A DNA stretch of 64,000 bases. Origin: Diprion similis. Lineage: Eukaryota; Arthropoda; Insecta; Hymenoptera; Diprionidae. The notes below the pieces were generated by a model. The model saw nothing but the letters and a program-made list of their open reading frames with translations, was not told where the DNA came from and ran no database searches. Positions within the stretch are counted from its first letter, which is position 1. Each line of letters begins with the position of its first letter. This document shows, piece by piece, positions 1-64,000 of the stretch. Where the stretch lies: contig NC_060116.1 in NCBI RefSeq assembly GCF_021155765.1, forward strand, positions 3,596,001-3,660,000. The letters are read 5' to 3'. The position numbers were made by a program, and so were the translations under genes.

Positions 1-1731
1 AATATTTCGAATCCGGATCTACGTATTTTGAGTGAACTATGACGCTTGTTAAGTACTAGGATGCTGTAGAACATGCTGAAGTTAGTAACGTTACTGCGAT
101 GATTCATGTTGACAGAAAACTGTTATTTCGCGACTTTAGAGTTGTCTGAAATTGAGCAAACTGAAAATTTGAAATCCAAATTCCGTTAGAGGCTTTGGAA
201 ACTTGAAAATAGTACATTTTTTCCGAATATTTTATTCCAATAACGTTAACAACTTCAATTTCGTGATGATAAACGGCTGGAACCGTTTGAATAAAGAGTT
301 GGATGACGAAAAAATGTATTTGAAAAAATTTTTAGAAATATTATTAACGCCAAGTATTGTGAATAAGAATGAAACCATATTTCCATACATATATTATGTC
401 ACAAAAACGAACCTAAGTAAAGCCAAGTGACACAAGTTCATACATCAACGACTCGAGAATTAACTTTTTATTGACACAGCCGTTCAAAATGATTAACTTC
501 TGCTGTTTTTCACCTGATTTCAAATGTTCTTGTGCTTATTTTGTTCACCGTTACATAGTAACATACAAAGATCAACTTAAAGAAATTTTAAAAAATATTT
601 ATGGGCTCGTCGTGATCGAAACAAAAAAGCCAGATATTAATCATTCCGAAGAATCAAATTATAAATCCTTTTCTCAGACTTTCGACGTCTCAGATTATGC
701 ACTTTTCGAAATTTGCTCGAACTCAATTCTATCGCATAGTAAGAGTAGCTGTTTAATTCGCGTTCATTTTCATTGGCACAAACAGCGCTTGTAATAATTT
801 TTCAAACAGTTTTTTCTCTTCTCCTAACTTTTCATTCAGATTACTTGATTCGCCCTCCATTCTTAATCTATTCATTCTTAAATCGCGGCATTGAAAATAC
901 ATGCAATGAATCGGTGCAGAGAAAACTTACAACGTCTGCATTCACTCATGACTGTACTCTTTTTGTTCACTGTATCTTGTCGGTTTTTCAATCAATATAA
1001 TCTCGTTCTAATTCGCGGCTGACAATGAGAACTATAACTGTGTCAAGTAATTTGTGGCCAATCAGAAGACTTACGAGGGTATCATCAGCTGTACAAGCCA
1101 AAGCTTTGGTATATATGCAGAATTATTCACGTATCAACATAAAAGCTGATGATTTTTCATGCGAACAAAGTACGTTAGATGAAAGAATGACTGATTGTTT
1201 GCTACAGGCTTACTCGGAAGTCGTTTTAGATTAAACTTTTGCTTTTAGAGGAATAAATAAATGATCATTTTTCAGTGAAACGACTGGCTGCTCAAATTTG
1301 ATGTTTATCTATTCACAATTATAATATTCTCTAAATATTCAGGAATTATTCGGGATGTATTGGAACAAAGGTTTGAACCAATTTAAGCGATGATACCAGG
1401 AAAAATTTATTAGTTGCAGTAGAGTATTCATTGCGGGAATGAATCATATGTTTTCAGTGACCGCGTTGTAATTATCCGCAAAAACTCAACTTCCAAGTAG
1501 CTTTACACTATGAATAATAACAGCTTCTGAATTCAGCACTACGAATGCATACGTCATCTATTAATTATCTACACCGTGGTTTCATCTTTTTCCTTGTCGC
1601 ATAACTCGTCATACCGAAACCTCGCGATAAACACAATTACATGCTCGTTAAATAATAAATATCAATAAGTATTTTAGTCTGTTAACATTCATTTCTGTAA
1701 TGACCTCCAATTTTCTCACATTATATATATA

Positions 1732-1970
1732 TTAGATTGTATAAGGAAGAAAAAAAAAAAAAAAAAAAAAAATGGGCTAATTTTGTTTTTCAAAAATGTT
1801 CCCATGTTTTGTTTAAATGGGAAATATAAAATCGCGATGACGCACCTTTTGATATATAAAAAATAAAAAAAAAGCTCAAATTGTGACAGAATTTTTTTCA
1901 TTGTCATTTGGAACAATATTTTTTGCTTAAATTTTGAAAAAATTTCATCGATTTTTTTCATACAATCGAA
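1732..1970. mobile_element. Possible old relative of the TTAGACTGTATC element
   Basis: Left end TTAGATTGTATAAGG and right end ATACAATCGAA form weak inverted ends about 240 bp apart. The interior has AAAATCGCGATGACGCACC, close to AAAATCGCGATGAGGCACTT of the full element. The right flank is TGAATA and the left flank TATATA, so no exact duplication. A degraded, internally deleted copy is the simplest reading. Confidence 0.45.
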
Positions 1971-2249
1971 TGAATATTTATACCAAAAAATGTTTAAAAT
2001 TACTTTCTATGATTATAGACTTCTTTCAACTCGTAATCAACTCGTCATATCTTGCGGAGCGCTGATTGACTTCCGTTAATTAACTGGGAAAAATCTAATC
2101 AAGCAACGTTGACGATAGCCGTATTTAAACTTGTGAAAATTATTCCTCATTTCTCTTACTCCGTTATGCAATGTGGAATTGAATTTAAAACAACGTAAAA
2201 GCTGAAAGCGTAGATTTTTTTCAACCAACAAAATCAGCTTTAATTACCA

Positions 2250-2277
2250 AATATATATATATATATATATATATATA
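2250..2277. repeat. (TA)n microsatellite
   Basis: About 14 uninterrupted TA units upstream of CEP164. Confidence 0.9.
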
Positions 2278-3811
2278 CATGCAACTGTGAGAGTAATCGC
2301 AAGATAAAGGTTACCGCATAGTTGAGGAATGTCGGGAAAACTATAATTGGATCGCGGAGTGCGCAAAGCCATTGCCGTAGGTACCTAAATTATTATCTCT
2401 AACGTAATTTCTCGAACTGTGTTATTTTCCACTAGCACGCCTACCGAACGATCCTCTTGACCGTTGACCTCCGCTGGTGTGTGCTACACACTATCTAATT
2501 TTTGCCTCAAGCATATGTAAGGTGCCTCCATCCGTAATTCGCTTCATACGATGCGTAATACTTCGAAGAAATTCGTTCGCTGCGTCCGGACGAAACCATT
2601 AAATTTTTTGTACACTATAGTGTACAATCTGGATTCTCATTTTTTACGATTTTTTCAAAATAAACTGCGTATTGAATAATTGTCAAGTATACGAAACAGA
2701 GTGAAAATTTATTAACCGCTATTTATTTTCTATAATTATTCTCAAATTTCGAGAAAAACGTAAGTTGGGAAGAAAAAAATCGATTTCTAAAACGTCTCCA
2801 AAACTTGTAAAAAATCGTTCGAAATGGGTTTTTGTTTTTTTACTCAAATAAACGCATTTTCAGTCAATATTTTCATTTTCAAGGGAACAGTTCAACTCAG
2901 CCCGATTACCAATAAATAATCCAGTCCGTAAATTTTCGGCCTGTTTTTTAACGCTCAATAATTTCGATGTGAGTGCAATTTTGTTATGTCATATCTTCGG
3001 TCTTCCCGCAATTACGAAAAACGCGTTGATCAATTGTATCACGTTTTTTAATTCAACCCTTGTGCTCGAATCTTCAGGATTTTCTGTGACCAGAAAAAAA
3101 ATATGACCCGATATATTACCTGTGTAAAAAAAAAGTCTGATCTGTCCGAATATGAAACCTATTTTGAGACAGATTCTCAAAATATTTTTACCGATTTAAT
3201 TACCGATCTGATTTTCATCTCGGTCTAAAAATTTCGGAATAAACTCGAAAATATTCACTTTTTCACGAAACAAGATGAAACAATTTGTGTTCACAGTATT
3301 CGTATACACTTATTGTTAACCAAAAATATTGAAATCGGTTCCTAAGGATCTTCCTCGGGAAAAATCTTGGAAAAACAGATTTCATATTCGGAGAAAACAG
3401 GCTTACAGGACAAAAAACAAAGCGAAGTCATGTTTTTTGCGATGCCAAAAAGTCTAAAAAATTTAAAAACCGAGATTCATTTCGAAAACGTGAATGCTAC
3501 TTTAGGGCCTGAAGGCCTAAAACTCTCGAACGTCTTTCACGTTTCAGTTTACACCGAATAATATCCATAACCGTATAAAAATTTTCACCTTAAAAAGCTG
3601 GCCAAAAGTTGGTGAATCGGCTCAAATACAATCAATAAATTCATGTGACGAGATGCAAACGACACTCCCAACGCACCTTCAGCGAGGAGGTGTCTGGCTT
3701 CGATTCGACATCGGAAGTCCAATTTATCATCGATTCGAGGTGTAAAAACCTCTTTCGAATACAATCCCATGAATCAAATGGCCATTTTTAGTCCGACATT
3801 CCTTGTTGCAG

Positions 3812-6800
3812 AGGTCGTCGACTATGCGACACGGCTGGGAATCGACCCTGAGGCTGAGCCGCACCTCTTGGGCCTTGCCAAGGATGGGCTCATGGCTGCT
3901 CTGCCCAAGGGATGGTCTCCCTGCTTCCACGAGGCGACGGGAGCCTGGTACTATTACCAGGCTTCGACGGGCACCACCACCTGGGAACATCCTCTCGACT
4001 CGGTCTACAAGGAGCTGGTAGAGAACGCGAGGAAAGGAAACCGGCAACCGAGCATTGGTGAGTCTTGCTCAAGTCAAAATCACACCGGTGCGATATACGT
4101 ATAATTGATTGAATTGTAATTACAAAAGTGAAATGAATCGCAATTTATATTTGTGTGTGTGTGTGTGTGTGGGTGTTTTTTTTTCTCTTTCTCTTTACAA
4201 TTATGGCGGAATGAAATATATATTATATCTATAGGTAATTTGTAGTAATAGGAAAAAACGAAATACAGTATATTTGTGATTGCGATTGATTATATATATA
4301 TATATATATACATATATATTAGGGTGGCGCAAAAAACCGACTATTTTTTTTTTTTGCGTCTCGTGTGACAAAATGTTAGTTTTTGATGTTTTAAGAGCCC
4401 ACCCCAAAGGACAGTGCAGAAAAAAGTTTTTAAGAGGTCGCTCCACACTTTTCAAATGTCAGAAATCGTCAAAAATCGATTTAAAAAAAAAAAAAAAAAA
4501 TTTCTCGTTACGGTATAATTTTATAGACAAAATAAAAAATAAGTTTCCGAAAGTTTCGGTTCAAAAGTTGAATTTTGAAAGGTCGCTCATAATTTTTTTT
4601 CAATTTTTTTGTTGCATTTCTTCAGATCTTTTCGAGCGACCTTTTAATATTCATATTAAAATTTCATAAATTTTTTTCTCTTCTTTTGTAAGAAAGAATC
4701 GATAACAATACACTACGACATGAATTAAAAATCAAACAAAATACTGAAAATACAATTTTTTTAATTTCATTTTTTGACGATTTTTTACATTTAAAAAAAT
4801 TTCGAGCGACCTCTTAAAAATTTTTTTTTTGAGCTGTCCTTTGGAGTGGGCCCTTAAAACATTAAAAACTAACATTTTGTTAGACGAGACACAAAAAAAA
4901 AACAGTCGGTTTTTTTGCGCCACACTAATGTACATATACTAAAAATCCAGCCAATTTCCATAAGGATTCTGCGGAGTCCTTTAGTCTGAGTTTACACTTT
5001 TCCCCTTACTGATATTTGTTCACATCCGTCTGATTCTTCCTCATTTACTGAGTATTCAACTCGTATTTCTGTTTTCTTTATTTTCTGCCACACAGCCGGA
5101 TTGTACTCACAAGTACTGTCGGGCATGTGTTTTTTTTTTTTTTTTTTTTTTTTTTATCCTAATCTGAAGTAAGCTTCGATCCCTGTTGAGTGAAATGATA
5201 AGATGTTGAATATAACGATTGAAGTTATTCGAAATGTTCTAATCCATCGTAACGTACTAACGTGGATAATTAGTTATTTAACTGATATGTTTGTGTTAAT
5301 GTTTCTACTTTTCAACAACTTTCGTGATATTCAAGAAAAGTATTGCTCTTTGTCTAAAATAATCACATTTTCTAATATCAAGCAATCTTCACGTTTTCGG
5401 ATTTCAACAATTCCAAAAACAGTCCGTCCTTCTGCCGGTAACTCAATTCTGTTCGAAAAAAGAGAACACGATGATCTCGCAAATGCCTCGATGTAAAAAT
5501 CTGCAATTTATATCAGAACATGCAAGATGAAAATGATGCTTATTGCATTAATTTGATTGTCAATTCGTTAGGTAAACATTGTGAACCAAACAGACTTGCA
5601 GTAGTTTCAACTAAAATTTTTAATCATCGAATGATCGAATTTTCCTTCATACTATATATTGGAAGCAAACCTGGTACTTCGAAAAATAAATTCACTCAAA
5701 CCTGGTTTCACAGTCACTACATTTTTCACACAGCGAGGTTTTTTAAACTTCTGTTTTGTTCCATTCGATTCGAAATCTATGACTACATTATGTCACATGC
5801 AGAGTGGCCCAGGGACAAGGCACAAGTTCCCTCGCCTTGACCCTTGATCCTGACAATGAGTTATCGATTTTCCCACCCGCAAGCACCTGGAAATATATGA
5901 CGTGTGTTGAACGTTAGCATGCTTTTCCACCTTGCGTTCTGCGGCTAGAACAGCTTCATTTATGAACCAGACTCTCCTCGTTAATAGGTTGCCCTGGGAT
6001 TCTAGTTTTTACCCAAAATTCTCCCAATGCTTTTTCGGTTCGTCACTCGTCCACAGGTGAATAAATCGCTACATTCTTTGTACGCATAATACAATCGATG
6101 AAACAATCAATAATTAATCGATGTAATCAATTTTATGAAAATATGCCGAATACGAGTAAATCCAAGTTCTTAAAGGTCACGCCCATACGTTAAAATATAA
6201 ATATTTCCTATTTTTCGCCGTGAAAACATACAAACAATAGTTTGTATCGTTGAATACGATCAAAAATGCTATTTAAAAAAATTTTTTGTACGCTAAAAAC
6301 CCATCAACTCCCTTAATTTTTAATATGAAGGGTTACTGATTTTTTCACGTAATCGGAAGAATATTGCGAACAATTTCTCGTTTGGATTTTTTGATACCTC
6401 TTTTATTTCAAAAATTGAAATTTATAAAACGATGAAGAAATATTCGAAAAATGTTGAGTTTTCACGAAGTTAACCTTCGAAAGAGATATTATTATATAAA
6501 ATATCAGCAACTTTTTCGCATCATTATTTTGTAAGCCTGATTTTAGCCACGTGGACCCCCCCTTAATATGTATGTTTCAGTAAGAAAGAAATTTTATGTT
6601 GAATGCAGTAACTGATTACGTAAATAAAGGTATTTGCAAATATAATATGTATTGTATTCATCTCTGATTAAAAAATATGTATGTACATACAATTTGTATT
6701 TAATTTCTCTGTGATAACGAAATACGAATGTAATGACAAAATGTCAATTATTTCTTGTTCACAATAAATGATTTCCCGTGCGAAGAGTCGATTTTCATCA

Positions 6801-9800
6801 ACAAAGCTCCTGAATTTTTCTCCATCACTCTTCCAGCATTTTTCCATACCTCTGCGACCTCACCTATGTCTCGATTTCAGATGAAGATTCTAAAGCAACA
6901 ACAAAGGACCTCGAATCCCAGGAGGAGGTGACATCTCCTAAAGAAATTACGAAACCTTTGTCTCGCCCGAAGCTTCCGGCGAAGCTTGTGCCGCTGAGAT
7001 CATCGAAAACCGAGATAATACTGGGCGCTCGAAGAAAAGAGTTCAAGATCGAAAGGACCCAGCCGTGGAAGGAAAACGACGCTACGAAGCTCGACAACTC
7101 GTTCAGCTCATCGAGCGACAGAGCCAGCAGAGACTACACGAACCTGCGTTTCCAGGATCCAAATTTTTACGAAAGTCCAAAGCTGCTCGAGGCGCCAAAA
7201 ACTCCGGAAGACTCGGAAGAGTCGAAGGTTCGAAGCAAGGAATTGGACCTGCAGGAGGTCCTCAAGAGGTCCGAATCATTGAGTCCAAGGTACGAGCAAG
7301 AGTGGGAACAATTGTCGAGCAAGTTTGGCTCGGAGGAAAACATCATCGACATCGATAAGCTGAGTATAAACTCGTTGAATAAGTCGGATGCGGTCGTCGA
7401 GAAATCTGAGCATGAAAAACAAGAGGCGAGGCAATCGAGCCACGTTAAAGAGCTGACTCTTAGTGGCGGTGGTTCCATGTTCTTGAAGAGTAACAGAAGC
7501 AGAGATTCGAAGGCTTGCAGCAGCCTCGACGAAGAGGTGCAGAAGGATCTTTACGGTGTTTTACGACTTGAGGAGAAAAATACTTCATCCGTTGGAGATC
7601 GGCCGAAGTCAATACTTCGCGAGAAGACTTCCGAAGACGGTGAGTTTCCATTATGTCCGTCGCAATATTACCAGGTGATTGCATAATCGTTGAACAGCTG
7701 CAGTAATTCATCTCGCCTAGCACCGAACTTGATCGTATCACTGTGCGTTCCCACCAAAGCTATTGCGCAAGTATATTATGTATATTATTATACTTTACGC
7801 GTAATTTTTATTTTCATTAACTCGGTGAAAAAAGAAAACCGAGCTCCACTTCACTACGGAAATATGAGATGTGTGTTTACTCTCCAGTTGAATATGACGG
7901 AGAACTGCGTTTGAGTCATGATTCCTGAAAAGTTTATAATTTACAGCACCTTTCTTTTTTTTTTTTTTTTTTTTTCCCCGTTTTCTGTAGGACACCGTAT
8001 AGCATCATGTTTCAACTATTCTGTGTGTGGTGTAAAATGATGATTAGTAGCAAAATTTTTAAGGTTACGTTCATGACGGTTGGTTCTTCTGGCAAACAGC
8101 TGCTTCCGGATTGTAGATCCTGCGCATTAAAGTATAGCAGACGACGGATCATTTTGTCGTAGCAATTCAGACCGTATGTGAGGGAAACTAGTTTTGAAAA
8201 TGTGTAAGAATTGCAGAAAATTTTTTGTGTGAAACGTTAGAAAAATTTCAACACGTTCCAACTAGTGGTGTCCTGATTGACTTGCACGTTATGAATTACT
8301 TTCTACAGTTTGAGCGACTGAATTTACAGTACTGTTGACTCTTTTTGAACTACTCTATAGAATTTGAAAAAAATATGTCAGAAAATTTTTAGGCAAAATT
8401 ATAAAGACTTTAAGACCCCGTCGAAACTGGTTTCTTCAGTGGCTGAGAAGTTATATGAACGATTACTCTTAAGAAAAATTCCAGAAACGACATTTCCGGT
8501 CCCAAAACTGCAAGGTATTATTACTGAATTTTTCAACGTGCGAAGTTGTAACAACTGATTTTTCAACTCAGCATCGGAATAGTTAAAAACTTTCAGACTA
8601 TTAATGGAATATCTTTTGATCTGGCCTCAAAATTCTCATGACACTGCTTAGAACTTGGTGATTTTTCAGATTTTTAATTATAGCCCAAAATCTAAAACAA
8701 TCAATTCAGTCATCAAGACATTCGACAATTCAAAATTTCTACTACTTTACGCAGGATTTGGAATTTTTTTCGTTTTTACATAGAATTATCTGTAATATTA
8801 AAGAGTTTCAAAAGTGATAGGAAAATTCGGAGTTCAATGGTTTCTAATTTCGGGACGGTGAATGATATTAGGAAAAAAGAATTTCCCATGTATTTTTATT
8901 AAGACAACTGTCTTTGTGACTTTGTGCGACAGGGTCTACCGATTGCGGGCAAAAATTTTATCGTTTGTTGTAATGAATTATACTCAACTAAATTTCCATC
9001 TTTCAAGCCGTTTTTCATGTAAGAATTGAATAACATTAAAGTACACATACGGAAATTGATTCTGCTAGAACTGATTTTTTTCCCATTGCCAATGTAATCG
9101 ACAAGGGAAAAAAATTAGCTGCCGCAAATCAATTTTTGTATTTGTACATACATTAGATGTGATACTTGAATAACAGAATCAACCGATTTTACAAAGCTTA
9201 CAATCGATATGGTCAACACTATCTTCTTTCCATTTCGAATCAGCATCAAGCTTAAGATCCTTTTACAGACGACAAGCCTGTAGAAGAAGAACGTAAGAGC
9301 GTCCGTTTCGACTTGGAAAAAGAAGTAGACGTAAAATTCACGTATTCGGGATCAGATGAGGAATGGGACACAGAATCGGACGAGCCCAACATGCGGATAT
9401 CGGCGACTGTGACGATGAAGAATCCCGTGAGCTTCGAGAGCGAAAATTTGGAATTAGATAAATCGGCGTTAGCCGATACTGGCTCATTTATGCAGAGCAA
9501 TCCAGCCGGTGATAAGCTCCAGAATTTGGAAGAACCGAAGAAGGACAATCCGAGTGAAAAGTCCAAGGTGACATTAATAAAGCAACCAAAGATCGTGGGG
9601 AAGAGATTTCTGGTCGAGAATGTAACAGAAAACGAGCACTTCAATCAAACATCGAAGGACAAGTCGTGCAGCGAAGCGACTGACGGTGGTGGTGACTACG
9701 TGCCGAGCAAGTTCGAGAACGTGAGGAATATAGATTTGCTCTCAAAGAGCGAAAACGGAAGCACAACGACCTTGAAGAGCACCGATTCACGGTCCAGCAT

Positions 9801-12800
9801 CCTCGACGAGATACGCAGAAGCAAAGAGATGATGCTTGAGTCGATGAAGCGGAGTGATATGCGGGCAAAAAACGAGCTTCAGAAGAAGAAGGACGACGCC
9901 TATCACCTGATGAAGATCAAGCTCGACCTCGAGTCAGCCAGGAATCAGAGAGAGAAGGCGAAGGCCAAGAGCCAGATGACGAAGAATTTTCAGGCGGTGA
10001 AATCGGCGGTAAGGAGAGAGCGTGAGAAGGAGATACAGGACCTAAAGGATGACTTCCAGATCAGGTACGAGGACACGAAGACGGAGTACGAGGCGATGTT
10101 CCTTGCGGAGAAGGGCTACCTCGAGGAGAACATTAAGGAGAGACTAGCCGAGCTCAGGGAAGATATGAAGCAGCGGGAACAGCTGGAGGTCCAGAACCTC
10201 GTTGCCGAGATGGACAAGACTCGAGTTGAGGAGCTGAACAACCTTCGTAGCGAGCTTGAGGCCTGCTACGAAAAGGAGAAGCAGGAGATCCTGAAGAACT
10301 TGAGGATTGAACTGGAGGAGAAGAAGTTGGAATTGTTGGATCACAGGAATCGGGAGATCGAGAAGCTGAAGAATGATTTCGAGAAGTCTTTGGAGGAGGA
10401 AAAGGCGTTGAAGCTCGTTGAATTGGATCTTGGAAGGCAGCATGCTGAGAAGGTCAAGGCCCTGAAGACCAAGATGGAAAAGGAATTCGAAGACACGGTA
10501 ACGGAGCTCCGTTTACAGCAGAGGGAGAAGATATCTAAAGTAACCGAAGACCACGAAGTCAGCCTCGCCGAAATCTTACGGGATTTTAGAACGGAAGTAA
10601 GTCATCTTTATACTATGACATCATTCACAGACTTCAAAAGTAAAGAATGTATAGAACTGAGTAGAAATTTCAATCAGTTTGATCTACTATTTAGAAGATT
10701 CTCAGCTACGCAGTACCCTAGCGGTGATCTATAATGATACAATATTTGGACTGGAAATTACTTAATTCAGTTTCCTTTCTGCATCACATTCACTTCTCGG
10801 TTCACCGGATTCTTTTGTCCTTTTGGTCTTTCATACTCCATACGATCAAGGATTGTCAGTTTTAATCAAACCAAAAGTCTAGGAACTAGTTTCAACACAG
10901 TTTTATTCAATATTCTACACATTAGTTCTATTATGCTTTTGCAATACCTAATAAAGAAATCAGAGATTGATTTCGATAAATATTCGTCTATTTTTGCTCT
11001 GACTTAATATACTGAGAAAAATTTCATTTCTCATAGTTACTAGAAAATATCCTCATGATAGTGGTTCAACTATTGCAAGAGTGACAAGAAAATGTGATAC
11101 AAGTAACTAGTGTAATTATAGTTGTCCATAATACATTTTCTGATTATTTTAATGTTAAATCCTTTTCCTAATATCAATTTATTATTGTGTCAACATTAAA
11201 TTTTTGCAATGATTACAAGAGAATATAATACGAGTGACCAAAATTAGACACGGTATTGAAAAATGGAATAAGACTCTGTATTCCTTAAGTCAGTAAGCGG
11301 AAAATATCAATTCCAGGAAGATCTCGCGCGAAAGGAGTACAAGCAACGGTTGGAAGAAGTGCGAGCTTCGTTTTCTCGAGATATTGAGAAAGAGATGAAG
11401 AAGCAAAGCGAGCGCTTAGTTCGTCCAGACACGATGGACTATGAGAAGATTCGTTGTGAGAAACGGCTGGTCGAGGACAAGTATAAAACGCTCAAAGAAA
11501 AGTACCTGAAATTAAAAAATGACGTGCGATTAGCCGTGGAATCAAGAAGCAGGAGAAAAGAGGCGAACGCCACGGCATCGGAAACCGAAAGATCCACTTC
11601 CGCAAGGACAAAAACGGAACGCACCGAGTCTGTTGATCAAAAGTGAGTTCTGGCTTCGGTTTTCTTCTGAAAATTTATCAGGATTATTCGTAAAGAGGTG
11701 CCATTAATTTGTGAAAATAACAGAGGATGTGGGATTTTCTAAGTTCATGAAAGTTACCGATACAGTATTCACATAAACCAAATTCCATGTTATTATCGTA
11801 GTTTTAGAATAATTTTCAAGCCAAAAGCGAGTTCAGATTTCGCGGCTGCGATTCAAGTATTGTTTAAACCTGCACCTGTACGAATGAACATCGTAGTGTA
11901 GTGTATTCTACTATTATTTTCTGCACCGCCATGTTTAGCGTATTTTCTTTTTACTTTACCTATTATCTCATCCCCATGCTGTTCGCCCTAATATCTGGCT
12001 ATAGGCCTTAACTCAATATTGCAGAGCGCCGTTAAAAAAGACGCAATCCATAACAACGCTCTCGGAAAATGTAAATCAGAATGACAATGGCGCCGAAGAA
12101 AGCGACGGCCAGAAAATACCGGGATTTTCAAAAACACCCAGCGCCCTGAAGCTCGTTCAGAGCAAATTAGAATCGGACGATACGACAACGGCGAGCGAAC
12201 AAAATTCAAATCTGCTTAAGAAGAAAAAGTTATTCACAAAAAAGGCGGCCAGTACATCAAAGTTGAACAACAACGTTGAGAATCCCGTCGAAAACATAAG
12301 GAAACAGCTCGAGAAGTTGGAGGACCTGGGGGACCAATTGCCAAGCAACGAGAATGCTTACACTCTGAGATATCCGTTCCAAGATCAAGGTATTCTTTTC
12401 TTTTTTCTCAATTTTTGTCTCAACGATTCATCTCATCTAAAAATTTCAACCGGTACTTGATAAATTTAATTACAAGGAAGAAAAACTGATTATCTCTGTT
12501 ACAATTGGGCCTAAAGTATGAATAAAGAAGGGATTAGTTGAACAAAAACTTGTACTAAGAGAAAAATCCGCCTCATGCGTTTGAATTTTGGAAACGTTAT
12601 GCTTAAAAAAAAAAATTCCCGACTGCGCATGTAAGCCGCAAGTCTTGTTTCAGCGCCAGCGAACGCTTCATCGGACATAGAATTCTTCAGACATCGAATC
12701 CACGTCGAGAGAGATTCCGTGAGGCGAGCCAGAGAGGCACTTCATCAGCAGAGAAATCTATTCCAAGGAAGACAGAGGGCTTGGAAGCAGCGAAGCGTCA

Positions 12801-15800
12801 GGGCGACACTGGAGCAGCTGGTACAGGTGAAATTCGGTTTCCAATGAGTCACGACGAGAAATTGACTTTCCATTTTTCAAAAGCATGCGATCTGAAAAAG
12901 ATCTTTTTTGCGAATTGTTCATCAGAGGAACTCCAAAATGCTACAATTTTTAGCAGATTTTAACTATAAATGAAGTTCGATGAAACGTTTTGCCTGTTTG
13001 GACTGATTGTAAGTAAGTAACTCTCGACAGTGGTTCAAAGAGAAAAAAGGAAATTATTATAACTACCCCAAAAGTGGAAGGTTTAGTTTTCACTAGATTT
13101 CGATATTTCCAAAATCAACATCCAAAATGACAAATCCGATATGGTGAAAAAAAATGCTAAAAATATTAAGATTTTGGTAGAAATTAGTAAAGAGAGGTTT
13201 TTGGATCACGGATATCGAATCCGAAGCCAGACTTTCAAAATTTGTGGTGGTGAATCCATTACAATGGTTCAACATAAAAAATCGTGATATTTTCACGTAA
13301 CATGGTACCTGGGGTCTCTTAAGGTGCTTATAAAGACCCGTTCTACACCTCGAAAACACGGGGATGCAAAACTCCTATACCGCTCAAGCGATCAGAGTGA
13401 AACTTGGGCAGTTAATGCCTTATTTTGGCAAAAAGTGGAGAGACGTTTTACTTTTTTAAAATTTGTAAAAAAATTTTACAGATTAGTTACCACTCCCAGA
13501 AATTGGCCAAATTTTCACAGTTGCACTGAATGGATCGACCTATACGGTATGATGCCACTCGACGGTGATAAAACACACATTTTGAGCCCATTCCCATGAG
13601 ATTTGATAGTGAAGTGACGAAATGGCAGCTGATCTGGTTTTCGATTATGAAGAACACTGAAATCTCATTTTGGTGACATTTGTCGGTAATTTCTTACCGA
13701 CATTACACGCATACATTACCGGCATGCGCATAATGTCGGTAACAAATGGCGCCTAAATGAGATTTCGGTGTACTTCGTAATCGAATACCAGATCAGCTGC
13801 CATTTCGTCATTTTACCATCAAATCTCATGGGACTGGGCTCAAAATGTGTGTTTCATCACCGCCGAGAGGCGTCATAGTTCGGATAGTTCGATCCATTCA
13901 GTGCAACTGCGAAAATTTGGCCAATTTCTGTGAGTGGTAACCAATCTGTAAAATTTTTCATCCCCGCGTTTTCGAGGTGTACAAGGGGTCTTTATAAGCA
14001 CCTTGTAATTCGAAATTCGAATTGAAAAAAATGAATATTTTTTTCCCTTTCAACTTGAAACCCGCACAGTAAAAACAAGAAGTTCGAGGGCTGGTTCATA
14101 TCCAGCCTGGGCCCGCTTGTTTTAAGATCAACCTTGAGACAAAAAGCTTTTCGAAAAAATCTCATGTTACTTTAACCATTATCCGAGGATCGAATTCAAT
14201 CGATCAAAAAGGAGAGAGGAATATACTTGTTTCGTAAAAATCTTCTCATAGTCAAATTTCAATATCAATCCTTGAAAAATTTATGAGTTTCACCTTTTCT
14301 GCCCCTTCAACAGGAGGAGCGCGAGTTATCGGACATGGAGGTTAGCTTGCACCGAACGCGGAGTCTCCTGGGGGAGAAGGTGATTCACTTGCGCCATCTA
14401 GAACGCTCCCTCGAGAGAGTTGCCAACGCAAAGAGAAACAAAAACGAGCAGACGGCAAAAAGCGACGAGCTGACACTGAGTGACATCTCGAGTGCGAGTA
14501 GCGGCTTCAGCTCGACCGATTTAGAGACCGACACTTTTATCGGTCAGTAAATTCCTCAGCAGGTTTTTGGTCTTGCAAACTATATGTATATGGCATACCT
14601 GTGCAGTACTCAACGGTTATAATCGTACGTGTAGGAAAATCGGAACACTATCAAGAATCGACGGAGATCATAGCCAGCCTCGAGAATCTTAATTCTGAGA
14701 TTCGTGAAATATGGGGTGTCCTCAACAAAAGACAGGACAACAGTGTGCCACCTCCACCGACACTGATGTACTCGGATCTGAGGTGGCTACCTTATCAGCA
14801 GCTCACTACTCAGGCCAACAACGTCCCGGGTAATTGTTTCAATTTTTTATTGAGTAATTATGAAATTTTTATACGCTAAAGCTGAAAATATTTCTAGAAT
14901 TAATAAAACAGAAGCCTTCACATCGATACTTTACTATGCATCACGCTTCAAATATCGAACGAATTTATTACAGATTTTTAACAACGATATCTAAGCTTTT
15001 GGTTATAATTCCAGTATTTTTTTCTTTATGTATTTCTGAAAAGATGATCGTAGCTTATGAATATGATAATTTAATAAATAGTCAATGCACGATCATTACA
15101 CAATAAAAATTAGTATAAAGATCGATTTTACTTCGACTAATTTCTTCAAAACTGCCACTATTAAAAATTCAACTTTTCAAACTGTTCAATTACTCAAGCT
15201 TCCTGAAGCAAATTCAAATGTATCGTTTTTTTTTTATGGAACTTTGTCAACGTAATGATACGAAAGTGAAATCTATTTCATTGAATACCAACCACTTGCA
15301 TTTAAATTTACAATTTTGCATCATGTCCACCTGAAAAGTAATTGAGTTTCACCGGAACACGTTTTTTTTTTTTTTTTTATACCATATTCGCAACATTGTA
15401 TAAAATATTTAGTGTCATTTACTCCCCCAGACTATGAGCAGAAGTTGAAATTTTCATAATTATTTATAAGCACAGTTATTTATGATATTATTATGATAAA
15501 ATTTATCCTTGTTAACTTTGCGTACTTACTATTCGACGTGTCATTGAATTTGCGATACTCGAATACCGTACGAATCGTTTCCAGGATGATAAAAGATTTT
15601 TAACTTTCCAACAGCTTTCGGAACGCCGAACATCCAATCGAACATTTTGTCCCAGTTGACCGGTTCTCATCCGCCAACCACCACGACTCAAAATATAATC
15701 GCTCAGTATGGACCTACCAGCGGATATACGACCAGCGTTGGAAACGTCGAAAGGACAACGTCCAATCTCATGGAAAGGACCAGAAATCTAAGAGACTGGT

Positions 15801-15859
15801 TGCGGCAAGCACGCGTCGAAAGTTCAGATCTGGTCAACCCCGGTCAAGCAACACTCTAG
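3812..15859 (+). CDS. CEP164: CEP164 orthologue (centriole distal appendage protein), 5' end missing, nine exons
   Basis: Exons: 3812-4057, 6881-7639, 9269-10596, 11317-11642, 12025-12389, 12654-12826, 14314-14542, 14635-14829, 15615-15859 (stop TAG 15857-15859). All have AG/GT borders and matching phases (1,1,0,2,1,0,1,1), giving about 1288 residues; human CEP164 is about 1460. The first exon reads IDPEAEPHLL, then an LPKGW..YYY..TTTWEHP WW domain, the CEP164 N-terminal signature. Exon 3 (from about 9780) and exon 4 are a long Glu/Lys/Arg coiled coil. Exon 6 has the FFRHRIH motif and exon 7 the LHRTRSLLGEKVIHLRHLE motif, both typical of the CEP164 C-terminal half; the end carries RDWLRQAR. 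In the family, CEP164 builds distal appendages, docks the mother centriole to membrane and recruits TTBK2 for ciliogenesis. The exon encoding the start, joining in phase 1 at 3812, was not found. A possible poly-A signal AATAAA is at 16179-16184. Identity is strong; the exact first exon is unknown. Confidence 0.93.
4319..4928. mobile_element. TTAGGGTGGCGC fold-back MITE, copy 1 (CEP164 intron)
   Basis: The left end TTAGGGTGGCGCAAAAAACC is mirrored by GCGCCACACTAA on the right. The arms pair for about 165 bp, and an inner hairpin (GGTCGCTC / GAGCGACC) lies at the centre. No coding capacity. The right flank is TGTACA; the left flank is TATATA within a TA repeat, so the duplication is not preserved here. 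It lies in the first visible intron of CEP164. Confidence 0.9.
13321..14004. mobile_element. AAGGTGCTTATAAAG long-hairpin element, copy 1 (CEP164 intron)
   Basis: The left end AAGGTGCTTATAAAGACCC and right end CTTTATAAGCACCTT enclose two arms of about 300-370 bp that are inverse copies. The palindrome centre is near 13715 (CCGACATTACACGC..GCGCATAATGTCGG). About 100 bp of the right arm are deleted. Located between CEP164 exons 6 and 7. Confidence 0.9.
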
Positions 15860-16597
15860 TTCTTACAAATCCTCGAAGAAAAGGGTATCAACTAATTTTT
15901 TCCCATTGCTCGTCCGTTTGGTTCCGTTTCGTCGTAATTAGTGAAATTAATCTGATAGCGTATATATTGACGAAATTGATCCGCTTCGGCTTCTTTTCTT
16001 TCAAATATTATTATTTATGATTTATAATTGACGTTAAAAAAAAATAATGAAAATTGACTGAGAGTAGAAAATCGGTTGTATTTGAAAATTAGTGAAATCT
16101 TCAATTTCGGCAGAGCAACATACTTAATGGAAATTCAAGAGTCTAACGGTGAAAAACTTGAAGCCGAGAAGGCCAAAGAATAAATTCAACGCAGACTGAG
16201 TGTCATTTGTTGCTGTGATGTGAAATAGCCTGAGAAAAAAAATGGTGTTACCGAAATGTCGTTGTTCGAAAAGGTTCAGATTGGGAAAACTTGTTCACCA
16301 GGATTCGTACAGAGCAAAACAATGAAAATCAGGATTTCCAAAATGTGTACGTGTACTTTTTTCGTACCAATTGATGCTTGTCTTTTTATACTTTTGCATT
16401 CATTCATATTCTATTTAATTATAAATAACATTTTCTATTTTCTGACTTTGGTAAATGTCGATTTAACACTTTGTGTGCTTTCTACATTTTGACTATTTCT
16501 AAGCAAAAATTAATTGAATATTGCTACTATCAACTTATAAATACGAAGCTTCTATGTTTTACGTAATAACTAGTGCTTACACGTGAATCCGAACTAT

Positions 16598-17115
16598 TCA
16601 GATATTCAAATATCCGGATTAATCGGGTTCATTGGATACGAAACTTGAATTCCGGAAAGTTCGAGTACTTGAATGATTCAAGTATCCGGATATCCGGTTA
16701 GAGTGAGTATCCGTATTGTTCGAGTATCTGGATATTTAGTATATTGAGAAAAATTTCCAGATATGTCAAACGCACCACAAATTTGAGAAATTTGAAAAAC
16801 CATTGTGTATTTTTGCAAAAAAGTTTCTTAAGATTGTGAGTCTTCTGTATAGAAAATCTTTAGTGAATTCGCAAACAGCTTCAAGATTATACATATAATA
16901 GTAGTTCTAACTAACACGCAGTCGTAGAATTTATGGTGCAACTATCTTAACACGAACTTCACGCAAAAACCGAACAATTTGTATTATTTTTTGATAATTT
17001 AAGTATAAATCCAAATAAACCAAGCGATCTGAATATTTGAATAGTAGGAATAGTTTGAATAGTCCGGATACCCGGTATACGCGGATAGTCTGGATCGTTC
17101 GGATAATCTGGATAT
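16598..17115. repeat. Degenerate CCGGAT-rich repeats, two clusters
   Basis: Between 16598 and 16740, and again 17037-17115, variants of TTCGAGTATCCGGATAT recur many times with both strands represented (ATCCGGAT is nearly self-complementary). The 300 bp between clusters lack the motif. No gene; lies about 0.8-1.3 kb after CEP164. Confidence 0.65.
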
Positions 17116-18689
17116 TCTAAAACATGGTAGCTCTAGTTATGAATATTTCATGAACAAGTTTGAAATTGTTGAAATTCAAGGCTCGAAACAGTCAAGTCGA
17201 AGTTCCTTCGCTTCTGTAATTTTTTATCTCTCATTAGGAAAAGCTGAGCTTCGTTAAGATGAGATGGAAAAACGGAACATTGCAGAATGCGGCAAGCTTA
17301 AGAGGATGCTGTGACAATTTTTACCGACTGAGTGAAATTTTACTGACTTCGACTATAATCAAAGCCTGTGAATCACTGATGTAAAAATGCCAAGGTTTGC
17401 GTTTTCCTACATGCAAGGCCGAAAAAGTTTTGAACACTTTTTTTGTCCTCCGTGAAAATAAAGCCAGGAAATGTATTCCTGCAATAAATGGCAATTTGAT
17501 TACAGGATTACATTTTTTGAAATTATTCTTTCGTGAGGCAAAACTTTCTTGGATATTTGTAATCGGCATGTAAAGTCTACTGCTTTTTTGCTTCAGTGAT
17601 GCGTAAGCCTGTTTAATACACTCAATAAGTGAAATTGTACTCGGTCGGTAAATACTGACTATAACATCTTATCAAACGTTATAAAAGTAAATTTTATGCA
17701 GTAAAATTGTTTCTAGATGCAATATCCGCATGCTGATTTGTCTTCGAAGTTTAATTATTTTGTTATTATTCATTCCTTAATGATTGCCGAGGAAATTGAA
17801 GATGAGGTGCCATTTATATGAGCGAATCCAGATATCGGAGAAATGAAAACGTCAAATTAAGAGAAGACGACGGTATACCGTATAGATCCCATGAATTTCT
17901 GGTCGATAATATATATGATTGCGTATCTTGGGCACACATCGTCGTCGACATCGTGGAACGGGAAACCACCAACTAATTTATTTGTTATGAAAAATTAATC
18001 AAGACCAGTTATGGCTGTATATATGTACTGTGGTAACATAAATTTTTCAAATAATTAGAAGCTGTAGAATTTTGTGGAGAAAACTTTCACCCAAAGAAAT
18101 CATTTTGAAAAGTAATCTTGTTTGGTGAATTTTTCTCATTTTTTACTTTACATATATTATTTGTTTTTCGCGCGAATATCGTTGGTTTCAATTTCCTTTC
18201 AAAATTTTCAACTTATTATGCACAATTCTTTTGTTATTATAGATTCATTTTTAGTTTTTTTTTTTCCGAAATAAAAGAAACTTCCATTTAGAACTTCATG
18301 AACTTGCAAAATGGTATAGAAATTAAAAGAAATAAAGGCAAAAATACGTTCAGAAATGGAAGGAGATTCCCAAGAGGATGATTTAATATTTTTTTTTTTT
18401 TTTTTTGCACTAAAATGCATAAAATATTTTTTCCAAACATATTTTTTATTGCTTATTACCACCATTATATAGCCATTAGAATAGCCATTAATCACTCGGA
18501 AAAAATCGCACAAATAGTAAAACTGGCGCCGTTTCGTAAATACCAACGTATATATATATATAAAATACGTATCATACGTATAAATAAGCATAAATCAATA
18601 GTGTCGATCGTTAACAGCACTAAATACTTCCCAATTCCTACCTCTTTGCTTGTTGCAAATAACATATTAATAATCATAAGGACATTACC

Positions 18690-18726
<37 letters not shown>
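18690..18726. repeat. (AAT)n microsatellite
   Basis: About 12 uninterrupted ATA/AAT units in the gene-poor region after CEP164. Open frames seen across it (poly-Ile) are artefacts of the repeat. Confidence 0.95.
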
Positions 18727-18728
<2 letters not shown>

Positions 18729-20008
18729 ACCAGTAATAATACTTACTCCAAAACTCAATTAAAACCGTTGCGTGGGTATTGCTAGAAATGTTTATAATAA
18801 TATACATACACGTAGATCACATCACCGGCCAATTGGTTGTCGAATCTAGTCAGCGGGCGTTCCTTCTAAATACTCATTCGGATATATATTTATAGCAATA
18901 AAGTGTTCGATTGATTTAGTTTTTATGGCATCGTGATCAAGAAAACCTGACAGCTGCGGGACGATCGCGATTCTGAGTCGATGAGGCTGTCGAGTATAAG
19001 TTTATAGTTTTAACGCGAAAGTGTAGGTTATTTTTGTTTCATGTTTCAAGCTCTGTGTAACAGCATGGATTTGGAAACGATAGATCGGACAAGTTGAAAT
19101 TTCTGATGGATTGAAGGAATTCGATGATTGGAGAAAAAAAAAAAAAAAAAATGAGAAAAATGTCATAGTAAATTCTCTGAGAATTACACGACGGGGTTAA
19201 CGATTCTTGAAATCCGGTGTGAACCGATGTCGCAAGATCTTCGAGATCTTCGATGACACTTGAGTGAATTTTTGTAAGGTTTTTTGAAATTCAGTAAAGA
19301 CCGTCGAATCTCATTGGATCTTACACGAAGTCCGAGGTGTGGTCTTGAAGTACGAAGTATGAAATCACACAGTTCTATGTAATACGAGGTCTTATAAGAT
19401 TTGGAGAATTTTTCGAAAATTTCATGGAACGAGAAATCTAATTAAACTTGATATTAACACCTCAAGTTCCCATAAAGTTTTATGAAATTTTGTAAAATTT
19501 TACAAAATCTCAACTATAATTAATCAATAAAGATCTTTGATCAGTCCCGAAATCCACGGTGAATACAGTTTTTCAAAGTTTGATTAACCCCTCGGTGGTA
19601 TTTGGCAAAATTGATATTTTATCATTGAAAAAAAAAAAAAAAAAATTTCGTCAAATATGCTTATATTGAAGTCCAGTATGATGAAAGTTATATCCCGAAA
19701 TATTGTTGTCGGTTTAACATATTATTATTATAATATATATCAAAGACTAAAAAGCTTTATCATTGGTTGTAGAGACGAGCGAAGGTCAAATTTATTATAT
19801 ACGAGCTTTGAACAAATAATGGCGAGAGTTAAACGTTAGGAGTTTTTGAAGCACAGAAACGCGAGATCCCGCGATTTATCAATATTTATTGTAGGTAGGT
19901 ATGGTAAAGTGGCGAGTTTCTTGCGATATGATAACGACGTGTCGATAAGTCTTTTATCGTGCGATCGATACTATTATACATTTATAATACAATATATATG
20001 TATATATA

Positions 20009-20614
20009 TTAGGATGGCGCAAAAAAAACCGACTGTTTTTTTTTTTTTAGTCTCGTGTGACAAAATTTTGGTTTTTGATGTTTTAAGAGCCCACTCCAAA
20101 GGACAGCTCGAAAAAAAAATTTTAAGAGGTCGGTTCAAATTTTTAAAATGTCAAAAATCGTCAAAAAATTGAATTAAAAAAAATGGTATTTTCAGTATTT
20201 TGTTTAATTTCTAATTCATGTCGTGATGTATTGTTATCGATTCTTTCTTACTAAATTGAAGAAAAAAAATTTATGAAATTTTAATATGAATATTAAAAGG
20301 TCGCTCGAAATGATCTAAAGAAATCACCAAAAAATTGAAAAAAAATTATGAGCTACCTTTCAAATTTCAAATTTTGAACTGAAACTTTCGGAAACTTATT
20401 TTTTTTGTCTATGAAATTATACCGTAACGAGAAAAAAAATTTAAAAAAAACATCGATTTTTTACGATTTCTGACGTTTTAAAAAAATTGGAGCGACCTCT
20501 TAAAAATTTTTTTGAGCTGTCCTTTGGAGTGGGCTCTTAAAACATCAAGAACTAACATTTTGTCACACGAGACTCAAAAAAAAAAAAAATAGTCTGTTTT
20601 TTGCGCCAGCTTAA
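20009..20614. mobile_element. TTAGGGTGGCGC fold-back MITE, copy 2
   Basis: Same family: TTAGGATGGCGC left end and GCGCCAGCTTAA right end. It has the internal GTCTCGTGTGACAAAAT block and its inverse. Both sides show TATATA, consistent with a TNNNNA duplication but uninformative inside TA-rich DNA. Intergenic between CEP164 and gene A. Confidence 0.9.
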
Positions 20615-21123
20615 TATATATATATATATATAAATAAAATTGGAATTGTATTTAAAAATTTGAATTGTAAATAAGGAAAAGCACATTATATACATATAAT
20701 ATATATATATATATATACACATTACTTACATTGATTATGCGTATATGTAACTATATATGCATATTATAAGTATATAGTATATAGTATATAGTATATGGTA
20801 AAAGGGTTGATTGTGAATGGTAAAAATTTGTTAATATGAAAATCTTTTCGATGTTGATTTTGTTACGAAGGTAATCTGATATGCAATACGCGATTATACA
20901 TACATATATAATATATACATTGTAATATATATATGTATATATTCAAAGTTATTTTATACGTATTTTAAAATATTATTTAATTAATATTACCAAATACGAA
21001 TATTTTTCACTGATAATTTCATTAGACAGTGTTGTGATATTTGAGATGATTTATAATTTCTTGCTGATTTCTTATTACGATGCGAATTTATTAATATTAT
21101 ACTTCATATATTTAGTACAATAT

Positions 21124-21272
21124 AGGAGCAAGAGTGTGGGGCAAAGTCGTCCCCTTAAGAAAATAATGTCTGAAATGAGGATAAAATGTTTAGTCACGTT
21201 TAATTCATGTTTATACCAAATAATTTAAAAAATTTCAGGGGATCCACTTTGCCCCACCCTCCCATATTATAA
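21124..21272. mobile_element. Short inverted-repeat element, GTGGGGCAAAG ends
   Basis: GTGTGGGGCAAAGTCG on the left is matched by CCACTTTGCCCCACCCTCC on the right, about 145 bp overall. Likely a small MITE; flanks are TATA-rich, so a target duplication cannot be called. Confidence 0.65.
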
Positions 21273-22400
21273 ATTATTTAAGGTATACACCATATACCTG
21301 TAATTTGTAGTATATTATAATATACGTAATACAATTATAATAAATCTAGATGCGTAATGATGAATTCTGGGAATTATGCCAAGATGGCAAATTCAGTGGA
21401 GATATCGCCAGCTGCAATGGAAAAGGGATGTGGAGTATGGTGGTAAATGTATTCAAAACACAATATGATACTTATCGGGATTATATATATGTACGTATGT
21501 ATATATTCACATACGTACATATATATATATATATATATAAGTATAGTAATTATACATTTGCCGGGAACAAAAAGTGCCTTTTGGTTTGTCAAAATGATGA
21601 TCTCTGAATTGCGTGTTAGAGTATTTTTTTAAATTTAATTAAACGTATGACGTAAGCTCTGATTGATATCGAAGCGATGAAACGAATCTGACATCTTGTG
21701 CATATTTTCGTGAATTCATTGTAACGTCGCGTTTGTGACACGTACGTGACCGTTGCTTAATTCGACCAACGATCGATAGCAAAAATGCCAAATCTATAAA
21801 GTATAGTAAAATTACACTGCATACATACAATACACATCCGTAAATTGTTTGAATATTATTATTTTATACGTATTTTTAATCAACATGAGATTGAAACATT
21901 CCCACTATAAACGATAAAATGCCAAATATGTATTAATAAGGCAAATGATTGAGTGAGGAATAAATTTTTCAGACTGCGTTTTCGATGTTATTTAAACATG
22001 CAGATGAGAAATTTGAAAGAAAAATTTCAAACAATGATACACACACAAATATATATATACAGATATATAGAATAACGGTTCGATTATTTCGAAAATAATA
22101 TATAGTACTAAAAAGACTTGAAATATTGAACTCTCAGTTAATATTTTATGTCCCCTTATTATGTCACGTACATAATTATACGGCTAGATGTATACGCGAA
22201 GAAAATTAACAATAATATTGTAATTATAGGAATAAAACATAGTGAGGATAATAATAATAATAATAGCGGGAGATTCGTAACTTCAACTCAAAATCCGTAA
22301 TGTGTAGATATTTAATTTAAACGATGATGTATGTGTACGACTGAAAGCTGTAGAGCAGTTGAAGCTACGTACTTTTGTCTGATGAAAAGATGTATCTAAG

Positions 22401-22403
<3 letters not shown>

Positions 22404-22445
<42 letters not shown>

Positions 22446-22456
22446 ATATATATATA
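22404..22456. repeat. (TA)n microsatellite abutting a fold-back element
   Basis: A run of TA units broken once by AAACATTA, ending exactly where TTAGACTGTATC begins. Confidence 0.9.
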
Positions 22457-23107
22457 TTAGACTGTATCAAAAAAATTGACTATTTTTTTTTTAAATGGTA
22501 TACTGAAAATATTGTTCAAGATGACGAAAAAGAAATACCATAAAAATTTCAGATTTTAATATTGATATTTAGATGTGCCTCATCGCGATTTTCTACTTTC
22601 CATAAGAATAACATGGCAAAAATGGTTCTTGCTCCTCGCGATTTTTATAACTAGATAACGACGCGTCGTACAGAAAATTCATAAACATGTTTTTGTAGGA
22701 AATTGAACGTTCTACAAAAAAGGTCTCTTGTCATTTTACGATAAATCTGCTCCTTCAAAAGTTATTTGAGGTCCTTTGCTGATGTTTGACCTCAAATAAC
22801 TTTTGAAGGAGTAGATTTATCGTAAAATGACAACAGACCTTTTTTGTAGAACGTTCAATTTCCTACGAAAACATGTTTATGAATTTTCGGTACGACGCGT
22901 CGTTATCTAGTTATAAAAATCGCAAGGAGCAAGAACCATTTTTGCCATGTTATTCTTATGGAAAGTAGAAAATCGCGATGAGGCACTTCTTAGTATTAAA
23001 ATGAAGAGCTATCCCATTTTAACAGGCGCCTTTTCTCGGTATCCTGAACAATATTTTCAGTATATTTTTCGAAAAAAAAAATAGTCAATTTTTTTGATAC
23101 AGTCTCA
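22457..23107. mobile_element. TTAGACTGTATC fold-back element, complete copy
   Basis: The left end TTAGACTGTATC and right end GATACAGTCTCA bound two arms of roughly 300 bp that are near-perfect inverse copies (shared blocks GATAACGACGCGTCGTAC and AGTAGATTTATCGTAAAAT). They meet at a loop of about 15 bases near 22780. TATATA borders both sides. No coding capacity; intergenic. Confidence 0.9.
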
Positions 23108-24046
23108 TATATATAATATATATTATATATATATATATGTATTAATAAATGTATTATATTATAGATAATATTGTACCTATATTAAAACAAAAGACTATAA
23201 ATTAAAGAAATTGAGTCGTTCTTGTAAATCTTATAAAATGATTAGGAGAGTATTTTTATCATGTTTTTTTGGTTCACGTCAAATGATTTTCCAAAATTTA
23301 TAGCTCCATAGCTACGACGTGGACGAGAAGTATTAAACCGTAGCACCGTCCTTGTATAACGTATAACGCTAGTATCTTCGTTCCCTATAGAATATCGTAC
23401 CTTTTTGAATCTTTGATTATGTTTCGTAGATTTTTGGATTTTCAAAATCTTACCGTTCATCTTAGGGAAAATTTCACCAATTATATTCAACAATCGATCA
23501 AATTCGGTTTTACTGTGAAAATTTACTAATGCAACTGCCATTGATTAACGATACGAGGCTTGAAAAATTCCGAAATTTTCTATCGTGAAACGCAAATTCG
23601 TCATATTTTTCATTCAAACTATTTGTTTTTCCGGTATAGACGAAAACCGATTTTGGACACAAAAATATTTTCTTTATTATTGAATTTTTCAAGCGCTTGA
23701 TACATTCATTATAAAATACCAAAATGTATTGTCTGTATTTTGAGAATTTATGATTTGAAAAGCCGAATACCTACAAAAGAAATCGAAATATGCAAATACG
23801 AAATGAACTTTCACGTGTTTTAATTCCCTTTCTCGTTAGGTTGATCGATGGACTCTTTCATATTGTATATACGTATATATATAATAAAAATGTTTACCTT
23901 CCCAAACCTGGAAAAAATATTGTATCAATTGTGTATTAACACTCAGTAATAAACTGTAATGTTGAAATTATTTCTCGTCGTTAAGTCTTGTCATCGTAGA
24001 ATGTGACGATGAAATGAATCGGAAAGGGAAAGAAATTGACTTAAGA

Positions 24047-24362
24047 AGGGGATTTTAGTGTGAGCGCTTCTTGTTTTATCTCATTTTCAAACAAAAAAAA
24101 AACTACGATCATTTTATTTGATTCGATAGAAATTATTTGAGGAGCGATAATTTAGTCAATAATATCTGAATTTCTGCTACGTCGACATAATTTTAGTTCG
24201 TACCGTAGACACTTTTACGTTATTACGCGTACAGCCGCCATTTTGTAATATTGTGCAATAAAAAAATTCCGAAAGGTAGTGCAAATTCTATATTATTGAC
24301 CACGAAAATCCTCCTAGATTTTGAGGAAAAAAAAAAAATACTTCTCACACTAGAATCCCCTC
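24047..24362. mobile_element. Short inverted-repeat element, GGGGATTTTAGTGTGAG ends
   Basis: Left end AGGGGATTTTAGTGTGAG and right end CTCACACTAGAATCCCCT are near-perfect inverses about 315 bp apart. The interior is A/T-rich with no open frame. Probably a small MITE; target duplication unclear. Confidence 0.7.
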
Positions 24363-24677
24363 CATAAAAAATGGCCCAGTTTTCGTTTTCAATCTGTTAA
24401 AGATGTGCCCAGATTTTTGACATTTTATGGATTTGTTTTTTAAACTTGTATTTTTATCTCTTAACGTGAATGGGTAAAAAAAAAAAAATCAACGATGATG
24501 CAAGTCTCCATCCTCATAAATTGCTTGCAGGAAACAGCAAATTTACTCAACTTGAATTGAGCAATCATAAAATTCTACGTATTCACACAGGCTTAAAAAT
24601 ATCCAGAGTTTCGGATATATTCAGAAATACTATATACATCGTTAACTTGACCGTGTTCAAGAGCGGATGTATATATA

Positions 24678-25236
24678 TTAGGGTGGCGCAAAAAAACCGA
24701 CTACTTTTTTTTTTTTTTTTTTTGAGTCTCGTGTGACAAAATGTTAGTTTTTGATGTTTTAAGAGCCCACTTCAAAGGACAGTTCAAAAAAAATTCTTAA
24801 GAGGTCGCTCCACATTTTTTGAAACGTCAGAAATCGTCAAAAATCGATTTTTTTTTTAAATTTGTTTTTCTCGTTACGGTATAATTTTATAGACAAAAAA
24901 AAAAAAAAATAAGTTTCCGAAAGTTTCAGTTCAAAATTTAAATTTTGAAAGGTCGCTCATAATTTTTTTTCAATTTTTTGGTGCATTTCTTTAGATCTTT
25001 TCGAGCGACCTTTTAATATGCATATTAAAATTTCATACATTTTTTTTCTTTAATTTAGTATGAAAGAATCGATAACAATACACCGCGACATGGATTAAAA
25101 ATCAAACAAAATACTGAAAATATAATTTTTTCAATTTAATTTTTTGACGATTTTTGACATTTTTAAAAATTTGGAGCGGCCTCTTAAAATTTTTTTTTTC
25201 TAGCCGTCCTTTGGAGTGGGCTTTTAAAACATCAAA

Positions 25237-25241
<5 letters not shown>
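24678..25241. mobile_element. TTAGGGTGGCGC fold-back MITE, copy 3, right end lost
   Basis: The left end is intact (TTAGGGTGGCGC). The right arm stops at CATCAAAAACTA, where a (TA)n tract of about 60 bp begins, so the last roughly 70 bp of the element are missing. Lies 120 bp from the gene A stop codon. Confidence 0.85.

Positions 25242-25300
<59 letters not shown>
25241..25300. repeat. (TA)n microsatellite, about 30 units
   Basis: Uninterrupted TA/AT dinucleotides, the longest such tract in the window. It replaces the right end of fold-back copy 3 and lies 60 bp from the gene A stop codon. Confidence 0.95.
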
Positions 25301-25303
<3 letters not shown>

Positions 25304-25359
25304 ATTCCACGTACAATACACAATACAATGTTTTTAGGTGACTTGAGATGTTCAAAAAG

Positions 25360-28300
25360 CTATGATTCGGGGAACAATCGACAAGCTGTGTGATTTTCTT
25401 CGCACTTGTCTCCGTTTTCTTCAAACTCCACTCTCGAAGGGAGCCACGTAGTGATGTCCCATTTCCTACTTCCGTTTCCTTTCCCACGCAGGGAATTTTG
25501 GGCAGCCCATATAACCGGCGCAGCTTTGCAGACGAAAAGACGAACGCAATCCGTGTCGAGTCCGTCTATGCGATCGACGAGATGCCTCGGCAAGTTTTCA
25601 TCTTTTGCTTGAGCGACGAGACGTTGGATCTGAAATATTGAATGTGGATGGCTTGGCTTCGTCATCGAACGAAAATGGAGTATCCGGAATGGCCGAAGAA
25701 CTGTGAGATGAATGTAATTTGGAATAATATGTCACATTTTATGCATACTTATCTGGATAATTTTACAACACAATCCAAACTCTATATATTCATTGCAGTT
25801 GATCCCCCCAAAAAGCACCTCTGGTGCAAAAACCTTTCGCCAAGTACACATTAAAAATGTGTTCTCATCGTTTTTGAAAAACCATTGAAATCACATACAA
25901 CCGCTAAGACATTTTTATTTTGTCCAAAATTCTATTTTCATGCTTTTAAAAGTGAAGAATTTTTTGAAAAATCTTGCCCCACGGTATTCGGGACGCATAT
26001 AACTTCGCTTTTTCCACAACTGAGATCCGCCTTATTCGTGCAGCGACGAAGAAGCTGCCAACCTCGAATGATTCTGTAATTTAGGATCTCTCAGTGAATT
26101 TATAAATCTCTATCTAGCTATTTAATCTCTGAAGTATGTCCGAATAACCTGTTTAAATCGTAAACCCTAATTATTAAGCCGACTAATCACTTTGGATTGA
26201 AGCATCATACGTACTTTGTTTTAAAATATGAGTCAGCAATCTGGATGCAAGTTCTGAAGTGAAAGTAATCTGTCATTTATCATATTATTTAAATTTCTTT
26301 CGTGGCCGTTTACGATACACGGCAAAAGAAGATATCAAAATTGTTACTCGAAATTATCACCAAAATTGAAAGAGTTGTTGGATAGCTCTACACGGAGCGA
26401 GAAAAGAATTCTTGAAACAACATTATATTTTGTTCGAGTCCATTCACTCGAATCTAATATCCCTTATGTGTTCCAAAAACGATGACTTCAATTAAAAAAT
26501 TTCGATTTAGTTAATTTGTCAAAATGATTTAGTCAAGTGACCAAGTCGCCTATCGTTTCATTTCACATTCGAATAATTTTGGAAAAAAAAAAAAAACAGA
26601 AAACTGTTTCTGAAGTGCGAGAGACTCTTCTTCCCAGAGTCCGAATCGCTCTAATCTGGACTTCCAATACCCGCTCAACAAGACTCTGTACGTTTCAAAA
26701 TATTTTTTCTAGGATCTGTTGCTGTTAAAATTGTTTTTGCATATTTTTTAATGTAATTTTTCCCAAAATTCGTCAATAAAAGATCGCATTTCAAACGCCA
26801 ATATTGCGAAGGGTCACACGTGAAGTGAAAATAACGATTTAACGAGACTGTCTTACTGTCACGATTTTTAAATTTTGGATAACTGACGTCAAAGTTTTGA
26901 ATATTTTATGACTATTGTAATAAAAATGATAAAAATATGATTGCAAATGATTAAATTTATAAAAAATGATTGCGATATTCCAGATAATTTCATGATTGAA
27001 ATGACTGATGATACAATGACTGCTTTAATGGCCGACACTTCGTGGTGGATTGGTCCATAGGTGCAAAAACTGTTCAATGCTCACCCTTTCGTTAGTCGAA
27101 TCAAGAATAAGCTGCATCGGACCTCGAATCCATTTATCATCATCTGTTAGTGGATCTTGATCCTCATCTAATTTCAAGTCCATTCCTCGTGATCGATCGA
27201 GTTTTGACTTCAAGTTGAAGGCAGTACTAATCTGCGAGACCCACGTTGTATTGTTTGAACAATTAATAATTATTTACCGTACGATCAAGAAATAAAAAAA
27301 AAAAGATGTCGTCTCAAGTTTGCATTAGTTACTGATCTTGGTTTGAATGAAAATTTTGAATGCGCGTTGAAATTTCGAATTCAAATTTTTTTCGAATAAT
27401 TTATGTAAGGCATCCACATGGAGCAAGACTGCAGATACTTTTTGAACGTTAAACGATTCGAAATTTTTACTATCGAAAATTTTCAGAAGATTTTAAAAAC
27501 GAAAATCAGGTAACTGAACTAACTTCAGTTCTTTCTAAATCTGCATTTTGGGTATCCTTTAGGATCTTCAATCGCCGGACATATCGACTTAAGCATCCTT
27601 TACCGGACATAAACGAAAAAAGCAATCCGCAGATGCTTTAAAAGAAGAAGACCAACCGCCCGAAAACATCCAGAACAAAACGAACCATTTGAGCCAGAAA
27701 GATTGCGCTGTTAACGGCGATGGCGTTGATCTTAGTTGGATCGAGACCAAGAAGCTTGAAAAAAGCCGCCATCAGACCCTGGTTTCCAAAATATTTTTTC
27801 TTTCCAGTAAAGTTCTTGCTGGGTTGGTCAGTTCCATTGTCACCACGGTTTTGTTTCTCGTGTCCCAAGCTCGTAGCGACAAGTTCAGCTATATCCTTAG
27901 CAATTCCAATGTAGCTGCTGGCATATTCCAAACCCGATTTAATCGTATCCAAAACCCCTGAAAAGTGTCTCAAGGTTTTCAATTGCTCATTCTATGATGA
28001 ATCGACCGAATAAAACTAACGAAGAAACGTTTACTTTGAATACAAACATTTCAGCGTTGGTTTCATTCAAATCCATCAAGCACATCCAAAAATCACCCCG
28101 TTGGGTGCCCATCTTTGGGAGTAGTTTTCACCCCTTTAAACAGTTTATTATCAGATAAAAAATATATTTGTCTTTTAGTTTTCGATGCACTAAAATCACA
28201 ACATCGAAGGGTCGTTCCAGCTGGGATTCCTTGTGAGAAGAATTTCCTTTATATAGTGACTTAATTAAGAATTCGAGTAAAATGGGTGTCGTCATAACAG

Positions 28301-28539
28301 TTGGTACGATTATAGTTGTATTACACTGCATCTTGTCGTTAAATGAGACAATTTTTGATAACGACGACTAACGAAAACACGTAATTGAGTACTAAAAGTA
28401 ATCACAATTCGAAATTTCTCTGAACGTTGGGCTGCCCAAAATTGTTGGGTACTCACTCACCTGGACGTTGGACCGCGGCATAAGCGTGGGTAAAAGACAA
28501 AAGGCTGAAGCCAAGGAGAAGCATAGCATACGTCGACAT
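25360..28539 (-). CDS. Gene A: secreted four-cysteine insect protein of unknown function
   Basis: Minus-strand exons in order: 28539-28461, 27957-27686, 27231-27085, 25629-25360 (stop 25362-25360), about 255 residues. The start ATG at 28539 opens a clear signal peptide (MSTYAMLLLGFSLLSF..AYA). Exon 2 holds an amphipathic/hydrophobic stretch with GLDPTKINAIAVNSAIFLAQM, exon 3 an acidic, lysine-rich linker, and exon 4 LVDRIDGLDTDCVRLFVCKAAP and a C-terminal C-x6-C pair (four Cys in the exon, probably two disulphides). The exon 1, 3 and 4 borders are good consensus sites. The exon 2 donor (after 27686, GTTCGT) is weak; I chose it because it keeps phase 0 and reads FLAQM-ISTAF, but reading on to a stop at about 27640 is an alternative. 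The layout resembles an insect-specific secreted family, but I cannot name it. A fold-back element and a decayed duplicate lie just upstream. Confidence 0.75.
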
Positions 28540-28996
28540 CCTCGCGATAAGAAAATTTCTTCGACACTGGAGTTCACCTCCGGATCTTCACTGCTAACGG
28601 ATTCACGAGTGATGATTATAATAACGTCACCTCATTATCGCGTGTCGTGATGATCACGTGGTATCCACCTTTGTCCATTTTACCTGGTCTACTTCCTTCG
28701 CAATTTAACGAGCATGCATGTCACCTCCAGTTTCTCGTAACTCGTTCCGAGATAGAGTTTAACAGTTAAACAATTCTCCCCTCCAAGTCGCGGTCCACAC
28801 ACCGCGGAAATTGAGTTTCACGCTGGTAGTCACGTAACAATCATACTCACCGCTAACTTCTTCTTTTTTTTACCCATTTCCCATGTACTTACACAGTCCC
28901 CATTCAGACCCTTCGGAATATTAATGTGATCTCAAGAAAATAATCTCGCCACAATTAATGATGCGATTTTGTCAGTTTGTTATTGGCTCTTATTTT

Positions 28997-29781
28997 GAGG
29001 TGTTTATGAAGACCCGTTGTACACCTCGAAAACGCGGGGATGCATAACACCTATACCGCTCAAGCGATCAGAGTGAAACTTGGGCAGTTAATGCCTTATT
29101 TTGGCAAAAAGTGAAGCGACTTTTTACTTTTTCAAAGTTTTGAAAGAAATTTTACAGATTGGTTACCACCCACAGAAATTAACCAAATTTTCATAGTTGC
29201 ACTGAATGGATCGAACTATACGGTATGATGCCACTCGGCGGTGATAAAACACACATTTTGAGCCCATTCCCATGAGATTTGATAGTGAAGTCACGAAATG
29301 GCAGCTGATCTGGTTTTCGATTACGAAGAACACTGAAATCTCATTTTGGTGACATTTGTCGGTAATTTCTTACCGACATTACACGCATACATTACCGGCA
29401 TGCGCGTAATGTCGGTAACAAATGTCGCCAAAATGAGATTTCGGTGTACTTCGTAATCGAAAATCAGATCAGCTGCCATTTCGTAATTTTACCATCAAAT
29501 CTCATGGAACTGGGCTCAAAATGTGTGTTTCATCACCGCCGAGTGGCATCACACCGGGTAGTTCGATCCATTCAGTGCAACTGTGAAAGTTTGGCCAATT
29601 TCTGTGGGTGGTAACCAACCTTTCAATTTTTTTTTCCAAATCTTAAAAAAGCAAAAAGTCGCTCCACTTTTTGCCAAAATAAGGCATTAACTGCCCAAGT
29701 TTCACTCTGATCGCTTGAACGGTATAGGAGTTCTGCATCCCCGCGTTTTCGAGGTGTACAACGTGTCTTTATAAGCACCTT
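28997..29781. mobile_element. AAGGTGCTTATAAAG long-hairpin element, copy 2
   Basis: Full-length relative of the 13321 copy, about 785 bp. Both arms carry CTCGAAAACGCGGGGATGC or its inverse next to the ends, and CGATCAGAGTGAAACTTGG or its inverse further in. The whole element folds on itself with centre near 29390. Lies between gene A and its decayed duplicate. The few mismatches between arms suggest a young copy. Confidence 0.92.
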
Positions 29782-29984
29782 AACGAAAGGGCATGAAATG
29801 TTGAATCTATCAGGTAGTGATGCTTTTTCTGACTGAAATGAAAGGCTAGCCAGAAACAAATTACCTCAAAATTACTGACCTAGTCACGTGGCTTGCAAAT
29901 CACGCTTGAATCGCGTGGTCGGTATTGCATTTTTCTAACAATAAAATACGTACTGAGAACGAACACAGAGATTGCTGGACTCAG

Positions 29985-31000
29985 TGGGCACCGTTTTCTT
30001 ATTGTTAGTCGAGCCAAGAATAAGCTGTGCATCAGACCTTGCGCCCGATTCCTGTCCTCTTTCGATTTCAAGCACACACCTCGTGATCACGCAGTTTACA
30101 GCCTCGAGTTAACGATGTATCAGTGGTACAGCTCGAAAATAAATTGCTGCATTAGGAAAATAATGAAATCTGGTTTCGACTCGTGAGATTAAAACTCATT
30201 GAGTTCAGATTTTATTTAACGTAAGGACTCTATCTCCTCGTAGATGAAAATCAAAAACAGCAAATTGAAACAACGAACGTTCAGCTGTCACGTACATATT
30301 ATTATTTTTTGTTATTGTTTATAAGATTACCGAAACTGTCTTGCTCGCGTAACTATATCGTTTGCTTTCTCTATAAACTGTGATCGAGTTATCCTCCAAA
30401 AGTCATCTGAAAAGAATTTTCATCCGCGTTTATACGTTTTTGCACGTAAAAGTTATAAATTTGATATAAAAGATTTTGGTGATTGTAAAGTCTAGTCGCT
30501 GAAGAAAGAATTCAAAGTAAGAAATTGGCGAAAAAAAATGATTGAAGTTACGAACACAACGAGAACCGATTGATTAAACTTTCACAATTCAGTCTAAATT
30601 CGAAATTTTTTGCGTGACAACGGCTATTGGTTTATAAAAACTCGAGGTTTCCTCAAAACTCTCCACGTTCTGAAAAAACTGCCCAAATAAATTTCTCCTC
30701 AAGCATATCGCCTAAGTTGGCATTATTATCATTGAACAAATTCTTTCCTACTCTAAAACACCGTCAGAGATTCAATTTTAACGGAGCCGCAAGGGGCAAT
30801 TACGTAATCACGTCATTATTTCGCGTCAGTATTCGTCTCTTCGTATTCTACCTGGTCAGTTGTTTCGTGCTTTGTCGGGCATGCATATTCCATCCACGGC
30901 TCGGCTAATTTCAACTTGAAATTTAACAGTTAAGCTTCTCGCCTCGAAGTCGCGGTCTGTACACCTCGACAATTGAGTTTTACGCTTTTGCCTATCTAAG
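29985..31000 (-). pseudogene. Decayed tandem duplicate of gene A (exon 3 and 5'-flank remnants)
   Basis: Read on the minus strand, about 30090-29985 aligns with gene A exon 3 (27200-27085): both contain CGAGG..TTGAAAT and then GCTTATTCTTG..TCGACTAAC. The copy has insertions and stops, so it cannot encode the protein. Further upstream, 30790-31000 matches the gene A 5' flank at 28610-28830; shared blocks include TTTAACAGTTAA and AAGTCGCGGTC, followed by AATTGAGTTT.ACGCT. Order and orientation are those of a direct tandem duplication. No intact copy of exons 1, 2 or 4 was recognised. A 785-bp fold-back element sits between the parent gene and this relic. Confidence 0.65.
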
Positions 31001-31361
31001 ACTCCTTTATTCATAGTCTAGACTGTTGGAAACAAATTGTGCTAATCCTAGAATTTTCCCAATCTACAATTCTGTTGTATCATTAAAATTCGAACGTTTA
31101 TCCGAGTGAAATGACGGTTTAAAGTGCGATCAGATTATTTATAACGATAAATAAATTTCCAGATTTCCTTCTACATTGTTTATTATAACAACAATACTGG
31201 GTTTTACATTCTACTTGGTATAAATTTTCGATTGAAACTTGAGAAAAATTCGACAATCTGTACAAGTTTTTTCACTCTCTTGCAGGAATGCACGTGAACT
31301 AATTACAGAAAATAAATCGAGACCGGTTGCTGATTGAAAAAACTTGGAGAAGTGATAAGCG

Positions 31362-33854
31362 ATGTTAAGTAAACTGTTTATACTAATTGGGTGCGCGGTG
31401 AGTGCCTCAGCCGCAGCGGATGTTGGTTTAGACCTATTCTTTAACGAGGTTCGAAGCCTGAGTCAGCTGCCGATGGATAAATTGATCCACATGAAATCAG
31501 TGTTCACCTTCGATCAAGGTTCGTTTTTTCTCTCTATTCTTCTTTTGGCCTAGCCAGATTACCGCAAGCTTTCATGCACATGGATTTTCCATCTCCAATA
31601 AGAGAGAAAGTTATACGTTTAGTTTCCTCCTATAGACGTTGGAACGTTTTGAGCTCTGGAGCTAATCGTCTTGCGTAATTTGTGGATGAATTTTTATCCG
31701 ACACTATGTTGAGGGGGAATAAATAAATTTCCATAATTTTATTGCACATATTTCGCGAATAATCAGCTAAAGTATCCAACCAGCGAGTAAACCGAACGAA
31801 CACAAACATGGCGATCGTATCGTAAAACGCCAGAGTTTAATTATCTTGAACGTTTTGATTAATAAATCTTTTCTCAAATTGTTGACGTTATACGAATATA
31901 GCCTGTGCGATTTCGATGCACATAGCGGGTGTATTGTTTCAATCATATTAATGGTCTACCCTACTGACGAACAGAAAAAAGGGTTTTTCCAGAATTTTTT
32001 TAATAAGTTTTAACTGTCAATATTGATGTAGGATTTGTTAGGCTTAATAAATATGCTCTTGGATTAACTATTCATGTGGCATGCCCGTACACCGCCTGTT
32101 TTATTGGCAAGGATAAAGATTTCAGGACGAGCTCAAGGCGAGCCGAAAGCGAGTACTGAAATTATCCGAGCCAAAAAACGGTTTACGGGCATGCCACATA
32201 CAATCTTTTTTACGGTATGGGCATTGAAAAGCAAAACGAAGAGTGAGGTTATGTCGCGATCTGTTCGACGAAGCTACTTTATTTGGCAGTTTGGGATGCG
32301 CACTTCGAACTGCGCATCAAAATTACGGAATAAAGACTTTATTCCGCAACTTTGTTCGCTGCCGTATAAAGCGTCACTTTACGTAACGAGAAATGCCACA
32401 AAAAGTAAACTTTTCAATGCCCATGCCGTAAAAATAAATTTTTTTATTCATTTTAATCACTTTTTGTACACGGAAATCGAAGTTGAAAATCAGTCTGACA
32501 AAAGGTAGGTTTGCGGTGTTGATGATTTCTCAGAGATGGTTAACCTGAAACCAAAAAATCGAACGGTTTTAGATTCAGCATGTTAATGGCCTTGGAATGA
32601 ATCAAACAATTTTTGATATTCGTAAAATGAACAAAACGGCGGCTATTTTTCGAAAAAATTGAAAGGAACCGCTTTTTTGACGTGATTAAAATTTTGAAAA
32701 TGATTAAAATCAATAAAAAAAAATGATTTCATGTAATTCAAGAGCATATTTATTAACCCTAACAAAGCCTACATCAATATTCACAATTAAAACTTGTTAA
32801 AAACATTCTTGAAAAACCTTTTTGTTTTTGCTCGTCAGTTGGGTAGACCCCTTAATTATCATTGGCGCAAACAAAATTGCTGGATATTTTCGAAACAGAT
32901 TTTTCTCTTTCCTGAACGTCTGATTCAGGCCCAATGGGTCCCAATCGTCGTAAATCACTTGTTGTATTTCAGATCAGTCGCATGAGAACAACGAGACTCT
33001 CCAAACCGATTTTGAACACCCCTCATCGACTCTGCCAGTTGCCCTCCCTCTTGCGAGGCCGAATTCAAAAATTGTTCGACGTCACGACGACTACTGGCAA
33101 GAAGGATGGTATAAAAGCTCGAAAATATCAAAGTTCTTTCAGCTGGCTGTCACTGCCCTGTCCTTTTTCGCGTTCGGAGGATACCTTTTGACTCTTATCA
33201 TCACTGCACTAAGAAGAAATGCCGCAGTCACGACGCCAGGAAATGTTATATTTCTCCAGGTATAATTAATCATTAGGGTGGCGCCAAAAAAACCGATTAT
33301 TTTTTTTTTTCTTTGAGTCTCGTGTGACAAAATGTTAGTTTTTGATGTTTTAAGAGCCCACTCCAAAGGACAGCTCAAAAAAAAAATTTTAAGAGGTCGC
33401 TCCAAATTTTTTTAAATGTCAATAATCGTAAAAAAATTAAATTAAAAAAATTATATTTGCAGTATTTTGTTTGATTTTTAATTCACGTCGTAGTTTATTG
33501 TTATCTATTCTTTCTTACTGAATAAAAGACAAAAAATTTATGAAATTTTAATATGAATATTAAAAGGTCGCTCGAAAAGATCTAAAAAAATGCACCAAAA
33601 AATTAGAAAAAAATTATGAGCGACCTTTCAAAATTCAAATTTCAAACTGAAACTCTCAGAAACTTATTTTTTTTTCTGTCTATAAAATTATACAGTAACG
33701 GGAAAAAATTTAAAAAAAAAATCGATTTTTGACGATTTTTGACGATTTCTGACGTTTTAAAAAATGTGGAGCGACTTCTTAAAATTTTTTTTTGAACTGT
33801 CCTTTGGAATGGGCTCTTAAAACATCAAAAACTAACATTTTGTCACACGAGACT

Positions 33855-33904
<50 letters not shown>

Positions 33905-35034
33905 GTCGGTTTTTTTGCGCCACCCTAATAATCATGCTCGATTTTTATTAAGGTCGGATGATTAAAAATCCGTTCTATTTTCTGATTTTTTTATACGAGA
34001 TTGTGAATCTTCGAGTATCTGCTTATGGAATTATTATAATCTTTACTCTTGTGAAAATTTCTACTATTACAGAGTTTTACAGAAATCGGAAAATCTCGTA
34101 TTTTTTTATACAAAAATTGTAAATATGCATAGTTTTTCGTTAAGGATTGTTGAATTTTTTTTTTTTTTTTTCTCTTCTTCAATTGTATTGTCTTGTAGAT
34201 TTTTTTTTACTGAAGAAATAAAAATTACTACGAAGCTGCAAGTTTTTATGATAAACTATGCATATTTACAAAATTATACGAAATATTTCAATTTCTCTGA
34301 AAATTCGTAGAAAATCTTAGAAATCATTTTGACCAGGGCAGCTATAAAATCCCTTAAAAAATACAGAGATAGCAAGTACTAGCCTTCTGTCGAGGAGCAA
34401 AAACCATATGAATTAATCCACTGTTTTTTTAATTTTTAATTAAAATCAGCCTTATTTATTTTTGTTCCATAAGATCTTGTGACAGTAAAGTCATTAAATA
34501 CTGAAAAACTGTGGGTTACGCGCTTTTGGTCCCTTTTGGTCCTCGCAATGTGTACTCGAGCAAAAGTTCAGATGATAGTTCGTTTAAAATCAGTTAAAAA
34601 TTGCCAAAAACCTAGTAATTTCATTCGATTTTCCTCCACAATCATTTTATTTAGAAGACTATTTCCTATGAATTCACCAAAATGCTTTTGTTTCCATTCA
34701 ATTATTGTCGCTACCGTTTGATAGAAAAATAATAAGTTGAGTGCTGAATTTGATTGAAAAACATTACTCTTATTAAAAATTTACTAATTTTCACCGGAGG
34801 TAAACCGAGTTAGAAAAGATTTTCAAAAAATTACAAGAGTCGAGTCGAGTATACTAAAATTGAAAACATAACGTATTGTTGTTGTGCCTATATCGATTGT
34901 TCCAGGGACTGCAAACTCCGGTGAAACGGCCCAAGAGATCAGCTTTTCACGATCCAATGGAGAACGATTTTAACACCGAAAGATTGTACCAAGGGATGAT
35001 CATGCTGTCGGAAGGCTACGCGCTGTACAATTGA
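31362..35034 (+). CDS. Gene B: signal-peptide, single-pass membrane protein of unknown function
   Basis: Exons 31362-31518, 32973-33259, 34906-35034 (TGA 35032-35034) join in phases 1 and 0 to give 190 residues. Residues 1-20 (MLSKLFILIGCAVSASAAAD) are a cleavable signal peptide. The middle is polar, with Arg/His/Asp-rich YW..GWYKSS, followed by one strongly hydrophobic helix (FFQLAVTALSFFAFGGYLLT..) closed by Arg-Arg, so a type I membrane topology is predicted. The C-terminal tail contains RPKRS, a basic cleavage-like site, and ends LYQGMIMLSEGYALYN, which looks like a conserved motif. Intron 1 contains a TTAA-flanked element and intron 2 a fold-back element. A poly-A signal AATAAA lies at 35183-35188. 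I do not recognise the family; it looks like an insect-restricted surface or cuticle-associated protein, which is inference only. Confidence 0.8.
31952..32851. mobile_element. TTAA-flanked inverted-repeat element (gene B intron 1)
   Basis: TTAA borders both sides (31948-31951, 32852-32855). The ends are TGGTCTACCC..ACTGACGA and the inverse of GGGGTCTACCCAACTGACGA, with about 110 bp of arm similarity (ATTGATGTAGG, AATAAATATGCTCTTG). TTAA duplication is characteristic of piggyBac-type transposases. No transposase is encoded. Two further hairpins are nested inside. Confidence 0.82.
32074..32430. repeat. Two nested hairpins inside the TTAA element
   Basis: The first hairpin spans about 32074-32203 with termini ATGTGGCATGCCCGTA and TACGGGCATGCCACAT. 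The second spans about 32212-32430 with termini ACGGTATGGGCATTGAAAAG and its near inverse CTTTTCAATGCCCATGCCGT. Both lack coding capacity. They are absent from the related copy at 41757, so they look like later insertions. Confidence 0.7.
33273..33928. mobile_element. TTAGGGTGGCGC fold-back MITE, copy 4 (gene B intron 2)
   Basis: Complete, with termini TTAGGGTGGCGC and GCGCCACCCTAA. Exact 6-bp duplication TAATCA at 33267-33272 and 33929-33934. A 47-base A run (33856-33902) sits just inside the right end. It begins 14 bp after the exon 2 boundary of gene B. Confidence 0.95.
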
Positions 35035-35559
35035 ACCATGTATTTCAGTTCTCGAGTGTATGTTTAATTATAAAATTTTTCAATCGTTAATTACTATTGG
35101 AAATCAGTATTCGTGGTCAAAGTGACTCGAAAAAAATTAATTCCAGGTAGCCGTATTGAAGCGTGAGTAAGTTTCTCGTCTAAATAAACGTTTCACGTTT
35201 CCTTGATAGAAAATAAATCGTTATACCAAATACTGTCAAACAAAAGACACTTTAAAATTTTTCCGTACCATAAAGTTCATGGAATTGATCAATTCGTTTT
35301 TAGGATTTAAAAACAAAATATTGAATGAAAGTTTTTTGAGTTACTAGATGTTACATAAAAAAGTGTTTACAGAATCACATCCGGAATCGATTGTAAGAAA
35401 CCATAATAACAAAAAGTATCGTGAAATAAGTTTGACTTAATGTTCATTTCGATGTACGCGTTAATATTTAATAAAAAAATGTCTTTTTGTACGTCACGTT
35501 CGAAAGAATAAAATGACATTTTCTAAGACGAGGCGATCACGATACTCAATATGTTTCCC

Positions 35560-35745
35560 CATTACTCGAATCCCATAATTTACGTTACGTCACGTCGCGT
35601 CGACCATGGAGATGTACACCTGGCTTGTGGGTATCAGACATTTACCATGAATATCCATACATATACGTTCTACACCTGGTTGATTTCGAAGTGGGAACTC
35701 CCGTCGTGCACGACTGGTGGTCCGACGTGTTCAGGAATTCATATT
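35560..35745. promoter_or_regulatory. GC-richer island with CRE-like and E-box-like sites downstream of gene B
   Basis: Contains GTTACGTCACGTCGCGTCG (TGACGT-type core) and repeated CACCTGG boxes in otherwise A/T-rich spacer between gene B and H2.0. No supported gene here; an H2.0 distal element is one guess. Confidence 0.25.
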
Positions 35746-36200
35746 TAATTAATATAAACACTGCTAGACTCGCGCGAGTACTTTTTATGAATATTCAGTC
35801 TTCCAGTGTCGCAACTCGGCCTTTCATGTACCGATAGACACTCGCACGTTGACAATTGAAACAGGATTTCATGCAAACTCACAATTTTTTATTTAGTTCA
35901 AAATTTTTTCTGCCGTTGTCCCAACTCTGAAGCAACATCCTGAATTTTTTCACATTTTTTTACTAAACCGATTAATTATTTATTAGTATTCAGAGTTATT
36001 TTTAAACAGACCTTGTTTATTTATTGATTTTTTTTTTTCTCATTTTTATCTAGCACTTTCAATTTTTTTTTTTTTTTTGACGGACGAAGATCTCGTTTAA
36101 ACGGATTGAAAATTCTCAAAACATGTATTTTTCACTAACTAAGAAAATTTCGAGAACGATTTTATTATAAAGCTGATAAAAACAAAGCTGAAAGTGTCGG

Positions 36201-36235
<35 letters not shown>

Positions 36236-37324
36236 ACTGCTGTAGAAATTTTTCAAGTGAAAAATAGAAATTTTGAGAATTTTTTGAAAATTTTCAGACC
36301 GTTCGACGAGAAAAAAAATTTAAAGTGCTGAAAAAAAAAAATGAAAAAAATAGACTCATCGTGGGTCCGGTCTTGAAATATTTGGAACAGAAAATACAGT
36401 TTCGGAGAATTTTTTGAGAGTCTAAAAAAGATTCTTTTCAAATTCTCTTCAAATATTCATAAATAATTGAGCACTTGTCTAAAAATTTCAAAAAATTCAG
36501 GTTACTGTTTGAGAGTTAGGACTTTAGGGTTTGGACAGTTGCAGATAATTTTTTAAACAAAATCAGAAATAGTAATAGTCAGACGTTGGTCGATATCGCA
36601 AAGAATTCTCTCTATGTATATATATCTGATGCAAAGGATTATTTAAAGGAAATATTCATCATGATTTTGAGAGGATGCAAAAATTTTTTCCTAACCTTTC
36701 ATTTCTTCTCTCTTTTACATGAAAATGAGGTTGTTTTTATTCACACGAATAACTCCAAAGAATTAACGCCTCGAACTTATTTCTTAACTATCATTATGAA
36801 TGAGGGAAAAAAAAGTTGAAAAACTATTTATCCATAGTATGTTAATGTTTTCTAATATCTAAATCGACGAAATGTTCTAGAGCCGAAGTGAGAATAAATC
36901 TGGATTTCGAGTAGATCAACGATACAAATAATGATTACGAGACTGGAATTCTTAATTATCGAATAATAAATTTGCGAAGACTAGTGAAGAAGCGGAAGTT
37001 GAGCCGCGTTATTTTCACACCTTCGTCACGGTATCGAAAATCTTAAAGCCTAATAAAATCGAATAGAGGTACGAGGTTGTGTACATATTACTCTGGATAA
37101 CCGAGCGTGGGGGCGGAGGAACCCGCTTCAAACATGGCTGTCCAAATAAACATTTAACTCGGTGTATATATACCGAATGCTACGTCCCGGTATACAAAGG
37201 TAACCATATGGCTTCAAGAGATATAATCATCGTCTTTCGTGCTATACACACGCATACGTACATACACGTGTGTGTCTATACATATATATATGCTGACTCG
37301 AGCTGTGTTAAGGGAAAAACGTAT

Positions 37325-37351
37325 TTGTGTGTGTGTGTGTGTGTGTGTGTA
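37325..37351. repeat. (TG)n microsatellite
   Basis: About 13 TG units, upstream of H2.0. Confidence 0.95.
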
Positions 37352-39200
37352 CTATATATATAAACGGTATTTTATAGAGCAATTACCACCACATCTCTGC
37401 TACAGCTTACGCATCCCTAAGTTGAGACCGAATTGATATAATTAACCATCAGACACGCGTCTTTCTTTGCACGATAGTTTTTATAAGACACCCGTTATAG
37501 AGAGTAATATCTAGTTGTGGTTATACTCTGTATATGGTCAATGAAAATTTTTTTTATTTTTAAAAAGTGCGAATTTCCCGAGACAAAAACGAGCGGTTTT
37601 TTTTTTTTTTTTTTTAATGCAAAACTGAAGCTTTTTTTTTTATCAATCCGCTGACTTTTTGTTAGTTTGTAAAATTTCAAAAAGATTCTAGTTCATGGTA
37701 CGAAGAATCTCATCTGGTTTAAGGTAAAAAAAAAAAAAAATTTCCAGATACTGCGGTTATATTTTTTCATGAAAATTTCATGAAAATTTTTAAATATTTG
37801 TCCACTTGAGGTTTTTTTCTTTTTATCTTAGTCCTGAAAAATCGTCCCCATTTCACACTCGAGAAACTATATTAGCCCCTTAATTGTGAAGAATGGAGGA
37901 AACTCAACAAACAGATGTAAACGCAAATGAAGCTAATGAAATAAAATGAAATTTCAGTGATATTTTGTAAATACTGAAAATAAAATGTAAAATAAACGTA
38001 TATTTGAATTTCGAAAATCTTAATTATTTTAATACGGAGTTTTACAGAACTCGCTTTATTCTACGAATTTTTAACATCGAAATGCCCATCGCGTGTCCGA
38101 TTTTCATAAATCATGTCTAATTTTTGTTCGGAAGTGAATTTTCAAAAATTGATCTAATTGAATAAAAATTAAGCAACGTGAGTTGCATTTCTTGAATCTC
38201 TGTTGCGTAGTTTTTGTGAAGGAAATCCTGAAAAGTTTCGGAACGGCGCCATTTTTTCGTTGTTATTCTTCAAATTTAGCGAAAATATTTGATAAAATCG
38301 TAGATATTCTCAATTTGGTTTTGTGAAAAAGAAAAAGAGAAAACTAAAAAATATGAAATAAATTTTTCATCATCAATTCTCGTATTGCATATTAATCTTA
38401 ACCGTTCAAACTGTTTGTTTAAGAGAGAAAAAACAAACAATTTCTGACAATTTCACAGCCGTATTGTTGAAAATTCTACTCTCTTTCTCTTTTATAAATA
38501 ATACTAAAATAATTCACTGAAATTAGAAATTCTAAAAAAAAAATATCACAACTTTTAATTCAGTCAATTATTTCAGTGTATAATTTATAAAATAACAATA
38601 CAACTAAAGCGTGTCTGATAATTCAGTATTTCTAATGGAATAAAAAAAAAAAAAAATTGTTATTTTCTTTAACTACGTCTTGGCCCTTCTCTAATTATAG
38701 GTAACTTTCGTTTGTTTCGAAAAAAAAAAATTTGCACATCATTTCTGAATATATATATATATATATAATGTTCCTATAATACGAATGATATAAATTATTC
38801 GGCAAGTTTATTTTTTAGAGATCCAAGATTCATTCGAGAATATATATTTTATTTTCATTCCATAAAAAAAGGTTTGTAAATCGTACCAAGTTATTAACCA
38901 TCGTTAAATTTCCGCTCTATCTTACTGACATTCGAAATTTATTGCTACACGTGGAAATAAATATAATATTGAAAAGAGCTTTACGATACCGCGATCAGAT
39001 TTTGAAAACACGTACCACACATACATACTTCTGCCCAATGTAATGATCTCTGCGATACTCTTAAATTCTTTATTTTCTAATCGGAAATTAGTAACTTGCT
39101 ATATTAAGCGTATTAAGCGTAACTTAATTATTAAGCGTATAATATAACAAACCTATTTCGAAGAGTCCGCAAACAGACAGTATATATATATATATATATA

Positions 39201-39642
39201 TTAGGGTGCGCAAAAAAACCGACTATTTTTTTTTTCAGTCTCACAAAATGTTAGTTTTTGATGTTTTGAGAGCCCACTCTAAAGGGCAGCTCGATAAAAA
39301 AATTTCGAGAAGTTGCTCCAAATTTTTTAAAATGTCACAAATCCTCAAAAAATTAAATTAACAAAAATTGTATTTTCAGTATTTTGTTCGATTTTTAATT
39401 CATGTCGTGGTATATTGTTATCTATTCTTTCTTACTAAATTAAAGAAAAAAAATTTATGAAATTTTAATATGAATATTAAAGGGTCCCTCGAAAACATCT
39501 AAAGAAATGCACCAAAAAATCTGACGTTTTAAAAAATGTGAGCAACCTCTTGAAAATTTTTTTTTTGAACTGTTCTTTGGAGCGGGCTCTTAAAACATCA
39601 AAAAATAGCATTTTGTCACATAAGACTAAGAAAAAAAAAAAT
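39201..39642. mobile_element. TTAGGGTGGCGC fold-back MITE, copy 5, internally deleted
   Basis: Left end TTAGGGTGCGC. About 150 bp of the centre/right arm is missing compared with other copies (GCACCAAAAAATCTGACG joins distant parts). The right terminus has decayed into an A-rich tract before a TA repeat. Lies upstream of H2.0. Confidence 0.8.
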
Positions 39643-40954
39643 ATATATAAATAAAATATAAATTATGAATTAATAAATCTCGATCGGAAAGGGCAAATAC
39701 GACTTCGAGCTGTTTCTAAGCCTTTCTCAAGTTAGGGCTACGGTTAGCAGGAGAGATAAATGCCGGATTTATTGCCGAATCCACGAAGAGTCTGAATTAA
39801 TTGAAATTATACGTGGATGCAATTTTAATTTTAACGAGTTACCAACCTGTGCAATCGAGCTTCAAGCTTCACGCGTACGAAGCGTTATCGAATAAAATAT
39901 GCATTATACACACGCGTGTAAACGTGTGCGGCAATATAAGTCAGGTTTTAATTTATTGCTTGTACAGTTGCACGCTTGAAAACTCATTTATATCTCTTTC
40001 AGGGTTAAATAGGAGAAAACAGATTCCCATCAATGACCCATCTCGAATATATTTCCACACCATTTCACGAACATCTTTTTATCGAAAATAAAACAAAAAT
40101 TTTCTGCACGGAATGGATCATTAGATCTGTACAGTTTTGCTAACTGAAAAATTGGAGAATCTTCCGATGGAATAAATTTTAACCACCTCCGAAAAATTAT
40201 TTAAAAAATTGTCTATTTTTTTTCAATAACTCTGCATTCTTCAATACCTTCTGTATTGAATGAATCATTCATCATATAGATATCTATCAATATATGTAAC
40301 CAAAAAAAATTATATTCCGGAGCAAATGTCCTTTGTCCAAAAAAAATATAATTTTCAAAAAATCTTTTCTCAATATTTTTTTTTATGGCCTAAAATAATA
40401 TTACTTACTTTAATTCGAGACATATATATTAAACCAACCTCTAATAATAGCCTAACAGTTGAAGAAAATTTGTTTGTTTGTTGTTTTTGTTTTTTTTTTT
40501 TTGTTTTTGTCAAAATTTTTCAGTAAGTCCACTTACTGATCAGACTCGGGCAAGAATTGTTTGGATGTATTAATTCTCGAGATAACGTAAAAAATCGTTT
40601 AGTTTTATGTAAATGCAAAGCAAAAGTATAAATTTCCGCGTATGATAGAAAAGTAGAAAATAGTCGAGAAAAAAAAAAAAAAAAAAGAAAAAAAAAAGAA
40701 AAAAAAAATTGTACGGAAACTATACAAGAAATGATTCTTTTTCGATGTTAAATTGGTTCGAAAGCATCTCGCGTGTAATCTTGATCGTAAATAATCCGTC
40801 TCGATACAATAAACGATAATATCTGAATAACGTTTACGCGTTTGTAACAGAAAGGAGAGAAATAATCGATGTAAAAAAAGGTTGCCAGCGAAGATACACT
40901 GTTATTCATACAGGAAGTTGATTTGAGAGCAGATATTCCATGGAACAATGTTCT

Positions 40955-41180
40955 CCCCTGATTATTTTCGCAGCAGCATATTCGACACACGGCTACGGGG
41001 AGATCAGCTCGGCTGGACCAATCTTCCGAGACGCCACGCCCTCGCATCTGAAGCCAGCCAATGGGCGAGCGGCTCGGTTAAACACGATGAAGATTTTGGA
41101 AACAACGAACCTCTTCAACGATGAGCAAAGACGCTCGTCCAGTCATCTGCTGCAACTGCTATACTCGTTTAAATTCACAT
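40955..41180 (+). promoter_or_regulatory. Candidate H2.0 promoter / 5'UTR region
   Basis: About 400-600 bp upstream of the H2.0 start, base composition rises and motifs such as GACCAAT and CCAATGGGCGAGCGG (CCAAT and GC-box-like) occur. It is open on the plus strand (GYGEISSAGPIFRDATPSH..) and preceded by an acceptor-like TTTTCGCAG. A 5' untranslated exon is therefore possible. Confidence 0.35.
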
Positions 41181-41606
41181 AATTTCAGTCATCCTCAAGT
41201 CATCTCCTTGAACCCATGCACGGCTGATGATTAGTCGTTATTTGATCCGTCGGTAAACGGTGTGGAAAATGGAGAAAAACTATCGTCGACGAGTTGAAAA
41301 GATGTGAATTATTTTCTTAATAAATGATGAATTTATTGCGATAAATTTTGTGAAACTGTGGAATAATAAATGTACGATAATTGTTTAACCACCGTGAAGC
41401 GTTTCTAAAATGTTTTTAGAAGAAGAAAGAAATAATAACAGCAAGAGAAAGAATGAAAGGATCCAATGATTTTGTGACCAAGTGAACGAATCAATCTACC
41501 ATGAAAATCTCAGTGGAAAATGAACTTCGTCAGACTCGGCAACCCTTGGAGGCATAAAGTTTAACAACGAAGTTTCTAAATGACATTAGTTAATCGCATC
41601 TCAAAA

Positions 41607-43204
41607 ATGGAGGACAGTAATACCCGAGTATCTGTTTCCGGTGACACATCGAAACAGTTAAAGTTCGGTATGGACAGGATATTGTCGAAAGAAATATCAG
41701 CCAAGAAAGAAGGTGAGAAAAATAATCCACCGGCAGCATGCGCACGTGTTGTTTAAGGGGTCTAACCAACTGACGAGGAAAGAAAAGAGTTTTTTCAAAT
41801 ATTGATTTCATAAGTTTAACTGTAAATATTGATCAGCCTTTGTTAGGCTTCAATAAATACACTATCTAATGAAATAAAAAAAATTTTTGCAATATATTTT
41901 CATCACTTTTTATACGCGAAAATCGTAGTTAAAAATCAGTCTGAGAAAAAAGTACCTGAAACAAAAAAATCTCACGGTTTTAGATTGAGCATGTTAATAG
42001 CCTTAGAATGAATGAATCGTTTTTAAAAATTCTGATTTAAACTATATTTTTTTGCAAATAACGGTAAAAAAAAGTGGTCTTTTTCAACTTTTTCGAAAAA
42101 TAACCGCTATTTTGTTAATTTTTCAAATATAAAAAATAGTATGATTCATTCCAAAGCCATTCGATTTTCTAGTTTCAAGTTAACCATCTCCGAAAAATCA
42201 TAAACACGATTTTCGCGTATAAAAAGTGATAAAAAAAATCGATAAAAAAATCTTTTTTTAATGTAATTCGAGAGTGTATTTATCAAGCCTAAAAATATTT
42301 ACAGTTAAAACTAAAACAGAAAAAACCCCAATCATAGACCGAGGCGTTGATGAGCTACGAAATTTCTCAATACGTCGTGACGGCATGACACCTGCAGTGA
42401 AGAAAACTTTCATTTTCAGAGGAACCCGTGTCAAGGCCTATACCCATCCTGTTCAACTCCTCAGTGTCGTCTTGCCCTTGTCCGGGAGGCTGCGCCAGCT
42501 GTGAAGTGGCCAGGAATTGTGCCTCGATCGGTTTTCCTCATTCGAATTTGCCGCTCCTCTCACACCATAGCTACAACCTTTTCGAGGGCTACAACAACCC
42601 CTACAGAGCACCCCTAGTGCGACCGATAGCCAGAGGTAAATATGCCAAGTAAAAAGTATTTTAGCCTCGACAATCCGAATCCGTTAAATCCTGTGTTTTA
42701 AGGTAATCAAAAATTTTATTCTAAAAACTTTTTTAGGAAGATAAATTACTCGTTTCCTCTTTTTCACCAGCACCAAAATCCGAAAGGTTCTGTTGCAATT
42801 GCGAAATCAGATCTATTCGATAGAATCCTTTTTAGAAAGAAAAAATTATCCTTTCGATATTATTTATGTTCATTGAATTGTATACAAAAATAATATTCAA
42901 CTGTGATTTAGGTGTTTTAATTTCATTGCTCTTCTAGTTTCGCTAGTGGGACAGAATTTTTTAGGCTTTGCAAAGATCATTTTGCCGCTTCAACGCGTTC
43001 GGAAAATATTTTCTTAATGCAAGAAGTAACACATTATTTTGTCGCGTGACCAATTAGTCTTACTCTGGTTTTCATAAATTTTACTTTACTGTAGATGATC
43101 GTATGAAACAATTTGGTTTAATCTAGCAGATTGATGCTGCGTTCGAATTTTTATGAAATTACGAAAGTATTCAATTGAAGCGATTAAATAAAAATCAAGA
43201 TTTC

Positions 43205-43253
<49 letters not shown>

Positions 43254-45756
43254 TATACAGAGTATATTTTAGTATATTTTACTAAATTTAAGTCTGCTTC
43301 TTTCAACTTTTTATCACCGTTGGTGATGATATAAAAAAGCATTCGTTTCGGTCGGAAATCATTTTTTCTGATTGTCATTACGTTTCCGAACCTCTAGAAT
43401 CCAAAAACCAGGCTTTTGGAAAATGTTAGTCTGGTTTTCGGTCTGACAAGCTTTCACAATGATCTCAGAAACCGCTTGACGAAGAAATTTCAAACTTACA
43501 GGATTTTGCAATAAATTGATGGGCAGAAAAGATTTTCATGTCCGTTCAATTTAAACTTTCCATTCTACCGGGAGTGAATCGATTTTTTATGTTTTACCGA
43601 CAAACCTATATTTTTTCTTCCTTACTACTTTTTTTCTAATAAAACGAATATGTTTTTCCCAGTTTATACATTTATTTTTACAAAATCTTACTCATTTTTT
43701 ATTCATCAATTCTTTTTCTCTTCCTTTCCGTAGTGATGAAAAGTATCTTGAAAAAACTCTTTTTCCAAGCTTATTTTTTCCGCACTTCTCAATGATTATT
43801 TGATTATTTTTATATTTGAAAAAAAAAAAGATTGTAGATACCCTTGAAAAAACAATGTCTAAAAATGGATCTATGAATTGATTTGGTTAAAAACGCAAAA
43901 AAAATTCTCATAACGTTTGCATCCATAACGAGAGAACATTCGACCGAGTAAATCATGAAGCTAAGAGTTGGAAATCAGATTGCAAAAAATTTTAAAGGAA
44001 CTAAAATCACTGAAATATTCTTTGAAATAAAGGGTGATCACTCGATATAGTTAAAACAATTAAAAAAATGTCCTGTTTTTACAGTAATTTCCACTGATTT
44101 CCAATGATTTCGCAGCGTTCCAGGTGATATCTAATGACTTGTTGTGATTTCCTGTGATTCTACGTAATCCGGAAATTAATTACCTTCACCAATAATACTA
44201 ATTATACATACTTAGTTCATTTAATTATCAGGATTGTTAATTCACTTCAAATAACTATTCAATCGTAAAAGTAAAGGCGTGACCATCAAAATTTCTATCG
44301 GTGTATATTAGGGTGGCGCAATAAAACCGACCAATTTTTTTTTTTTGAGTCTCGTGTGAGAAAATGTTAGTTTTTGATGTTTTAAGAGCCCACTCCAAAG
44401 GACAGCTCAAGAAAAAAATTTTAAGAGGTTGCTCCAAATTTTTTAAAATGTCAAAAAGCGTTAAAAAATTAAATTAAAAAACTTATGTTTTCATTATTTT
44501 GTTTGATTTTTAATTTATGTCGTGGTGTATTGTTATCGATTCTTTCTTACTAAATAAAAGAAAAAAGATTTATGAAATTTTAATATAAATATTAAAAGGT
44601 CGCTCGAAAAGTTCTAAGGAAATGCACCAAAAAATTGAAAAAAAATTATGAGCGACTTTTCAAAATTTAAATTTTGAACTCAAACTTTCGGAAACTTATT
44701 TTTTTTTTTGTCTATAAAATTACACCATAAAGCGAAAAAAAAAATCGATTTTTGACGATTTCTGACGTTTTAAAAAATGTGGAGCAACCTCTTAAAAATT
44801 TTTTTTCGAGCTGTCCTTTGAAGTGGGCTCTTAAAACATCAAAAACTAACATTTTGTCACACGAGACTCAAAACAAAGAAATAATCGGTTTTTCTGCGCC
44901 ATCCTAGTGTATATATGTATTTTAATGAATTGGAAAATTCGTGTACAAAGTACGATGATTGTGAAAATTTCGAGCACCTATTTCGTCTGCAAATTGAAAA
45001 TATTTTTCGTCCTCATATATCTTGGCTGTCACAATTTCATCACACATTGTGACGAAGTTACGTGATAATTTTTTGTCGCTATAACTTTATAACTTCAATT
45101 TAAGCAAGTATAGTAATGATACTGATCAATTTGTGTGTTTACAATTAGTGACATTATATTGCATACTAAAGACTTATCGTGAAGAAAATTGTACAGAAAA
45201 TTGTCAAGAATAATTCCCTAGCAAATTAAACTATATTTTACACCTTGCCAATCATATTTCATAATTATCCACATCGTGTGTGTAACTTATTTAACCTGTA
45301 TCACGATGATCGTTTTTATTGCTAGAAATTATCGCAAAACCGCAACAAAAAAAAAAAAACAAAAAAAAAAAAAACGTTTGGTCATCTAGAATTGTAAACT
45401 TTTTCATCAACCATACGAAGCTTATCGAATGTTAATTGTTGACAATAAGTATGAAACTCATTCGTAAGTCCGAACGTATAAAAAATCGTTTGCATCTTTA
45501 TACTCGCCTTGTGTGATTTCAAAGCCATATTTGGCAATTCGACAGCTAAAGTTTCTAATATCTTTCCATTATATCAAAAGATGATTCTATTCTCAAAACC
45601 AACTTCGAATACTAATTGTTGAATTTCTTGGTGTAACCTCCAGATATTTTTTATTGTCACGTAGCGTAATTGCAAAGTGTAAAACTATTCGAATAAACAT
45701 AAAATTTCTATTCCATTTCCTCGATAATTAAATCACGAATGTTTCCATAATCCGGC

Positions 45757-45804
<48 letters not shown>

Positions 45805-48800
45805 CGAATTCCACGAATTCATCCCTTGATCAACAAAATCTTAAACAGCGATCATCGGTTACCACCCAGTCACCTCATCAGTGAGATTCCGTGACTAAAT
45901 CTGGCCAACCATGATTGCGTGTAAATGCTTTTTGTGATAGCCTAACGGAACAATAATCGTACTCGTATGGTTCTTCTTGTAAACACTAATTCGTTAAGGG
46001 AGATTAATTGGTGCCTAGTCGAGTGGAATAAAAGTGAATGATTTACAGTATTTCCCCCTTACTGTATACTCACAAGGCTTGAGCGTCGCGCGTCGGGGTT
46101 TCGATGTGATATAGGGTTCGAGCTGCAGTGCGGGAGTGCATTATTAACAAATGTTCACATACGGAGAGAGGAGTAGCTGCTGGTTATACTTATACTTATA
46201 CTTATACTTATACCCAGTCGAACCGACCGCTGCATGGCAACTAAGGGAAAAATATTTACACTCCGGTAGTAGGTATTCTCGTGTTTCCTGTCTGTGTTTA
46301 AACGACATCCTAAGTGCCATCCCAAGTTTACATCACACGTAAACACTCGCGGCTTTTAACCTGCTCCCTTCAGAGATATACATATATCTAGTTGTAAATC
46401 GAGATGCTGTACGCGTTTCGAGTGCTAATCCCGCGTCATATCCTCTCGTTTTAACTCTAACAGAACGGTTGTTTGTTCCGGTGTTGAATGTGCATTTTGA
46501 AAATTGATAAAAAATAAATAAAAAAAATTTCACTGACCAGATCTTTTTTTTTTTTTTTTTTTTTTTTTTTTCAATATAATTTCTAAGTTGATTGGTTCAA
46601 ATACAAAATAAATTTCTTAGTTACACGTGCAAATTATACACAATTTTTCAATTTAAACACATCAGATTTAATATACTACTTCGTTTGGCTGGTTCCAAAG
46701 TGGGTTTACATAATGGATTAATTATCCTGAGATATGATTTTTTATGCTGTTTTTTTTTTTTTTTTTTTTTTCAGCAAAGTATTGGTTTCAATCAAAAATC
46801 ACTGTTTCTAACATCAATGAATCTTTACGTTTTTGAACTTGTAGAATCTGTAAGTTTTTCAAAAAATTCCCATGATGATCTCGGAAATGGCTGGATGAAA
46901 AAATTTGGCAGGATTTTACAACCAAATAATTGGCATAAAACATTCCCACGTCGCGTTCGATTCGAACTCCTCGTTTTACCGGAAGTGAATTGATTTTCAA
47001 CGTTTTATCGCACTTTTTCCTCCTTATTACTCTTTCTAACCGAACGGTCATATTTTTAAAAACTTTTTAACCGAGAGGTAAAAAAATTGACTTAGTATTA
47101 TCTGCTTCGTAAATATTAAGACTTACTGCAGAAAAAAAAAAAAAAATGGTGGTTTTTTTTCGATTTCCCAACAGTTTAACCAGTTAAGATAATAATAACC
47201 AGCACTGAATGAAAAATTGTAAAACAAAACAAACTAAACATACGAAACAAGAAATAAAATTATTTACGTATAATATTAATATTCAGCACAGCCTGTGATG
47301 ACATTTTTTTTCCGGACAATTGCATAATCGGAAAGATAATACGAAGAACGATAATTAATTGATATAGGGACTAAAATGTGACAGTATAAATGTCGTAGAG
47401 AAAAAAGTTGATCGGTAAAACGTGAACGTCTGTCCGAAAAGTTGGAACCGAACGTGCAATAAATAATGAGAAATTACCCGCCATCGTGTAATAAAAATTC
47501 TAACCAATTGGGGCCGCCCATTAAGAACTGTCGAAATTATTTTTAGCCAGTTTTAGTAGAGCCAAGGAAGAAGAGGAGGTGCGCGCATGGCCGCGGGTGT
47601 TGTAGGTGGCTCGAGAAACTCGGGCAATTTGTGTTCGTGGGCCAGAAGATCGTTTGGAGCGATCCCTGCGGCCGCGATGTTTAGATTCGTACATATGTTG
47701 TGTACTTTACTGGCGCACTAAATCACCAGCGAGAAGTGCTCCAAGTCTCCGGGGTGGTACGGGAGGGCGAACCAACCAGACAAGCTCTCGTGATCATCCG
47801 CACTCTTGTATTATAAGTTAACTACTTTGGTCTCTCGCCCAGCTTCCACCACCGCAGGTTCCTCCAGGCTTCTGGTTTATACTTGTTAGAGGACGATGAT
47901 ACAGGCTCTCCGGACTTACCCTGGATTATTACCCAGATATTGTTTATAACGCGTGCGCCCATGCCCATGTACCAAGATCGAGGGTGTACGAAAGAAAATA
48001 GAATAAAAATCTGGACGATTATTTTCATTATTTTTCCACCCTTCCGAGTATTTTGTGCCCGCCTCGCAGTTCGAGCTCTCGACGAGTCTTGCGAGATTTT
48101 GAAAGCCATCGAGTAACCGGATATACTTTGGCATATACTGCAAAATACATACAGAATTTAAATGTTTTATACTTATCAAGCCCGTGTTTGTTATGAGCTG
48201 GGAATAAATTAAGGGTCGTTGGATTGTAATTTGGTTTTATTAAGGCCTTAGGCCACTCTAGAGGCCAAAACAAATAGGCTTTTTGGGGATTTTTTTTTTT
48301 CAGAAATACTAAAAAATAAATCGAGATAACAGAAACGTGATTTTGTTATTCATATCAGTGACTGCTTACAATAATTTTTTTGAAGCGATTTATTTCAAAA
48401 TGTCGGCTGTGCAGCGTTTTTGCGACGACGTATCTTTTTTTTCGGGGTCCACGGTTGGACTAACAGCTCCTGTAATTTTTTTAATCATAATGAGCCAATG
48501 AATTTTTTTGATTATATATAATAACTGCTATAGAAGTACGTAGGATTTTTTTTTTATATCGCGCAGTTCATTTGTTATTAACAATTACCTGACAATTTTT
48601 TAAGCAAGTTCTTCACTTTCCACTTTAGAGGTGCGCCATTTGGCCAAATATCAATATATCGCAAAAATTCTAACAAAAGCAGAGCAAAACCAAGATTTTT
48701 TTCATTTTTGTTTTTTTTTTTTTGTTTTAATACAAGGACCAAAGTTTTCAGGCCGTAATCAACATGGAACGAATTTTTTTTTTGATCTTTTATCAATGTT

Positions 48801-50160
48801 ACGATTAGAATCTTCTAAAATGAAATTAACTGACTATTGGATGCAAAGTTTTCAAAAATAACAGTTAAATTAATTTCCGACGATTCTAGTCGAAATATTC
48901 TGTGCCGAAATCGAATAATATTTAGAAAACAGTGAATATTAGTTCTGAAGTTTGTTAAAAAAAACAAAAAAAGTATTGTTATTATTTATTTTATTTTTTC
49001 ACTCAATCTTGGAAAGTCTGTAGACAATAATCAGTTTTACTTCGGTAAATCGTAATTAAAAAGTTATTAATAAATCTGAGAAAATTTATCCCATATTACT
49101 AATGCGTATCACTACAGCAATTCACTGACTTCCGGTTTCAGTGCCCGTGGCTCCAGCGGCAGTCATATCGAGTAATCCAGAGAGCAGCTCTCGTCGTAAG
49201 AGATCATGGTCGAGGGCAGTCTTCAGCTCGTTACAGCGTAAAGGACTTGAGCGAAGATTTTCACTCCAGAAGTACATCACAAAGCCGGATAGAAGACAAT
49301 TAGCTGCTACTTTGGGCTTGACAGATGCCCAGGTAGGTAATGCGTGCAGCTTTTGCCGAGCTTCAATAGGTGTACAGTCTAGGGTGTTTCATTTTCAGGC
49401 GATATTTTTTTTTTTTTTTTTTACTCTGTGCTACCTGAAATTCTCCTACTTTATGAAAATCAAAAAATATAACTGAAAAACTGTTGGTCAGGGGAAATTA
49501 ACACACAAGAAGTTTTTGTAGCAAATTTTATGCCCTAAAAAAGCTGTACACGTGTTTTTTGCAAAAAAAAAAAATTTTTAACGTCGAAAAATCGAATTTA
49601 AACCGTAAAAAAAAATTTTCTATGTTATTTATATGGGAAATCGAATTTTTGAAAGAGCTAAGTCTCTGATGCACTTGGAACCTTTTACTCGGCGGCATAA
49701 TTTTTTGATTTTTATAAAGTATGAGATTTTCAGGTAGCGCAGAGAAACAAAAAAAATATCGCCTAAAAATGAAACACCCTAGACTGTACACGTATTCAAT
49801 CATTTAGGTTTAAAAGTATAAAATTTCTTATTTTCATCATTGATCATACTATCGTAAGATTAAAACTTGAGTGACTGAAATCAGCTGCTTGTGGATTTAT
49901 ATAATTGTAAAATTTTTTTCAAACATGAATTTGATACGATTTTTCACTTCCAGGTAAAAGTTTGGTTCCAAAATCGCCGTATGAAATGGCGTCACACGAA
50001 AGAAGGAGAATTAACGACTCCCGTTGGACCAGATTCGACCCAACAAGAACCGCAGCGAAATCTCGGCAGCGATTCTTCGATGTTAAAAAATTTCTCAGAT
50101 TTTAAACGGAGTAAGTCGGAAGTAGATGAAGAGGAGGTGGAAATTGAAGTTGACGTTTAG
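41607..50160 (+). CDS. H2.0: Homeobox transcription factor H2.0 / HLX class
   Basis: Exons 41607-41712, 42420-42635, 49142-49332, 49954-50160 (TAG) join in phases 1, 1, 0 to give 239 residues. The homeodomain (about residues 128-187) reads RSWSRAVFSSLQRKGLERRF, then KYITKPDRRQLAATLGLTDA, then QVKVWFQNRRMKWRH; WSRAVFS.LQRKGLE and KPDR.QLA are diagnostic of HLX/H2.0. Gln50 and Asn51 are intact. The intron between Gln44 and Val45 is a position shared by many homeobox genes. Exon 1 carries LKFGMDRILS, an eh1-like Groucho-binding motif. Exon 2 has a cysteine cluster. An in-frame ATG at 41580 would add nine residues; ATG 41607 has the better context (AAAATGG). H2.0 proteins act in visceral-muscle and gut-associated mesoderm in flies. 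The protein is short (fly and human are 400 or more), so an alternative 5' exon is possible. Poly-A signal at 50329-50334. Confidence 0.94.
41757..42335. mobile_element. TTAA-flanked element, second copy (H2.0 intron 1)
   Basis: Begins TTAAGGGGTCTAACCAACTGACG at 41753 and shares internal blocks with 31952-32851 (GTTTTAGATT.AGCATGTTAAT, AAAATCAGTCTGA). Lacks the two nested hairpins. The right end has decayed near 42335, so no right TTAA is seen. Confidence 0.7.
43206..43258. repeat. (TA)n microsatellite in H2.0 intron 2
   Basis: About 21 TA units followed by an imperfect ACATATATATAC tail. Confidence 0.9.
43430..43640 (+). repeat. Diverged dispersed repeat, copy 1 (H2.0 intron 2)
   Basis: Matches 46840-47035 in the same orientation: AATGATCTC.GAAA..GCTTGACGAA, then CAGGATTTTGCAA..AATT, then TTTACCG/CTACCGG..GTGAATCGATTTT and CTTCCTTACTAC. 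Identity looks about 65-70% by eye. No coding frame or clear termini. Confidence 0.55.
44308..44907. mobile_element. TTAGGGTGGCGC fold-back MITE, copy 6 (H2.0 intron 2)
   Basis: Complete copy; right end GCGCCATCCTAG. Exact 6-bp duplication TGTATA at 44302-44307 and 44908-44913. Located in the long intron 2 of H2.0. Confidence 0.93.
45761..45801. repeat. Long poly-A run (41 bases), H2.0 intron 2
   Basis: An uninterrupted A tract; others of 31 bases (36201-36231) and 47 bases (inside fold-back copy 4) occur in the window. No recognisable retroposed sequence precedes it. Confidence 0.9.
46183..46213. repeat. Hexanucleotide TTATAC tandem repeat
   Basis: Five near-perfect copies of TTATAC in H2.0 intron 2. 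Confidence 0.95.
46840..47035 (+). repeat. Diverged dispersed repeat, copy 2 (H2.0 intron 2)
   Basis: Partner of 43430-43640: shares GATGATCTCGGAAA, GGATTTTACAACCAAATAATTGG, TTTTACCGGAAGTGAATTG and CTCCTTATTAC. Either an old mobile element or a duplicated intronic segment. Confidence 0.55.
47500..48120. promoter_or_regulatory. GC-rich block in H2.0 intron 2, candidate enhancer
   Basis: This stretch has near-balanced base composition inside a very A/T-rich intron and no long A/T runs. It contains GGGCCGCCCATTAAG, CTGCGGCCGCGATG and ACGCGTGCGCCCATGCCCATG. Homeodomain-like cores (CAATAAATAATG, GTAATAAAAA) lie at its 5' edge (47455-47500). Open frames on both strands are short and lack splice-compatible context, so regulatory conservation is likelier than coding. 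Inference only. Confidence 0.35.
49377..49783. mobile_element. GTCTAGGGTG fold-back element (H2.0 intron 3)
   Basis: Ends GTCTAGGGTGTTTCATTTT and its inverse, with about 100 bp arms (GCGATATTTTTTT; CTACCTGAAA). TGTACA flanks both sides (49371-49376 and 49784-49789). Because TGTACA is a palindrome it could instead be part of the terminal repeat. It lies inside the intron that splits the homeodomain. Confidence 0.85.
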
Positions 50161-50871
50161 GAACACTGTGTACCGACGATTTTCATTTTAAGAAGAGAGT
50201 TTAGAGTAGTACGAAAATGCACGACTGCTGATTACACGAATTATTCTATTCTTTGTTTAATTCGATCTTATTTTTCCTCTATTTGTTAATTCATAGTATA
50301 CAACGTTGAGAAGCGTGTAATATATGTAAATAAATCTCTTTGTAAGTTAATAGGCAATCATATTAACTAAACAAATTTGTAAAAATTTAAGTTCCTCTTC
50401 CAAAACTTACGCCACGCTATTAAGTTTCAAATATTTTTACAGACACATTTATAGATCTTATCTATATCCGATTCTTCGAAAATTCTAGCAAGATCTTACT
50501 CGCTGTAGTTTGTATACGTTAAAACACCTTCAGAAAACAATTTATCTTTTCACACTGTAACGATCGAGAAAGAGTCTTGCCTACGATAATATAAATACAA
50601 GGTTCTCGAGAATTTCACCGGAACTATAATTCAATCTGGATAATTGAAAAATTCTGAATGACCAGCGTGAGCGAAGGAAAAATTGAATTGAAACAGGTTA
50701 TCGCGTCTTAAACCAAATTACGTTTGTTGACGAATCGTGAATAATTAACCGTAAGCCTATACACGATCCGCGAACCGAGAGTTAACTCACGATTCAGTTT
50801 CGACCTGGCCACGCATGAAGCTGGTTGAATTTCATTACATAAAAAACTGATTGCCAACAATTGGTTCCACG

Positions 50872-52797
50872 ATGATTCGCTTGTGTAACCTAAGGTGGAC
50901 AGTTTTTGCCTGCATCCTTGCGATCTCGGTAAGTCTGCGATTACAGAAATAATAAGTGAACCGTGCGATGAATAAATAAATACGTAGAAAATAATACCGA
51001 AAGAACCTGAATTGAAAGTAAAAAAAAAAAAAAAAAAAAAAATTACACAACTACTATGAATCGATAGATATGTACCTAATAATTAAAAAAGTAAATCAAG
51101 CGTCATGAAATGTAAATCTTTGTGAAAGTCACTTCTTTTTTTTACACATTAAGACGAAATCAAGTCTCACTAAGTGAATACTTGATATAGTATCGGGTTC
51201 TTGTTTCTGAATAATTAACACGTATATTCATTGGAGAGGAAATATTTCACGACAGGATGAGGAACGTTCGCCATCTTGTTTTACACCCCTTTGAGTAACG
51301 CCAATGTGCTTATAACGAAAGTTTAACCCCATTGCAGATTGGAGTATTGCACGGCATGACACACGTTGAATTTCACGAATATTACTCCCAACTTTTGAAC
51401 GACGTCGATAAATTGTGCGAACTGAGTGCTGACTACATCTCGGAAGTAATTAGGCGACTGTTCATCAGTAAAAAAACTGATAAACTGAAGATGGTGAGTT
51501 GGATTAATATCACGGTCTAATAAGATGAAGATGCAAAGAACAATTTGAGGAGTTACTTCTGAAGCAGATTTATAAAGCTTGATTTCAATTAGCAGTTAAG
51601 TTACAACGCGATACGTCTATGCAAGCCAGGTCTTAAATGATTTATTACATAATTATTACCGCCGACAATCTATAGAAGAGTTGTAATCAAAATTTATATA
51701 ACCAAGCGAAGTCTATGCGATACCTGCTCTTTTCATTTCCCGAAGTTATCAATTTCACAGTGCCGATTCTGCTGTGTCGAATCGCAGTTATATTAATTCA
51801 CATCGTAACTGTATAACAAGAAAAGCTCACACGTGTGCTTGCGACTGCCGAAAGCATTACTACAAGTGCTTTGCGAACAATATGAATAATAGAGTGGTGC
51901 AAAAAAACCGATTATTTTTTTTTTTTTTTTTCTTTCAGTTTCGTGTGACAAAATGTTAGTTTTTGATGTTTTAAGAGCCCACTCCAAAGGACAGTGCAAA
52001 AAAAAATTTTAAGAGGTCGCTTCAAATTTTTTAAAATGTCAAATATCGTCAAAAAATTAGATTAAAAAAAATTATATTTTCATTATTTTGTTTGATTTTT
52101 AATTCATGTCGTGGGTGTATTGTTATCGATTCTTTCTTACTAAATGCAAGAAAAAAAAATTTATGAAATTTTAATATGAATATTAAAAGGTCGCTCGAAA
52201 AAATTTAAAGAAATGCACCAAAAAATTGAAAAAAAATTATGAGCGACCTTTCAAAATTTAAATTTTGAACTGAAACTTTCGGAAACTTATTTTTTTTTTT
52301 TTTTTTTTTTTTGTCTATAAAATTATACCGTAACGAGAAGAAAATTAAAAAAAAAAAAAAAAAAATCGATTTTTGATGATTTCTGACGTTTTAAAAAATG
52401 TGGAGCGACCTCTTAAAATTTTTTTTTCTGCACTGTCCTTTGGAGTGGGCTCTTAAAACATCAAAAAATAACATTTTGTCACACGAGACTCAAAAACAAA
52501 CAAAAAAATAGTCGGTTTTTTTTGCGCCACTCTAATGAATATCGAGAAATCGTACGGATACACACTTTAATTTTTGTCTTGAACCCTCTTCCGATATTAC
52601 AGATTAACAAGCACTACGACCTGATGGTGAAGAGAGCTCAGCCCCTGTTGGCGCTTTTCCATGAAGATATACGGAAGCTTGTCATATTCACAGAAAACTT
52701 GCAGAGCATAAAAATGGTCAAGAAGTTCCTCTACTCTTACTTCAGACAGAGTGCAATCAATTTGATCGATCACTTGAAGCGTGTCTACAACTTGTGA
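50872..52797 (+). CDS. Gene C: small secreted helical protein, unknown function
   Basis: Exons 50872-50928, 51338-51493, 52603-52797 (TGA) are all phase 0 with good splice sites (GTAAGT, GTGAGT), giving 135 residues. The N-terminus MIRLCNLRWTVFACILAIS is a signal peptide ending at the first intron. The mature part is predicted almost entirely helical, with charged and aromatic residues (EFHEYYSQLL, DLMVKRAQPLLALFHEDIRK) and one cysteine. It lies 711 bp after H2.0 and about 1 kb before the P450, in the same orientation. A 647-bp fold-back element fills most of intron 2. No homologous family is recognised; a small secreted ligand or carrier is possible but unsupported. Confidence 0.75.
51889..52535. 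mobile_element. TTAGGGTGGCGC fold-back MITE, copy 7 (gene C intron 2)
   Basis: Ends ATAGAGTGGTGC and GCGCCACTCTAA, slightly diverged. Exact 6-bp duplication TGAATA at 51883-51888 and 52536-52541. The element ends 67 bp before the last exon of gene C. Confidence 0.92.
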
Positions 52798-53823
52798 CAA
52801 TAGCTATAGTATAATAGATTTCTACTGTGTTGAAATTAATAAGTCTTGTTAGACGTGCAAGTTAATATTTCACATTCGAACACGGCAGCTTGTTATTATT
52901 TTCGATTCGATTACCAGGTGATGTTCGTTCAACTTCTACATGGCTATGATGGTAAGTCAGATAGTTCCAGCTGCTTACAATTATATTCCTAAGTAGAATG
53001 GAGATAGAAAAAAGCCTTCCAACGATTTTCTAACATCAAGAATCGCAAAATTATTTCGTTCTTATCTGTGGTATTGAAAATTTTTCTAAAAATTTATAAA
53101 TTCTTATGGAAAAACATATCCAGTAATTAAGTAATGGCGCAGTGTGAAATTATTACAAGTTAATTACCATGTGAAATGACCTTGTAAACATGTATAAGCT
53201 ACTTTGTTATATCATTGGAGTTGGCATGAATAAAACCGATAATTCAGAAATATGCTGACAGCAGAAATTGGTTAGGGAACTAATCAACTGAACGTTGTTT
53301 AATCTTGCGCCAAAGATTCTAAGTAGACAATTTACTGCTGAGTCCTTTGCCCATTTGAGAATAAGAATTCAATTTGTTACCCAGTGAAAATCAGTTAATA
53401 GCGAATTTTTACAATACTTGAACAATTTGTGCTGAAGTACAACCTTCGATTGTTGTTTTTCCGAGCTGCCGGTAGCAACGAGTTTGTTGTTTACGTCTCG
53501 ATTCATCAGCTTCTGGTGTGTCAAATTTGAGAATAAGAAGAACGAAAATAATCGTTTTTACTAACTGACTCGACATTTAGACTTTGAAACTTTGATCATA
53601 TTACAGCCAGCCTTCGGTTAGAGATCCCGAGAAAAGTGAGTGAATAAAAATTCTTCCTTATACCTAAATCGGTGTCTATTTCACTGAGTCGATTCTGTAG
53701 GATTCAATGATATATGACATGTCTGACGTACGAAGGTAGATCCTGATCTTTCACTTCTTCTTCCTTACTAAACGAAAATTCATACGTATTTTTGATATTG
53801 AAACACGACGCCTCGACTTCAGT

Positions 53824-56800
53824 ATGCAACGTATTTTCATTCGCTGCGGTATCGTGAATCGAAACACAAGCTCAATTATCTCTGGCAAAACGGTTCATCG
53901 TCTTTTTGCTGGAAAAACGCGACCATTGACAGCGATCGAGAGACAAGAACGTTTTCGAGATGCATCCAATGAACTGCTCTGTAAGTTTTTCATTCCATTT
54001 ATAACCTAATTGTCATGGAAATTCACCTTTTCTTCCGAATTCATGTACCTCGATGCACTCCATTAAGTAGTATGCTTGTACAGTTGATCAACAATTGCAC
54101 AAACGTGTTTAGAAATGTCAAGTATTTTTATCCGTAAACATTTTTCAGCAGCCACTATAGCTCAGCCGCAAACAACCGGCGGTTTGGCTTCGGAAATGTC
54201 ACCAACTTCTGCCACGATACCTCTGACAGATACGGCAGTGTCACAGCAAGCAAGTAACATCTTTGATATACCAGATGTGAGTGCATCGCCAGAAGTAACG
54301 AGAGATAAGACGCCTTTACCTTTCGAAGACATACCGGGCCCGTTGGCTTTGAAGATTTTTGAAAAATATTGGAAATACGTACCTCTACTTGGTACGCAAT
54401 TAATTTGCAGCCTGATCATCAACAGATTAACTCTCGGTACGGTTTATTCAAAAATTCGAACCTAAACGATATTCAAAATTCGAATATACATTCATCTTTC
54501 GAACTCATTTTGCTCCGCCTGCAGCGCTTCAATAAACTCAGATGTGTATACTGTGTACATTAGGGTGGCGCAAAAAAACCGACTATTTTCTTTTTTGAGT
54601 CTCGTCTGACAAAATGTTAGTTTTTCATGTTTTAAGAGCCCACTCCAAAGGACAGTTCAGAAAAAAAATTTTAAGTGGTCACTCCACATTTTTTAAAACA
54701 TCAGAAATCGTCAAAAACCGATTTTTTTTTTAATTTTTTTTCTCGTCATGGTATAATTTTATAGACAAAAAAAAAAAATAAGTTTCCGAAAGTTTCAGTT
54801 CAAAATTTGAATTTTGAAGGGTCACTCATAATTTGTTTTTAATTTGTTGGTGGATTTCTTTAGATTTTTTCAAGCGATCTTTTAATATTCATATTCAAAT
54901 TTCATAAATTTTTTTTTTTTTAATTTAGTATGAAAGAATCGATAACAATACACCACGACGTGGATTAAAAATCAAACAAAATACTGAAAATACAATTTTT
55001 TTAATTTAATTTTTTGACGATTTTTGACATTTTAAAAAATTTGGCGCGACCTCTTAAAATTTTTTTTTCAACTGTCCTTTGGAGTGGGCTCTTAAAACAT
55101 CAAAAACTAATATTTTGTCACACGAGACTAAAAAAAAAAAAAATAGTCGGTTTTTTTTACGCCACCTTAGTGTACACGTTTATTCGAAATTTGAAGGTTT
55201 TTCGAGTTTTGAATAAATTGTCTCATTATTGTTTCTCCGCAAAAATGCAACAGTCACACACGCAAGGGGTCATCATTCGCTCAAACTGTAGATCGAAGTT
55301 CTTGCAACAGTTGCAGTGAATTAAGGAATTTTAAAAATAATAGGTCAGCTGAAGTGGAACCGAAACGTGATGCCTTTGAAGTACTTGTTCAACCAGTACG
55401 GACCCATAGTTTGCATCCATGGACCCATTTCCGGTGATATAGTCATGATCCATAGGTGGGCAATGGCAATTTATACTCGTACTGAAGTGAAAAAAAAAAA
55501 TCTTTTAATACGTTTATGATCATTCACGCCAGACCAGAACATATTGCTGAAGTTTACAAACAAGAAGGCGAGAAGCCAGTCCGAAGTGGCATCGACGTTC
55601 TACAGCACTATCGACTACACTACAGAAAATCCAGGCTTCCAGGGCCGTTTACAATGTCAGTCAAGTAGGCAGTCAGATGAAGACGTCCTAACCGACTAGA
55701 AAGATAACGCAACTGTAGTACTTCAGATACTTTCAAAGTAAGAATAACAATTCTGATCACTGAATCATAGGCAAGGAACAGAGTGGACGGAGTTTCGAGC
55801 AAATCTGGACAAACCGTTTGCCCAGCAGCTGACACAGTATTTTGGAAAACTCGAAATGACGTGCGATGAGCTCGTCCAGAGGATACGGAAAATCCGGAAC
55901 AGGCAGGATGAGGTACGCCGTGAATTGCACTTACATTTTGTGTGGGTAGTGGGTATAGAGAAAATTGAAGGAAAAAACTGTGCTTTTTTATGCTGCACAA
56001 AGGTGCCCGGTGACTTTGGTCAGGACCTTTCCCGTTGGGGCATGGAGTGTTTTTCGATCCTGATGCTAAATCGACGTTTGGGTTTCCTCGAGCCATCTGG
56101 ATTGAATGCAGCGTCCGAACCGGCGAGAATAATCGAAGCTCTTACCACTGCACATCTCTATCTCAGTCGCTGTGAAACTGGTTTCCAGGTTTGGCGGTTC
56201 TTCGAGACCCCGTTTATCAGAAAACTGTTCGCGGCCTGTGACGTTATTGATGGGTAGGTATGAATCGGAGTTTCCGTAATTTTGAAACCTTCACCGCGGT
56301 CAGTCGTCATCTTCTCACATTATTCTTCGATGCCACGTTATCAGAGTGATCGGCAAATATATTCGACAAGCTCAGAACAAATTGCGCAATCGATCAGCTT
56401 CCACCTACCAGGAGAAAAATTCAACCCCAGACAACGTCGACGACAACGGTTCTCCCATCCTAGATAAGCTGATCTTGGATCAAGAGATGCAGCCTGACGA
56501 TATATCGACTCTTATGATGGACATGATCATTTTAGGTGTTCAGGCGGTGAGTTCAATCATTTCGATAAGAACGTTAGTTTTATATAATAACTGCACCGCT
56601 GGTTCGTTGGTACTAACTTTCTGCCACGCAATTGTTGATTCAGAGATTCAAAACGGTTATGAAAATATGCGAAAAACTAGGTTACGATCATTTCATATTC
56701 AAGTAGATTTACCTAGTCGTGGTTATAGTTTGATGAACAATAGTCAACATGTAATAAGTACCCAACGTATCTTCAGACAACGAATAGCGAAGCCTTCCTC

Positions 56801-57596
56801 CTGTACTACTTGGCAAGGAATCCAAGAATTCAACGCCAACTCTACGAAGAGATTGGTGCTCTAATGCCAAGCAGAGGATCGGAGCTGACCCAATATTCCT
56901 TGAAGAAAATGCCGTACTTACGTGCATGCATGAAGGAATGTCTGAGGTAATTTCCCACGGTATCAACAAATGTCATGAACTATTTTCAGTATGTATACAC
57001 GAAACGCGATTTTCTCTCATTCGACAGACTCAGACCAGCATTCCCATACGTGACACGAGTTCTCCCAAAGTCCATCACTCTGCACGGATATGTGGTTCCG
57101 AAAGGCGTGAGTATTGGCTTAGCAATGATAGACGAGCGATATATGACAAGCTATATTATGAACCTAATTTTCTGCAGACGTGCGTCATAATGGCAAATCA
57201 GATATCGTCACATCGCGAGGAAAATTTTGAAGATCCGGAAAAGTTTAAGCCAGAAAGATGGCTGTCGAATAACACGGTGCGTGGCGAACACCAAGAGTTC
57301 AGTTCTCTGCCTTTCGGTTACGGGGTTCGATCTTGCTTGGGAAAACAGATGGCGGAGACAGAGATGATGCTGCTCACAGCGAAGGTTAGTCTTCGTTTCC
57401 AAAGTAATACAAAGACGAGGGTAGATTCACCTCCCCGGATTGGAATTGACGAAAAGAGAATGAGTTTCTGTAATTTTGTCCACAGTTGATCCGCGAGTTC
57501 AGAATCGAGTACGACTATGCTGATATCGGCAGCAACTACATGGTGGTCAACGTCCCCAACAAACCGCTACGTTTCCGTTTTGTAGACAGAGACTAG
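53824..57596 (+). CDS. Mitochondrial-clan cytochrome P450, complete, eleven exons
   Basis: Exons: 53824-53980, 54149-54391, 55344-55455, 55533-55664, 55771-55912, 56003-56253, 56345-56546, 56777-56946, 57028-57106, 57178-57384, 57486-57596. Phases agree throughout, giving 601 residues. The N-terminus (MQRIFIRCGIVNRN..) is basic and lacks acidic residues, as a mitochondrial import sequence should be. A proline-rich PFEDIPGP start follows a long Ser/Thr/Pro linker. The K-helix ExxR is at about residue 467 (KECLRLRP), the PERF-type FKPERW follows, and the haem loop PFGYGVRSCLG places the Cys ligand at about residue 549. The I-helix reads ILGVQATTN rather than the usual AGxDTT. The product should be a haem monooxygenase fed by adrenodoxin-type partners. 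Subfamily is not resolved: CYP12/301-like or a hymenopteran CYP334-like enzyme fit better than the ecdysteroidogenic CYP302/314/315, by memory only. Poly-A signal 57837-57842. Confidence 0.92.
54560..55170. mobile_element. TTAGGGTGGCGC fold-back MITE, copy 8 (P450 intron 2)
   Basis: Ends TTAGGGTGGCGC and ACGCCACCTTAG. Exact 6-bp duplication TGTACA at 54554-54559 and 55171-55176. Located in the second intron of the P450, 169 bp after the exon 2 donor. Confidence 0.95.
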
Positions 57597-59339
57597 TACC
57601 ATTCAGCCGGGTGTCGGTGCCCGCAGATGTTTTGAGTGAAGGGACGTCACGAGGGGTGAGCAGCGACGACGTCACGTGAAGCTGAACTATCAACTTCCGG
57701 TGTGACAGTACTGGCATCATTTTTTGCAGTTGAACTGATTTTTCAGAATGACCGTTGTCGCAGCATGGTTTTGTACAAAACTAGTTCATTTGTTATTGGA
57801 ATGAAAACTATGTTTCCCCTTTGTGCTCAGGTTTTCAATAAAACATGTTGTTTCACTACCAGAAAGACGTTCAATTAGAATATCATCGAGAGTAATGTGG
57901 TTCGGTGATCTTATCTGGAAACACTTCATGGCTTTCCCACCTCTTATTGGAAGCGTTGAAATCATGAAGATTAGAAAAAGCGATACAAATAACTCTTATT
58001 TATATTTCTAATGGTTCTACATTTCTATGGTTCAGCTGGATGAGTTGACTTTAATAGTTAATTAACTTGGTTTTAGTCCTCCATGTTTGTTGTACAAAAC
58101 AAAGTATTCAAAATTTTCTGTGTTTTTTACACCGGCATTGACTGAAAATATACGAAGACTCACATCCCTGGGTTATTTTACGAAAATGAGAGGCTAGGTC
58201 TCGCCGGGTTTGGGGGTATTAGCAGTTTCACGTATTATCAACCAAGTAACTGACCACGTCGGTAAAAGAAGTTCTTCGTAACCAACAACTATCGCGTTCC
58301 AAACGTTGGTAACATACCGTCGTCATTGTGAAATTAAAAAGTTGGGAAATTGTGTAACAGAAAAATAAATGTCAATCAAATACACGAACGCGTATCATTT
58401 ATAATTATTTACTTATTTTGATTTATTTTTTTCAATTTTTTTCACGAAGTCAACTTTGAGCTGCAAATATTTTGGAAAAATCTTAAACTCCTTAATTTTT
58501 AATTCCAATCGTTTCAAGAATGTTCCTACGAAGATTTTTTTTATGATTTGTTGAGCACTTTCAAAATTATAAATTGAGAGAATCCAGATCTCAAGTTTTG
58601 AGAATGACCAAAAAAAATTTAAACACTTCCGTCTTTGCTTGAAGCATTTCGAAGATATGTAGAAAGCTAAAGCTATTTTCTGAGTTTTTTTCAGAGTTTG
58701 AAAACGGTAATATGGTTGTAATTGAGAAAACTTACGTAAGTGCTCGAATAAGGATAATGTGTTGTTTTAGTCCCGAGAGGATCAAACAAATCAATTCTGA
58801 AACTGTATATTTTGATTCCGGAAAATCCATCTTTAGGTGACATCAGTCGTTATTTCCTTTTTTTGGATTTTGGTGCAAGATGGACTTGAGTATAATTAAC
58901 AATTGTGCATTATTTAATTTCAAATAAATATGTGCAAATACTATTCTTATGTGAAGAAGTCTCAGTTTGCCGATACAAATGCGCTGCCTTTAAATAGGCC
59001 GCGGAAATTTAACGTGAATTGAAGCATGAAAAATTGATTTTCTGTACATTTATTTTCTGGTGAAGAAAATGTTAGCCATGTATCTTACCACAATAATATT
59101 TCATCCGTTCATAATAACTCATAATTCGTTATTCAAGTAACACTATTTTTTTCCATGTGACTGTTTGTCAAATGCAGTTACATTAGGATTGCTGAATTTG
59201 ACTGCAATGAATTGCCTCAAATGAATTTGCATAAATCAATAATTCTGATATTGAAGATTTAAATGTAATAATGGATGAATATTTGGTCATGAAATTACGG
59301 TTGTCGAACAAGATGAGCACAAGTTAAGCAGCATGTACA

Positions 59340-59773
59340 TTAGACTGTATCAAAAAAATTGACTACTTTTTTTTTTGAAAAATATACTGAAAATATTGTT
59401 CAGGATACCGAAAAAAGGCGCCTGTTAAAATGGGAGCTCTTAATTTTAATTTTAAGATGTGCCTCATCGCGATTTTCTACTTTCCATAAGAATAACATGG
59501 CAAAAATGGTTCTTGCTCCTTGCGAATTTTATAACTAGATAACGACGCGTCGTACACAAAATTCAAAAACACGTTTTGGTAAGAAATTGAACATTCTACA
59601 AAAAAGGTCTCTTGTCATTTTACGATAAATCTACTCCTTCAAAAGTTATTTAGGGTCAAACATCAACAAAGGACCTCAAATAACTTTTGAAGGAGTAGAT
59701 TTATCGTAAAATGACAAGAGACCTTTTTTGTAGAACGTTAAATTTCCTACAAAAACATGTTTTTGAATTTTGT
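59340..59773. mobile_element. TTAGACTGTATC fold-back element, truncated copy
   Basis: The left end TTAGACTGTATC follows TGTACA (59334-59339). The left arm and loop are complete; the right arm breaks off at about 59773. The loop sequence is the reverse complement of that in the 22457 copy, i.e. inserted in the other orientation. Confidence 0.88.
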
Positions 59774-60340
59774 CTACAAAAAAGATCATGTGAAAGGACT
59801 GGGCTGAGGAATTTCTTTTACTACTGCCTCGACGATGTTGAAGTTTAGAAAAAAGCTATTTTCGAGAATTTCAAAATTTAGATATTCTTGTATCGTGCGG
59901 TTGCTCTGTTTGATTTGTACGTCGGAACAGAAGTTATGGTGAAACCTGAGATGCGTGCGATTTCATTTAGTACCGAAAAATCTATGTCGAAATTCGTTGC
60001 AATGTTTCAAAGTTGAAAAAATTATTTTTTAACGAACTTTGACATAAGTTATTCGGTACTAAACAAAACGCACGCCTTTCAGGTTTTATAAAAACTTTTG
60101 CCTCGTGATAGAGAACATAGCCACCGATGGATTCAAGGAATATCTCAATTTTGAATTTCCCGAAAATAGCCGTTTTTTCAAAATTTCAACGTCGCTGAGG
60201 CTGCCGTGATGAAATTTTTTCATCTCAGTATTTTTGCGTAGGCTATTTTTTAGTAAAAAGGCGTTCCCGCAAGAGTCTCGGAGAAGACCGAAATGCAAAA
60301 GATAGGCCCTTTTTCGAACCGCCCTATGAAATTTATCCTA
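59774..60340. mobile_element. Remnant of another fold-back element joined to the truncated 59340 copy
   Basis: An imperfect inverted repeat of about 55 bp (about 59945-60005 against 60030-60085; both include TTAGTACCGAA or its inverse) flanks an A/T-rich loop. The right end, read inverted, is CATAGGGCGGTTCGAAAAAG, which resembles other fold-back termini here. Its left terminus is absent. Confidence 0.5.
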
Positions 60341-60357
60341 TAGATGGAGGACTAAAT

Positions 60358-60441
60358 CACTCGATCCCTGTATCTCTCGATCACTCGATCAATGGATCAC
60401 TCAAGCACTCGATCACTCGATCACTGGACCACTCGATCAAG
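60358..60441 (+). repeat. Tandem repeat of CGATCACT
   Basis: About ten degenerate 8-9-bp units (ATCACTCG, ATCACTGG, AAGCACTCG) with no coding sense. Immediately follows the fold-back remnant at 59774-60340. Confidence 0.75.
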
Positions 60442-63224
60442 CGCAGGATGACACCAATTTTATTCGAATAAAATTCCCTTACTCTTCCCGTCAAGAACTT
60501 CAGAATTCCCTGACGTTTCCCCATGAATATTAGACAATGTTAGGTAGTTCTTATGACCAAAATTTTGAGAAGTTGTGCACTTTTGATATATAAATTTGTA
60601 TCTCAAACACACATAGTATCGCTTCGTTTTACACGCATAATTAAAAATCGAACAATACCATTTCCGGAAGTTAGCTTGACCGAATTTACGAAGCATAGCC
60701 GAGGAGTGAAAGAGATTTATGAAAAAAGCCCGTGCTTCCCTATGATCCATCATACTGCCCTGACTTTACTCCATAGACGAAATTCCCCGACTGTTCCCGA
60801 GTATCCCGACCTGTCGCCACCCTGATTATCAATCGTCGCGCAAACGAAGCGTTTGATTCCCGTGATTAATCTACGCGCAAAAAGGCACAGCTGATTATTC
60901 CGTACAAAAGTCTTGAACGTCTAGGACTCGTCGCAAAATGCTGTAGAAAACCAATTCGCATCTGCGTCTTTCTGAATCCGACACATTGCGATGCGAATTG
61001 TTGTTCCGAGATGCGAGTCAAGTCGGGGAGGGAGGTTGGAGAGCATGCATTATTGTGTGGCGTGACGGTCGGCGGTCCTCTTCGACGCGACGTCTTCGAA
61101 CTCAACATCTCTCCCCATCTAGCGTGCCACGGAACGCGATAGATGGCCGAGAGATGCGTTTTGCCCATTCAGACGATCACAGAGATCAATTGCATGAAAT
61201 AATGATAGACAATGACTCGATAATTGAATTCAACAACGACTGGAGAATGATAGCAAAGTGACAAGATATGAGTTTTATATTCAGTCTGTCACGTGTTTTT
61301 GGATGAAAATCACTGTGATCATTTGACGCTGTGGATTACAAAAGTTAATAACATCGCGGTGCATCGCGACCTTCCTACCCTCGTCTGATTCCCAACGAAA
61401 CCACCCGACGGAAATGTTGAAAAGGCATTCACACGCACATCTACATCACACTTCGCGACGGATCCCACAACGGCCACCTACCTACCCGATTACCTATATT
61501 CGCTCTGAACGATTCTCCATTTTCTCCAACACACATCATTCCTCCTCATTCGCGCCGTGGTCACTGTGACTTACTTTTTCATCGATTACCTGTGGGGAGC
61601 AAAACGTTTTTGTACCATAGTCAGCGAGAGTATTGTTTCAGTGATTTCTGGCGGACTATCGGTACATCAACCTTTCGTAAGATGGATTAAAAACATCCTG
61701 TATGCTTATCAGCATTTTTCTAAGCGAGCTAGGCCTGTAGTTGTTCCGTAATTGCTGGGCGTTGAAGAATTGAAAATGATTCAAGATACATATATCATGC
61801 AAGTTGATTACGCTACTTCTTTCTGCGAGACTTTGAAACGTCATCAATTAAATAATTGTTGGAATATGTTTAAGCCTCAGGTTTATCCACCACTTAAACG
61901 ACATCGTTGTAATTATATAATCGGTAGCTGAACACAATCTGTTTTCGCGAATGTTGAGTAAGCGATGGTAACCTGTCGCGATGCTCATTCCACTTTCAGC
62001 AACGTGCGATATTTCTAACTTTGAGTAACTGTGGTAAAACAGGTCCACTTTGATAAGAGAGGAAGAAAAAAACTCAATCAACTGAAAGACAAGCACCGTT
62101 GAGATCGCGAATGAGCCTATCCATGCAGCTAAGAAATCGAAGATTTGTGCAACAATTTTTACCGCCACGCCACGTGACAGAGGAGTCCCAGGGAATTAAT
62201 ACCCGTAAACTAAACACGTGCAAACTCACCAACGTTGCCGAGTAATGAAGAAGTTACTCGGATGTCTCTGCTTAACTCTGAAAAAACCAAAGAGGAAGCT
62301 CGAATTAGTTTAGCAAACTGGATTTTCTATTATTACTCTTGTCTACTCTCATATTTGTTTGCCGCGTGTTACGCAATGACAAAAATTAGGTTTCAAATAC
62401 AGCGCATTGAGTTATCATACAATAATTGGAGTAAGTTTTCTTACCTCCTCCGGGTTGCTCCACACTTTGCACGCACATGTAGTAGTCCTCGCAGCTTCTC
62501 AGGTTGTACGGTGGTCACACACTTTTCACACTACACTGAGAATATAATAAAATATTATAGCGAAATAATAACAGGCTAATAAAATAAGAACAGATGTTGA
62601 TTAAATGCATAAAATTATTGAGCAGCTAAAATCATGTACGACCAAACGGGATATAGTAATGAGAAATCATATGGAATGTGTACCTTTCAGTTTTATTCAC
62701 TGCATAGCTAGTAGTTTAATTTTTAGTTCGTTGTCAGAGCTCGATCGATTGGATCACGTCGTTTGGATTATCGCTAAATGTGGTCGATTGCGCTGCTATA
62801 TAGTGTACTCCTGTTAACAGGTCAGAAATGAAAAGACTTTGTTAGTATTTGTTTTGCAGAATTAATATACAAACGTTGGAAAATCACAGTGATTTTTTGT
62901 AAATATAACAAAGAAGCGAATACCAATCAATTGTAGCTAACTGACGAATTTCTCGAATTAAAAGTAGCCTAAAGGTATAATCAAGAATGACCTCAAACGT
63001 GTACCTGTTTACTAGTCTTCTGTATTTTGTTTTCCAACGTATATTCCCAAGCTCACTCGATGCAGATACTTGCTAACTTCGTTCGTTCCTGCAGTAGTTC
63101 GATTCTGTAACCAGGTGAAGAAAAAAACCGTAACATCTTTCTAATATCTGATCTGATTCAACATTCATATACTCAGGTTTGACGGTAATGCGTTATGGCA
63201 AATTTTGAAAAATTTCATTGATTA

Positions 63225-63558
63225 GGGGCCATTCATTAATTACGTAAGGGTCCAGGGAGGGAGGGGGGGTTTAAAAAATCTCTACATGACCTTATCTCGG
63301 GGGGAGGGGGGGAGGGTAAAAGCCATTCTTACGTAATATTTTATTACTCTTCCAAATACTAAATAATTATTCAGAATAAAAATAAAAATCTTTGATTTAT
63401 ATCAAATAATGACGTGTTTTAACGTAGCTGAACCTTTTCTAACAACATTTAACTATTTAACGCTTCTTAGGGAAATTCCAGGTAAAATCTTAAGTAAGAA
63501 AGGGGCGGGGGGGGCAAAAACGGTCAAAATCGTCCTTACGTAATCAATGAATGGCCCC
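63225..63558. mobile_element. Harbinger-like MITE, GGGGCCATTCATT ends, TTA duplication
   Basis: Left end GGGGCCATTCATTAATTACG and right end CGTAATCAATGAATGGCCCC are inverses. TTA is present on both sides (63222-63224, 63559-63561), as for PIF/Harbinger (TWA) insertions. Subterminal G-rich tracts of GGGGGG follow each end. 334 bp, no coding capacity. Confidence 0.85.
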
Positions 63559-64000
63559 TTACATGAATCGCTGAAAAATGATTGGAATTATTTCGTACCT
63601 GTTGTTTATGTGTAATAAATTCGTCGGTTCCGCTACCGAGTGACGTCGTCCAAGATTTATTGGCAGGGCCTTTCAATCTAGGTAATCACTGATGCCGATC
63701 AACGAAGTTGCGATCTCTTTCTGCAATCAAGTAAAATGTAAAATGACACAATATTTTGTTAGTACGCAATGCATCTTCAATAACGATTTCAACAGCATTC
63801 AAAATTCACCATAGTTTTCCAAGACGGAACAGGTATGTATCGGAAATCAATAACAGTTGACGATTTCGATTCTCACTCGAAATTTTGAAACGATTAATAA
63901 CGCCGTGATGCGTTAACTTTCGTTCAACCTGAATAAAGGATTACGAAATTGAAGATCCTTCCGTCGATCGATCCCCGGGAAGAAATTCGGAAACGTATGC

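Follow-up and report, generated by a model that had tools for sequence, protein, structure and literature searches.

The 64,000-nucleotide stretch of the Diprion similis genome analysed here (the window) contains eight related fold-back copies of a repeat, family 1, which are very probably non-autonomous hairpin MITEs belonging to the hAT superfamily, with hATm as the likeliest branch. We make this assignment because the copies combine an 8-bp target duplication bearing T2 and A7, the signature of Hermes, with hATm-type termini. An earlier note on this DNA had described eight related copies, a number that we confirm, and a TNNNNA target duplication; the T....A pattern is real, but it is the core of a duplication that is 8 bp long, neither 6 nor 4, with the consensus ATRTAYAT.

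Six of the eight copies have both ends and two lack the right end. The reference copy (33274..33927, plus strand; L009), for which a hairpin fold was computed, lies between TTAATCAT (33266-33273) and ATAATCAT (33928-33935), which match at 7 of 8 positions. The same degree of matching is seen for the copy at 51890..52534 (plus strand; ATGAATAA at 51882-51889, ATGAATAT at 52535-52542) and for that at 54561..55169 (minus strand, inverted relative to the reference copy, pair I12; GTGTACAT at 54553-54560, GTGTACAC at 55170-55177). At 44309..44906 (plus strand) the match is complete, with GTGTATAT on both sides (44301-44308 and 44907-44914), and the outer G found on each side supports an 8-bp duplication. 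The copy at 4320..4927, on the minus strand relative to the reference copy (inverted-repeat pair I14), is flanked by ATATATAT (4312-4319) and ATGTACAT (4928-4935), a 6/8 match, and that at 20010..20613 (plus strand) by ATATATAT on both sides (20002-20009 and 20614-20621), an identity that is uninformative since the sequence is TA-rich. All five copies for which matching 6-mers had been named, this last one included, do carry them. In the two incomplete copies the right limit is approximate: one (24679..25240, minus strand) has an intact left end and loses its right end at a (TA)n run, and the other (39202..39640, plus strand) is internally deleted and lacks the right terminus. The 24679 copy is inverted relative to the reference copy (inverted-repeat pairs I3 and I20). 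When up to two mismatches were allowed, the 12-base end TTAGGGTGGCGC matched the window 12 times, against 1.06 expected; 11 of these matches are ends of family-1 copies, while the remaining one, at 60814, is not followed by family sequence.

Beyond the window, TTAGGGTGGCGC has 1284 exact matches in the 269-Mb host genome, compared with 13 for a reversed control. The element has the structure TAGGGTGGCGC...GCGCCACCCTA, a length of about 612 bp and a divergence of 4.3% from the majority sequence. Its self-complementarity, already reported in the earlier note, is borne out by both measures applied: the reference copy has a folding energy of -177.8 kcal/mol as single-stranded DNA, whereas 20 shuffles average -69.1 (z -21.5), and a majority sequence built from 51 copies gives an end-to-end match of 73.7% with its reverse complement. 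Family 1 codes for no recognisable gene; the longest open frame among the 56 two-ended copies has 115 aa, and a Pfam search with the three window frames of at least 110 aa that overlap copies matched no family.

The length of the duplication was established from these 56 two-ended copies, of which 28 have identical flanking 8-mers; with shuffled partners the mean was 7.75 and the maximum 18 in 20,000 shuffles. Because many sites are (TA)n, chance matches are cheap there, and ATATATAT accounts for 11 of the 28 identities; where each of the two 8-mers contains a G or C, 17 of 31 pairs are identical. The other 28 pairs differ, 10 of them with fewer than five of six core positions matching. Within the 46 pairs with a good core, a base other than A occurs in column 1 on some side in 10, and five of these agree, all as G/G (the 44309 and 54561 copies, L012, L022 and L023), where 0.88 would be expected (p 5e-5). 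A base other than T occurs in column 8 in six, of which two agree, both as C/C (L035 and L058; 0.20 expected, p 0.01). T2 and A7 are present in all 28 identical 8-mers and occur together at 111 of 124 ends. Central TA is found at 106 of 124 ends, with T2/A7 occurring without it in 15 ends and the reverse in 10. Target choice is strongly palindromic; the family is otherwise ordinary, and its interest rests in that choice.

It is extremely improbable that the duplication is instead a 6-bp TNNNNA (or 4-bp) sequence next to ends reading TTAGGG...CCCTAA, as in a transposon of Dada, Sola, Chapaev or IS3EU type. Such a model accommodates the 6-mers common to both sides of five window copies, and also the pairs in which a changed outer base goes unmatched (five of the 10 for column 1 and four of the six for column 8). 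Against this, the supposed terminal base covaries with the opposite outer flank above chance, in the five G/G and two C/C copies, as a fixed element base would not. Furthermore, that base is T at 112 of 124 ends, compared with 120-124 of 124 for each of the seven TIR bases that follow. The terminal T of TTAGGG and A of CCCTAA, with which the earlier note had let the terminus begin, are the outer bases of the duplication: on either side the true border is shifted inwards by one base, and the matching flank is 8 bp long. Dada elements duplicate 6-7 bp and Sola elements 4 bp, lengths that family 1 does not share, and with an 8-bp duplication the candidates proposed before (Dada, Sola and Chapaev) fall away, as does the earlier rejection of hAT. 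Fungal IS3EU elements do duplicate 6 bp, but their ends, given as TAYGG..CCRTA (PMC12730594), differ from those of family 1, as does the duplication length.

Two paralogous sites without the element were located by a genome search with the joined flanks of three copies; a filtered search of a subset of the copy-bearing sequence returned none. The filled site, L023, reads agtGTAATTAT, then the element, then GTAATTATagttgtc. Its empty counterparts read AGTGTAATTATAGTTGTC in the window (11086-11139, plus strand), where this sequence is unbroken and GTAATTAT occurs once, and AGTGTGATTATAGTTGTC on contig C6. Since the joined sequence is identical under the 6-bp and 8-bp readings, these sites demonstrate insertion and do not by themselves give its length. 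In the alignment at 11086-11139, a 7-base gap lies directly ahead of the empty site.

The hAT terminus consensus is YARNG, which fits the family-1 end TAGGG and does not fit TAGAC, the end of a second family described below. For hATm, which has been proposed as a fourth family of hAT, the published hallmarks are 5'-TAGGGTG...CACCCTA-3' ends and 8-9-bp duplications (PMC6004678), and family 1 agrees with both. Its nTnnnnAn target is that of the hAT element Hermes, which likewise makes 8-bp duplications (PMC2803484). The full hairpins of family 1 are unlike the inverted repeats of most hAT elements, which are described as short, at 10-25 bp (PMC3942097).

Two further origins were weighed against hAT. 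An element of the P superfamily, with an 8-bp duplication and fold-back relatives such as Galileo, might have left such copies, and the genome contains 89 matches to PF21787 (TNP-like RNase H), which we take to be a domain of P/THAP9-type transposases. Galileo has fold-back ends; its duplication, however, is 7 bp, and P-type ends start with CA. Although Galileo is named as a member of the P superfamily (PMC4168063), the agreement of the family-1 termini with hATm and of the T2/A7 target with Hermes makes this origin very unlikely. We consider movement by another 8-bp-duplicating superfamily (Zisupton/KDZ, Merlin, Novosib or Mutator-like) to be just as improbable, as the TAGGGTG...CACCCTA termini and nTnnnnAn target point to hAT, and a genome search for the Merlin-type domain PF12762 gave 0 matches. 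By the length of the duplication alone, these superfamilies cannot be told from hAT. A mariner origin was also considered, as TTAGGGTGGCGCAAAA presumably resembles a human mariner end, and was dropped because the flanks are CA at 33 of 124 ends and TA at only 85, and because the duplication extends beyond TA.

As a hAT element without a gene, family 1 would have been mobilised in trans by a hAT(m) transposase through cut-and-paste chemistry. Transposase made elsewhere would bind the inverted TAGGGTGGCGC... ends, the bound element would be cut out and joined to its target with an 8-bp stagger, and repair of the stagger would yield the 8-bp duplication. Insertion into (TA)n-rich DNA is probably explained by the abundance of the preferred palindrome there.

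A full-length, transposase-coding element with the same ends, which the earlier note had suggested looking for, was not found in a partial check covering the surroundings of 109 of at least 116 matches to the hAT dimerisation domain (PF05699). The 3' flanks of 80 of them (643-997 bp each) contained no matching right end, and for a further 29, located on C1 or in the part of C2 below 4.5 Mb, none of the exact 12-mer ends listed came within 36 kb. An exact end pair at C1:12667905/12673598, tried as a 5.7-kb element, proved to be two separate copies. The pattern TAGGGTGGCGCNBNB, for such ends with another interior, occurred at 15 places against 22 for its reversed control, and is therefore background. 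Among 151 loosely matched ends (up to two mismatches, in a subset of the genome sequence), 21 lacked the family body, and these look like chance or other repeats. Individual candidates were likewise set aside: L084, whose hAT domain adjoins an ordinary family-1 copy; L112, which matched by poly-A and a short stretch only; L107, with one CACCCTA against 2 in the reversed control; and L082, where a small TAGGGTGGGCC element behind the hAT domain has the wrong orientation for that domain's end. The 84-mer behind this TAGGGTGGGCC element belongs to another repeat family.

Hermes is autonomous, belongs to the Ac group of hAT and has termini unlike those of family 1. Further likenesses are found in excerpts of the hATm account, in which hATm-6 and the MITE hATm-NA6 have 5'-TAGGGTG / CACCCTA-3' termini and 8-bp duplications, two members have long inverted repeats, and a MITE form occurs in insects (PMC6004678). 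The comparison with hATm-NA6 covers termini and duplication, and those excerpts mention no palindrome as strong as the ATRTAYAT of family 1 (PMC6004678). The hAT MITE Mar, from Drosophila willistoni, is also AT-rich and without coding capacity, at 610 bp, and its 8-bp duplications carry TA at the centre (nnnTAnnn, Buster type), but it has 11-bp ends, CAG(G/A)GGTAGGC (PMC3517528); by comparison, family 1 is a full hairpin, is more numerous and has T2/A7 in addition. In titles and abstracts on fold-back hAT elements in Hymenoptera, no account of family 1 was seen. Family 1 is an addition to an already known class, the gene-less hairpin mini-transposons of hAT, and leaves the picture of hAT transposons unchanged. 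As family 1 shows, an 8-mer whose outer A/T bases hardly vary can readily be taken for a duplication of 6 or 4 bp, and a hAT MITE would then be placed in the wrong superfamily. Its large, moderately diverged copy set offers a good sample for measuring hATm target choice.

The window also holds a related family 2, with ends TAGACTGTATCAAAAAAATTGACTA, represented by a near-perfect palindrome at 22458..23106 (plus strand; flanks ATATATAT) and by the left part of a copy at 59341..59777 (plus strand; flank ATGTACAT). Its end layout resembles that of family 1, with an 8-bp frame in which 6 of 10 pairs are identical. It is conceivable, though doubtful, that one hATm lineage, unusually strict in choosing an 8-bp target that is a full palindrome, spread both hairpin families to at least a thousand sites, often TA-rich, its autonomous copy having since gone from the genome. 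In such a strict-target reading, ATRTAYAT unites the Ac-type T2/A7 with the Buster-type central TA.

Eight related fold-back repeats lie in the window (C12:3596001-3660000); both ends are present in six, and the right end has been lost in two. The earlier note was right that they form a transposon family (family 1). A search of the host genome (269 Mb, 60 contigs) with the terminal 12-mer TTAGGGTGGCGC returned 1284 exact occurrences against 13 for the reversed pattern, and a DNA search with the window copy at 33273-33928 yielded 1583 first-look candidates, 40 of them scored. In the rows giving 163 bp alone, the outermost 163 bp of the reference copy (33274-33927, + strand) aligned, inverted, to the opposite ends of further copies with 89-92% identity; the whole element matched its own reverse complement at 73.7%. 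Folding one copy as single-stranded DNA gave -177.8 kcal/mol, a z of -21.5 relative to 20 shuffles.

To measure the target duplication, we assembled two-ended copies from eight exact-pattern places, the 30 places that best matched one window copy, 20 stretches of contigs C1 and C2, and the window, a non-random sample that takes in only ends with at most three mismatches. With duplicates removed, this gave 56 copies. The 51 of at least 560 bp yielded a majority sequence of 612 positions, from which they differ by 4.3% on average (range 1.8-8.3%). With the border placed at TAGGG...CCCTA, the flanking 8-mers were identical in 28 of the 56 pairs, as compared with a mean of 7.75 and a maximum of 18 in 20,000 shuffles of partners, a procedure that leaves local TA-richness in place. 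Identical pairs include a window copy at 44309 (GTGTATAT/GTGTATAT) and copies in the stretches L023 (GTAATTAT/GTAATTAT), L035 (ATGTACAC/ATGTACAC) and L022 (GTATACAT/GTATACAT).

It is the outer columns of the 8-mer, 1 and 8, that discriminate between models of duplication length, columns 2 and 7 varying too little for a covariation test. Across the 56 pairs, both sides agreed on a non-A base at column 1 in five (0.88 expected, p 5e-5) and on a non-T base at column 8 in two (0.20 expected, p 0.01). Because these outer columns agree more often than chance allows, the family-1 target duplication is 8 bp; the TNNNNA of the earlier note survives as columns 2-7, but its 6-bp length does not. Against 8 bp, the 8-mers differed in 28 of the 56 pairs, 10 of these being poor even in the core, and among the 46 good-core pairs the two sides disagreed at column 1 in 5 of 10 with a non-A base and at column 8 in 4 of 6 with a non-T base. 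In addition, ATATATAT, which TA-rich DNA produces cheaply, makes up 11 of the 28 identical 8-mers; when only pairs with G or C in both 8-mers were counted, 17 of 31 were identical.

The target is strongly palindromic: across 124 unique ends, with each insertion's two ends counted separately, its consensus is A T R T A Y A T. T2 occurred together with A7 at 111 of these ends and the central TA at 106, with 15 having T2/A7 without the central TA and 10 the reverse. Apart from the queries' own flanks, a genome search with the joined flanks of three copies recovered two places spanning the L023 junction. The filled L023 site reads agtGTAATTAT[element]GTAATTATagttgtc, and the element-free sites, at C6:22963870-22963926 and window 11086-11139, read AGTGTGATTATAGTTGTC and AGTGTAATTATAGTTGTC. 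Both are paralogues rather than alleles (80-83% identity across about 60 bp) with a single-copy target, which carries one change on C6 and is immediately preceded by a 7-base alignment gap in the window. This shows insertion of the element at the L023 site, not the duplication length, since reading the duplication as 6 bp leads to an identical joined sequence.

hAT elements generally are described as duplicating 8 bp of target and carrying short TIRs, 10-25 bp long (PMC3942097), and Hermes, which family 1 resembles, as having an 8-bp duplication with an nTnnnnAn target (PMC2803484); the hAT MITE Mar is given as 610 bp with target nnnTAnnn (PMC3517528). Family-1 ends read TAGGGTGGCGC...GCGCCACCCTA, and the proposed fourth hAT family, hATm, has published ends 5'-TAGGGTG...CACCCTA-3' and 8-9-bp duplications (PMC6004678). 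As duplication, target and ends match published hAT marks, family 1 can be assigned with high confidence to hAT, and with somewhat less to hATm because no transposase is tied to it. The earlier note had set hAT aside for Dada-type or Sola/Chapaev candidates, a misplacement that arose because the duplication was clipped by one base per side. We judge family 1 to be an ordinary MITE family of the hAT type whose target is strongly palindromic.

Stop-to-stop frames in the 56 copies reach 115 aa at most, and no Pfam family was found at E 0.1 in the three window frames of at least 110 aa overlapping family-1 copies. The hAT domain PF05699 matches at least 116 genome places. Downstream of 80 of these, no family-1 right end was found within 643-997 bp, beyond which long inverted repeats could place it; for 29 further matches (C1, and C2 below 4.5 Mb) none of the exact 12-mer ends listed lay within 36 kb, a comparison that would miss a partner with an altered end. 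The partner search covered 109 of the 116 matches. As for other sources, the P superfamily is a weak alternative to hAT, favoured by 89 genome matches to PF21787, a P-type domain, and a Merlin-type transposon is opposed by the lack of any host-genome match to PF12762 (Merlin-type).

On C1, PF05699 matches (18 of 19, 13.5-17.5 Mb) lie apart from exact family-1 ends (82 of 84, 1.28-12.67 Mb). An 84-mer of another repeat family (L082:565-648; C10:1595147-1595230) gave 131 first-look candidates, with several +/- pairs at about 1.1 kb spacing, and at 3 of the 40 scored places, query included, a hAT-domain match lay no more than about 2 kb away.

A sister fold-back family (22458-23106 and 59341-59777) has ends TAGACTGTATCAAAAAAATTGACTA and 953 first-look candidates genome-wide. 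It resembles family 1 in how its ends are laid out (CAAAAAAA..GACTA, followed by a T run), although its terminus TAGAC is at odds with the hAT terminal pattern. Six of 10 fetched end pairs had identical 8-mers in the same frame as family 1, evidence for 8 bp that is weak alone because all six are ATATATAT or ATGTATAT. A third, distinct hairpin family (13319-13990 and 28986-29792) has arms as long as 239 nt, separated by 58 nt, with ends near AAGGTGCTTATAAAGACCCGTT in its first copy, and a further inverted-repeat element at 31977-32823 has 90-nt arms (90%) 667 nt apart. Host gene exons at 3649-4101 and 56788-57486 encode, by Pfam, a WW-domain protein and a cytochrome P450 fragment.
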